A stretch of DNA of 64,000 bases from Chloranthus sessilifolius (Eukaryota > Streptophyta > Magnoliopsida > Chloranthales > Chloranthaceae): the NCBI GenBank assembly GCA_021018995.1, contig CM037593.1, positions 11,684,088-11,748,087 on the forward strand. Reading direction: 5' to 3'. Below the pieces are notes generated by a model. That model worked only from the letters and a program-made list of their open reading frames with translations. It was not told where the DNA came from and made no database searches. Each line of letters opens with the position of its first letter. The first letter of the stretch is position 1. Of the stretch, positions 1 to 64,000 are shown piece after piece. The position numbers were made by a program, and so were the translations under genes.

Positions 1-3000
1 TTCGACAAGAAAGAGTTTGATCAACTTTTTAGTCTACTGCGATGCCGGGATAGTATTTCTAAAATCAGTTGATGCTTCTAAATACGGGAAGACGACTGAT
101 TACCTCTTTCATCTAATGGATAAAGTAGTTGAAGATGTTGGAGAGCACCAAGTTGTGCAAGTGGTAACAGACAATGCCGCCAATTACAAAGCTGCAGGAA
201 GATAGTTAATGTTGAAGAGACGTCTCTTGTACTAGACTCCGTGTGCCGCTCATTGCGTGGACCTCATTCTTGAGGATTTGGGAAAGAGAAGCAAGGCACA
301 AGCAATTATTCAGAAAGAGAGAACGATTACTTCCTACCTATACAACAGTGACAAGTTGGTGAATTTGATGAGAGACTTCACTAAGAACGAGCTGCTCCGG
401 CTTGCGATTACACGATTTGTTACACAATTTCTAGCCCTATAGAGCTTGGCTAGATATAGGCGTGAGCTAAAAAGCATGGTCAACTCCGAAGAATGGAGAA
501 AACAGGAATTAGAACTCCCACGAGCAAAGAGACCTGCTTGCAATGTAGTTGCTGACCTGATCTACAACCCCTAGTTTTGGGCAGATGTTGACCACTTGAT
601 TGTCATTACTACCCCGTTGGTTCAAGTGTTGAGGTTGATAGATGGTGATGAGAAACCAACGATGGGGTATGTTTACGAGTCGATGGATAAAACAAAATTG
701 ACTATTAAAACTAAATGCCCTACAAAATATAAACGATATTGGGCGATCTTCGACAAGAAGTGGGATGCACAATTCCATTAGTACTTGCATGCCGTAGGTA
801 TAATATGCTAAACTACTTATGTAGTGATTTTTATTTATTTATTATTTTTCATATTATTCATTGTTTTCATATATTGATGAGATTGTTCATATTTGATGTA
901 TAACACACTACTTGAATCCGACTTTCCAATATACGCGATGCTTCGAGTTAAGTGAGGTCGATGAAGTGTACAACAGTTTGCTTAATTGACAGGGACGCCG
1001 ACATCGTAGACATCGGATATGGACCTTTTCGTGTGTACTGACGTCGAAAGAAACGGAATGGAAATCAAAACTAGGCGAAAGATGAAATTCTGGAAATTGA
1101 AAGAGCACAGGAAAAATCGATTGATCGAATTTGAATTTCAATCGATCGAAATTCAAATTTCGATCAATCGAATGGCGACAGTGAATTTTCATAGCAATAT
1201 GAAATTTCGATCGATCGAATTGAAAATCGATTGATCAAAATTTCAAATCGATCGATCGATCGAAATCGCGCCGAGTTGTTTAGTTTATTTTGAAGTTTAA
1301 GTTCGAACTTCTGTTTTAAGGGTTTATTTGTCTTTTATTTATTAATTGTTTTAGGGTTTTCTTTTATTGTAAGGACTCCTATATAAGGTCCTTAAGTTGA
1401 ACAATGTAGGAAATTATTGATTATGAATAAAAAGAGCTTTTGCTTGTGTGTGCTTGAGATGAGCCTCTACGAAGAGTGAATCTTCTTCCTGAGAAGGGTT
1501 TGGTGCGAAGTCAAGGGTATGAAGCCTGCAAATCTATCTTTTATCCATCTTCTCTGCTTGTGTGTTGATCCTTACAACCCTAAATTGACCATCTTCTTGT
1601 GACATCCTAAAACCTAATTTTCCCCTAAGCCATTGAATCGACCCGATTCAACAACCGTAGATCCCAACAGAATTATTAAATCCCTCCACACCAAATACTC
1701 AAAGAAAATCAGTGATCCCATCATTGAATTGTGAGCGCCCTAATCTGGAAAACCTAGAGTTCTATCTCTAGGATTGATCCGCGCTGCAACCTAACGGATC
1801 TAGCGCCCGGACTGAACCCTGCCTGAATTATGCATGATTCTCCCAAGGAATACTACGAAAACCTGAGGTATTTGTTATATTTTGCAAGTTTTATTGTTTA
1901 ATTTAATTTCAATTTAATTTCAGCAAAATCAATCATATCATTCATGTAGTTTAGGGTACTGTCCTGCGTTGTTAATGTAATCCAACGAATGCTCCCTGAG
2001 TTGGCCGACCAAGGTCAAGCCATCAGATATATGAGTAATCATACCTTGTGACTAATAAGTCAAATGTCATATGAACATTATATTGGTATGTGGGTTATTG
2101 TATTCCATCTTTGTAGATTGGCATGTTTCGTAAGAGACATGGGTCATTTGGGACTCTGTTAGCGCAACCCCAAATCAAGTACAATAAACCTGCTGAATGA
2201 TGGAAGCATTATGGAGGTAATGGCCCAATACTGAGGCGAGTTGCAATGAGGGTTTTATCGCAAGCATGTTCCTCGTCCAACTGTGAGCGGAATTGGAACA
2301 CCTTCTCTCTCCTTCATACGAAGACAAAGGAATAGGCTAACTATGGAACAATTGAAAAAGTTAGTCTATTGCTACTACAATATGTGATTAAGGGTCAGAA
2401 ATATGGAGAGGACCAATCATAATAAGCAATTATATGAAGTCTTAGTTCATATAATTTTTATTTGATCTAATTGATGAGGCATATACTAATTCATCTATCG
2501 TATTCTACCTTACAGATAGTGAATATTTTGATCCCATCTAATTGGATTATATATTTACGGAGGATGACCCTTTGAATCAGTGGATCGAAGAGGAAGAAGA
2601 GCCAATGTTGAATACTGAGGGCAACGCATGGCTAGATAATGCTGAAAGAGTAGCAGAGGAACAGGCTTCTCAACCACCGAGGTGGAAAAGAAGATTGAAT
2701 TGTCATTCAGTTGATGGATCTGATGACGAAATGCAGCCTGGTAGTCATAATGACGATGATGGTAGTGATAGTGGGGGTGATGATGGAGGCGATGAAACCC
2801 ACGCTGCCACTAGTGGTGGAGCGGATGATGTTGATCCTTATTCTTATGGAGGTATTGCCGCATGAGATGATGAGCCGGTAACAATATATTACACTCCTAC
2901 ATTTAGAGATGGAGGGGTTAAAGAAAAAGGAGCGTCAGAATCTTACCAAACACCACCACCACCACCACAAGGTCCACAAGATGATGTGGGTTATATGACT

Positions 3001-3270
3001 TCTAGCTTAGGGGAATTTAGCTTGCAATCGAAGATTCAACAACCAATAACCCATACCATCGGCCTCAACCAACCTACCACGGGTCATATGACTTCGTTGG
3101 CCAAATTTTTGGAGGACCAACTTTTACCTATTACACTGAGCAATATTCGTTGCTAATGCCTCAGTTTCAAGGGGGTACATATGATCATAGGTATCAATAT
3201 GGCCAGCATTATAGGGAAGCTCGTGCATCAATGATGATCACGAGGGCCAAGAACCACCATGAAATTCCAT
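1..3270 (+). mobile_element. Decayed hAT transposase gene (DUF659 / BED-type plant hAT), interrupted by an LTR
   Basis: Translated pieces follow the order of a plant hAT transposase. They are a DUF659-like stretch ('VVQVVTDNAANYKAAGR', about 155-205), 'MDLILEDLGKRS' and 'RFVTQFLAL' (257-442), 'PTMGYVYESMDKTK' (about 660-700), then after the LTR 'VIQRMLPELADQ', the hAT C-terminal dimerisation region 'RVLSQACSSSNCERNWNTFS' (about 2250-2310) and 'KLVYCYYNM'. An acidic C-terminal tail with a G/Y-rich end runs from 2526 to about 3270. The N-terminal BED finger would lie left of the window. Several in-frame stops (203, 440, 572) and AT-rich intron-like gaps show it is dead. It lies inside the last visible SOL1 intron, antisense to the gene. 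Family assignment is firm; outer ends and TIRs were not found. Confidence 0.85.
987..1971 (+). mobile_element. Solo LTR of an LTR retrotransposon, inserted in the hAT gene
   Basis: A 985-bp insert is flanked by the 5-bp direct repeat TTAAT (982-986 and 1972-1976), and removing it rejoins the hAT coding line exactly ('SLLN' to 'VIQRM'). It begins with TG and holds a TATA box (cctatataagg, 1378-1388) and a poly(A)-type motif (gaataaaa, about 1424), as expected of an LTR with U3, R and U5. No internal region or second LTR is present, so it is a solo LTR. Its left third is rich in the palindrome CGATCGAT (1117-1265). A second copy lies at 38448-39141. Superfamily (Gypsy or Copia) is not decidable from the LTR alone. 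It is an old fossil, younger than the hAT copy. Confidence 0.8.
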
Positions 3271-3271
3271 G

Positions 3272-3979
3272 TGGCTTTAAAGTAAATTTTTCATGTACAA
3301 TATACCTTTTAATTTTGATCATGAGTCATGTACAATGAAATTTAGGTTATGCGTTGATAAATTATGAAATATGCATCAAATTAAGGCTTAAATAAATTTA
3401 AAACAAAGTTGAAATAAATAGAAAATCATTAAATTTATTTTTCTTGATTTTTTGGGATTTAGTAGAAGAAAAAAAAAAATCAATGAATTGGCCGATACCC
3501 GGTACGTATCATCCTGGAGGTCAGGACGATACGTATCGGAAAACCGGCATTTTGATCCTTGCTCGAGATCCAATCTGTGGAAGATTGGGGAGAAAAACAA
3601 TATGCATCTTCTGATCTCAAGAAGTCAATGGGTTTAAGTGGGTTTCGGACGTAGCTGCGAACAAAGGTACCCAAAATGTAAAAGGTCCGCATGAACCCTT
3701 TGCATTTTTTTCATCATATTGCCATTCATATCACTGAATGGCACTCTAACAAAACAGCTTATGAACCCACATATGTAGCAAACCTGATTGATTCCTTCCC
3801 TAAAGTAGCACTAAATTTATGATTGTCTTGAGGGAAACGAAGGCTGGATAAGTTGTAAAACCATATTTGATAGGAAAATATAAATAATGTGTTTGGGAAG
3901 CTGTAATCCTCATAAATTGCAACAAATATGAGAAATAAACTGTGCATATATAAAAATCATACAAACAAGGTTTTAAAAA
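3272..3979. other. Intronic AT-rich DNA with two MITE fragments
   Basis: No coding signal. From 3484 to 3576 it holds the end of a GATACGTATC-rich repeat whose close relative is the TIR element at 16784-17595 (shared GATAC palindromes, 'tcctggagg', and an end resembling tattttgaccc). From 3577 to 3671 follows a piece of the GGGTACC-ended MITE family (core 'cttctgatctcaagaagtc', end 'aaaggtaccc'). The rest is featureless intron. Confidence 0.5.
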
Positions 3980-3993
3980 TTTAGTAAGGAGAG

Positions 3994-5536
3994 ATGTGAA
4001 GCTCGGCTATTTGGGTCTTCCCCTTGGCGTAGGCAATCCCTCGGTGGAGGAGTGGGATCCGGTGATCAAGAGATGTGAAGCTCAGCTGGCTTCATGGAAG
4101 GGCGAGTTATGAGCAGTGGCGATCGGTTGACGCTTGTTAAATCGGTGTTGGCTAGTCTCCCAGTCTTCTACCTCTCGATGTTCAAATGTCCGATGACGGT
4201 GATTGACAAGCTTGAGCAAATTCAGCGGAACTTTCTTTGGGAACGGTCTGGGCTCGACAGGAGGTACCACTTAGTTGGGACGTTTGTCAATTGCCTAAAG
4301 AGGCCAGGGGGACTGGGCATCTGTAATCTTCATAATGTCAATAAAGCTTTGATAGGTAAATGGTTGTGGAGAGCTGGTTTGGACAAAGAAAAGAACAGCC
4401 TGTGGGTTCAAGTGCTTTCCCAAAAGTATGACTAGATTAGCGGCGAATGGGGTATACGGGTGAGCGGGATTAGAAACCTTTCAGCTTGGTGGAAGGGAGT
4501 CTGTTCAGTTTGGCCGGATTTTGTCAGATGGACTCAGTTTAGTTGGGGTGATGGCTCGCAAATCAGGTTCTGGCTAGACCCGTGGATTAGTTTTAGTCCT
4601 TTGTGTGCCTCCTTCCCTAGTATCTATAGGATTGTTGCTTCCCCTAGTTGTTTTGCGGATGAGGTGTCTCTAGAGTAAGGGGGAAGGACGATGTGGAATA
4701 TTTTTACTCGGCAGTTTCTAAAGGATGACGAGGTGTATCCGTTTCTCGAGTTACAGGATTGGGTGAATAAGTCTAAGAGGAATCGGCTGCGGTATGACTC
4801 TAGATGTTGGCTTCCTAATGTCAAAGGAAGTTTTTCACTTCCGCTCTTTCTACCGTATGTTGTCTCTTAGCCCTCTTATTAGAGTGGAGTGGAATGTTTT
4901 GTGGAGTGCTCCGGTGCCCTTTAAAGTCAGGTTTTTTGCGTGGACGGTGATGAGGGGTAGGGCTTTGACTGTTGACCAGCTGATTGTGCAGGGAAAGGAT
5001 ATGCCAAATAGGTGTGCTATGTGCTTGCAGGTGGAAGAGACGGCCTCTCACCTCTTCCTCGAGTGTTGGGTAGCGGTGGAGATCTGGTCTGTAATTCTGA
5101 GATCTTTCGGAATGGCATGGGTGATCTCCAACTCCATTCCTTCTCATGTTTTGACATGGTTTGGTGCCCAATTGAAGGGCCAGCTGCTGGCTTTTTGGAA
5201 GGTGGGTTTCTTTGTCATCCTTTGGAGCATTTGGCTAGAAAGGAATGACTGTATCTTCCGAAGGAGGCGCCACCCGGTGGGATTGATTTTGAAGGGTATT
5301 TTAGACTTGATGTGCCTCTGGGTTAGCCTAGGTAAGAATGGGGCTGGTGATCCTCTTGAGTTGTTCGATTTCGGTTAGCTCGGTTTGGTCTATTTTGGGC
5401 CTCCCCGGATGAGGGGAGGTGCTCTTCGGTTCTTTTTTGTTCTTTTATTGGGACTTTTTGTTCCTCCTATAATTTTCCCAGCTTCTCGCTGATTTTTTTA
5501 ATATATTTCGCCTTTACCGATTTTAAAAAAAAAAAG
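3994..5536 (+). mobile_element. 5'-truncated L1-type LINE (end of RT to 3' tail)
   Basis: Flanked by a perfect 14-bp TSD tttagtaaggagag (3980-3993 and 5537-5550) and ending in poly(A), so both ends are fixed. It carries the end of the reverse transcriptase ('YLGLPLG' near 4010), the linker 'RLTLVKSVLASLPVFYLSMF' (about 4120-4180), 'LGICNLHNVNKALIGKWLWR' and the zf-RVT zinc knuckle region ('CAMCLQVEETASHLFLEC', about 5010-5065), ending at a stop near 5378 ('LFDFG'). The frame breaks near 4105 and there are stops at about 4433 and 4676. The 3' UTR ends with the ttaccgatttt motif shared by the other L1 tails here. The perfect TSD suggests moderate age, and it is antisense to SOL1. Confidence 0.92.
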
Positions 5537-5550
5537 TTTAGTAAGGAGAG

Positions 5551-6000
5551 CAGAACAAGTCATACATCAACAGTGGATCTGCAAAATCACAGAATGAAGG
5601 AAAAAAAAGAAATGATACTGAAATATCTTTATAATTGGATACTTAAATAGTAAGAGCTTAACATGCCAGCTAAAACCAAGGCACACCTACTTCAACTTGA
5701 GCAAGCAAGTCAAAGAACTCAGAAACAAAGTAGTAAATTACAAAGATAAGTTGGACAGAATAGACAAAGCTTTGGTGAGTCTATATAGACCATATAATCC
5801 ATTTATTTATGTATTTTTGATAGTTAAGCTAGACTCGAATGCATGTCATTGAGGTTGCAATTTGTCAACCTTCCATTGTGCTACAGGCCCAAGCCCAAAA
5901 CGCACTGTGGTGGTTGAATAGGAGGTAGTCAAACCATAGGTGCAATCCCAAGTTCACAGAAAATGTCAAGAATCAGAAAGGAAAGAAAAGAACAAGAAAC
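5551..6000. other. SOL1 intron sequence 3' of exon 9
   Basis: Follows the right TSD of the L1 and runs to the splice donor of SOL1 exon 9. AT-rich with no other coding signal; a tRNA-derived SINE candidate lies at about 5800-5890. Confidence 0.5.
5800..5890 (-). repeat. Candidate tRNA-derived SINE
   Basis: On the minus strand, TAGCACAATGGAAGG (5869-5883) resembles a pol III A box and GCATTCGAGTCTAGC (5828-5842) a B box, about 30 bp apart. An A-rich tail (atcaaaaatacataaataaa) follows. The order and spacing suit a plant SINE head. No TSD was identified and the anticodon arm is not tRNA-like, so this is not a tRNA gene. Confidence 0.4.
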
Positions 6001-6055
6001 AGTATTGCCTTTTATCTTGAGAGCCATCCCATGGATAATTTGCAACAAGTGCACC
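6001..6055 (-). CDS. SOL1: SOL1 exon 9 (last exon in window)
   Basis: Acceptor gtctgcag|GGTGCA. The 55 bp encode 'GALVANYPWDGSQDKRQY' plus one base, directly continuing exon 8 ('SASLHG' then 'GALVANYPWDG'). The proposed donor CAATACT|GTTTCT is weak but gives the phase expected before the family's 'YACPDD' segment, which should be in the next exon left of the window. Confidence 0.88.
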
Positions 6056-9000
6056 CTGCAGACAAAAATAGAAGTTTGCAGATTAAGGATCTATAATTTT
6101 ATATCCATTTTAAAATTAACAAATAAACTCTTGAACCAAGATGTTCACTGAACTCATACTCCATATGTTAATACTTCAATACGACAAACATCTATATCTT
6201 CAATTTTAACAAGCATGTATCAGCTGTTATCTGAACTAAGAAGCTGACAATTTTTTTATTTTTTTTTATAGATAAGAAGCTGACAATAGATAATACGTAA
6301 ATATGGAAAACATGTAAATGGGACATACTCGATCTTAACAGTAGCACAGACACATTTCATGGAAACAAGAAGAGACAAAATTTAAGGACACTTGTCCGAT
6401 GATGTCATTCTTAGAACAATAGAGCATAGACTTGACATGCCGGTTAAGTCTATTTGCTGCACCTATTTACCTTTGTATGATACATGTCAAACTCATTTAT
6501 CGAGAATTTTTTTTTTCAATAAACAATGCATACACTGCCAGAATTCAATAATACAAAATCATCAAATTCTCAAAATCAATACTACCAGAAAGGAAATTTG
6601 TTGAAACACCCAATTTGATTGTTGGTCACAATCTACTTAAATTCAAAAGCACCCTCATCAACCGATTCAAGGATGACTAAGGTCTGCCTTGAGCTTAGGG
6701 TCGGTGACTGGCTTTGTGGGAGATGCCGTAATGTTAATTTTCGCCGGCGGTCCATTTGCCATCGCATTGGTTGCGAGGCCACCCGGGCTCAGGGCAAGAG
6801 TGTTGCACCCACCGACGACGGGATTTCGATGGAGAGGATTGGGAGGCAGACCTTTTTAAGTGAGTCACAATGGCGCGACATTGATCGGGGGTGGTCGATA
6901 GCTGCGGGGAAGAACAGACCGGTGATTACGTCCTCCGCGGCGACTTTCGAGCACCGACCCAGCTCGTCGTATGCCGGTGCTGTGAGCAAGTGCCGGGTCG
7001 GCTCACTGCCGGGTGGGTCCCAGGCTAATGATGACCACTCTTGTCCCAGGCCACTTCCCTTGGACCTCCCTCAGCTGCGTTCTCTAGCTGCTAACCTTCG
7101 ACACTTCTGGGTGGTCATTACTACTAACAAAGATTGTTTATCATTGTTGTCTATACATTGCTGGATTAATTACAACTAGGAAATTACAGCCAGACCTATG
7201 CTATCTACTATTTCTTCCTCCATGTTCCTTTTGCGTTTCAGTTCGGAGGAAGGTGCCTCCGCTCTTTGCCTCAAAAAGCGGTTATACATCAACGGTTGCC
7301 AGGTAGATTGTTGACGATGGGAGCCTTCGGTTGGCGAGATAGGAGTTCATGAGGAGAGAGAGGGGGTATGGTTGAACAAATTTGGGCTCCCGTTACACGC
7401 GTGGTCCCCGGAGGTTCTCCTAGGGATCGGGAATCGATGTGGTCGATTTGTTCGTGTTGACTGGTGATCCGCGGACCTCTAGGATACGACACACGCTCGC
7501 ATCCTCGTCGACTCGCTCGCTAGCATCCCCCGCACCATCGACCTACTGATTGGCGACCATCGATGTCAGCTCGTTGGAGAAATTGAGCGTATCGAGCAGA
7601 TGGTCATCGAGCATCAACAGATTGAAGTTGGTTCGGGGCTCGCTCCCTCTGACGGTTGCCTCGTAGATCGCCCAATAGTAGAAGTTCAGCAGGTGCGGGA
7701 TTCAATCGGACATGGAAGGGCTTCAACAGATCGGATACCGACGAGAGGTGCGCAGGGGTACTCGGCAACGCACACTGCGCTCGACCGGGGCTTTCTCAGC
7801 TCTCCGACCTCAGTGACGATTGCTGGTGTCGATTCCCGGTTGCTCCGGCTCACTCATTCTTTGTCGTTTGAGGGTTTGGAGGTTGGCGATGCGGCTGCGC
7901 CGATGGCGGATGGGTCGGAGATGGATCTCGCACCAACGAGCAGATCTACGGCTCAGATCACTTCATGTGATGAGCCAGAGATGGTACACCTGCACATACA
8001 GAGGTTAGGTGAGATCAGGGGGTTGTCGGATGGGAAGGACGATGTTGGAGGGCGTACCTGGGATCCTATGGAGCACGAGGCCGCCGGTTTTCAACTGCGG
8101 AATGTTTCTTCTGTCCCCAAAAAGGTCTTCAGGGTTTATCGTAGAAGAACGGGAGGGCTTTTGTCTCGAGGAGCGAGGGGGCCTGTGGGGATGACACGTT
8201 GAGCTCCTCTGGGAAGCTCTCGACCGTCTTCAGTGCTGGATTTGGGTTTTGACTGCGGGGTTTATAAGAGGGGGAGGGTGTATTCTGCTTTCCAGATGGG
8301 GACACGTGGCCTGATTACGTGTCGATCGGTGAAGCTATATTGGGATGAGATGAGGGGGGGTGGGCCCGTGCTTGGGTCTGACGGGTTTCGGGCTTCCCAT
8401 GTGGGAGTGGGCTGCTTTAAATTAACGGGTCCAGTTCGCTTGGATCTCGGGGGTGGTTTGGCCCAGGTCGATTCAGGGGATGATATGCTGGGTCTTAGGT
8501 GTCGGTTGTGGGCTGCCCCGGATGCTCACTTAGTCCTCTATTTTGAGGAAGGATGGAACCATGGGCTTATTTGCAGGCGAGGATTTAATTTACATGGCAA
8601 TTGCGGAATTCAGGAGCTCTTGAGGCGTGGAGGCTGCTCCTGGGGTGTTGATGTCGGATCTGTCGATGTAGGGTGCTCGATTTCTGATGTGCCTTATTCG
8701 TCTGAGCAGGTGGGGGAGACACCAGACTCGGACTCTAATGACGGGGGGAATCATATGGAGTCGTGGTTGCAGTTGTTGGCCCTCCAAGAGGCCTCTGTGG
8801 GTGTCGTTGATTCGACTCTTGGGGATGACTTGGAAATTGATAGGCTGATTGAAGTAGGGAGAAATCTCGGCATGTCGCTTGTAGGATCGCAGGATGAGCT
8901 GCGAGCACTGTTTCGATCCGTTATTTCCTCTCGCCAGGATGCCAGGAGGAAGCGGCGGGGTGGTTCGCGGGAACTCGCGAGATTGCAATGGGGTATGTCG

Positions 9001-12000
9001 GATGGGAGAGGGGCGAGGGGTCTGTAATTGGGGTTTTAGGTGGGCGGGCTCAAAGATTTTGATAATGAGGATGTTATCTTGGAATGTTAGAGGGATATGC
9101 GACCGATCCAAGAGGGCGGGGGTTAAGCAGGTTATTGCGACTGCTAGCCCGGCGGTGGTCACACTCCAGGAGACCAAGTGGGGCTGCTGCGATCGGAGGA
9201 AGGTCAACTCGGTTCTTGGAGGGATTGGGTGGGACTGGGTCGGGGCTAACTCAGCTGGTGCCTCGGGGGGTATTTTAGTGGCGTGGAAAGCAGATTTTTT
9301 CGATAAAGAGGATGAGGAGGTGGGACAGTACTTGGTCTCGGTTGTGTTGCGAAATAAGGATTCGGGGAATCGGTGGGTATTTGCGGGTATATATGGGCCG
9401 TCGGTGGATCACGAACGTGGCGACTACTGGTTTGAGTTGACGGCTAGGTGGAACCATCCTCTCTGCCTTGGGGGGGACTTTAATGTTATTAGGTGGGAGT
9501 ATGAGAAGAAGGGTGGTCCGCCTAATGCCGGGGTGATGCGGGATTTCAATTCCTTTATTTCTGACAGGGGGCTCATGGACGTGCCGCTCTCGAGGGCACG
9601 TTTCACGTGGTCGAATCAGCAGGATAACCCATCGCTATCCAGATTGGACCGTTTTCTCGTGTCGATTGATTGGTTAGAAGTGTTCCCAGGGGCAAGGTTG
9701 GAAGCTCTTGCTCGGCCGGTCTCCGATCACCGCCCTTTGCTTTGCACGTGTGACTCAAAAGGGAGGGGGCTTACACCCTTTCGGTTTGAGAATATGTGGC
9801 TGTTGGATGCGTCGTTCAGCGAAAATGTTCCGGTGTGCTGGCGAGAAATGAGTTGCATGGGGATTGCTGCGTACCGTTTTATCTCCAAACTCCGGTATTT
9901 GAAGGGGAGGATTAAGGGGTGGAACCGGGATGTGTTTGGGATGGTGCAGGCCAGGAAAGTGAATCTGCTGAGTAGCTTAAAGGAATTTGATGATTTAGAA
10001 GAGGAGAGAAATCTTAATGGGGAGGAAAGAGAGGATCGGCTGAGGAAAAAAATAAAGTTTGACAACATTTGTAGGGCGGAGCAGATCAGTTGGATGCAAA
10101 AAGCCAAGGTTAAGCGGCTAAAGGAGGGGGATGCTAATATGAAGTACTTTCATATTGTGGCCAACGCTTGATTTCAGTTCAAGTATCTGGGGAGGGTCGT
10201 GGTAGATGGGATTGCGGCTGAGGGCGATGACCAGGTTCGGGAGCGAATTGTTGCTTTCTACAAATCCCTATATATGGATGAGGGCTTTACGCGTCCGCAG
10301 TTGGATGGGGTGTCCTTCCAAACTAGTTCAGTGGCGGAGAGGGAGGCATTGGAACAGGTCTTCACGAAGGATGAGGTGTGGCACGCAATCAGATTTGGTG
10401 GACGGAATAAAGCACCAGGTCCTGACGGGTTTACTATGGAGTTTTTCCGGGCGTTTTGAAATTTGATCGTGGTGATGGAGGTCATGTCGAGTCTCACCGA
10501 TGGTTTAAATCGGGAGGGCGCTTGGTTCCACATTTATTACCCTGATCCCGAAACGCGAGGGTGCTGAAGATATCTCCGATTATTGGTCCATCTGTCTAAC
10601 CAACTGTCTCTATACGATTATGGCTAGAGTGCTTGCTAACAGATTAAAACCTTTGATGAGCAAAATAATTTCGGGGAATCAGGGAACTTTTGTGCGTGGT
10701 AGACAGTTGGTGGATCTTGTTGCGGTGGCGAATGAGACCATCCATTCTGCTCATATTCAGCGATGTCCGGCGGCGGTTTGGAAGGTGGATATGGAAAAGG
10801 CTTATGATCGTGTCTGTTGGGAGGGTATTGACTATATACTAGGAAGGATGGGATTTGGTGACATTTGGAGAAAATGGATGTGGGGTTGTTACTCTTCCGC
10901 GTGGTTCTCGGTAATGGTCAATGGCACTCCGGTAGGTTATTTCAAGAGTTCTCGGGGTATTCGGCAGGGGGATCCTCTATCCCCTTTCCTTTTCAATGTT
11001 GTGAGCGAGATGCTTTCTCGGTTGATCGACCGGGCCAGGGAACGTCAGCTCATTTCCGGCATTCGGGTGGGGATGCAGGGCAGGTGCATCACGCATCTGC
11101 AGTATGCGGATGATACGATTCTCTTTGGGAGAGCGGAGGCTTCTGAGCTCAAGGTGTTAGGGGATGTGTTGTCTGTGTATGAGGCTGTCTCGGGGCAGCG
11201 AACCAACCTCCTTAAATCTGCCATTACAGGGATTGGGGTCGGCGAGTCCGACTTGGCGACACTGGCTTTCTCCATCGGTTGTCCGACTCAGCATCTGCCT
11301 ATTACCTATCTCGGTCTTCCGTTGGGTATCAGGAAGCTTATGGCCAGGGATTGGCAACCGGTCGTTCAGCGTTTTGAGCAGCGTCTTTCAGCTTGCAAAG
11401 GTAAACTTGAGTAGCGCTGGCAGATTGGTCCTGATCAAGGCGGTTCTTTCTTCCATGCCCATTTTCTATATGTCAATGTTTTACTGCCCGGCGAAGGTGA
11501 TTTGCTGCCTTAAGAGAATCCAGTGTTCCTTCTTGTGGGAGGGCTTGGGACGAAGATATCATCTGGTAAATTGGGAGATTTGTCAGTTGTCGGTTGCTTG
11601 TGGTGGACTGGGTATACACAGTCTTAGGCAGATCAACCACGCACTTCTTGGGAAATGGTTCTAGAGAGCTGGTAGGGATGAGGAGAGGGAGGGGATTTGG
11701 AGAAAGGTGCTGGTTGAGAAGTATGGGCAGTCCTCAGGTGACTGGGGTATTTGTCCGATCGCACGCAGAGGTTCTTCTGCATGGTAGAAAGGGCTGTGTG
11801 GGGTTTGGTCCAGCTTTGCAAGTGGATTGCGCTTTAGTTGGGGGTGCGGTACCAGAATTCGATTTTGGTAGGATGTCTAACTGGCTTCCTACCCTCTTAA
11901 ATCCAGTTTCCCTAGCATTTATGCTTTATCTGTGAATCCTGGGGGAATGATAGACCAGTTTGTTTCGATTGTCAATGGGGCGGTGGTCTGGACTGTTCAT

Positions 12001-12997
12001 ACCCGCAAATCGTTGACTGATTGCGAGATGGCGGAGTTCTCTAATCAGCTTCAGCTGCTGTATGCGGAGCAAAGCAATCAGAGGGTGTGGGCTTTGAGTA
12101 GGGATGGCAACTTTACGATCAAAAGCTTATATAAGTTGGAGACGCGTCGCCCGCTTATTATGTTCGAGGGGCGATGGCTGTGGAAAGTTCCTATTCCTTA
12201 TAAGATCAGGTTTTTAGTGTGGACTCTTTGCAAGGATAGAATACTCACACGGGACCAGCTAATATGTAGGGGGAAAGATGTTGCGACTTCCTGTGCTATG
12301 TGCACCGACGGGGAGGAAACTGCGGCACACCTTTTCCTTCATTGTCAGATGGCCTGCGCGGTTTGGAATGTGGTCTTCAAATATTTGGGCCTGAGCTGGG
12401 CTATTGTGGAGACCCCATACCAACATATTCTGAGTTGGGTTCCTAGGATGGGGGACGTTGACGGACAGACGCAGTCAAGATTTGTGGTCTTCGCGGTTTA
12501 TTGGTGTCTGTGGCTTGAGCGCAACTCCAGAGTTTTTGAGAATATTAGCAGGTCCACGGGGTTCATAGTCAAATCTGTCATGGATCTTGTTGATTTGTGG
12601 GAGGGGGGAGTTGCGGAGGGGAGAGGGCAAACTTCTACGGTGTGGGATTCAGGCTAGGTGCTGTCCGGTGCTGAGTTTCTTTCTCTTTTCCCTTTTCTTT
12701 TTTCTTATTTCTCGTTGTCGGGTTCCCCCATTTTCCCTTTGATAATGTTGAGGTGTCGGTTGTATTGGGTTCTCAGCGCCTTGCTGTGTTTCAATATACT
12801 GCTTTTTTACTGATCAAAAAAAAAAAAAGCACCCTCAATTGAAAGAGATAATAAACAATTATCAAAGGGAATAATGGGTGTAGAATAGTATATGTACATT
12901 GGTGTGTAAGTGTAATAATGGGTGTGCGAGTTGTAATCCTGACTAGTATTAATAGGCTAGTAGGATTATTCTAATTCTAACTAAGCCATTTTACTTC

Positions 12998-13048
<51 letters not shown>

Positions 13049-15086
13049 ACCAAACCCTAACCCTAACACTTTCATTAAGTCAAGCTGGTATCAGAGCCAT
13101 CGGGACCATTGGATTCATTTTCTGATCATCACTGACACTTGCTGACATCACCCATCCCCTGCTAATGTCAGTGCTAACATCAGCAGTCAAAGTTTGACTG
13201 CAACAGAATCACCAGAAAACTCCCACAATTGATCAGAATTATAAGACGAATATTTTATTCTCTTGCTGCAATCTAATCTTTAGCTTCTCCATCTTTGCAT
13301 TCTCCTGTTGTTATTCCTTCTATTGTTCATGATCTTTCTATTCTGATTGCACATCGTAAGGGTATGACAAGTTGTGTTACCTCTTATCCTATTGATCAGT
13401 ATGTTTCTTATAAGGATTGTCTCATTCTTATTGAGCATATGAGCTGCCATTGAGAGCTTCTTCTGTCACCATTCCACGTTCTGTTTGAGAAGCTCTAAAA
13501 AATCCTCTATGGTCTGTTGCATCTTGAGAGGAATAGGACTTGGGAACTTGTTGATTATCAACCAGATAAGCGAGTTGTTGAATGTAGATGGGTATTTTCC
13601 ATCAAATATTGGGAAGACGGTATAGTTGTGAGATACTCGATTGGTTGTTAAGGGATTTTTACTCATGTCCTTGGCTTGGATTACACTGCCACCTTTGTCC
13701 TTGTGGCAAAGCTCACTTCAATTCGTGTTGTTACTTCTCTAGCAGCTCATCATAATTGGCCTCTCTACTAGATAGACGTCATGAATACTTTTCTCCATGG
13801 TGATTTGGATGAGGAGGTATACATGGCACCTCCTCCTTCAAATTCAAGGGGAGTATTCAGGGAAAGTTTGTCGACTTACCAAGTCGATCTATGGACTAAA
13901 GCAACCTGAGGGCTTGGTTTCATTGCTCAGTACAGTTGTTCATGTCATTGGCTTTATGAGGTGCCACTCAAATTATATGTTGTTCATTCACAGCAGTTAA
14001 GAGTGGCTTCACACTATTTTTTTGGTCTATGTTGATGATATCATCATCACAGGGATGATACTGTATTTATAGCCTCTACGAAGGCATGTCTGGGTAGAGC
14101 CTTCGATGCGAAAGATTTGGGGCACCTCAGGTTCTTAGGTATTGAGATTGCAAGGTCAGATGATGGCATTTCTCTCTCAGAGACAGTATTCAATTGAGTT
14201 GCAGAGGGACACCAGCATGCTCGGGTGTAAGCATGCCAGATCTCCTATGGATCCCAACCTTTATCCTCATGTGGATGCTGGTGATCCTCTTCCCGACCCC
14301 TCAGTATTAGCGGCTTGTTGGGAGGCTTATATACCTCACAAACACTAGTCCCAATTTGGTGTTTGCAGTCTCTTTGGTAGCCAGTTTATGCCTGCTCCTA
14401 GGACTCCTCATATGGCTGTGGTCATTGGATTCTCCGCTATATTAAGGCCTCTCCTGGTCGAGGTCTATTCCATGGCGATGGTGGCAATCTCCATCTTAGC
14501 TGCTATAGTGATGCAGACTATGCAAGGGCTCCCACTGTGGTGTGGAAGAGTAAGAAGCACGATGTTGTTTCCAAGTCTAGTATCGAATATGAGTATTAAG
14601 GCCACGACACATGGGACTATTGGGCTTCTTTGGCTACGTTCTCTTCTTACTGAACGTAGTTTTTACCATCACTTCCTATGCCCCTTCACTGTGATGACGA
14701 AGTTGCTATTGATATTGCTGGTGATTCAGTACTCTATGAGAGAACTAAGCATATTAAATTGGACATCCACTTCCTTCGTTTGAAGATTCAGGCTGGCTTC
14801 ATAGAAACTCCTAACGTTTCTTCTTCTCAACAACTTGTTGACGTCTTCACCAAAGCGCTTGGTCCTTCACTTGTTATGATATTATTCTCATGTTGACCAT
14901 GATATATATTTGTGCACCAGCTTGAGGGGAGTATTGGAGTATAGGTGGTTGTATGTAGTGTAGAGTGTGTGCAGATTAGTATTTGTGCATTGGTGTGTGA
15001 ATGTGATAATGGGTGTGTGAGTTGTAATCCTGATTAGTATAAATAGGCTAGTGGGATTATTCTAATTCTAAATAATCCATTTACTT

Positions 15087-15139
<53 letters not shown>

Positions 15140-18100
15140 TCTCTTCTACCAAACCCTAACCCTAACACTTCCATTGAGGTCACTACATATAACCACCTAT
15201 ACTCCATGGATTAATAAACCCCTAGAAGAAAGAAAATATCAAGTTCTAAGAAGGAAGACAAAGAGGAGGGAATATATTGAAGCCATACGTCAAGAAATAG
15301 CAAAGAGTCACAAAAATGATATCTCGAGCTACCACCTCAACAAATTGAAAAATTATAGGCACAGCCCATACTAGCTATCAACAATGTAATTGAATAATAG
15401 TAGGATTTCAAAACCAAACATGAAAATGTACAACAGAGAGATACAATGCTTCCTTACAGGCCATGCAGACCTCAACAAAGATCAACTATTTGAATCATAT
15501 TTGCAATGAAACCACACCATTTTGATCGTGGGTGTTTATCCAAAGAACTTTTGTTCTTACATCACAATGAGTTGAAGAAGATTCCAAAGGACTTCTGATC
15601 AGATCTGTATTTCTCCCTTATATCAACATATTCACAGATTTTCGGGGCTACAATCTTTGTGATTTCACTTTGTTATGGAGATTGATATGGGATGGGACGG
15701 TGTTCCTCTGAGAATATCTAGAGGGCAGTCATTTGAAGATTGATGCTGATTTGAGAAAGTTGAGATGAATCTATGGCTATCGTGTCTCATGTTTTTTGCT
15801 AATTCTTGCCTCTTCTCTTCTCTAATCTTATGTGTTGGTATTCTCTTGCTCAGATTCCCTTTTGCATGAAATCTAGATACTGTTGTGTGATTGCCGCAAC
15901 TTTTTTGCGATCTATTTGCTGTGATTTATACCATTATTCTTGGAAACTGACCATACTTGCTGCTGCGTTAGTGGGTGATTTAGTTGTGTAGCTGATTATT
16001 TTGTAGTTAACATCTTCATAATGAGCCCAGAGAATCTTCCCTCTAGCATAGCTACTATAAACTTGAACTCCTCCAGTTACCTTCAATGGAAAATAGTTAT
16101 TTCCTTATATGCCCAAGGTCGAAAGAAATGGGTATCCTTAGATGATCAACACCTAAATATGAATCTCCTGATACTGCTGAATGGGAGGCTGATAATGTTA
16201 TTATCCTCAGATAGTTCTATAACTCCATGGATTTGAATCTGTCAAGAACTTTTATGTTTTATGATTCGACAACAAAATTATGAAGTAAATTGGAGAGAAG
16301 TATATCCCGAGTACATCATCAATCGATTATGGCTCCTACACAATATGTTGATTAGGATAGTACCGCTTTTGTGGTTGATTCTCATTCTTCTTCTGGTCGA
16401 GGAAGAGGTTTGGATCGTGTAGGTCGTGGTTGTGGATGATCTTCTATCGTTTGCTTTCCTTGTGGTAAAGCTGGACATGATCATGATCATTGTGATAAGT
16501 TGTATGGATACCTTGATACTCTTCAGTCATGATCTTCAGCTCACACAATTACCACTACTTCAAAGCCTACTACAAATAATTCATGTCTTGAAATGATGGA
16601 ATCTCCGCAAGCAGATATATTGGAGATGGTTCGAGCTGAATTGTGGACACATGATCCACGACAACTTTTAGCTATATGCCCATGAACCCGAGCCTTCAGG
16701 TACTTCTGCCTTTGATGCTTCTACCTCACCCTCTTCCTCCGTGTCATTGATTATGGTGCTAATCGCATATGAGCGAGTTACAAGCATGGGTCAAAATATC
16801 GGACAATACCGGTATGTCTCGCCCGATACATACCGGTATCAGACATGAGTAGTACGATACAAACACCAAATATCATTTGTGTATGTATCGTCCAATGGAT
16901 TGTCCGATACGAACTTCGTATCGTTCATATTGGATGATACGTTAATTTTTTCAATGTACCGGACAATGCATTCAATGTATGATGATACATTAATTTTTTC
17001 AATGTACTGGACAATACATTCAATGTATCGCACAGTATTTCAATTTTTTTAAAAGGGTCATTTAAGTGCCCCAACTACATAACACAAATCACTTAAGGGT
17101 CACTATTGTTTACTCCTCTCTTATTTCATGCTTCCTTCTGCTGGTTTTCTTCTCTCTTATCCCTCCCTCCATCACATTCATTGATTTTCACCCCAGAAAA
17201 CTTGTTTTCAACAGATCGGAGCCTCAAGAACGTCAAAACTAACGCATTTTCCTTCACTAAGTAAACCTATCTACTTTTTCTTTAAATAAAGTTTCTCTTG
17301 GGATAGATGGGTAAATATGTTAAAAAAAGTCAGAAACGCTCTATAAATTGGGTTGAAATATAGTACAAAATATGTACATATGTTAAAAAAATTCCCAAAT
17401 ATCTAAAAAATAAAAATACATTTTTAGATATTTTTTTGACATTTTAAAAAAAGTTTCTTTTAAAAAAAAATGGTACTGGCCGATACATTGATCAATGTAA
17501 TGGCGATACATTCAATGTATAGGCCGATACACCGATATGTATCGTCCAGGAGGACTAGATGGCACGCGTTGAATTTTCTATATTTTGACCCATGCTCCTT
17601 CCAACCTCGCGCGTGCCTCCAGTAAGTACTAGGTCTCCATCATTAGTTCCTTTCCCCATCCTTCTACTAACTCTGCTTCTGATCTTGATCTTCCAATTGC
17701 TCTTCGATAGGGGTTTCACAAGTGTATTACTCCATGTTTAATTGTTAAATGTCTATCTAACCAGCTACTCTCTTCTTCATACAAGGCATTCTTACTATGG
17801 TTGATATAATTATTATCCCTTATTTTGTTCACGCCACCCTTGCTCACCCTGATTGGAAAGCAACCATGATAGAAGACTTGGATACCCTCCAACGTGATCC
17901 TACATAGGATATGGTGCATCTCCCTCTGGAGAAGAAAATAATTGGAAGTGGATGGGTGTTTGTCGTGAAGCATAATCCAGATGGCACGATTTCTCACTAC
18001 AAAGCCCATTTAGTTGCTCGTGGGTTTATAAGACCTATGATCTTGATCATGATGCTACTTCCACTCTTGTGGCTAAGCTCACCCTGATCGAGGTCTCCTG

Positions 18101-21100
18101 TCCATTACTGCAAATCAAAACTAATCTCTAGATCAACTTCATGTGAAGAATGCTTTTCTACATGGCCATCTCATTGAAGAAGTATAAAAGAACCCTCCTA
18201 ATTTCATGCTTCAGGGAGAGTCAAGGAACGGTTATCAACTTCGCAAGTCAATTTATGGGTTGAAGCAATCTCTTTGCAATTGATTACACCATTTTAGTGG
18301 AGTGGTCCTTGAGTTACGATTCCAAGATTTCATTCTGAGCACACTGTATTTGTTCACTTCAGTGCTTCTGGCTAGACCATATTGTTGAATTCTTGTTGAT
18401 ATTAATACATTATTCTTACAGGGACGATCATCCTTTCGTTTCCCATGTAAAGAGTGAACTTTGTAGGAGTTCTGAGGTGAATGATTTGAATACATTGAAG
18501 TATTTTTTGGATTAGAGATTGCCTATTCACGTAAAGACATTTTCTTTCTCAGCGGAAGCATGCTTTAGATCTTTTGAGTGAAACTGGTATGTTTGGTTGA
18601 AGGCCAGCTTCTACTACTATGGATCCCAAGCTTTCCCTCCATGAAAAAGAGGAAGAGCTACTATTTAATCTTCATGAGCACTACCACCTTATCGATCGCT
18701 TGATTTGTCTTACTCTTACTCTCTATTTTCAAATCCAGGGGCCTAGGCACTGCTTAGGAGGCCGCTTCCCACTTAGCCACTTCGGAAGTGTAGGCATTAC
18801 CCGCTTATAGCGACTTAAGCACTCATCCTTCCAAATATGAACCATGCCAAAGGATTCTTCGTTCCACAACTTAATACGTCTCTTCACGTAATTAAGCCTA
18901 GAGGCTAGTTTAAGCGCAGCCGATCCCTGAGGGTTACATTCAAGCCACCAAATGGGGACCAGGTTCCTGAAATCCGCTCTTAATGACCACTTATTCTTGA
19001 AGCGGAAAGGGAACGACCCTCTACCAACCGAATCGCAATGGAGGATTAAGGGCCTATGATCAGAAACAACTCTCACAAAGCCATGAAGGACCACATTCGG
19101 GAAAAAATCCAGTCACTCAGAATCCGCCATGAACCGATCAATCCGGCTAAAAGACGTCGAATCCTGGAGATTCGACCAAGAAAAACGAGCACCCATCAGC
19201 GGGAAATCGATCAGAGCCCAATCTTGGATAAAATAGTCAATAGCCGCCATCAAGCCACAATTGGAGGGCCCACCCGACTTCTCGTGTGGGAATCGCACCG
19301 CATGGAAATCACCCCCCACACACCACAGAACCTCCCACCGGCCAGCAACTGCAGCCAGCTCAAACCAAAAGTCCTCCTAAGGATGCAGGTCGACGGACCA
19401 TAAACCCCAGTGAACGCCCACCTCTTACCATTATCCTTATTCTCCAGCACCACTGAGGCAGAGAACAAACCAACTTCCTCATCCACCTTATTGAACAACA
19501 TCGAGTCCCACGCAATCAAGATGCCACCCGAGGCCTCCTTTGAATCCACGCCAATCCAATCCCAACAGTTACATCCCAGCACGGAAGTCACTTTGCTGGA
19601 ATCACAATGGCCCCATTTGGTGTCTTGTAACGTAATCACCGCAGGCTTGTGTGTCGCAATAACTTGCTTAACCCCCGCCCTTTTTTTTTGGGTCACACGC
19701 ACCCCTAACGTTCCAGAAAACAGCTTCATAAAAACCAAAAGATAAGAACTCGCTCACAGATAGAGGAGACCCTATTGGTCTCCCCCCCCCCTTCTCCCGT
19801 CGGACATACCCTAGGCTAACCTCGCAAGTTCTCTAGATTTAAAGCGGTTGTTCTTGGTAACAGATCGTTTCCTTTGGAAGAGTAAGGTAGATCTGAAGAC
19901 CTCTCGCAGGGACTCATCGGAGCCATGGAACGACATCCCGAGGACTCTTCCAAAAGAGATCATTTTATCGAGCTCATTGTTCCCCGAGTGGCATGGAGAA
20001 GAAACCTCAGGCCCAGATTCGACCGCCACAAAAGAGCAATCCACCCATCGACCTTCCTCATTATGTCAAAGTGATCTGAGAGGGAGAGGGCCACTCGTCG
20101 TGGAGGGCCCCTCAAATGAGCTCTCAGAGACGCTAGGAGACGAGTAGGAAACAGCAGGAGCCGTCAACCGTGTCCATGGTGGTAAACCCCTCATACCACC
20201 ATTGACATAATAGGAGCGAGGTTGTTCCACTATATTTAGGCCGTCACTTAAAGCACTAGAGATTGAAAGGCGAACTTTGAGCCCACATCGAGTCCTTGAA
20301 GGTAATAAATGCAGTTCAACATCGAGTAAACCAGGGCCCGGTTCAAACCAACACTGCCCAAAAGACCCATCCCAATGTCGTCGGCCTTGCATGCGACTAA
20401 GACACCATGTGTACGAGAAACAGATCTCAAGGTGCAAAAAACCACTCCTGGTATCCAAAACCGTGGGCAAAGGAAAACCATCCTCGAGAAGCAAAAACAC
20501 CGTCTTCCATGTGTTCGCGAGGGAAACGCCTCGTCAGTGATATCTATAGAGGGGGATGTGAAAATACCAGAGTACCCCCGAGTTCTTCGCCTTTGGGAGT
20601 CCTCCACTTGTCAATAGAGGGATGCACGTCGCCTCCCAAACCATAGGATCAACAGGCCCAGCTGTCGCCATCTATAGGTGACCTGCTTCCCCTGTAAAAG
20701 TACTAATACAAGGCCTTTCAACATTGAAGAGAGTATCTGATAGGCTTAGAGGGTCGTGTACGGCTGAGATCTCGACCGTAAGAGAGATCGACGGTGAGAG
20801 ATTGGCTAGAGGGAAATCGAGAGCCCCTGGGGCGTTCGCCATTTTCCAGGAACCACTTTCCCAGGTAGGTTGCTCCCCGCCCAAAACTCCTCCTCCACCG
20901 ACCCCACCTCGATTTCTCCTTCCACAACATCCTCTCGGCGATCGGCAACAGAAATATGGCCACTAGAGGCTCCTCCATCCCTCGGCGTCGAGGTCGACCT
21001 CCGATGGAGTGCCGCATCCAAGGCCGAGCTCCCCTCCGAGCCTTGCCTCCCCGAATCCAAGGGCAAATATACCCCGTCCCCGAGTGGGTAGATCTCCGAC

Positions 21101-22834
21101 GAGATTTTTTCTGCGGCACACGCGAGTATGTCTTCGTCAGTTCCCCTGGAGCCCAGGGTTTCCTAGTTAGGCTATTGAGGGAGGAGCACCCGCTTCACCA
21201 CCTCCATTTCTACAAAGAACCTGAATTCCTGACCGCTGATGCAAACAACATAGCTCCTAGGGATATCCTCCCATCCGTTAGAAGCCACCAAGATCCGGGC
21301 ATATCTGGTCTCCCATAGATCCATGGTGCTCCAGTCCGTCCAGACGTAGCGGCCACATCTGCCCCTGATGCTCCTCAGGACCTCCAAGGTCAAAACATGG
21401 AGGAGTCCAAATAGTCTTAACCATACACCGTCGTTCCACCGGTGGATGCTGACCTTTCCAACGTCCACTTCCCACCTGTCTCACCTAACAGGTATACCGT
21501 CGATAGAAAATGTTTTGGTTTTGCAGAGCTCGAGTGCCATTCCTTCCGCTTGGAATCTTAACAAAAAATTTGTATCTGAAATAGTCGCAATGGAAGGCCC
21601 ATCTAAATCGCCCCATTTCTGATGTGTCCATTTGTAAATGTTTGAGATATGTAAAGACCCTTTGAAGATATGCATCACCACCTAGAAATAAGGTAAATTG
21701 ACAGCAAGGGATGCGAGTTGCGAGCAGGTAGCATCATACCGAGGGTTCGGTCCCCCAAAATTTGTGGCCTTATCCTTAGCGGACGGGAAACTACGACAAG
21801 CATCAGCCTCTCTGGGGTTAACGACACTCACAATAAGTGGTGGTCTCTCTTCGCGGGGGCCACCATTTACCGCTTCCACAAAGGAACGCCCACTTCGGAG
21901 GCACTGGGAAAACCCCCTGGTCTGGCCCACCTTCACGGGATCAGATGTTTGTCCCTGATGCAGCCCCTTGGATGCCTCCCTTGTCGGGCCCACCTCCCTC
22001 GTTTCCCAAGCTTTGCTGAAGCGTTTACCCGCAATAGACCACCCATGATTAAGGTCCCTAGCCTGGCCTTCATGAAGGAAGGCTTGTCCATTATTCCCCA
22101 TCGACAGGATATGTTCCACGGATGCTTTAACTACTATTCCTTTAACTCTACTAGAGGTACATCCAAAACGATGACAAACGGATCTTCTTCTGAAGTTAAC
22201 ATCACGGCAAAAGGAGCATACCCAATTCCCAGCCCTAAGCACCATCGCTTCAAAGCTAGAATCTTTAAAGTCTAGCAAATAAACCAGGCAATTGTAATAA
22301 AAGTAAATGCTAGGTTGATGAGCTAAGATGAGTTTTCATTCAATAAAGGGAACATTGACCTCTCTACAATAAAGTGAAAGAATATCCACTAACCTAGAAG
22401 CTGCTTTGACATGACATCTCTAAGAAATCAAAACCTTCCTAGACAGGCGGACAAAAGTGATACAGTGAAATTGCCTCAACACAAGTATGTCGTTGCAATG
22501 CTCTAAAAACCAGTTCGGACTGCACAGGCTGATTCAACCTGATTCAACCAAAACCGGTGGATCTAGCGGTCTGGTTTGGGATAAGAACAATGGAAAATGT
22601 TTTTAATAATTGAATGGGTAGACCGGCTGGTTCAGCAGGTTCTTTACCAATTGGTCCAGTTCAATTTATTTAATTATCTTTAAAGGAATGTAAAATTTCT
22701 AGGGTTGGGGGGGTTGGGGGGGGGGGGGGGCATGGGGTTTGAACCCATGACCTCTAACCATAACTTGTGGAGTAAGCCATCCTTGTACTCCATGTAAAAT
22801 GTCACAACTTTTATACATATTATAATTATAATAG

Positions 22835-22893
<59 letters not shown>

Positions 22894-25800
22894 TATGTTT
22901 ATAAATCTACAATATTAACCTTTAAATGCTTTAAATAAATCTCACTTCTCTTTAAGATATTGCAATTATAATTTTCTTTTATAGTCTTTTTTGATGAAAA
23001 TACACCTTGTTCATGCTTGAATTAAATCTGACCATTTAAATGATTAAAAATATTAAGGGTATTTTAGTCACTCACTATGTCATTTTTTTTTAATCGGTAA
23101 TAGAGAAGTATATTAGAAAACAGCAAGACGCTGAAAAACATGCACCGACCAAAAGGAAGAAAACAGCAGAAAAGACCGCAAGCTTACAAAGGGATCCAAC
23201 CCCTCCACATCCCACAAAGGCAGGGGAAAAACAGCAGCTCTAGCCCGGATCCCAGGGCTTAGACAGCTCCCCATTGATGTCCCCACAGAGGGAGACCCAC
23301 CCAGATATACAATCCCTAACAACTTTGATGATCATCCCCATCGGACGCGAGTTGTTAGCAAAGGTTCGTTGATTCCTTTCAAGCCATAAGTGCCAACAAA
23401 CAACAAAAAACGCCACCCTCCAGCAGTTCCGAACCTGAGCCTCCGAGCCGAGTGAAAACCAGGTGCAGAGATGTTGGGTGATGGTTTGAGGAGTAACCCA
23501 GCTGATGCCGAAGAACCCTAGAATCGCACCCTATACCTTAAAGGCAAGTTGACAATGGAGGAACTGGTGGGCAGCCGACTCTTCCTCTTGGTGACACATA
23601 ACACATAAATTGTTCAGCTCCATTCCCCGACGGATGAGCTGATCAACCGTCGGGACTTTCCCCTTGACCAATAGCCAAGCAAAAAATCGAACCTTACGAG
23701 GGAACCCCATCTTCCACAGAAACACTCCTTGGAATTTGATGAGAGGCCGACACATGAGTATACGAAAGTAGGACTTGACGTTGAACCTGCCATCCTTGCT
23801 GCCCGCCCAAATCCGTAGGTCTTGACGTTGTACATTAGGATGGATAGCATAGATGAGGGACAACAGTCTAGTGAAGGAGACAATCTCATCGCACCTAAGA
23901 GATCGGCGGGTGGAGACCTCCCAAATCCTACCCCCGCCAATTTCGGAGACAAAATCGCAGATCATACCTCCCTGATTAGTAGAGATGGAATAGATATCTA
24001 GAAATAATGCTTTAAGGCTGACACCATCAGTTCAACAATCCTCCCAAAACCTGATCCGAGAGCCACAACCCCACTTGTATCTGATCCATTTAGAATACTT
24101 AGGCCATGTGCCACAAACAACCTTCCACCATTCCGAAAACCCTCTATGTATGGTGGTGTTGACACCCCAATTCCCCCTAGAAACCCCATATTTTTCAGCC
24201 AACAGTACCCGCCACAGACTACCTCTTTCCCTTTCCAAACCAGCACGCCAGAACCAATTGCCCAGGAGAGCCACATTGTTGGAGTCCTTCAAATTCCGAA
24301 TACCCAACCCACCACAAGACGAAGGGAGCTGACAGGTTTTCCAATTCACTAGATGGATCCGTTTGCCAAGACCCGAGCCTTCCCAAAGAAAATTGCGTTG
24401 GATTTGTTCAAGGCAACAAATAACCCCGGCCGGACAATGGAACATAGACATGAAGAAAATGGAGATGCTCGACCGCACAGACTTAACCAACAGCAAACTG
24501 CTTAACAATTTGTCTTTCCATGACGACAACCTTCTTTCAAACTGTTGAACCACCGGATCCCACACCCGCGCCGAAAATTTTTTAATGCCCAGAGGTAACC
24601 CCAGATATTTAATAGGAAGCGTCTCAATATCACAGTTGATAGTAACCGATAGTTCCTCCAGCTGCTGGGTTCACGTACCAATTCCTGCTATTGCTGATTT
24701 ATGAAGGTTTACCCGCTGCCCAGAAACAGCCTCATAAACAGCCAGAATATCAGCCAGATTCGAAAATTCCTCGACCTCGACAAGACCAAAAAGGATCGTA
24801 TCATCCGCGTATTGAAGGTGTGAGATAGCCCGACCTAGGGAACCATTCAGAACCCCCGAGATACACTGAATCTGTCGAGCACGCGCAATAAGACCAGCTA
24901 AAGCCTCACCCACTATATTAAAAAGGAAGGGGGAGAGCGGATCACCTTGCCGGAGACCCCTAGAGCTTTTAAAATAACCAGTTGGCGTACCATTTATGAG
25001 GATCGAGAACCAGACTGAAGAAAAAAGGCTCGCATCCATCTTCTCCATGTCGTCCCAAACCCGAATCTGACGAGCATATAGTCTAGGCAGTCCCAGTTAA
25101 CTCAATCGTACGCTTTCTCCATATCCACCTTCCATAATGTAGTAGGCCGGCCCGAAATATGTGCAGAGTGAATCACCTTTTGAGCAACCGCAACTAGATC
25201 AATCAACTGCCTTCCTTGAACAAAAGCCCCTTGGTTATCAGAAACACTCTTCCCCATAATCGGTTTCAGCCTATTGGCAAGCACTTTAGAGATGATCTTA
25301 TATAAACAATTGAGAAGGCTGATAGGCCTGTAATCTGAAAGGTTCTCAGCTCCATTAATCTTCAGAATCAGCGTGATGAAGGTAGAATTCACTCACTATG
25401 TCATATAAAATGTCCAAAATACCTCTGATGATCCTATCACTTTTGTCATTAGATATGGTTTATGTACTATATAGTTATTTTTATTATTCTCATTGCCAAA
25501 TGTATATTTTAACTTAATAGTATATTTTAAGAATTTTGAGTTCAGTAAAAAAATTTACTGGTCTGGTCCAATCCACTCCAACTGAACCAGTGCCCTTTTT
25601 ATGAATTTTTGGAATGTCTAACAGTAATCATGCTACAATGCCTGTTAAAATTAATATAAAAAACATCCATTGATGAGGGAGGAGATCCTATCAGGGATAG
25701 AACTCAGTACATATCCTTTTTTCGAGATCATCAGGTTCTCATCTTCTGAAGCACTACTTTAGGAACCAAGAGAGATATTTGATATGTTAAAGAAACAAAT

Positions 25801-28800
25801 ATAAAGTATTAAGAGATGCTAACACTTGTGCGACCACAAAGACAAATGCTCAGAAGCATAAAGATCGATCGTAGAGAATTAGATAAAAGAAATGTTACCC
25901 CGTGTAAACTGGCAGAGGCTGTGAAACGTCTCTCTTTCAACCAATTGATAATTGCTTTGGTTTCAGGTTGCCGTGCGTCCACGTCATTATTCATAGGAAA
26001 AAACTATGTGTGTTTCTCATGTCAGCTGATATTTTCTATTGATGCCTATTCTAGAAAAAATAAAGAAACAGAAATCTAGCAACAACAGAATATATATAAA
26101 AGGAAACATTGCATATGCTAAATAAGAAAATGAAGGTGCATAAATAAACACTCACTTGGTCAGGAAAATCTCGATTTAGGTCGACATTGTTTGCATTACC
26201 ACGTCTTCTAAGAGAAAATCCATCAGGATTCATCGTTGGAAGTATATGAAGGTGGACATCATTTATGATCCGGGTTGCCTATGGCGATTGAAACAAAATA
26301 AAACAAATTAATTATCTGCTGATCCAAGACAAACAGAAATTTATCAAATTGCACTAGAAGTATATCCAATATAAAAGCACAAAAACATATAAACACTAGG
26401 AGTCTAACTTAAAGCCCTACTTGGCAAATGGGGCCGGTAAATTTGGCTGATTGGAAAAAATTATAGGCAAATCCCAGAGAAAAGGAAAGAGCGAAGCATG
26501 ATCAGTTTCATGATAAGGGGATTTAAAAGCATGATCAGATTTTGATTTCACCTGGCACACTCTCAAAAAGTGATCCAAGAACTACATTTGGTGTAACCCC
26601 ATGATCATGTTCAGTTTTTCGGATGTGTCACGTGGAATTAAAATCTGTCTATCTGATGGTAGGCACATGATCTCCGGATCGGCTCTGACGAAGATTGGGA
26701 TTAAAACTGACCTCCATCTTCTGATTCAAAGAAGTCAACGTTTTTAAGCATGTGAAACTTGAGTTGAGTAGGAAGAATCTTGGTTTGTAAATAATATAGG
26801 TACCCTTCATTAAATAGGGTGAACAATTATAAGGAAGAGATCCCTAAAGCAGGCAGTCCATACAAACAACACACGGAAAAGATACACAACAAGAGCAGAA
26901 CACAGCATAATGGGTGAGAATTCAGAACTCCACAAGGGTCTTGAAGTTTCTTCCACAGAAAGTGCATCAAACTTCTCACTAGCCTCTTTTATATATGGTG
27001 GAAAGCATTATCTATTTTATTTACCAAGTTGAGAATGCCATCTGTACTTGACCCAAGTCTCCTCGGCCCACAGTTCTTCCCTTTGTCTACCAATGAAATT
27101 CCCTATGTCTCCTTAACCACTACCGAACACTGAAACTAAATAAAAATCCTCAAACTTTCCAAAAGTACTCTGGTTCATAGTCACAAAGTCCGGGTTCGGA
27201 ATAAATCGGACTGGAAAATATCCGGCAAAATTCAAGAAAAAACAGTCAAAGTTTGAAAAAACAAAAAGAAAAATCATAGAAATTTACAGACCATCAAAAA
27301 TAAAAATAAATAAATAAATAAAAATTCAGAACAATTCAGGAAATTCATGAACAATTAGTGAAATTCGAAATAATTCTTAAAATTTGCAACTTTTGAAAAG
27401 GTCGCAAACAAGTTTAAAATTATTCATTTTTTCAAAAAATGAAGAATTATTCGCAGTTTTTTCAATAAGTCGGAGAATTTGGTCACTATGCTCTGCGTTC
27501 CGCTTCCATTAAACTTTTACAATCAGACTAGAATAACAAAAAGGAGATATCCCCTTGTAATCTCCAAAGCCCTCTCCAGCACAAGAAATACTACCACTGG
27601 TGTGAGCTTTAAACATCCCAGTGTCAGTGACTTCCATCTTCCGAAGATTTCCTCCTTTCTGCTATTGATGATGTCATTGCAATCCTTCGTGAAATCATGA
27701 AAATTAATGCCAAAACTTCTGAATTTAGAGCACCAGTGTGGGTTTATTTTGGAAAATGGTAATGTCAACATATATAATGTTGTCCATTGCGTGGTTTTGT
27801 GAGCCAGATATCCTGCCTTTGATGAGGGAATTTTTCATGTAGATAGAATAATCATTTTTCATCAAGGTCTTCAACTTTGAACCCTGATCACCTTTTTCTC
27901 TTTGGGTGCCTCCACAGTTGCCTAGAAAAAAAATAAGCCCAGAGCATTTATTGATTTGGATGTTAGAGAAATAGAAACGTTTTAGTTTTTTAGGGCTCCA
28001 ATACATAGGTGTGTAGCTTCATCATAGTGCAAAAAGAAAATCCTTAATTTTTCATCATAATGGAGTCTATTTTCAGAAAAACCTTTTCTGAAGGTCAGTT
28101 GGGAGTGTCTAGAATATTAGTAGAAGATTTACTTCGTAAAGGTCAAGCTAGTACTTTTTTCCAAACTATCAGTTGTTCTACAAAGGAATCCCACTCCAGA
28201 AGTCCACATGCTGGGTGGGGTCAGCAAGATGACTGCATGCAGCGTTAGTCTGATTTTTCATATAGCTGTGATTATTTTTCAAGAATGTATTTGACTATCA
28301 ATTATTTTCTCTTTCACTGCGGTGGTGGTTACCCAGAGCGAACAAGCAGTCCAAAACATTAGGGGCCATTAATTTGGAATGGTTGGACTATACGGGATTT
28401 GGGAAGAGAGCACAAGTAAATTTTGAGGGTTCCGTCTATAGGGTGTGGTGTATGAGACTGGATTTGTGGCAGTCAAGGTCTGTATAAGCGATCAAATTGG
28501 CGCTATTGTACCTGTTCTAGTTCGGGCAGCGCTGCTGTTCAATCTAAGCAGGAGCAGGGTTCGACTGACGGAACGACGACCATTCAAAATACAAGGCGTG
28601 TGTGGAAGCAAGTAAGCGCAACAGCGAGGGGCGATAGCGAAGGCGTGGTTCATCCTCTAAGAGAGAGTAGATGCGAAGCGACGGTTCGGATCAAATATCT
28701 TCTCAAGACAGCCATTGAATGGGTGGGGTGGTAAGTGTGGAAGAAGAGACAAAGAGTAACCACACTTATTGCTTCACTAAAATTATTTCCATTGAAGTTA

Positions 28801-31800
28801 ATGTTTGAGTGGAATGCCATTTGCTAGGAATTCCAACCTAGAGTTTGCAAAAGTCTCTTATGCCACTACAATAAACTTTGCTGGCTCCCATAGCGAATGA
28901 ATGCAACTAGTAGACTCCTATAATTTCTTTCATCAAAAGCAAAAAAAAATTGGTTTCTCCATGCGAGCTGTATTTTTGGAGTGTTGGATACAATTCTCGC
29001 AAATGAGGTTAAGGCCCGACTAAGCGTATTTGCAGACAAAATTTTGTCCAGAGAGGCAGATGCTCTAAATGAGCTAAGATGATCGACAAGATCTCTTGCT
29101 TTACAGAAGGTGGCGGAATTTTTTTTTTTTAAATGCCTAGTATCAAGATTCAGTTCCTTAAACTTGGCACTTCTCACATTCATAAGAGAGGCAAAATGGA
29201 TTGGTCAGGGTCTCAGAATGTCACAACGAGGGGAATTGATCAGCATATTTCTTGTTATCTGGCATTGGTCCATGACATCTTTCTGCGGCTCACATTCATC
29301 TCTTCTGAAGTAACTAGTTGGTGGCAAGAAATAGCAGCAAGCTTAGCTCAAATGTTGGATGTATAAGTTCTGGTATCTACCAAAAGCATGCCTATCAATT
29401 CCAGATGAAACTTTTTGTTCTCTATGGTCTATGCCAATGTTATCTGGCTTGCTCAGTTCAGATTCGTGTTTGTGGTTCCCCATTACCGTGCGAACCCAGT
29501 TTGCTAGGGGTATGATGAGTTTTGAGTTTACCTATTAGTGGTTCTTCCAGGTATTATCCTTTATAATTTATCCCAAAAGCAACTCCAGCAGATTAGGTAA
29601 CGAGGTGGGTTTCATTTCCTTTGGTTGGAGGTTTGAGTCCTCTTCTTTTTTTCTGTTCTTTTTTTGTCAATGTGTATAACAAAAAAAAAAAAAATTGTTA
29701 AATGTCCAGTTCACCCTCTAGCAGCAAAACAGGGTGAAACGAACCACGAACCGGTTTGCGCCAAACCGGTCCACTAGGAGCGAATCAGGTAACCCAGGTC
29801 CATGCAGCATATACTTTCTCCTTTAAATATTCTCATGCTTATCTCATCAATAGCTAGAACCCCCAAGTAATTAGCAAACCCATATGCCAGTTTAAGACTT
29901 TGAACAATAATGACAATCATTTGTAATACTACTTTTTCTCTAGCAAAAAATAATGGCAACCATTCATCTTTTTATCATTAATGAAATTACATCTTTTTAC
30001 GGATCAAAAAGAAAAATTAAATAAATATTGTCAACTATTCACTACATAATTTTTGCCCCTAAAAATAGAGAAGGAATCACATAAAAAAATACTCCACATA
30101 AAGATTCAACTATCCTACTAACTGGAAGAACATTTAAATAACATGCATCAGCCCTGGATATATATACCTACGGGATACAGAAATTCCAAAAAATATAATG
30201 TAAAAAAGTTTTGTTAAGTATGGCATAGCAGCAAGTCGAAGACCTGTCTATACATATAAAAAGACAAAGTTCAATACCAGTGGATCTTTCATATAATTAT
30301 CGCATAACCAATTTGCAAGGAGTAAGAGTAGTTCACGGCCAACAGGTTCATCTCCATGCATGTTTGCAATGAACTGCATAAAATTGCAGCAAATTAAAAT
30401 CTATTAAAGCCAACAATACGCATGAGTTCTGCACACAAAAAAAGAGGAACCAGAATACATCAATGATTAAAATGCAGGGGCAAGATTCTTTTCTAAATGT
30501 TCTCAGTAGTAGTCTCAGATCCTAGACAAACAATTACCTGAGAACTTTCAGAAATAGACTCCCAACCATAGTTCTTGAATTTGGCGAGTGAACTAGTAGC
30601 TTGGCCAAGTTGCTCCACTCAATGAGATTTCAAGTCGAATACGAGTTGAATTGAGATTTGGCTAGGATTATGCAACCAGGGTTCGTAAACTACCCTTATA
30701 TATACATATATTTGTTAGATAAGGTTTTAGAAACCTTAACTTTTAATAAGTATTAAACTACCCCATTTTACCCACATATCTTTCCCTCTTTTTTCTTGTA
30801 TGTATGTTTTTCCTAATTTTTTGCTTTTAAAAACTATGTTTTATTGTTATAAAATATATAGTTTTAAAAATGTTTCCTAAATTACCGAGTCAGAGTCAAG
30901 TTTATTCGACTCTTCAAGTAAAAACACATGAATTTGTTCATAAATAAGACCAACTGAGAACAAAGTAGCAGCAATTTATAATAGAACACGAAGATATCCT
31001 AGATTATAACATTACAAGATAATGCATATGATTAGATCAGGATGCGTTTAGCCTATAGAGAATAGCAGAACACGTAGCTGAAATCCTATATACATTTGGG
31101 AGGCGAATTCAATCAGCTAAAATTCCCCTAGATGTTGCTATGTAGAAGCTTTGTTGGAAAATTCCTACAAGAGTTTAAAAGATCCTTTCATTTGGGTGGC
31201 TGAAGAAATGTGACAGCAAAAAGTAACTACTGAAAGCAGATATTTATTTGCAAAGTGAATTCAGTTGACCCAAAATTCCAAAAAATTTCAATGTAAGAAA
31301 GTTTTGATGGAATTGGCCATAGATCTAGCACAAAAACCTCTCATTGAGTGGCAGACAAATATTTATTGAGTAAATATTATATTAAATAAAAAAGTGTTTT
31401 TTTTTTAATGTTTAACAGTGGGATCTTATGTCCTAAAATAGTTTTAAAACTGAGTTTTTCATTAATTCCTTGACTTGGCCAGTTCTTAAAAAATCTGGCC
31501 GCATTGGACTTGATCAGCATTGCATGAATATATGTACCAAACAATGATGGGTTTTTACATGACAAGTTATTACTTTCGCACTGCGGGATTGCATGTACCT
31601 GCAAATCTATCAAGCAACAAAGAAAGAATCTTAGAGCCATAAACAGAAAGTGTAATCTCCAGCCAAAGCAAATGGGAGCACAGGAATATTTGCCAGTCAT
31701 CCATTTGAAGGAATCAAATAAACTACCAAATGGAGTTTCTCCATGAATAATAAGTGCAACCTCAAGATGAAGTGATTGGTCCATTGGAGCAAGGCAGATA

Positions 31801-34800
31801 TGTCATTCATCTATTTGAAGGAATCAACTAGAAAATTGATTTCTCTATGAAATGTAACTGAAAAATTATAATGATAAACACACTGCTTATATTTTGACTG
31901 ACTATATCAGGCTCCACCATAGGCTACATGATGCAGGACAAAATCGCATACTTGGATCATCCATTTGGAGCAATTCAATCCGTCCACATGCCATGCCTAT
32001 GTGGTACACATTTAGTGTTTTGGGGTTTTCTCCATTAGTGATTACCTACTCTTATTAATAGTTAGTATTGGGAGTTGAAAGGCATTTGGAGAATTGCACA
32101 AGCCACTTAGGAAATAGTTTAGTTTTGATTATCTACTTAATGGTTATAAGTTTATTTCTATATACTGGGCATCTAGAGAATGTGTAAGAAAAAGAAAATC
32201 TGAATAATTTTATGTTGAGAGCTTGAAGCCTCCATTTTGAGTGAGTGATTCCTCTAATTAGGTCAGTGATTCCTAACCTAGGTGAGCGAGTACCTAGTTT
32301 TGGTGTGAGCGATTCCGCCCGGTGTGAGTGATTCCACCACCCTAATTATTTTTATAGCCCATGAAACATCAAGTAGAATCAAAGCAGGTTCGTGTAATGG
32401 CAGTACAAGGGATGGAAGTTGATCTTAAAGAGGACCTTTGGGATCTCTACTATGGACCTCCGATATATGACCTATATGTTGATGAAGAAGATGATGCAAT
32501 TGATGGTTCGATTATAGAGAGTTTCAATTGGGTCAAATGTTGTCAAAGAAGTCTTGGAGGTTGAGAGGGGTATCTGTAGCCAGTGTGAACTTCAAGAAAA
32601 TGAAAATCTGATTAGAGGAAGTCCCTGGTGTATGTTGCAACGGTTTGGCAATTTTGCTAGTTCTAGTGAACCCGGGCACACAAAGGGTGCCGGAGCACTA
32701 TCTATGTTTGCTTTTGTGAACCGAGACATTAGCTGAGAAAAGCTTCAGTGAAGGGGAAAACGTGGACAATCACCAGCGACGGTTGCAACGAAACCTCGGT
32801 CCTTGGTAAATGCATCTTTTAGCAGGGATGGACCTGATGTACATTATGGGGGTTTAACTAGATCTGAACAAAAGAAAGTGACAGGGAAGAAGAAAAAAGA
32901 AGAATATTTGAATTTTATGTTTAAAGGTTGAAGCCTCCATTATAGAGTGAGCGAGTCCTCTTTGTTAGGTGAGTGATTCCCTAGTATTGGCGTGACCAAT
33001 TCCGCCCGGTGTGAGTGATTCCACCACCCTAATTGTTTTTATAGCCCGTACTATATCACTACATCTTTAGTGTACTGCCGAACGAGTGGTGTCCTATGGA
33101 CCCAAACGATGTCACATGCATAGTTTGACAAACTTGGAACAATAGCTACATGAAATTCTATGTTTGTTCGCTACAGCTGGTCTCTTGAACTTATCTAAGT
33201 TGATAACATCCTATAAATTAGACATTAAATAATAACAATAATAATAAGGGAGCTACAACTTGCACATGAGATTTGTATCGTGGGACATGGTTAACAAGAA
33301 AAACTTTGTTATATTTGGGATCCGTGTCACAAGAAACACCATCTAATCCGTCTGATTTGGAAGACCATGATGTAGAGATCTTTGAGGTAAAATATTGGCA
33401 CAAAGCATGATCTCTATCATCTGATTTGTTAAAGTCAACCACTGAAGTAGATGATGGCCTTTGACTGTATTGAATCAGATGAAGGGACTGAGTTTCATGC
33501 TAATTTTTTTCAGCAAAGATCTTTAAATCATGCCCTTCAAATCAGACGGCTTAGAAGAATTTTCCACATGGCACATATCCAAAAATAACAGTCTTTCTTT
33601 TTAACCATGTGCCACGGTACAAATCTCGTGTTCATGTTTCAACTCCCTAATAATAGTATCCTATCCATAGGAGATATTTAGACTTTGGCTGAATATGTGC
33701 ATGCCAACACTCCATCCCATCCATGATAATTCTATCCATGCCACCGCGCCATCCTTCATGGGACTCCATCAGTGCAAGTAAACTAACCGTCATATGTCAA
33801 CAAAAAGATATTAGGAAGGAACATGGAAGCTCGCGCATTTACATACATGAACAATTAGGTTAGATTAAGGAGCACTGGCAACTAAGTTTGCGAAAACAAT
33901 GGTTTGCACAATTGGATTCTTTGTTCTCCAAAGAAGCAATGCCTAGCAATATAAAAGCCTAGACAGTTGTGAAATATATAAATTCAATCATAAGTAAATG
34001 AAATAGGAAAAACTTTCTAGCTTATTGCTCCCTCACAAATAAAGCAAAGTCGCAGTTTCTCTCAAGTTAAATATGCAGTTAAAAAACTTTATTTTTCATT
34101 ATTATGTGTTCTTTGCAACATTTTTTCAGGAAAGGGCAATTCTTCTGCAGAAAACCTATTAACTGAGGTTCATAGTGCTTTAATTATAGCAGAGGAAGAG
34201 TAAAAACTCATGGATGTATGTAAATATAGTGAACTATTGATCCATTGTAACTGTAGAGAGTTTTGTTAAGAAATTGAAAGAATTTCTAAGAAAAAAATTG
34301 GATCATTTATAGTTTGATTCTAATTTACATGAGATCCGGGCTTTATTTCAAGGTAATTCCTACCTTGATGCAATCTCAAAGATACCATTTGCAGAGGAAG
34401 GAGTGAGCAAGGAATCTTCCTAGTAAAGATAACACATTTATAAACATTGTGACAAAATACGGCATTTTTTTCCACAACGTACTAATCACATATAATACCC
34501 GTATTTCTGACTAAAACTCATATGTTGTATAATACACGTATTTCAGGTATTAAACGCATTTATCGTGTATGAAACGGTTTTTTCCGTATTTACCGTATTT
34601 GTTAAAGAGCTGTTTTTAAACTTAAAATAATAATAATATATCTCTTTCTTCCCGATTTTTTCTGTTTTTTCCGTCTTCCGTATTTTACAGTTCTTTTAGG
34701 CTTTTAGCTTTCAATTTTTTCCTGTATTTTGCCCATTTTTCCTGTATTTCTCGCTCACCGTATTAAATCCGTATTTGTATTTTGTCACTTTGGTTATAAA

Positions 34801-37800
34801 CATACACGCATCCTTTCTTGTGATTTCCAAAACAATCCACCTAGTAATTACGATTTCAAGAGTGCAGATTAGAGAGAAGTGCACCACTGTGATCAAATAA
34901 GATAACATGGTTATGAACAGTTCTTTCACCTTGAATGAGGGTTCAACTTCTTCCTGCCCTGGCTGGTCAGAAATTTCAATCACCCACTATAGGCAACAAA
35001 CCAGAAACCGTCATGTCAGAATAACACATGACAAGAAGTTAGGAATACAATCCATTAGTTGGAGCACAGAAGATAAATATAGATAGGCTATAATTGTTAC
35101 CAGTGGATTTCTTTTCACGCTATTTCCAATACTGATTGTTGATTCCAATAATCCCTCAAAGAGAGAAACAAAATATAAGTCAGCATAGTTACTTTGGCGG
35201 GCCAAATGGAAAGACCAAATGATGTGTTAGACAATCATCTTAGATGATTTACAAGGTGAAGAACATGTAGGTAGCTCCCAAAAGGCAGATCCATATACCA
35301 CATATCCATTCAAGAAGTAACCAATAATTTCTAAATGTTCAAATCCCACTGATATTGTTCATGCAATCTCTATAATATAGTTGTCGCACATCTCTCACCT
35401 TCCATACCAAGAATACCCAAATATTGAGGTTGAGTTTGAAAACTTTCCAGTTTTACTGAAAAACAATCATAACTTCACACAGATTACGAGATTTAGGCTC
35501 CTATAGTAGATGGTGAGAGAACTGCAATAACTATAATTATCATAACTGCATATAGAAATTCCATTCCAGATAGAAAATATTAATTTTTCCAAACTCTAGC
35601 AACAGCCCATTTCATAGGAAGAGTCAATATAACACCGGCCTCAACCTTTCCTTAATAATCACCTGTATATTCTAGAAATATTACTACATCTTCGACCAAA
35701 TTCCTTTACAGCTTCCTCAAGTTCAGAATTACTCATGTACCCACGAGCTTCATCGCTGCAATCCAATTAAACTAATTAGGCAATATCCACAAACTATTAC
35801 AAGCAATGCTTTGTAAACCGAAACAAGAAGAGTTGGTATTAGGTGAACGAGCCAAACAGTGAGTGGGTCAATCTGACCCTGCTAGAAAGGTCAAAACTTC
35901 ACTTTTTTCACTAATTTTGTGCCATAATATCAAAGCATCTCCCGAAGTTTGACCGATTTGGCAGAGTGATATTGACCTGTACACCACCATCAGTGCACAG
36001 CTCATGCAGATAATACCAAATCCAAAACGAAAGGGCAGATAACAGAATAGAATCCAACACAAATACTTCCAATGCATACACTCTCTGAGATCGTTCCTCA
36101 AACAGAAGACGGGTGAAGAAGCCATGATTATAATCATTAGTTCCTGTTGAATATCAAAAGTACCCAAACAAGTAGCATTAGAGATTTACTACTAAACCCT
36201 TTATCTGATTAATATAATTGCCTAGTTAGTAGTTACTTCTGCCTTCTTGTAAGAGCAAGGAAGGAGAAAATGGTATGAGTCCACAAATAATTAGCAAAAA
36301 TAATGTAAAACCACAATATACTATAGAACCTACCCTTACTCCTTAGAACAATGCCTCTTTGATAAGAACCCTCCTTATAAATCCCCTATTTGAGAAGAGC
36401 TACCATGGAAAAAAAAAATCGCTTTAAGGAGACTACATCTTTACAGGTCTCCACATGATCTTCAATAGGCCAACTCATACTTACCCTGTTACTCTCATTT
36501 ATGGTCCTTCTACAGTTTATAAAATTGTCCGGTATAATAAAATTGTTCTGAAAGTTCGAGCCCACCTTATCCATAAAAATAAAATAATAATAATAATAAA
36601 ATAAAATATAAATAAATAAATGTTCTGAATCATCCATAAAAATAAAATAAAATATAAATAAATAAATGTTCTGAATCATATCTACTATAGTACCTAGACA
36701 TTAGACATTCCAAAATTGGTGTTGTACTTGTGTTTGACAGCTGCCATTTCAATATTTAAGTGTAAAATCATCAGTACAGATGGAATTCAAGATGAGTTAT
36801 TCCGGTGAGTTAGTCTTGTTACTCAAAAGTCATATTGTATTTTTTTTTAACAATTAAAATTTATTACAGAAAGAAACTGGCAACTTACTTCCACACTTAG
36901 TACAAAAGACAGCAAAAACGAATTGGTAATATAAAGCTCTCCCACTTTATTAATAATAATTAAAGCTCTAACACCTGAGAGCCAAACAAACATAAATCTC
37001 ACAAGAGGGGACATGCTAAGGGAAAGAGACGATTCGGACAATGCTTGCACATGATAACCTTTTGTTGGGTAGAGCATCCGCGCTCAGAGATTAAGTAATT
37101 GGGTAGCAAATGCAGCTAAGTAAAGGTGGGGCAATCCTGTCCATAGAGCTCCAACCTCTGTATTGATTGTGCTAAATTCACCCACAAAACCAAAAATACA
37201 TCGTATCACCCGAGTCAAACAAAGACAATAAATGTGTTGGTTTGAGTCATTTTATACATACATATGTAGCCCATCTTGGACATGGAATGCTTTTAAAATA
37301 GAAATTGCAACAAAAATCAGTCTTTTCCTCATTTTTTATCCTCTTTAGACGAAGAAACTGCGTAATCTTGTTTTTGATCACTGTTTCATAAATTGAGTGA
37401 TGGCCAAAATAAAATTTGGATCCAAGGTTTTGGCAAGATCAATGTGGAAGACAACTTTTTTGTTTTGTTTGTTTGTACTTTTTTTTTTTTTTTTGTGGTG
37501 CTTAATTCTGAAATGCTAAATTTGGAATTTTAGTAGTAATTAGAAATTTATAATTTGTTATAATTTAGTCTAGTACAAGGTTTTAATAGGAGTTTGAGAT
37601 ATCAAAGTCATCTTAATAAGAAACCAATTTTCAACAATAAGGAAACTAATTGCTGGTCTCCCTTTTCTATACAGGATACTTGTATGATATGCATCATTTG
37701 CGGATTTATTAATGGAATTATATTTCTTTAGTAGAGCATGGTTTCTATTTCTAAAAATGATGCCGGACTTGGCCTGTAATGGTTTTCACAAGCCAGTAAA

Positions 37801-40800
37801 ACCCAGTACCTGTACATGCTAGCTGGTACAAACCCTTTATGAAGCTTAAAATATCATGCACTGGTGGTACATTGGCATTTTGTACCAGAACGATACTTAC
37901 AGAACGTCTTTTTCTTGTGTACCGAGTAATATTTTAAATCTGGTCCTTGGAATATCGCAGGGAAAGAGTTTAAAGGCTTCTCGAGATCGGTATTTAGGGA
38001 GTAGACCGCCACAGGAAATCGTCATCAGACAATTACGGAAGCTCAGGGTTCCCAGGGAAATGAATCTGGTGGTAGGCCCTCTGCGAAGGATAGACTTCGA
38101 TCGAAAGAAAGGTTTGGTGATAAAGATGTATTGATCGAACGGAGTTTTTCTTTTAACTCCTTTGGGCGTCACCCCCTTGTTAGCATTCTGGGGTGTCTTT
38201 CAGGGATGTTGTAGTTAGGGGACCCACGCTTGCCTCAGATGCGGTGCATCCCAAGCAGGACGATGGAGGTCAGGGCAGGAGAACGCATATTCTAGGTAAC
38301 TTTGTTGGTCGTGATTTGAATGTTAAAATAAATGCTTCCTTTGATGTTTGGGGCTTTTCTTATGCTAATGATGCTGAAATATTCTCTAAATCTCAGATTG
38401 TTGCAAATATCCCATAAACATCCCTCTTAGGGGGGAATCCTTATTTCGATCGATCGAAATCGCGCGATAATGAACTTTTTTTTTGAGTTCGAACTTATGT
38501 TTTAGGGGTAAATTTGTCTTTTTATGTTTTATTTTCGTTTTAAGTTTTTATTTTAGGACCTCCTATATAAGGTCATTAGGAAAAACAATGTAATTAGTTA
38601 TTGATTATGAATTAAAAGAGTTTTTGATTGTATGTTTGAGATGAAGCTCTATGAAGAGTGAATCTTCTTCCCGAGAAGGGTTTGGTGTGAAGCCCATAAC
38701 ATCTATCTTCTATCTATTTCTTTATTTTTATTTTCTTTCTTTGCTTCTAAATATTTTTATAAACCCGAAATCATAAACTCTAGCTTTTCCCTAATCCATT
38801 GAACCGATCCGATTCAATAACCCTAGATCTCACCTGAGCCATTAAACCAGTCCACATCAAATACCCAAAGAAAACCAGTGATCCCGTCATTGGATTGTGA
38901 GCGCCCTAATCTAGAAAACCTAGAGTTCTACCTCTAGGACCAATCTGCACCACAACTCTAACGGATCTAGCGCAAAGACTGGACCCTTTCCTGAACCCGG
39001 ACGTGATCTTTCGTATGAAAAACGATGGAACCCTAAGGTAACCGCATTATTTTTAGGTTTATTGTTCAAGTTAATTTAAATCAATTTCGGCAAGTAATTA
39101 ATTCATCGCTTTCACGTAGTTTAGGGTTTTGTCCTGCGTCACCGGCTCCGGGGAGAAGACATGTAGACAGTCTTGTGGGTGGCGGCAAAGATGCGATGGA
39201 GAATGTGATCCCAGTTGGGGGGTTGAACGCAACAACTAGGGCGCAACTGTTGGAGCTCGGATTTGCCTGCGCAGGCAGCCACGACTGAACTCACGACCTT
39301 CTCTTCGTCTTGGGGGTGCCATATTAGTGAGAGCAAGGTAGTTAAGGCGGTGTAGCGAGGTCATAGCGAAGAGGCTCGCTACGCCATAGCGAGACTATTT
39401 ATTAATTTTTAAAAATGTATTATATCTTTTAATTAGTAGTATTTTTCTTTTTTACTTTTTATTTGTTTATATTTTCTATATAGGAAGGAAAAAAATATAT
39501 AGGAGAAAAAAAAATTCAACTACTGAAGCATCATACTTTGATTTTGATGTTGAGGATTTCATGTTCTAGAATATCAATAAATACAAATCAAATATGAAAC
39601 ATCAACAAATTTGTCACATGATAAGTATTAAAAATATATATAAACAAATATTAAATATTAAATACGCATACCGTAGTGTCGCCAACGCTAACGTTTCATC
39701 AACCGGTAACACGCTGAGGTTTCGTGACGAGAGAGAGAGTTGAGGATTTTGTAACTTATAAGTTGGGCTTTTGTAACTTGTACGTTAACTTTTGTAACTT
39801 ATATATTATAAAAATAACTTATAAGCATTATAAGATATAACAATGTCATACTTATAACTTATCTATTTTATAAGTACTATACGTTATTATCCAAAAAATC
39901 AAATAGCGTTCATAGCAACGCCATAGTGCTATTTTGCCATGGCGACGCTATAGCGTCGCTATTTAGTCATTATGGCTATTCGGTTGTATATGGCGTTTCC
40001 CATCGCCATTTTCCATAGCAAGGCTATAGCGTTGCCTTGACTACCATAAGTGAGAGAGAACTGAAGTTTTACTCTGTTGAGGGAGTTGTTGAGGACTGGG
40101 TGGAAACGGGGAGGAGAAACTGGTGGCAGAAGGGGTCCCGATGGCCGAGGGGGAGTGGGTGGTGGCGGGAGGTTCCTTAGAGGATCTCTCGTTGTCTGTA
40201 GATCGGACGACTGAGATGAGAAGCACGATTGATGACGCGGGTTTGAGTTTTAATTCATATTTATATTTGAATTCAAATTTTGTAACCGAGATGGAGTCGG
40301 AACAAATTCGAAATGGTGCTTTTGTTATGTTGTGTGACTAGGGTGGATGGTGGGGGAGTGTAAATGTGTCACCTCAGATACAAGTGGCATTAGATGTGAC
40401 ACTGGCAAGGCTTTTCACAAGAGGCTGGGATTGGCCTGCAATTTTGGAAGGATGATTCAGGGACTTGAACAATGATGACGACTTTGTGGAGAGGGGGGAC
40501 GCCACATGGCACCAATTTAACGGATGAGGTGATAGCTACTGACAGGCCAATATAGGCTGTCGTCGAAGACAAGTTATGTGAGATCCCAATGATCTTAAGT
40601 GGTCCAGTTACTCAGGCATCAATGCCAATGTCCTGATGTGCACGAATCTCCATGGCATAGAGCTGGTGGGTAACTCAATGGTGGAGGAATCCAGGGTTAG
40701 TATTCCAGACTCAACTAACTTTAACAATCCTTCTTGCAAACAAGCCTTATGCCCTCCCGTGAACGCAGGGATGAGTACAAGTTCCGACCTCGCTTCTTCC

Positions 40801-43800
40801 CCTTCTAGGCCTTTCGGGCCTAATATTTCTAGCTTCTTTTTTGTCAGAGGTAAGAATTTTTATTGTAATACAAGTTGCTTTGAATATGAAAATAGGTTTA
40901 GAGGCTGGGGTAGTGAGAATTACTTTTTTCAATCCAGAAGGGTATCAATCGTAATGCAAGTTCGACTGATCTGAAATACCCTCTGTAGAAGCTTCTCCTC
41001 ATCAGGGCGAACAATGGGAACTCCTTTGCGTTGGCCAGCCAGCAGAGGATACTGGGGAAGGCTGCAGAGGGGAATTTAGTTCTGGTAGTCAGCACATATT
41101 TTACAGGAAAGTTCAGTGCAGAGGGAGATTGATAAGGAAAAGGATAATGGGGAATCAGCTGAAGGATGAGATATGGACTAATGTGTTACCTTTGAGGTCA
41201 TTGGGGATGGATGAATCAGGGACCTGGTCTGATGTGAGTCAAAGCTCTGAGGATAGTAGTAGGGGGGTCATCGTTAGAAGATAGGGGTATGGTGTATTGT
41301 AGCATAAGACAGGATGTAAATGATAAGCTGATAAGAGTTTGGAAAAGAACATGGGATGTCTTTCGACATGACCCATGCAGCATTACGGGCTCTGTTTGAA
41401 TCAATTGAAAGGAGATGAAAGGGAAGAACGTCGAAAAATAAGCACAAAGGCAAGCGGGAGTTGGCCAGATTAGATTACGATCTTATGGGAAAGGGAAACA
41501 GTCAGGGAGTAAGGGAGAAGTCGTGTAGTGCTTGGAGTTGCTGCAGGTAAATTTGTGGTGGTCTATGATTGTTCCTTTATACATTTATTTATCCTGGAAT
41601 TTAAGGGGTCATTGTAATCTGAATAAGGGGGTTGCAGTGAAGAATGTAATTTCTATCCAAAATTTGGGGATAGTTACTCTTCAGGAGATCAAACGGGGGC
41701 ATGGATAGGAAGAAAATTGCTTTGGTTTGGGATGTAATAGATGGGATTGGGAAGGTGTTGATTTGGTTGGTGCCTCGGGGGGTATTGTGTTCTCTTGGAA
41801 CACTCTTAGGTTGGAAAAATTGGATGCTGAAATTGGTCTTTTGTCTATTTCGGTATTACTGTGAAATAGAGATAGTAGACGAAAATGGGTGTTTACAGGT
41901 GTGTATGGTCTAAATGAAGATGCTAGAAGGGACGCTTTCTGGTTTAGGAGGGGACTTCTAACATTATCCGGTTTGATCATGAAGAAAGAGGGTTCCGACG
42001 GATAGAGCTGGTATGAGCAATTATAGAAGTTTCATCAATGAATACTTCCTGATGGACTTCCCATGAAGATAGGGAATGTTACTTGGGCTAGTCTGTAGAA
42101 TATACCGATGCTTTGTCGTCTTGACATATTTCTATGTTCCCCACAATGGTAGAATTTGTAATCAGATGCTACTTTGGAAGGACTGGCCAGATCTGTACTG
42201 GATATTCAGATCATAGACTGATTATCCTTAAATGTACTACAAGGGGAAAAGGTCCATCTCCTTGCCGGTTTGAGAATATGTGGCTTCAGTATGAGAAGTT
42301 TAAGGAGCTGATAGTCAAATGGTCGAATGAGGATAGAATGGAGGGTACGGCAGTCCATCAGAATTATCCATAAATTAAAAAATCTGAAAGCCAAGTTTAA
42401 AGCTTGGAATGTTGAGGAGTTTGGGAAGGTGGAGAAGGTTAAAGAGGAATTACTACAAGAGCTACAAATATACAGGAAGAGGGAAGAAATTTGAGGCATG
42501 AAGAAGGGGAATTAAGGATGGCTGCTAAGTTAAAATTAAATCATAAGTCTTTGGAAGAAGAGATTATGTGGAAACAAGTCATAGGCACAGTGACTAATGA
42601 CAGGGGGTAGTAACACAAACTATTTTCACTCGGTAGCAAATGCCCGGAATAAAACAAACATATGGGAAGCTTGGTTGTGGATGATAATAGATTTGAGGAT
42701 GCAGAGCTAATCAGTGCCCAAGTTGTTAATTTTTATAAAAATTTATACAAAGATGAAGGATGGAATGAACCGATGGTTCAAGGATTGAATTTCAAGAGAA
42801 TATTGATGTTGTTAGGTCCTCTCTATAAGCAAGTTTTGGAGACGCTGGGATAAAGAAGGCGATTGTGAATAGTGGCAAAAATAAGGCTTCAGGGCCTGAC
42901 AGGTTTACTCTTGAATTTTTCAGAACGTTTTGAGAGTTCTTGAAAGGGGATATCGTGGAACTCTTTCAGGAATTCCATAACTAGGAGTACACTGGTAAAA
43001 GTTTAAACTCTACTTCTTTTTTTTTATCGGTAATTGCTCGGAACTATATTAGAAAAAGCAGCGAGGGGCTGTCCAAATACAAACAGAGGTTTGCATCGAC
43101 CACAGGAAAAGAGCAAAAAACAACAATGCCGCAAAGCGGCGCAAGGGCAAGAGCGCGCTCGCAAAACATAGATCGAGGGGAAGAGGAGGATGAGGAGAAA
43201 GGGAGAAGCCCCCGGCCTAGCCAGGCTCCCAGTGTAGAGCATCCCCTCCAATCCCCATTTTGTCCAAGGGAGCCCAAAGGCACATAAAGTCTCTAGCCGA
43301 CTTCAAAACCATCCTGACAGGACGTCGATTGCGGCCAAAAATGCAGGCATTTCTCTCGAGCTAAATACACCAAACGACCGCAAAGAAGTCGACTCTCCAA
43401 AAAGCCCGTGGCTGACCCTCGATGCGTACACCGAACCAAGCTAAGAACTGTTGAGAAATAGAAGGACACCCAACACAAATCAAAAGACTCCAAGATAACC
43501 CCTCAAATCTTGTGGGCCACCAACAGTTTAAACTCTACATTTATTACCTTGATGTTGAAAAAAGAATTTAAACAATTGTTGTGTTATGTGTTTACAAATG
43601 CAGGAATCAGCTAGCCATCTATCTTTATATTGCTAGCTTTGTGAGAGAAATATGAGAAATCTAATTTCAAACCTTTCGACTAAGATGGGTTTTATAGGAA
43701 GATTGTCGCCAAATAATGGCAGCTTGGAAGAGGATTGAATTCAAAGGAATCAAAGGAACCTTCTGGAAGGCTGCTATGCTTACGGTGTTTTGGGGAATTT

Positions 43801-46543
43801 GGCTTGAAAGAAACGAAAGGATATTTAGATGGATTCAGAAGCCTAAAGGAATGGTGATGAAAATGGTTTGTGATGTTATAATAGAATGGATCATATTGGA
43901 CAAAGAGGCGGCACTTGAGGTGGATAGTGATATGATTGGAGCCTAAGACTGCCTGCATTTTAACCTTCTTTCCTCGCGATAAGGGGAAAGTCTCCTGGGC
44001 TATTGCGATTTAGTCTCCTATTTTGTTTATTTGGGATGGTTCTTTTATGTGGACCTTATTTTTCCTTTGTTAGGCCTCAACACCTCGCTATGCCTTCTTT
44101 GTGTTTCTCTGGTCTCTTAATGAATTCCTTTTGCCATTAAAAATATATATATATCAAGCATTTCAAATTGAAATTAACAATACTTTTTTATTTTATTTTT
44201 TTTCTTTGACAATTTTTTTAGAGTTCTTACATTCTTTCATCAAAATAAACAACCTCATAAAGACTTGGCAAAACCAACATGGTATCAAAGTTGGTCACTT
44301 GCATTTGGATACGATGTTGATCCTACTTAGATTACAAATTAAGAACCCTTTTTTATTCAAGTTCACAATTAATCTAAGCCTCCAATAGATCACTTTAAAA
44401 TTTGCATTGAGCCCAATCTTTTGTGCTTAAAATTGAAATAAACATCAATTCATTAAAACTTAGTAGCAATCACTAATAACCATCATCATCATCATCATCA
44501 CCACAGCCTTATCCCATCTATTTGGGGTTGACTTTGTGAGTCTTATTTCTCCACTCGTTTCTTATCATCACTAAGCTCTCTGCAACTCCACAATCCTTCA
44601 TATCCCTTTCATGGCCTCCCTCCAAGTCTCCATTGGTCTCCCTCTCCTCCTACTTCCCCACCCTTCACAGAGGGTGTATTTCGTGCCTCCAATGAGCATG
44701 TCCAAACCACCTCAAGTGACATTCCGTAATTTCTTCCTCTATAGGTGCCACTCTCAAATTTTCTCTTATATATACTCTATTCTGAATTTTATTTTCCAAT
44801 TACTCCATACATCCATCTCAACATACGCATCTCGGCCAAATGAACTCTATCTTCTTGTCGCTTTTTCGTGGCCCAACATTCTGCACCATATAATAATAAT
44901 ATCATAACTTAGAAGACATTAGTATCATAAGAAACAAAATTCAGTTCCATGGCCATACTTTTTCGCTCTAAAAGGCAAAAACAGCTCATCAACCAGCCAA
45001 AATATTGAAGGATATACATTTATTTATTGTTATTTCCTTAAGCGGTTTTCTCCTTGTTTTATTTTGCATATTGTTTTAGAATTCTTACATTCATTCATCA
45101 ACATAAACACCCTCATAAAGACTAGGTAAAATCAACACCATATCAGAGTCAGCCACTAGCATTTGGATATGATGGTCTTTAATCCTTGATTCTACTTAGA
45201 TTATCAATTAAGAACCTATTTATCCAAATTTACAATTAATTTGAGTTTGAGCCTCCAATAATCACATTAAAATTCGCATTAAGCCCAATCTTGTGCGCTT
45301 AAAAGCGAAATAGACATCAAGTCATTAGAACTTAGTAGCAATCACTGATAGTCATCACCATCATCATCACAGCCTTATCTCGTCTATTTGGAGTCAGCTT
45401 TGTAAGTTCTATTTCTCCACTCATTTCTTATCGGCACTAAGCTCTTTGTAACTATGCAATCCTTCATATCCCTTCGCACGACTTCCCTCCAAGTCTGGTC
45501 TTCCTCTCCTCCTACTACCCCAACCCCCTTATAGAGGGTATATTCCATGCCTCCAATTAACATGTCTAAACCACCTCAAGTTACATTCCGTAATTTTTCC
45601 TCTATAGGTGCCACTCTCAAATTTTCCCTTATATACTCTATTCTAAATTTTATTCTTTCTTGTTAACCCATACATCTATCTCAACATACGCATCTCAGCC
45701 CTATGCACTCTATCTTCTTGTTGTTTTTTCCTGGCCTAATATTCTCCACCATATAATAATAACTTAGAATAAGTATCCTAAGCATAGTGACCAAGTAGGG
45801 AATAAATAGGGGATTGGACCTTTGCCCTAGAGGTGATGCCCTCAAGTATGTAGCGTTGAGGTGAGGGGTTCAAATCCCATACTTACCTACCAACAAAAAA
45901 AATCCAGGTATAAATCGGCTTGGAAAAAAATCCGGCAAAATTCAGAAAAAAATCCGGGGAAAAAGTCAGAAAGTTCGCATATCTCGAGAATATACGATTT
46001 TTCAAAAAATTGCAAATAATTCATATTTTTTCAAAAATTTGTGAATTAATCGTGACTTTTCAAAAAGCCGGCGAATTTGGTCACTATGATCTTAAGAAGC
46101 AAAATTCAGTTCCGTGCCCATACTGCGTCCAAATTTTTGCTCTCAAAGGCCGGAACAGCTCATCAACCAGACGAAATATAGTAGAATTTAGATTTATCAG
46201 CCAAAAAAAGGCTACTGACCAAGGAAAATAATCAGAGATCTCAAATCTACCAATCCAGTTTCAAAAAATGCACGAGATGATCTGAAATTACTGCAGAGAG
46301 GATCCAATGTATGGTTACAATTATCAAAAGATAAATATCTAAAAAGTAAAAACATATCATGGAGAATAGCTTCGATTCAACGAGTATGGGAACCTAGAAA
46401 ACGCCAAAAAAAAAAAAAATTAAATTATGGTCGGATGAGGTCAAACCTGAATTATTGGAGATCGGTTGTTCTCCGCCTCTTGCAATCGAGAGATTTACAG
46501 AAGCCGCAAGGGCGAAGAAGACGATCAGAAATCGAAACTCCAT
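6001..46543 (-). CDS. SOL1: SOL1-like M14 zinc carboxypeptidase, 5' nine exons (3' end outside window)
   Basis: Nine exons on the minus strand join without a frame break: 46543-46447, 46281-46251, 35755-35663, 35131-35101, 34986-34930, 30373-30278, 26278-26156, 26003-25899, 6055-6001. They total 688 nt, about 229 residues of a family usually near 490. The product opens with a signal peptide, then 'ARGGE'. It carries the first zinc-ligand motif HGDE (residues about 109-112), the substrate-binding stretch 'NPDGF...NNVDLNRDFPD' and the third zinc ligand in 'SASLHG' (H about 210). The catalytic Glu and the transthyretin-like and membrane segments should lie in exons left of the window. Known family role: Arabidopsis SOL1 is an endosomal/secretory Zn carboxypeptidase that trims a C-terminal Arg from CLE19 precursor peptide. 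All introns begin GT and end AG. Function here is inferred from homology recalled, not searched. Confidence 0.88.
6056..6657. other. SOL1 intron 8, 3' end
   Basis: AT-rich intron between the exon 9 acceptor and the L1 target site. It includes the left TSD copy of the L1 (aaaagcaccctca, 6645-6657). No other feature seen. Confidence 0.6.
6673..9027 (+). pseudogene. L1 ORF1: RanBP2-type zinc finger plus DUF4283-like domain (broken)
   Basis: The start is ATG 6673. The N terminus 'GDWLCGRCRNVNFRRRSICH' followed by 'RIGC' fits the RanBP2 zinc finger W-x-C-x2-C-x3-N-x6-C-x4-C. The DUF4283-like nucleic-acid-binding domain follows from about 7222 ('MFLLRFSSEEGASALC', 'VWLNKFGLPLHAWSPEVL', 'CGRFVRVDW'). 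The C-terminal end 'GMSLVGSQDELRALFRSV' to 'SRELARLQWGM' is the usual end of plant L1 ORF1. It is interrupted by a stop at 7177, a frame change around 7320-7367 and back before 7600, and a stop at 8200. Its role in a live element is binding element RNA in the retrotransposition particle. Confidence 0.8.
9065..12657 (+). pseudogene. L1 ORF2: endonuclease, reverse transcriptase, zf-RVT (broken)
   Basis: ATG 9065 lies 38 bp after the ORF1 stop. The APE-type endonuclease shows 'SWNVRG' (9077), 'LQETKW', 'GGDFN' (about 9472) and 'SDHRP' (9722). The RT shows 'KAPGPDGFTMEFF' (about 10410), 'VDMEKAYDRV', 'GIRQGDPLSPFLF' and the catalytic YADD at 11103-11114. The zf-RVT knuckle 'CAMCTDGEETAAHLFLHC' (about 12294-12347) and 'WCLWLERN' precede the stop at 12655. 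Length is about 1197 codons, normal for plant L1. Stops lie at 10169, 10457, 11662, about 11788 and about 11866, mostly in Trp positions or one CGA position, and the frame changes between 10459 and 10540 and near 11400. Confidence 0.92.
13000..13045. repeat. (CT)n microsatellite in Copia left LTR
   Basis: Uninterrupted CT dinucleotides followed by ctaccaaaccctaaccc; the same arrangement is in the right LTR at 15091-15137, so the tract is part of the LTR. Confidence 0.95.
15091..15137. repeat. (CT)n microsatellite in Copia right LTR
   Basis: Uninterrupted CT dinucleotides in the right LTR, the counterpart of 13000-13045. Confidence 0.95.
15174..16020. other. Intronic DNA between two Copia remnants
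   Basis: AT-rich, with no protein family recognised. An open stretch at 15174-15374 has no similarity I recognise, and its first codons fall at the Copia LTR edge. Probably plain SOL1 intron plus the start of the next Copia element. Confidence 0.4.
16021..18730 (+). mobile_element. Broken Copia-type retrotransposon (gag, pol remnants), no LTRs seen
   Basis: The order is Copia-like: a gag start ('NLNSSSYLQWKIV', about 16050), a glycine/arginine-rich stretch with a zinc knuckle ('CFPCGKAGHDHDHC', about 16450), then after an inserted TIR element an RT region ('GSGWVFVVKHNPDGT', about 17945, 'VAKLTLIEVS') and the Copia segment 'PASTTMDPK'-like near 18610. It is heavily broken and old, with no LTR pair recognised. 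The right edge meets a short GC-rich piece and the L1 at 18825. Confidence 0.75.
16784..17595. mobile_element. Non-autonomous TIR element rich in GATAC palindromes, inside Copia remnant
   Basis: Terminal inverted repeats gcatgggtcaaaatat (from 16784) and its complement atattttgacccatgc (to 17595). Both ends carry many gatacataccggtat-like palindromes. It splits the Copia region between gag-like and RT-like parts. No coding capacity and no convincing TSD. Size (812 bp) and structure fit a MITE or MULE-derived element. A fragment of the same family lies at 3484-3576. Confidence 0.65.
18731..18824. repeat. Short GC-rich repeat between Copia and L1
   Basis: ggcctaggcactgcttagg and flanking GC-rich sequence resemble the cctaggc-type low-copy repeats of plant genomes. 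It separates the Copia right edge from the L1 3' break and belongs to neither by eye. Confidence 0.3.
18825..22278 (-). mobile_element. L1-type LINE, 5' part only (ORF1 and endonuclease), minus strand
   Basis: On the minus strand ORF1 starts near 22278. It opens with the RanBP2-type finger 'GNWVCSFCRDVNFRRRSVCH' plus 'RFGC' (W-x-C-x2-C-x3-N-x6-C-x4-C), then 'FLLRFQAEGMALELC' and a DUF4283-like 'VWLRLFGLLHVLTLEVL' (about 21420). ORF1 ends near 19811 ('SRELARLA'). The endonuclease (19738-18825) shows 'LQDTKWGHCD', 'GVYGPS', 'SRIDRF' and 'SDHRPL'. Similarity to the 6658-12828 L1 stops soon after the endonuclease, and RT and 3' end are missing. Several frame changes and stops. No TSD found. It is in sense orientation within SOL1. 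Confidence 0.88.
22730..22800 (-). repeat. Possible tRNA-related SINE fragment
   Basis: The minus strand holds GGGTTCAAACCCC (22734-22746), a B-box match, downstream of atggcttactccacaag. No clear A box or tail; weak call. Confidence 0.25.
22836..22890. repeat. (CA)n(TA)n microsatellite
   Basis: About 12 CA units run directly into about 16 TA units. Confidence 0.95.
23084..25388 (-). mobile_element. 5'-truncated L1-type LINE (RT to 3' end), minus strand
   Basis: A perfect 16-bp TSD tcactcactatgtcat (23068-23083 and 25389-25404) and a poly(T) run at the left (poly(A) on the minus strand) fix both ends. It begins in the first RT motif ('NSTFITLILK', 'SDYRPISLLNCLYK') and continues 'VDMEKAYD', 'GLRQGDPLSPFLF' and YADD (24811-24800). 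The post-RT region shows 'QRNFLWEGSGLGKRIHLVNW', then the zf-RVT knuckle 'CVMCHQEEESAAHQFLHC' (about 23590) and 'WHLWLERN'. Frame changes or stops near 25100, 24671, 24540, 24032 and 23531. It inserted into a MITE-like repeat and is in sense orientation in SOL1 intron 8. Confidence 0.94.
25405..25898. other. SOL1 intron 8, 5' end
   Basis: Right half of the repeat split by the L1 (to about 25620), then AT-rich intron up to the exon 8 donor at 25898. Nothing else seen. Confidence 0.5.
25899..26003 (-). CDS. SOL1: SOL1 exon 8: third zinc ligand
   Basis: Acceptor acatag|TTTTTT, donor CACGGG|GTAACA, 105 bp, phase 0. It encodes 'FFPMNNDVDARQPETKAI' through 'FTASASLHG'. The His of SLHG is the third zinc ligand. 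The intron to exon 7 is 152 bp and the next intron about 19.8 kb. Confidence 0.95.
26156..26278 (-). CDS. SOL1: SOL1 exon 7: substrate-binding Asn-Arg region
   Basis: Acceptor ccatag|GCAACC, donor ACCAA|GTGAGT, 123 bp, phase 0. It encodes 'VHLHILPTMNPDGFSLRRR' and 'GNANNVDLNRDFPDQ'. The NRDFPD stretch holds the Arg/Asn that bind the substrate carboxylate in carboxypeptidase D-type enzymes. Confidence 0.95.
26279..27175. other. SOL1 intron 6, first part, with a GGGTACC-family MITE fragment
   Basis: About 26560-26805 is a fragment of the dispersed MITE family (core 'cttctgattcaaagaagtc', end 'aaataatataggtaccc'), the same family as 52024-52446. The rest is AT-rich intron. Confidence 0.5.
27176..27490. 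mobile_element. MITE with CATAGTGAC-type TIRs
   Basis: Left end catagtcacaaagtccgg and right end gaatttggtcactatg form inverted ends. The flanks ctctggtt (27168-27175) and ctctgcgtt (27491-27499) look like an 8-9 bp TSD with one difference. The interior is A-rich with repeated ccggcaaaattc. Relatives lie at 34448-34793 and 45783-46088. Target size suits a hAT or Mutator-type non-autonomous element. Confidence 0.6.
27491..29569. other. SOL1 intron 6, unassigned stretch
   Basis: Several short open stretches (27479-27700 +, 28060-28248 +, 29183-28866 -, 29133-29366 +) with no family I recognise. Around 28480-28700 the base composition is GC-richer than its surroundings and may be a decayed insertion. 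No splice-consistent exon found. Confidence 0.35.
29570..29694 (+). repeat. Candidate tRNA-derived SINE
   Basis: ggtttgagtcc (29630-29640) matches a pol III B box. A possible A-box region precedes it (ccagcagattaggtaacgag), and a CT-rich then poly(A) stretch ends at about 29694. No TSD established. Confidence 0.35.
30278..30373 (-). CDS. SOL1: SOL1 exon 6: first zinc-binding motif
   Basis: Acceptor tatgcag|TTCATT, donor CACTG|GTATTG, 96 bp, phase 0. It encodes 'FIANMHGDEPVGRELL' and 'LLLANWLCDNYMKDPL'. The HGDE box supplies the His and Glu zinc ligands of M14 peptidases (HxxE). Confidence 0.95.
30374..32191. other. SOL1 intron 5, 3' two-fifths, with decayed repeats
   Basis: Related decayed units occur, such as aattccaaaaaat with aatgtaaaaaagtttt-like flanks (30180 and 31275) and atccatttgaaggaatcaa (31698 and, diverged, about 31808). 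An actcgactcaac-type repeat piece is at 30570-30680. No coding exon. From about 32010 the sequence may already be the left LTR described next. Confidence 0.4.
32192..33048 (+). mobile_element. Short LTR-retrotransposon remnant (direct terminal repeats)
   Basis: Two diverged direct repeats (about 32192-32361 and 32891-33048) share ttgaagcctcc, gtgagtgatt, ccgcccggtgtgagtgattc and tttttatagccc. After the left copy, agaatcaaagcaggttc (about 32374) resembles a tRNA-Met primer-binding site. The interior of about 530 bp has a short open stretch ('YGPPIYDLYVDEEDDAIDG') like retrotransposon sequence between gag and pol. Broken, with no complete parts, and old. Family not certain. Confidence 0.5.
33049..34437. 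other. SOL1 intron 5, middle, with a MITE-family fragment
   Basis: About 33240-33640 carries the dispersed repeat core (tctgatttgttaaagtcaac, atgtgccac, catcatctg-like inverted halves) seen at 26.6 and 52.1 kb. The rest is AT-rich intron. Confidence 0.4.
34448..34793. mobile_element. MITE with GTGACAAAATAC TIRs and 10-bp TSD
   Basis: gtgacaaaatac at 34449-34460 and its complement gtattttgtcac at 34777-34788. The flanking 10-bp repeat ttataaacat is perfect (34438-34447 and 34794-34803). The interior is made of cgtattt-type repeats. It lies 137 bp from SOL1 exon 5. Ends resemble the CATAGTGAC family at 27176 and 45783. Confidence 0.75.
34930..34986 (-). CDS. SOL1: SOL1 exon 5
   Basis: Acceptor ctatag|TGGGTG, donor TCAAG|GTGAAA, 57 bp in phase 0. 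It encodes 'WVIEISDQPGQEEVEPSFK', a strongly conserved SOL1 stretch. The intron to exon 4 is only 114 bp. Confidence 0.93.
35101..35131 (-). CDS. SOL1: SOL1 exon 4 (31-bp microexon)
   Basis: Acceptor atcag|TATTGG and donor CACTG|GTAACA. It completes the split Ser codon and encodes 'IGNSVKRNPL', matching the family's 'YSIGKSV-G-PLWVIEIS' across the junctions. Confidence 0.88.
35132..35662. other. SOL1 intron 3
   Basis: 531 bp between exons 3 and 4, AT-rich; no repeat or coding signal seen. Confidence 0.7.
35663..35755 (-). CDS. SOL1: SOL1 exon 3
   Basis: Acceptor ttgcag|CGATG, donor ACAG|GTGATT, 93 bp. It encodes 'DEARGYMSNSELEEAVKEF' and 'GRRCSNISRIY'. The GYM-S-N-S-ELE and RCSNISRIYSIG pattern is the conserved start of the SOL1 carboxypeptidase domain. 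Confidence 0.92.
36549..36675. repeat. AT-rich tandem repeat
   Basis: Two copies of a unit containing ccataaaaataaaat and aaataaataaatgttctgaatc. Confidence 0.7.
36840..37090 (-). mobile_element. Possible L1 3'-end fragment
   Basis: Starts with T9 (poly(A) on the minus strand), followed by aacaattaaaatttattac, like other L1 tails, and sequence without recognisable protein. No TSD. Low confidence. Confidence 0.25.
38448..39141 (+). mobile_element. Second copy of the CGATCGAT-containing LTR (partial)
   Basis: Shares with 987-1971 the cgatcgatcgaaatcgcg start region, cctatataaggtc TATA box (about 38563), agagtgaatcttcttcc and gagcgccctaatct, with the same right end gtcctgcgtca. It is shorter than the 987-1971 copy and has no internal element beside it. 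Sits in the decayed L1. Old and not functional. Confidence 0.8.
39334..40048. mobile_element. hAT-type MITE with 8-bp TSD
   Basis: An 8-bp direct repeat agtgagag (39326-39333 and 40049-40056) encloses 715 bp with inverted ends caaggtagttaaggc and gccttgactaccata. Subterminal GC-rich motifs (ctatagcgtcgct, cgccatagcg) recur on both sides of an AT-rich, non-coding middle. TSD length and TIR place it in the hAT superfamily as a non-autonomous copy, younger than the L1 it interrupts. Confidence 0.85.
43014..43524 (-). mobile_element. Short 5'-truncated L1 nested in the decayed L1
   Basis: A perfect 14-bp TSD agtttaaactctac (43000-43013 and 43525-43538) and poly(T) at the left mark a 511-bp minus-strand insertion. 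It encodes only the last part of ORF2 ('WFGVRIEGQPRAFWRV', 'VWCIYLAREKCLHF') and the 3' UTR with the ttaccgataaaaaa end. Confidence 0.92.
44224..44940 (-). mobile_element. RTE-type LINE 3' fragment, first tandem copy
   Basis: On the minus strand a region from about 44900 reads 'YGAECWATKK' and 'HLAEMRMLRWMYG', then degraded 'LEVVWTCSLEA', matching the C terminus of plant RTE LINE ORFs. It ends with tcaaccccaaatagatggga and the catcatcatcatc repeat (minus: gatgatgatg) typical of RTE 3' ends. It lies in a segment repeated at 45078-45775. Confidence 0.75.
45078..45775 (-). mobile_element. RTE-type LINE 3' fragment, second tandem copy
   Basis: A direct duplicate of 44224-44940: same order of ttcttacattcattcatc, agcctccaataatcac, catcatcatcacagccttatc, ccacctcaagttacattccg and catatcccttcg. 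Divergence is perhaps 15 percent by eye, with small indels. Confidence 0.8.
45783..46088. mobile_element. CATAGTGAC-TIR MITE carrying a SINE
   Basis: Ends catagtgaccaag and gaatttggtcactatg. Flanking 8-bp TSD atcctaag / atcttaag (45775-45782, 46089-46096), one difference. The interior shares ataaatcggcttgg and ccggcaaaattcag with the copy at 27176-27490. A SINE-like unit sits near the left end. Confidence 0.65.
45810..45902 (+). repeat. tRNA-derived SINE inside MITE
   Basis: B box ggttcaaatcc (45867-45877), a preceding A-box-like gccctagaggtgatgcc, and an A8 tail ending at 45902. The flanks agggaataaatagg and aggtataaatcgg look like a diverged TSD taken from the MITE. Confidence 0.5.
46251..46281 (-). 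CDS. SOL1: SOL1 exon 2 (31-bp microexon, predicted)
   Basis: Acceptor taatttcag|ATCATC and donor GATTG|GTAGAT enclose 31 bp. This is exactly the length class (1 mod 3) needed to carry phase 1 from exon 1 to phase 2 before exon 3, giving 'DHLVHFLKLD' ahead of 'CDEARGYM'. The intron to exon 1 is 165 bp. The phase fit is the main support; the sequence is in the least conserved part of the protein. Confidence 0.55.
46447..46543 (-). CDS. SOL1: SOL1 exon 1: start codon and signal peptide
   Basis: ATG at 46543-46541 opens 'MEFRFLIVFFALAASVNLS', a hydrophobic signal peptide, followed by 'IARGGEQPISNNS'; the 'ARGGE' motif is typical just after the signal peptide of plant SOL1 proteins. The donor is CAG|GTTTGA, leaving phase 1. 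A GA/CT-rich leader lies upstream. No other in-frame ATG gives a signal peptide. Confidence 0.8.
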
Positions 46544-48240
46544 TGAAGAGTAGAAAAAATAATTATTTTCTTTTTTTATTTAATTTTGAGCGTTTTATCG
46601 GACTATCTGACAATCTGAACACCTCAGACAGTATGACGCGTCAATTAGTTGTACTCATGTAGTCAAACCTTTAGACAAACACGGCTATTAAGGAGCTTGA
46701 AATATGCGTTTCGCATTGGCTCATGTGATTAATTAAGAGGTACCTCTATTAGCGCCTACCCAATTACTGAGGGCGCCTACAATTAAAACAGTTGATCTCG
46801 TCAAATTGGGCGATGGAGATTGATTTCATCCCAATCTTCCGCACACATCATGAGCGTAACTAAGCTGTTGAGCGTAATCTGAGTGGTTTGAAATCTCGGA
46901 TTTCCAAGTTATCTCATGCGGCCATGAGAGATCGAGACATCGCACATCTCAGTCATGTGACGTGAAATAAAAATAATCCTTTAAATGATCTTACACCATT
47001 AAAATAGGTGTTTTATCTTAAATTATTACAGAATATTTTACTCTTATGCCATGTGGCACATAATTGAAACACATCTTAGTTAAAGAATTATACCTATAAA
47101 TTAATCGTACACCAGCCAATTAAGGATTTTCAATATTAGTCGTTAGAAAATAAGAATAATAGCATATATTAAAGTGCACATATTTAGATATACCGTAATA
47201 GTCGTTCATGAGATCATCACATAGACAAAATATAGTAAGATAATTTGGGCTCGAACCTGGCCCGATTTCTTATCCGGGCTTAGCCCTAGCCCGACCCGTT
47301 TATTAAATGACTAAAAAATGAATCCGAACTCAGCCCATTCGGGCTGAGCCCAGGCTGAAACCCTGCCCGTTAACAGCCCCAGAGTTGGCATTATATGTGT
47401 TTTAAGCTTCACCATGAATATTTATGTTTTGGCAATATAGATTGTGTTGGAGGTGTTATATTCTATCATTGCCTAACTTATTATTGAGAGCGCCTACACT
47501 GAAAATATGTTGATTGTGTTAAATCATATGATGGATATCAATTTATACTTTTATCCTAGAATTTCACAGGAAATCTTAAGACCGTGGACATACCATTAAT
47601 GATGGACCAGTCAATACTTTATTCCACAAAATATAGGTCCTAATAAAGTGATAAAAAAATCATGGTTGATCATGTTTGCAACATGATTTTTGATCAACCA
47701 TGATTTTTTAGTCACTCTTTAAAGGCTTGTGCGACATGAAATAAAAACGGTCAGTTTGACTGTATATTCATGGTCTCAAGATCAATTGTGGAGAAAAGGT
47801 GCAATGAAAATCGACGGAGACAACTAGTCAACAGGTTTTCTGTGCATACGCCATTAGAAATTGGGTGACACGAAGAGGAGCTGCCCTATAAAATTATGTA
47901 AGCATGTATATAAAGTAAGCATCTAAGATACACGTGAGTGAACGTGTGTTGTGCGATACCCCAATTGAATATTTAAAGGTTAATGGGCTACCTTCGGACT
48001 CTATTGTCAAAGGTAACATCCGAGGATCAAAATATCTTTAAATCGATATGTATCATCCAAGCCCAAGCCCAAAACTGATATAAACGGATGATACATTGAG
48101 CAAATAAAGAATAATTTTATCACTTAAAACAGCTTTCCGCTATAGCAAATGGGGCGAAGAGCTGTGTTACCAAATATAAAAGTATTTTTACCCCGGAGCC
48201 AAAGAGCAAAATAACTGCTCTTTGCCCTGAAAGAGCTAAC
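46544..48240. other. Upstream region of SOL1
   Basis: Directly upstream of the SOL1 start codon (minus strand) is an A/T-rich leader with no clear TATA box. 46740-46990 and 47440-47850 contain halves of the dispersed MITE family (gatggagattgatttcatcc; gatggatatcaatttat). 47240-47390 has gcccgacccg-type repeat sequence. A hairpin lies at 47654-47709. No gene. Confidence 0.45.
47654..47709. repeat. Perfect inverted repeat (hairpin)
   Basis: aaaaaatcatggttgatca (47654-47672) is exactly complementary to tgatcaaccatgatttttt (47691-47709) across an 18-nt loop that itself holds catgtttgcaacatg. Probably the centre of a small MITE. Confidence 0.85.
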
Positions 48241-48249
48241 TCAAACACA

Positions 48250-48252
48250 ACC

Positions 48253-48283
<31 letters not shown>

Positions 48284-48457
48284 AGAGAGAGAGAGAGAGA
48301 GAGAGAGAAAAAAAGAAATGATCATATGACTCGAGTCATGGGAAATAAATCCTATTGGTTGCACGTCACATCAGTCAAGCCCACTGATGTGACGTGCAGC
48401 CAATGGGGGCTTGAGTCATGGATTTATTTCCCATTACTCGAATGCGAGGATCACTAC

Positions 48458-48536
<79 letters not shown>

Positions 48537-48720
48537 AAGAAAAATGACCATATGACTCAAGTGATGGGAAATAAATCCTATCAGTGGGCTTGACTGATGT
48601 GACGTACAGCAAATAGGGGCTCGAGTCATGGGTTTATTAACTGATGTGACGTGCAGCTAATAGGGGCTCGAGTCATGGGTATATTTCCCATGACTCAAGT
48701 GCGATGATCACTACTCATAT
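48250..48720. repeat. Two fold-back units within (TA)n and (GA)n tracts
   Basis: (TA)n(GA)n at 48250-48308 and 48461-48535 each precede a fold-back unit. In unit 1 attggttgcacgtcacatca (48354-48373) pairs with tgatgtgacgtgcagccaat (48385-48404) with one mismatch, and outside it gactcgagtcatgggaaata pairs roughly with tatttcccattactcga. Unit 2 (about 48540-48715) has the same ends and an internal duplication of tgatgtgacgt plus ggggctcgagtcatgggt. Probably one transposed or unequally duplicated fold-back element. Confidence 0.7.
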
Positions 48721-48728
48721 ATATATAT

Positions 48729-49083
48729 GGAAAGGGATCCGTCTTCTATGAGAGACGGTCACCATCCTCCAACCTTCCACGTGGAACTCCACGTGGCACC
48801 CAAAATATTGTTTCGATGCCACGTGGACCATGGGTGCATTGCTTAGATCATCTTTGAAAAAAAAAAAAATTCATCTCCACCATGTATTTTTTGAATCGTG
48901 AAATGTGGACCAATGAAAATCGTCAAACTTTGACTTGTCGGTTTAAAATTTTTTTTTCGATTTTTTTTTTAATATTGATCTAAACTGTCCACCTGTGCTC
49001 CAGGTGGCACCTAAAAAGTACTTTGACCACGTGGATTTTGGAGGACGGTCACCGTCCTCCATTGGAGGACCTAATCGGCTCCC
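48729..49083. mobile_element. MITE in TA-rich target
   Basis: Inverted ends: agacggtcaccatcctcc (left, inside ggaaagggatccg) and ggaggacggtcaccgtcctc followed by cggctccc (right). Both flanks are tatatata. Subterminal cacgtgg motifs occur on both sides (tccacgtggcacc; gaccacgtgga). No coding capacity. Confidence 0.65.
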
Positions 49084-49508
49084 TATATATATCTTTGTTG
49101 TTAAAAGGGCACTGACAGTAACGTGAAACTAAAGTCCTAAGCGTCAGTTAATAGAGATATTTCTTTCTATCTTTTTCTTCATTCTTTATGCAATATTTCT
49201 TAAGTTATTATTTTAGTTTTATGCTTTATGTTTTACTAGTTGGCATTAGAGCTCGATTGGTCAGTTTAACAATGATTTTAGTTTTTTGGTCATACATTTG
49301 TTTATGTTTCCACTCACTAGCAGCTATGTTGTACCTATTATTCAATTCTCATGGCCATGACATGGGCCCCAGTGGCTGAACCATGTGTGGGCGATTGCGG
49401 GTGAGCACCTGCAATCAAAATCCCAAAAGGAAAAATGTTTTTGAAACCCCCTTTAACACTCTGCCAAGTTTCTCTGTCTTATAGATTTAGAGGGTACCGT
49501 TATTTACA

Positions 49509-52013
49509 ACTTTCTTTTTTTTTATAAGAACGGAGAAATTTCATTAAGGTGTAAAATCTGACATGATAATATCATAGATCTGAGGAGGAGCATCTTCCAT
49601 CTAGATCTCATTACAATCGTTGATTAAACCAATCTTAGTTAAAGCATCAGCCGCACTATTGGCAGACCATTTGACATGTGTGCACCCTTTCAGTAGAAAC
49701 AAATTCAAAGCCTCTTTAATATCTTCAAAAACGAACGTGAGGTCCGAATCATCCAACTAATCTACGTCGCCATTGATGACACGGATCGAATCTCCTTCAA
49801 ATAGGACATTATGGAACCCACACTGATGGGCTAACCAGGTAGCCTGGAGAAAAGCTTGGGCCTCACATTGATCCGCAGTGGATAAGTATTTTAAGTTTTT
49901 TGCCATCGACACCATGACCTGTCCATCATGATCACGAATGATAACGCCGATCCCAGCTGCCTTAGAGGAGGGGGACCATGCACCATCAAAATTTACTTTA
50001 AAAACATTAGTCGGAGGCGGAGACCAATTCCCAAAAGGGGGTGGGTGATTATATGTAGGAATCAGAGACTTCTCATTAGTCACATGAAATTCCATCAGGT
50101 AATTTTCCGCTTCTGCCGAGATATTTAGGGGGTCCCGAGGTTTAGCACCATGAGTAACTCGATTCCTTTCATTCCAAATTGCCCAAGCTATAATGAAGAA
50201 ACGATCTAATTGTGATTTTTCACATTCTTGGTAGAACACCATAGCCCAATCCTTAAAGGACAGATGTTGATAAACTGTTTCGCGTGCACCCAAGGAAGAT
50301 AGAAACCAACGACAATTGGCCATGTGACAATCACGAAGAGCATGGGTTGTGTTTTCAATCTTATCACAACACATATCACAAACTAGTGATATAGAACCCA
50401 TTTTTTTATGTAAATTATAGATCGAACAAGTAAAATATTTTGGCAAGCTCTCCAAGCAAATATCTTTACCTTATTAGGTAACCGGGAGCCCCACAGATCT
50501 TTCCAAATATTTTGGTCAGTCGAAGAACTTGCTGAAGCGGTTCCAATAGAATTACGATGTAATTTCAATGCTACCTTATATGCGCTACTTACTGAGAACT
50601 TCCCCTTCTTATCATAGGCCCACGCTATCTTGTCATTTCTTCTAGTCGTTGGGAGTTGGGTAGAAAGAATAATCTCAACATCCTCTTTTAGAAAGTTGTT
50701 TCTGATCAAAGCTTCATTCCAGCAATTATGATTTTCTAATATTAAATCGGACATCATGGTTGGGCCATCTTGCCTTTTAGGAGAGAACATCCGAAATGTC
50801 GATGTTCTTGGGATTCATCTGTCATTCCAAATATTGATAGATGTCCTATTTCCCACTCTCCAAATCAGACTATTAGCAATGACATTCTTGGCCGACATTA
50901 TACTTTTCCACATATACGAAGCATTTCCAGATATTTGAGCCTCCAAAATAGAAGAATTTGGAAAATATTTAGCTTTGAGTAGCCTACTCTAGAGTGACAA
51001 CGGGCAAGTCAGAATTCTCCAAATCTGTTTTGCCAACATGGCCGAATTAAACGCGGTGAGATTTTTGAATCCCATCCCCCCAAAGGGTTTTGGAATGCAA
51101 ATATCCTTCTAACTTTTCCAATGAATACCCCTATCAAGTCCCTTTTTATTCCACCAAAACTGAGCAATGATAGACGCTATATTATGAATGATTGAGGATG
51201 GTAATTTGAAGCAACTCATGGTGTAGATTGAGATTGCTTGTGCCACAACTTTGATTAAGACCTCCTTGCCAGCCTTAGATAATAAATTCCCTTTCCAGCT
51301 TTTATGTTTGTGCCACACCTTTTCTTTAATGCACTCAAAGACATTTTTCTTAGATCTACCCACAACAAGTGGGAGACCTAAATATTTGTCATAAGGCGTC
51401 AATTTCTTTATTCGAAGGTTGTTATGTATTTTACCACGGAGACTATTTTGAACATTATTGCTAAAGGACACCGCCGATTTATCAAAATTTACAATTTGAC
51501 CCGACGCGTCCCCATAGAGTTGTAAAATGTTAACAATTTTCCCACATTCTATTTCGTCCGCCTTATGATAAATTACGCTATCATCGGCGAAGAACAAGAG
51601 AGATATAATCGGGACCTCTCTACAGATGCGAATACTAGAAATTTTTCGATTTTGGACTGCAAGACTTGGGAGATTGGAGAAGACTTCGCACACACAATGA
51701 AGAGGTAAGGAGATAAAGGATCTCCTTGCCTAAGGCTCCTATTAGGTATAACATTACTCAAAACCTGCCCGTTAATCAAGAACTCAAAGGACGTAGAGCG
51801 GATACAACCCACAATAAGACCAAGCCATCTATTACATAAACCTAATTTTTCCAACGATTTTTCAAGGAAAACCCATTTAACCCAATCATAAGCCTTACTC
51901 ATATCAAGTTTTAACGAGCACCAACCCTCTTTTCCTTTGCGTTTATTTTTTAAAAAATGAGCGATCTCAAAGGCAACAAGAGAGTTGTCAGTGATCAACC
52001 TATCAAAAATATA
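49509..52013 (-). mobile_element. 5'-truncated L1-type LINE with C-terminal RNase H
   Basis: Minus strand, 3' poly(A) at the left (T9 at 49514). The flanks are a 30-bp direct repeat (49479-49508 and 52014-52043) with three transitions. RT: 'LDMSKAYDWVKW', 'SLRQGDPLSPYLF', catalytic FADD (51591-51580). Then 'LGLPLVVGRSKKNVFECIKE' and 'FWWNKKGLDRGIHW', and zf-RVT ('WKDLWGSRLPNKVKIFAWR', 'CDMCCDKIENTTHALRDC'). RNase H follows: 'VNFDGAWSPSSKAAGIGVII' (Asp), 'DQCEAQAF' (Glu), 'LFEGDS' (Asp) and 'NSAADALTKIG'. Frame changes near 51570-51690, 51000-51100 and 50383-50455, and a stop at 49757. It belongs to a different L1 clade from the other copies, which lack RNase H. Confidence 0.92.
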
Positions 52014-52153
52014 TTATAGATTTAGAAGGTATTGTTATTTACACCTCTTAAACTAAACTTTTGAAAACCACACACAGTTTTACTATGAAAGTCCGTTGAC
52101 TTTTTGAATCAGATGATGGAAATCAATTTTCATCACAATATTCCACACACTAT

Positions 52154-52323
52154 ATCTTGAGATTATGGCGCACCTATCAGACGGTCATATGTTGATTCCA
52201 CATGGCACACATCCCCAAAAGTGACCATCTGATAGGTACACCCATGATCATTGTCACTTTTGGGATGTGTACTATGTGGAATCAAGATTTGACCGTCTGA
52301 TAGGTGCGCCATGATATCAAGAT
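52154..52323. repeat. Near-perfect fold-back, 72-nt arms
   Basis: Left arm 52154-52225, right arm 52253-52323, loop of 27 nt. The central 19 nt (cgcacctatcagacggtca) are identical in both arms; overall I count about seven differences in 72. Transcription would give a long hairpin RNA. Confidence 0.85.
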
Positions 52324-52479
52324 CTTTTGTGTGAAAGATTGGGATGAAAAAAACCTTCATCGTCTAATTCAAGCAAATCAATGATTTTTTTATGATGAAA
52401 ATATGTGTGTTCTTCACAGATTTAAACCAGTATAAATAACGCCACCCATATTTATATTGGTACTATACCTCCGTTCGCG

Positions 52480-52880
52480 CGTATGTCTAAAACTCACTGA
52501 CTTTTTTATATCAGACAATGCATATTATTTTTCGGGCCAATCGTCCACACAATGAACCTTGAGATCAAAATCTTATAATCAGTCGATCATTTTTTTATTT
52601 CCTGTAACACATCCTAATAAATGGTCCTAAACTCAACTTTGAGTATGATGCGCACTTTGTGATCTTACAGCCCCGTTTTTGTGATTTGTGCCTTGTGAAA
52701 TTCTGAAATCAAACATGTATGTCTGATGGTACACTCATTGTCTCAAGATCAATTTGTGTGGAAGATTGGTGTGAAACATGATCTTCATCGTCTGACCTCA
52801 AGAAGGCAATGGGTTTCTGTCGGTTTCGAAGGAAGGTATGAATAGAGATCGCATTGGCGAGAAAAAACGTACCCTATTTA
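52480..52880. repeat. Further copy of the GGGTACC-family repeat
   Basis: Shares actgacttttttatatcaga at the left and ttcatcgtctgacctcaaga, then gaaaaaacgtaccctattta at the right, with the copy at 52024-52446. More diverged. Confidence 0.5.
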
Positions 52881-54239
52881 TATTAGAGACTCGAGACTAC
52901 GCGTCTAGATGCTACCCATAGGGCTGTGTCCAGACCAGCTAAGCATCATGTGACACTCATTTTGGGGATCAGGTGTTACGCAACTTGGAAGATCGATCAG
53001 GTATCACTCAAAAAATTTAGGCATGATCCAATACATATCTAGTGTTGAAAATGAGGTGTAAGGTACTCAAATTCAATGTATCAAACTATCTGGGCGTTAC
53101 TTTATCATTGACCTATCAAATTGTAGACACTCATTTTCGAGTTGTCTAACCAGTTGGATGTGAAATTCAAGTTATTTAGGAGCCCAAACACACATTAACA
53201 TATTAGAGAAATTTGTAATAACATCAAATGAGATCCCCAAAGTTTAGAGGCGAAATCCCACTGTTAATGATTTTCAAGGTAAAATTATAACACGTGAGGA
53301 TCATTTATTTGCATGCTTTAAAAAAATCAATTTTATTTCGTGCGGGTTCTTACCTCCTAGATTTTTAGTATGTGTCAGATAGGCGTGAGAGTGCTATAAA
53401 TAATTAGTATTATTTATGAAAAATATTAATTTTAATTCATCTTATGCCCCAACTGGATGAAAATTTTGGTTCCGCTATTGGACATAGCCATGCTATAAAT
53501 TTTCAGTAATAGCAGAGAGAGTCAAAGACATTAATGACATTTTTTTTCATAAGCTAGCATAATTTCCATTACTTGTAACCAAAGATACAATAAAAAAAAA
53601 GAGTACACCAGTTGAGCTAATGCTCAACGGGCCCATAGAATACCTATGTCTCAACTTGATAGATCTCATATTAGCATATTCATCGATTACCTGAAGCGTT
53701 GAAAGATCACCCAACATACGATATACAACTCGACGACAAAAATATAAATAGTCCATGAATCAAAGATCATCCTTGATACTTAGAAATCACCTTCTTGGTA
53801 ACAAATCAGAGTCTAAGATCTAATATAGCCTCAAACATGATAGTGACTTAAGAGGCATCAAATTTGTAACTAATGTTCACAAGTCACAACTATGAACACA
53901 AACATGCCCCAACTAATCATATCCAAAGACAGTAGTAGCTCCATGATAACTGTGATATATAGTATGCTCTGATCTAGACACACCCAAGTTATAGCAGGTT
54001 TGCACAGAATTGGTCTACTAGATCAGCCTAAAATATGGGAAGAACCATATCTCATAGTTTCCTACTAATGCTCACTAAAAATATAGGAAGAATTCCTTGA
54101 AAATCACTAAGATCCAAGTGTGTTATATAAAAAGATTTTGTTCTAGAAATGAACTCTAATACAAGGGCTTCTTTCTGCGTGACTCGTACACCATAGCGTT
54201 GCCGAATGCAGAGAAGATTCATCCAATTAGGGCTCTCAA
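52881..54239. other. Intergenic DNA, no gene recognised
   Basis: AT-rich. 53541-53760 starts with a T8 run followed by cataagctagcataatttcc and could be an L1 3' end on the minus strand, but no protein similarity or TSD supports it. Confidence 0.35.
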
Positions 54240-54850
54240 CAAGCCTTGCTCGAGTCGAGCCAAGGGTCAGCTTGAGATCGGCTCTTTTATGTTAAGCCGA
54301 GCTCTTTTATATTTGAGCTTAAAATTACTCGAGTCTATATAGCTCAAGTCGAGCTCCAGCATAGTAGTATGCTATTAGTACTTTTGATTATTGGTTATCA
54401 TTTCTTCCTATTTTTCTTATTTTATTATAGTTTAATTTTTTTGTATCTAAGTAATTAAATTTCTAGCCTCTTCTAATCAAAAGTACCTTATTAAAGTGCA
54501 TATTTCATTTTATAGCAAATTAGCATGACAAGAGTCATAAAAAAGAGATTAGAATTAGCGATTAGGGTTTGAGTGATAGATTTATGTATTTGTAGATTGA
54601 AAAAATAATTTGTTAGTATGCTAAAATACCCTAAATCGTTAAAAGCTTCCAATGACTAGTTTTTACGGTATTTTATAAACGAGCTCGTATATATCTGAGC
54701 CAAGCCGAGCTATAACCTACCCAGCTCATGATTAGCTTGTTTATAAACGAGCTCTTAACTCATAGCTAAACTCAGCTCACTAAACGAGCTCAGGGTATTT
54801 GCAAGCTCAGTTTTTTTTAGCCGTGCTGGCTTGGCTACCGCAATCCGGGC
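54240..54850. repeat. GAGCTCG-rich repeat element
   Basis: Both ends are built from gctcgagtcgagcc, aagccgagctc and aacgagctc motifs around an AT-rich, non-coding centre (54370-54660), as in a widespread plant non-autonomous repeat type. No TSD identified. Confidence 0.5.
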
Positions 54851-55106
54851 AAGGTCTTTAGAGTGCCACAAAGAAGATGAATGGGATTAGGTGGCCGTTA
54901 CAAGAGGTGCTTTCTCTCCATCTGAATAGTCACACGGCCTTATAAATCATATATAAAATGGTTACATTTTGTAATATATTTATTATATGGGAGGCAATAC
55001 ATAAACAACTATATTTATTTATTTTTGTCTTGTAGGCAATTTCTAAAGGACTACAGCTCATTCTTCTTCATGTATAACTCTTTAAATATTATTCTTTATA
55101 CATTAA

Positions 55107-55302
55107 CACTACAAAAAATAAGACTATTAGCGGCAATTTTTTTTAATAAAAAACTGTCGCTAAAAAACTGCAACTATTAGTCCTGTCGCTACAAAAAATT
55201 GTTATTACAAAAATAATAGCGACAATTTTTTGTAGCGATAGGACTAATAGCAACAGTTTTTTTTAAAAAAAACTGCCGCTAATAGTCTTATTTTTTGTAG
55301 TG
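55107..55302. mobile_element. CACTA-type fold-back MITE
   Basis: The ends are cactacaaaaaataagacta and its exact complement tagtcttattttttgtagtg, with a 3-bp TSD taa (55104-55106, 55303-55305). The whole 196 bp is close to palindromic (inner pair ctgtcgctacaaaaaattgt / acaattttttgtagcgatag). CACTAC ends with a 3-bp TSD are diagnostic of CACTA-derived elements. Confidence 0.9.
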
Positions 55303-56889
55303 TAATTAATGTACGTTCTGATCGCCATGCATAGATGTTTAAAAAAGAGGGCAATGGTCAAGTCCATCCAGGTTGAAGTGGATTTTGAATTCAACCACAC
55401 ATCTGTAACCCTTCAAATAGGAGAATCTTGACGGCATGTTATCCTATAAAAAATGAAAATCATGAAAGTCAAGATTCTTCCATTACCTTTGAAAGAGATG
55501 TTTGATTCTCTTGTTTACATTTTCAAAATTCTACATAAGAATTATTTTCTTATAAATTGGCATTTAATATGAAATGATAAAATCTATTTGACATCTTATG
55601 AGATGTAAAATCTGGTGTTACCTGGTTGGTCCTCATACCTGACCATTAAAATGCAGGACCCTTATAATTTCCCCAATTATTTTGTGGGGTACAACCCATA
55701 TATGTACAAGGAGACATGAACGTAGAACTTCTAAATTTGTGTTTTAGTGGAGATCCCTTATATCATCAATTTTTGAAAATTGGTTCTCATAATATCATAA
55801 GCGCTTATTATCGTGCGATTATAATCAATTGACCATTGTTGGTTGGTAATTGCTTGGCTACGATTCAAGATTGTAGGATCACAAATCGATTCGGGATTTG
55901 GTTCACTCTTGCTCACTATAATGACCCGGATTTTCTTATCTTATTTTAACGGTGTTTGATGTGCTTTGCACATCTTTGGTGGTATCACACCACACCCGAA
56001 CCTACTCTAGTTAAGAAAATACACGTTTGATTTTTCAAAGCTCTTATATTTAAAGTTGTATTTATTTGGCATAAACTATGAGATAGCTTGCTAGTAAAAA
56101 GGTTGAGTTGTAGACAATAAGTCTAAGAGTAAAAACGTGTTATAAAAGCTTTAAGCTTTTATTTGTGTCATCGCGTGGATACCGATCTCTATCTTCCTAA
56201 TTGCCATCGATCTGTCGAACACGCTTCAAGAGGTGGGTACCCATCCATCCATCTTGTTTTTCTCAGATTCTATAGCGTAAGATACGATTTGATCGCGTAT
56301 CAACGGACTATTAAATGAACCCTAAACTTATTTTTAAATAAAATTACCTTAGATTCGAATTTTAATATGCGTACGGCGAGCTCTATTCATGTATCATCCC
56401 TTCTTTGTAAATACGACCCATACACTTTTATGCGCCTTGCTATGACAGCCTTATTCTTATTTTATTTATATAGATAGATTTATGGAACATATTATATAGT
56501 TCATTATTATATCTTAAATTAAATAATTTGGATGTTTTTAAATAGGACTATAAAAATACCAGTGCTCTAGAGCCAAATATCTTAAACCGTTGGACATTTG
56601 GAAATATTTTCTGTTGATAAACAAAAAAAAGATGTAGCCACTTTAGGCGCCGGACTTGTGAATCAAGGGCGGTAAATGGGTAATCGCCCTTTGAATAGTT
56701 ATTTTTGTTGGTCATTGATTTGCTGCTAGTAATGTCTATGTATCCCAAGTCTGGCCTTGACCGATTTCATAGAGGGAGATTGACTCATTGATCGACGTCA
56801 GCGTTTGATTGGACTTAATACCAACTCTAATATTAAAGAAGAACGTTGGAGAAAGGGTGCTGCTCCATAAAGTATTATTCCATTATTGT

Positions 56890-56927
56890 TACTTTTATAA
56901 TGATATTATTATATCATTATAAAAGTA
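56890..56927. repeat. Perfect AT-rich hairpin
   Basis: tacttttataatgatat and its exact complement atatcattataaaagta, loop tatt. Confidence 0.9.
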
Positions 56928-57940
56928 CTGACATTGACTATTGTATTATAATATATACATATAAAACTGATAGCGATTATTATAATATTATTATACTTAC
57001 CCAAGAATGAAAGAAACAGTACCCTTTAGTTTTGTAGGAATATAATTTAAATTTTTTTTTACATTATTAAAATTTTGTAAAATCTCATGTGTGCTCAATT
57101 CAATCGGACATTCTATTTACTTGTCAAGAGTCCAACAGAGCACTATTCTCTTCTAATTATTTAATTTATTGACTTAGCATCAGGGGTTGATACCATAGGT
57201 GTCACTACCATAAAGCAATTATTAGGTGTTCTTATTATTTGCTTTATAAAAGTGAAACGCCATATTATAAATAAGATACCGGCCATCTGATCAAAGTACT
57301 TTTTGTGACATTTAGTGGAGACTATTTTCATACAAACTTTACTCTCTCTATTCTAATAATCTAGAATGCAACCAATATTATCTTTAATCTTATAGTAGGC
57401 ATGCTAACACCATTGTTGGTACCCGACCCATGATTTAATCCAAACTCTTATTATTTCATAGCATTAGATTTAATGGTAGTGTAAGTTCTGCACTCTTCTA
57501 TCTTATATTTAATATTATATGACATATATATCTTTTTATTATACAATACTCTCATATAAGTCACAATATTGTAGTGTTATCCTATTTTAATTGTATAGAT
57601 TTCTTTTAATATACAGGCATAATATTATTCATGTACCGAATTCATCAGTCTTATATTATAAAATATTTCAACCAATCAATCGACTCATGCCCGAATAGAC
57701 AAACTTATTTATACAATAATTTCACTTATGTACGATCAAAATATAGTGTGCATTAATCACTTGTATTTTTCGATCGATGGCCGTGATGCACTCCACTTTA
57801 AATTATATTGTCCCTTTATTTTGAGCATTTAATATATATATATACTTTTATCGCTTTAACGCGACCACTTCGATAACACAAAGTGTTAGAATTTCGATGT
57901 CGTTACGAAATCGAACTCTGACCTTCAAGTTATAAAAAAC

Positions 57941-58040
57941 ACACAATTAACCCCTACTCTATATTTATTGGTGTGTTAAGTAAATAACACACACAATTAA
58001 CCCTTACTCTATATTTATTGGTGTATTAAGTAACTAAATA
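57941..58040. repeat. Tandem repeat, 50 bp x 2
   Basis: acacaattaacccctactct and atatttattggtgtgttaag recur at exactly 50 bp with few changes. Confidence 0.9.
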
Positions 58041-58601
58041 TATGTATAAACATAACGATAATCCGAATGTAAACTTTTTATATGCGTGATGATTTTATAC
58101 TTACATTTTGATCATGATACGAGTTAAGGACATGCTAGGTCATATGATGCGAGTGTATGAGATCATGCTTACGCTGGAGCGTAATATTTTATTGAGATGA
58201 TATCGAAGCATGGAATACATCATATTCACATGCCCTATAACTTATAGTGGTATGGGACATCATGACGAGTCGGTGAGTATGAATTCAGTGTAGCCTCGTA
58301 CGTATACGGTGACTCGATCACCTCTAGTTTTAATATGATAGGATAAGATATGAGTTAACGTGCGAGGTTGATCTGGATCTTTAGATCATAAAAGTATGAT
58401 AAGAAATGAGTCGGTATGATATGATATGAGTTAGTAAGATAAGATATATTACGATAATAAGAAACCGCTGTGTAGGCCAGCAAAAGATTAAGAACCTAAG
58501 TCTTTGTACGTGTCGTTCCTTACGTAGCCATCGTAAGGGCAACAACGTCTTTCAGTCAAGACGGGTCTCTGGGAGACATTATGAGTTATGAGTCGCCGAC
58601 C

Positions 58602-61335
58602 TGTCACGGGGTTACTCTTCTAGCAGTGTCAGCCCGTGCGACACTCAACGCCCGCTGCGCTAAGTCAGCCTATTTCTCTCAAATGAGGCACGCGATGCGG
58701 ATTCTTAGATGCTACGAAGGGTGGAAGGCTTGTCCTACTCAAGCTTCATCTCAACCTCTATGTTCGGACTTCGCCCTGCGAAGCAACGCAGCAGGTTAGA
58801 GCCGGTAACGAAGATTGTTAAGGCAACATGCAACGATGATTGTAAGGCAACATGCAACATGCAACGACGATAGATATAGTGATAGGCAGCGACGAGCATA
58901 TACCGAGCCCCCTGTGGGCTAAAACTCGCACCTCGAAGGTGGTTGGAAACTACCAATGCAATGGCCCTAGTACACGACGTAGCTAGGACGACCACGCCCT
59001 AAGCGTGGCTCGGATGCATGCACATAAGCCCACGAGGCTAGTGCACGTGTAGGGTCGGGGGATCCCAACTCAAGTCCCCCTATATAAGGGTAAAATAGTA
59101 ATTCAGGCGAAATGGCGGGAGGACCTCAAACCCCTTAGTTTGTCATACTTTACTATTCACTCCGCAACGCCAGCCCAACTGACCATGTCGCGTGCATGTC
59201 GCGACCAAGTTTACACCCTCCACCCCAACGTGTCGCGACGCCATCGTTGTTCAACCCATTACATACGGTGCTGCCCTCATGGACTTGACGCACTAGTGAT
59301 ACTCAAAACTTGGAGAGGAAAAGTGGTCCTACGGATGACCCGGATGGCCACGCCGCGTGCCCCCGTCACATCCTCCTCCACTCAAAATCGTCAACCTCCT
59401 CGTTGACGCAAAGGCACACATTCTGAAGTTCAGTCTTGTATGTCACCTGCCACTGTTCCTCGACAGCACCCTGCCTTCACTCTATGTAGTAAAACTATAC
59501 ATGCCCAAAACTGCACACTTCAAAATCTGTACACAGTTGGTGTCTGAGTCTTCCCACGGCCCATACCAACAAGACCGGGGTGTAGTACTTTCTTAGCAAT
59601 CAATTAGCCGGAGTGCCCCTACTCTGGCAATGGGCTCCTCATCATCAACCTTTTTCTTTCATTTTTCCGTGACCTTCGCGTTCAAGGCGGCTTTCTCTGG
59701 ACAATCTCGCGCCAGAAGTGGCCCATTACACAGGAAGCAGCCCTTCTTGCTCGGCCGTTCGTCTCTCTTCTTTTCATACCTACTGCCTTTGTCCTGACCA
59801 AATCGCACATGTCCTGTATTATTCGGCTTCTTTCCCTGCTTGTCAGCATTCCAGTGGATGCTTGGACTGTCTTCTCTTTCTCAAAGCGGTGTTCGATTAG
59901 CCGCTCTGCAGCAGCCAAATTCTCATCTAGGGTCTTCAACCCTCTATAAGTCAACTCCCGCTGCGCCCATGGCGCCAGGCCATCTACAAAGTAGAAGATC
60001 CGATCATTCTCACTCATTTCGCCAATGTCTAACATCAGGCTCGTAAAAGTCTTAATGTACTCGTGCAACGGTCCCGTATGCTTCAATGTCGATAATGCCT
60101 TTCGTGCTGACTATCCGACGTTGGTAGGTAGAAATTGAGCCCGCAGCTCTTTCTTCAGATCAGCTCAAGAATCGACTGCGCCATTCTCCATGCGCACCTC
60201 TGACACTCAGTGCCTCCACCATAACTTGGCATCACCGACCAAGTATCTCGATGCAATTCTTAGCTTAACTTTAGCATCGAGGTCCCCCAGCGTTTCGAGG
60301 TACTCCTCCACGTCCCATATGAAGTTCTCGAGGTCCTTCGCCTCGCGAGAGCCCTTGAATGTCTCTGGCTCGGGAAACTTAAATCGAGGTGTCGGCCGGG
60401 CACCCGGCAATTTACCGGCATTGCCAGATGAGCTTTTCGATGCTCATCTTGTCACGTACCTCCTCCAACGTGATTGCTCTACGGTCTCAGCCACATCGGC
60501 ATTGATCCTTTCATGCCTATTCAATCGTTCCTCATATAGTGTCATTACCGATACCATCGACTCGAGCTAGTCCGATTGAGCTTCCAAACTATCTAGTCGT
60601 TCCCTTGTTGATCGTTCTCTTGTCTGTCGTCTTATATCCTCGCTGGTCCCTTCCATCTCAGCCATCACTGTGGCTCTGATACCAAATGTCACGGGGTCAC
60701 TCTTCTAGCAGTGTCAGCCAGTGCGGCACTCAACGCCCGTTGCGCTAAGTCAGCTTATTTCTCTCAAATGAGGCACGCGATGCGGATTCTCAGATGCTAT
60801 GAAGGGTGGAAGGCTTGTCCTACTCAAGCTTCACCTGCCAGCAGTTAGAGTTAAAGCTTGACGATTGTTAAGGCAACAGGCAACGATGATCGTAAGGCAA
60901 CATGTAACGACGATAGATATAGTGATAGGCAGCGACGAGTATATACCGAGCCCTAAGCGTGGCCCGGATGCATGCACATAAGCCCACGAGGCTAGTTCAC
61001 GTTTAGGGTCGGGGGATCCCAACTCAAGTCTCCCTATATAAGGGTAAAATAGTAATTCAGGCGAAATGGCGGGAGGACCTCAAACTCCTTGGTTTGTCAT
61101 ACTTTACTATTCACCCTGTAACGTCAGCCCAACTGACCATGTTGCGTGCATGTTGCGACCGTGTCGCGACTAAGTCTACACCCTCCACCCCAATGTGTCG
61201 CGACGCCATCGTGGCTCAGCCCAGTACATACGGTGCCGCCCTCATGGCCTTGACGCACCAGTGATACTCAAAACTTGGAAAGGAAAAGTGGTCCTACGGC
61301 TGACCCGAATGGGCACGCCGCGTGCCCCCGTCACA
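58602..61335 (-). mobile_element. Short Gypsy-type element: two LTRs and gag only
   Basis: LTRs at 58602-59370 and 60687-61335 both run tgtcacgggg...ccccgtcaca. The outer flanks share gacc (58598-58601, 61336-61339), a 4-bp TSD. Oriented on the minus strand: primer-binding site tggtatcagagcca (60684-60671) inside the right LTR, then gag ('RFKFPEPETFKGSREAKDLE' 60380-60320; 'YFVDGLAPWAQREL' about 59980) with the start of a CCHC-like end. A purine-rich tract gagtggaggagga sits beside the left LTR. No protease, RT or integrase. It is a short, broken or non-autonomous derivative. The LTRs differ in length and at scattered bases, so it is not recent. It lies in a gatat-rich AT region. Confidence 0.88.
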
Positions 61336-61339
61336 GACC

Positions 61340-61950
61340 ACCCCTATGACTGGATCAGGTGTATGATATGATATAATATGATATGAAGAGCGTTATGATA
61401 TGGTGGTATGATACTATGGTAACCCTCACATGGTAGCTCGAGCAGAGACTCTGGCACAAGTCGTTTAGGATTTTATGAGTATATAGTTCTGCTCATGCGA
61501 TATATAAACATATGTGCGAGAATAATGAACAAGATACGATATGATATGATATGATATAAGATATAGTAAGGCACGTTAGGATATGAGTGTCTAGATCATG
61601 ATCTTGCATTCATAATTATGATATGAGTTTACAATATGCACTTGATTCAGTTATTCTCTTTTGACTTCTTTATGATATTATATTTATCATTCATATGAAA
61701 CACCCACAATGCACCTGAGTAGAATGGGGTAGATTTGTGGTGTATCCACTGAGTTTACGCGACTCAGTAAACTCAGCTCACGATAATCTAATAGTTGCAG
61801 GTGACTATCTTGGCGGAGTGGACGTTAGTTCCTTTGATCCGATTGGTGCTGAGTACGTTGACCCGGTGAACGTTGATTATAAGGAGCCTTGGGAGGGCGA
61901 CGACACAGAATATCAAGAGGACCACAATGCTGATTTTAATTTCAGTGCCG
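61340..61950. other. gatat-rich DNA and an unassigned open stretch
   Basis: Continuation of the gatatgatat repeat region interrupted by the Gypsy element. 61737-61955 (+) is open for 72 codons, acidic towards its end ('LGGVDVSSFDPIG', 'WEGDDTEYQEDHNADFNFS'). I do not recognise it. Its position between LTR clusters and the preceding ttgcagg suggest retrotransposon-related sequence rather than a host gene. Confidence 0.35.
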
Positions 61951-62667
61951 TATGACGAGGTCAATACTCAAGCTTGCAGCATGGTGCCTGGGGCACACGA
62001 TATGGTGCCAAGAGGGCACACGACATCTTGGTGCTGGGACAACACGGCATGTGGTGCCAGGAGGGCACACGACATGGGGCCAGGAGGGCCTTGCGAAGTT
62101 AAGTGGGCCTTGTGCTGCGTAGGGCTAGGAGTCCCACGCAACGCTCATGAAGTTGCCCAGCCGTATGCACCGCGACGCATAGTCCGGGGTCATACTTCAA
62201 CCTCACCTTAGGTGCTACACGGCATCACTGCGTTGACGTCCTATGCCTACCCTTTCAGGCCTAGGAGACACTTGCGCCTCCTCTGGCAACGCAAGGCCTC
62301 ATGTGGGTGGAAGGTAACTCTCCAGCTCATCTCCCACATAGATGGTCCAAACACCATCTATGGGTAAACAACCAAAGGACCTCAAACACGCTGGTTTGAC
62401 ATACCCCCATTGCACACGTCCTCTGCCCGTGGCACATAGTGTCAAGTCCCAACCATCACGTCTGTGACTCCCTGCATCGTCCTCCCATGTGACCGTGTCG
62501 CGTCCTCGCAGCGTGGCCACGTCGCAAGGCCTTCCTGGCCCCATGTCGCGTGCCCTCCTGACACCACATGCCGTGCCGTCCCGGCACCAAGATATTGTGT
62601 GCTCTCTTGACACCACATCGCATACCCCAGGAACCATATTGCAAGCTCGAGTATTGACCCTGTCACA
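61951..62667 (-). mobile_element. Gypsy LTR remnant with an inverted end
   Basis: About 62105-62667 matches 63470-64000 base by base in long runs (ctttcaggcc, gtgtgggtggaaggtaactc, aaacaaccaaaggacctcaa) and ends tgtcaca, then tcctct, as in the Gypsy LTR at 59370. 61951-62100 is an inverted copy of about 62520-62660 (ggtcaatactcaagcttgca against its complement). Broken and rearranged; no coding parts. Confidence 0.65.
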
Positions 62668-63092
62668 TCCTCTATCACTCCATAATATCAAGGTCCTCAT
62701 TGATGCATTATTACAGTGAACTGACCCCGCTAACTCCTCCCAACCTGCTAGCATCTCATAGCTAGCCCCGAGGTTTGACACCTCCCCGCTAGCTCACTTT
62801 CAATCTAGTTCTTAGGTCCACACCTTCCCACTAGCTCCCCAACATAACCCTTGTTGGGTCAACTTGATTCTACAGTCACAAGGCCTCACCTGTTAACTAA
62901 CTCGGAGATGTCGCGTGCCCTCTTGACACCACATTGTGTGCCCCTGTTGGCACAAATTAGCTCATTAGTATCATCCCTTCTGGATCGAACTTAGCTCTGA
63001 TACCAAATATCACGAGATCACTCATCCAGCAGTGTCAGCCTGTGCGGCACCTAACGCTCGATGTGCTAAGTCAACCTATCTCTGATACCAAT
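62668..63092 (-). mobile_element. Gypsy internal fragments with two primer-binding-type motifs
   Basis: agctctgatacca (62993-63005) is followed by atcacgagatcactc...cagcagtgtcagcctgtgcggc, the same start as the LTR at 60687. tctctgatacca (63079-63090) is followed by the next LTR start. 62668-62990 has no recognisable protein. Scrambled remains of at least two related elements. Confidence 0.55.
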
Positions 63093-64000
63093 TGTCATGA
63101 GGGCATCCTTCGACGTGCCATCAACCCGCGTGGTTCTTCGCTACTACATGAAACGAAGCCAACCAATCTCATTCATAAGCTCTGACACCACCCACCTAGA
63201 GGACAGGAACTCCCCCTCATGGTTACCTTTGTTTCGCGGCCTATCATCCGATGTATCGTGCCTCTTACGACATGCTCGCTTGCACTACTGTTTGATACTT
63301 GGCCTACTTAAGCTTTACCTTATGCACTACACTAGTAGCTCGCTTCACAACAGTCTTGGCATGCAACTTCCCATGCCGTCATGTCTTGCTCGCATACTGA
63401 ATCAAGCCCACAGTCTCGTGCCTACATCATGTTGCAGTGCTCAATGGAGTCTCACGTAGCCCTCATGCTATCGTGCTCTACTGAGTCCCATGCAGCACTT
63501 GTAAAGTTGCCCAGTCGTATGCATTGCGACGCGTAGTCTAGGGCCATACTTCAACCTCACCTTGGGTGCCACACGACATCGTTGCGTCGACATCCTAGGC
63601 CCACCCTTTCAGGCTTAGAAGACACTTGCGCCCCCTCTGGCAATGCAAGGCCCCGTGTGGGTGGAAGGTAACTCTCCAGCTCCTCTCCTACATAGATGGT
63701 TCAAATATCATATATGGGTAAACAACCAAAGGACCTCAAACACGCCGGTTTGACATACCCCCATGGCACACGTCCTCTGCCCGTGACACACAGTGTCAAG
63801 TCCCAACCATCACGTCCGTAACTCCCCGCATCGTCCTTCCATGCAACCGTGTCTTGTCCTCGCAGCATGATCAAGTCGCAAGGCCCTCCTGACCCCATGT
63901 CGCGTGCCCTCCTGGCACCAGATGCCGTGTCGTCCCGACACCAAGATGTCGCGTGCCCTCTTGGCACCATATCGCGTGCCCCAGGTACCATGCTGCAAGC
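63093..64000 (-). mobile_element. Gypsy LTR running off the right edge
   Basis: Starts tgtcatgaggg directly after a primer-binding-type motif. Its right half (from about 63470) equals the LTR at 62105-62650, whose end would lie just beyond 64000. Open stretches across it on both strands are LTR sequence, not genes. Confidence 0.65.

Follow-up and report, generated by a model that had tools for sequence, protein, structure and literature searches.

The locus is in all likelihood a complete and probably working SOL1 gene of 15 exons over 86.4 kb, whose introns have been swollen by insertions, some of them L1 elements from a lineage with a zinc finger in ORF1. The gene is ordinary in kind, since some large plant genomes are known to have long introns filled with transposons (PMC8626473); the finger-bearing L1 lineage is the more unusual part of the locus. 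The window is the whole stretch of 64,000 nucleotides analysed here (C10:11684088-11748087, in a genome of 2.17 Gb), and 80 kb to its left were added to complete the gene. All coordinates are those of the window, with negative values to the left of it.

Structure of the SOL1 gene

Exons were located by a motif scan and by tblastn with a provisional SOL1 sequence, and were then delimited by splice sites and phases. On the minus strand, the scan and tblastn placed the motif HGDE at about 30356 and NPDGF...DLNRDFPDQ at 26228-26180. The nine exons in the window are as follows.

46447..46543, minus strand: exon 1, with the ATG, an open frame and the donor TCAG/GTTTGA; its start is signal-peptide-like by eye
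46251..46281, minus strand: exon 2, 31 nt, placed by phase and splice sites only; start uncertain
35663..35755, minus strand: exon 3, from tblastn to the provisional SOL1 sequence (E 3e-5) and splice sites
35101..35131, minus strand: exon 4 (SIGNSVKRNPL), from phase, splice sites and alignment to duck carboxypeptidase D
34930..34986, minus strand: exon 5, from tblastn and splice sites
30278..30373, minus strand: exon 6, with the HGDE zinc ligands, from motif scan, tblastn and alignment to 1h8l
26156..26278, minus strand: exon 7, with NPDGF and NRDFPDQ, from motif scan and tblastn; sole M14 match of the genome search
25899..26003, minus strand: exon 8, with the third zinc ligand (LHG), from tblastn and alignment to 1h8l; splice scores weak
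6009..6055, minus strand: exon 9, with a GC donor and an in-frame join to exon 10 at -3182

For exon 2, the in-frame starts 46290 and 46338 are alternatives with the same donor. The first-pass annotation had described nine minus-strand exons totalling 688 nt, and their positions, frames and splice sites were reproduced with the exception of one border: exon 9 had been carried 8 nt too far, to 6001, and ends at 6009, so that the total in the window is 680 nt. The border at 6001 is wrong because its ACT/GT end, read into exon 10, gives an immediate TGA. The donor at 6008 is instead a GC (AAAAG/GCAATA), which opens a GC-AG intron 9.2 kb long, and the join of exons 9 and 10 through it reads DKR-KEYTACPDD.

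The gene had also been expected to continue to the left. Six further exons are found there, starting at -3182, -3491, -32553, -36796, -38137 and -39501, with the stop codon at -39820. The span of 40.5 kb given earlier describes the nine exons within the window, and the real total is larger. The complete gene, on the minus strand, has 15 exons, a span of 86,364 bp (C10:11644267-11730630) and a coding sequence of 1440 nt for 479 amino acids, with all reading frames open. Of the 14 introns, 13 are GT-AG; the exception is the GC-AG intron that follows exon 9. In exon order the introns measure 165, 10495, 531, 114, 4556, 3999, 152, 19843, 9190, 183, 28959, 4180, 1257 and 1300 bp, with 81% of all intronic sequence lying in the four longest.

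The encoded carboxypeptidase

The protein is a SOL1-type M14 carboxypeptidase, as had been proposed. The 479-residue sequence matches PF00246 (Peptidase_M14) with 214.6 bits (E 2.9e-63; cut-off 21.6), and a stretch of 180 residues spliced from exons of the window matches it with 151.8 bits. Duck carboxypeptidase D (1h8l) aligns to residues 53-402, covering the catalytic and C-terminal domains, with an E-value of 1.4e-85. In this alignment HGDE, NRDF, LHGG and FELTLE are all retained, and the claim that the visible exons are in frame with their zinc ligands kept holds for all nine, with HGDE and LHGG present. We take the residues of HGDE, LHGG and FELTLE to be the zinc ligands (HxxE plus H) and the catalytic glutamate, respectively. 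Identity to Arabidopsis SOL1 (At1g71696) is 63% over 430 aligned positions, the reference sequence being provisional. The putative C-terminal transthyretin-like domain scores 28.4 bits against PF13620, below the cut-off of 32.3, and matches the carboxypeptidase D domain 5aq0 with an E-value of 2.4e-8. Inspection of the translation shows hydrophobic stretches at both ends of the protein.

The gene at the locus shares with Arabidopsis SOL1 the catalytic motifs, a probable C-terminal domain and the C-terminal hydrophobic stretch, whereas its span of 86 kb, its introns of up to 29 kb and its one GC-AG intron would set it apart. By homology, the enzyme would be a membrane-anchored zinc carboxypeptidase of the secretory pathway that trims C-terminal basic residues from the precursors of peptide hormones. 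SOL1 itself is described as a zinc carboxypeptidase that takes off a C-terminal arginine in the processing of CLE19 (PMC4526921).

Transposons in the introns

The introns and elements that were delimited in the window are listed below.

6056..25898, minus strand: SOL1 intron 8, 19,843 bp, holding L1-A, L1-B, L1-C and one Copia element
35756..46250, minus strand: SOL1 intron 2, 10,495 bp, holding one L1, an LTR-like stretch and an RTE-like pair
4008..5381, plus strand (antisense): L1-E, a 3' half in intron 9, from tblastx to L1-A and zf-RVT
6658..12828, plus strand (antisense to SOL1): L1-A, from the start of ORF1 (ATG at 6673) to the poly(A) tail
12875..15178, plus strand: Copia remnant; paired LTRs (about 205 bp), primer site CTGGTATCAGAGCC
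18804..22245, minus strand (sense): L1-B, with ORF1 (zinc finger, DUF4283) and EN, without the 3' half
23083..25388, minus strand (sense): L1-C, 5'-truncated, from RT to the 3' end, with the target duplication ATGACATAGTGAGTGA of 15-16 bp
38446-39139: LTR-like stretch in intron 2
41335..43889, plus strand (antisense): L1-D, decayed, in intron 2, from tblastx to L1-A
44197..45762, minus strand: direct pair read as an RTE 3' end, 81% identical, K2P 0.159

The strand and the RTE label of the last pair are presumed from motifs. For the 19.8 kb intron, three L1 copies, two Copia remnants and a TIR element had been proposed, of which the three L1 copies and one Copia element with its LTR pair were checked and confirmed. 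The L1, the LTR and the RTE duplication that had been placed in the 10.5 kb intron were each found there.

L1-A is flanked by the target duplication AAAAGCACCCTCA at 6645-6657 and 12825-12837; its length is 9-13 bp, as the leading A's blend into the tail. Its ORF2 contains EN (PF03372, 53.2 bits), RT (PF00078, 98.2 bits) and zf-RVT. The earlier impression that the antisense L1s look older finds no support in L1-A, which has exactly the same target duplication on either side and is 90% identical to another genomic copy over 1101 bp. That L1 orientation is mixed was borne out: over the 86 kb, not counting short fragments, roughly six L1 pieces run sense and three antisense, and therefore no orientation rule emerges.

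Between them, L1-B (ORF1 and EN) and L1-C (RT to the 3' end) make up an L1 whose two parts have changed places (18804-25392). A circular permutation of a single element was considered for this arrangement and ruled out by the target duplication that L1-C has of its own, which indicates two separate insertions.

The LTRs of the Copia element differ by a K2P distance of 0.125 over 174 sites, a value that some badly aligned end bases may inflate, and a target duplication was not recognised around this element (12875-15178). Elsewhere in intron 8, at 16452-16493, lies a knuckle of the form CX2CX4HX4C (zf-CCHC_4 15.7 bits, below the cut-off); this knuckle-like fragment suggests that the intron may also hold a piece of a conventional L1 or of Copia. 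Introns 9 and 11 hold copies, at -1399 to 986 and -8896 to -6502, that are 82% identical; the first of these is probably a hAT element, as it has a frame with a BED zinc finger (PF02892, 29.6 bits). By eye, the 29 kb intron 11 also contains Ty3-looking open frames of up to 482 residues and an open frame of 605 residues (-18869 to -14877 and -13728 to -11914). A scan of the window with Rfam at gathering scores gave no match.

The introns of SOL1 would have grown by repeated insertion of transposons, with purifying selection keeping the exons and splice sites while the interiors of the introns drifted. The cell would then have to splice introns of up to 29 kb. Comparable genes are found among Chloranthales and magnoliids. 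Among 2184 orthologues of Chloranthus spicatus, 876 are longer than 20 kb, and the long-intron genes of these groups share with SOL1 unchanged exons and introns lengthened by transposons (PMC8626473, PMC7917104); in SOL1, by comparison, LTR elements are joined by a prominent set of L1 elements. The IBM1-type genes of Arabidopsis likewise carry transposons in heterochromatic introns that transcription has to traverse, and there the IBM2/EDM2/AIPP1 complex promotes the full-length transcript (PMC11265718). By analogy with IBM1-type introns, silencing chromatin over the transposons of SOL1 is probable. SOL1 is an extreme case of an ordinary kind of intron growth, and as such a useful test case for splicing and chromatin.

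A working gene or a dead copy

We infer from the open frames, the single M14 match in the genome and the simulation of decay that SOL1 is probably functional, as the first-pass annotation had supposed. It is very unlikely that the gene is instead dead or dying, with exons that simply have not decayed yet. Such a copy would agree with the weak splice scores at exon 8 and the GC donor at exon 9, and with the sequence KRN in exon 4, where the provisional SOL1 sequence has QGF with a glycine that is kept in carboxypeptidases M and N. Duck carboxypeptidase D, however, is also without this glycine, and all 15 exons are open over 1440 nt. An intact SOL1 elsewhere, which had been named as the finding that would make this a dead copy, was sought by a search of the 2.17 Gb genome for M14 domains. 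The search returned one match (3 candidates, 3 scored), which is SOL1's own exon 7, and thus no retrocopy or second gene is seen at this sensitivity.

The time for which the exons could have stayed intact by chance was considered by simulating neutral decay of the nine exons, with the borders that total 688 nt, from the insertion of the Copia element onwards. At 0.0625 changes per site, half the LTR distance, the probability that all nine remain open, unshifted and spliced without selection is 0.00015-0.0054, the range being set by the indel rate. It is 0.001-0.015 at 0.05 changes per site and reaches 0.014-0.078 at 0.03, as would apply if the Copia element were much younger. Neutral decay since that insertion is unlikely at these probabilities.

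A probable RanBP2-type zinc finger in L1 ORF1

Two L1 copies in intron 8 encode a finger near the start of ORF1, ahead of a DUF4283 domain.

6694..6783, plus strand: RanBP2-type zinc finger of L1-A ORF1, ahead of DUF4283
7087..7515, plus strand: DUF4283 domain of L1-A ORF1 (PF14111 59.2 bits, cut-off 27.2, with X at interrupting stops)
22239-22150, minus strand: RanBP2-type zinc finger of L1-B ORF1, ahead of DUF4283

The finger of L1-A, read from the eighth codon of ORF1, is LRVGDWLCGRCRNVNFRRRSICHRIGCEAT, and its counterpart in L1-B is LRAGNWVCSFCRDVNFRRRSVCHRFGCTSS. Their cores differ with pN 0.24 and pS 0.95, synonymous sites being near saturation. In a phmmer search of solved structures, the L1-A finger matches ZNF265 (1n0z; presumably the protein now called ZRANB2) with an E-value of 4.4e-5, followed by RBM10 (3.1e-4), RBM5 (0.0035) and FUS (0.035). 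With the L1-B finger the same families come first (0.032-0.044; RBM10 0.032, ZRANB2 0.039), and unrelated proteins appear from an E-value of 0.44.

Against PF00641, with a cut-off of 27, L1-A scores 16.5, L1-B 16.0 and a further genomic copy, L040, 17.9 bits; two diverged copies, L044 (27.8) and L050 (27.1), pass the cut-off, and L048 and L049, both at 26.8, fall just short. In longer ORF1 frames, Pfam gives no family for L1-B and 14.1 bits for the finger of L1-A. The 30 genomic loci that best match L1-A were aligned, a choice which biases motif counts and pN/pS towards conservation; among them the four cysteines are present in 30, 30, 29 and 28 loci, GDW, N, F and RR are mostly kept, and the pooled pN/pS over 435 pairs is 0.235. 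The spacing is CX2C-X10-CX4C in 27 of the 30, and departs at the last pair from the pattern CX(2,4)C-X10-CX2C of PF00641.

This departure, together with the scores of L1-A and L1-B below the Pfam cut-off, could be taken to mean that the stretch is a chance run of cysteines or an unrelated C4 finger. We regard this as improbable. The L1-B matches to structures are indeed weak, and an AlphaFold2 prediction for the L1-A finger, aligned to L1-B alone, gave no confident model (pLDDT 46.4). The L1-A match to ZNF265/ZRANB2 has an E-value of 4.4e-5, however; L044 and L050 exceed the PF00641 cut-off, and the CX4C spacing recurs in L047, which looks by eye like a host gene and scores 31.2 bits. The RanBP2 consensus is given as R/K-X-G-D-W-X-C-X(2,4)-C-X3-N-X6-C-X2-C-X3-R/K, and a typical L1 finger fits it except at the terminal pair, CX4C in place of CX2C, the remainder reading R-X-G-D-W-X-C-X2-C-X3-N-X6-C and C-X3-R (PMC7154859). 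The L1 finger, read as RanBP2-type, shares with the fingers of ZRANB2 and of plant RanBP2-type proteins the GDWxCxxC motif, the N, the RR and the first three cysteines; it differs from them in the CX4C pair, in a His for Asn after the third Cys (our own alignment) and in standing in a retrotransposon ORF1 (PMC7154859, PMC6384913).

Distribution of the finger-bearing L1 lineage

A search of the genome with the finger region of L1-A returned 3187 candidates, and all 150 that were scored match with an E-value of 1.1e-25 or better, the window copy included. With PF00641 as the query, 147 of the 150 scored candidates match, from a total of 2354. DUF4283 (PF14111, cut-off 27.2) is found in L1-B (50.5 bits), L040 (68.4), L044 (55.9) and L050 (60.7), and lies below the cut-off in L048 (18.2) and L049 (15.9). 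L044 and L050 thus pass the cut-offs for both domains, and their fingers differ much from that of L1-A. By eye, the finger seems to be shared by three or more diverged L1 lineages of this genome. Among ten loci opened from the PF00641 search (L043-L052), L051 is similar to L1-B by eye.

L040 has a single open frame of 783 codons with the finger (17.9 bits, below the cut-off) and DUF4283. Downstream of it lie a piece of EN (20.2 bits, below the cut-off of 24.5) and a piece of RT (48.5 bits), and the element has a target duplication of 15 bp; duplications were sought around L041 and L042 and none was found. In L1-A and L040 the element starts a mere 15 and 40 nt or so ahead of the ATG of ORF1 (6658-6673, and 351-389 in the numbering of L040), although target duplications bracket the two. 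The lineage may therefore be nearly devoid of a 5' untranslated region, or the two copies may be slightly truncated.

A CCHC zinc knuckle is usual in ORF1 of plant L1 elements. A knuckle of the form CX2CX4HX4C was absent, in any frame, within 1.5 kb past the finger in all 35 loci scanned (the 30 best matches to L1-A, L044 and L048-L051), where ORF1 is about 2.3 kb long. The ORF1 regions of L040-L042, which were seen whole, also had none, and Pfam gave no match on the C-terminal parts of ORF1 in L040 and L042.

Possible role of the finger

We presume that the residues that read GG are those at D, N, V and RR of the L1 finger. Fingers like those of ZRANB2 bind GGU, with the U read by two asparagines (PMC6384913). 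As the second of these is a His in L1 fingers, a preference for GG with a looser third base may be expected, and the finger would most likely bind single-stranded RNA that contains GG. By analogy, it would provide the contact for RNA packaging that the knuckle provides in ordinary plant L1 elements.

A more far-reaching proposal, which we put forward as a long shot, is that a large and old lineage of plant L1 elements exchanged the CCHC knuckle of ORF1 for a RanBP2-type finger from the host's stock of splicing factors. GGU being the core of the 5' splice site, the ORF1 protein may then sit on nascent pre-mRNA, and could steer L1 into transcribed introns and help to inflate genes such as the 86 kb SOL1.

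Quite possibly plant L1 ORF1 has long had this finger and LINE specialists have catalogued it already, as its apparent presence in several diverged lineages would suggest; subscription papers and Repbase lie outside the literature covered. Among the matches listed in that literature, none joins RanBP2 fingers with plant LINEs by title or abstract. The only listed match with DUF4283, a paper on the Celine elements of poplar, names ORF1 by DUF4283 alone, and 'RanBP' and 'zinc' do not occur in its main text (PMC11288735). Celine and the finger L1s have in common DUF4283 in ORF1, EN and RT in ORF2, and target duplications, and differ in the N-terminal RanBP2-type finger of the latter, in whose ORF1 the CCHC knuckle was not found (PMC11288735). 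If the feature is confirmed as undescribed, it would mean that the RNA-binding modules of plant L1 ORF1 can be exchanged for a finger of the host splicing-factor type and retained over deep divergence, in thousands of candidate copies within a single genome. The finger L1s would also allow a simple test of whether the sequence preference of ORF1 shapes where LINEs settle.

Flanking sequence

Upstream of SOL1, at 49757-51911 on the minus strand, lies a LINE, apparently of another lineage than L1-A, whose RNase H-like domain scores 63.3 bits against PF13456. Further upstream, 58602-61335 and 61953-64000 are rich in repeats and include short tandem units and a frame that looks gag-like (21.4 bits against PF03732, short of the cut-off of 24.1). 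Beyond the 3' end of the gene, at -48295 to -49419, there is an open frame of 375 residues that resembles a GH17 glucanase by eye.
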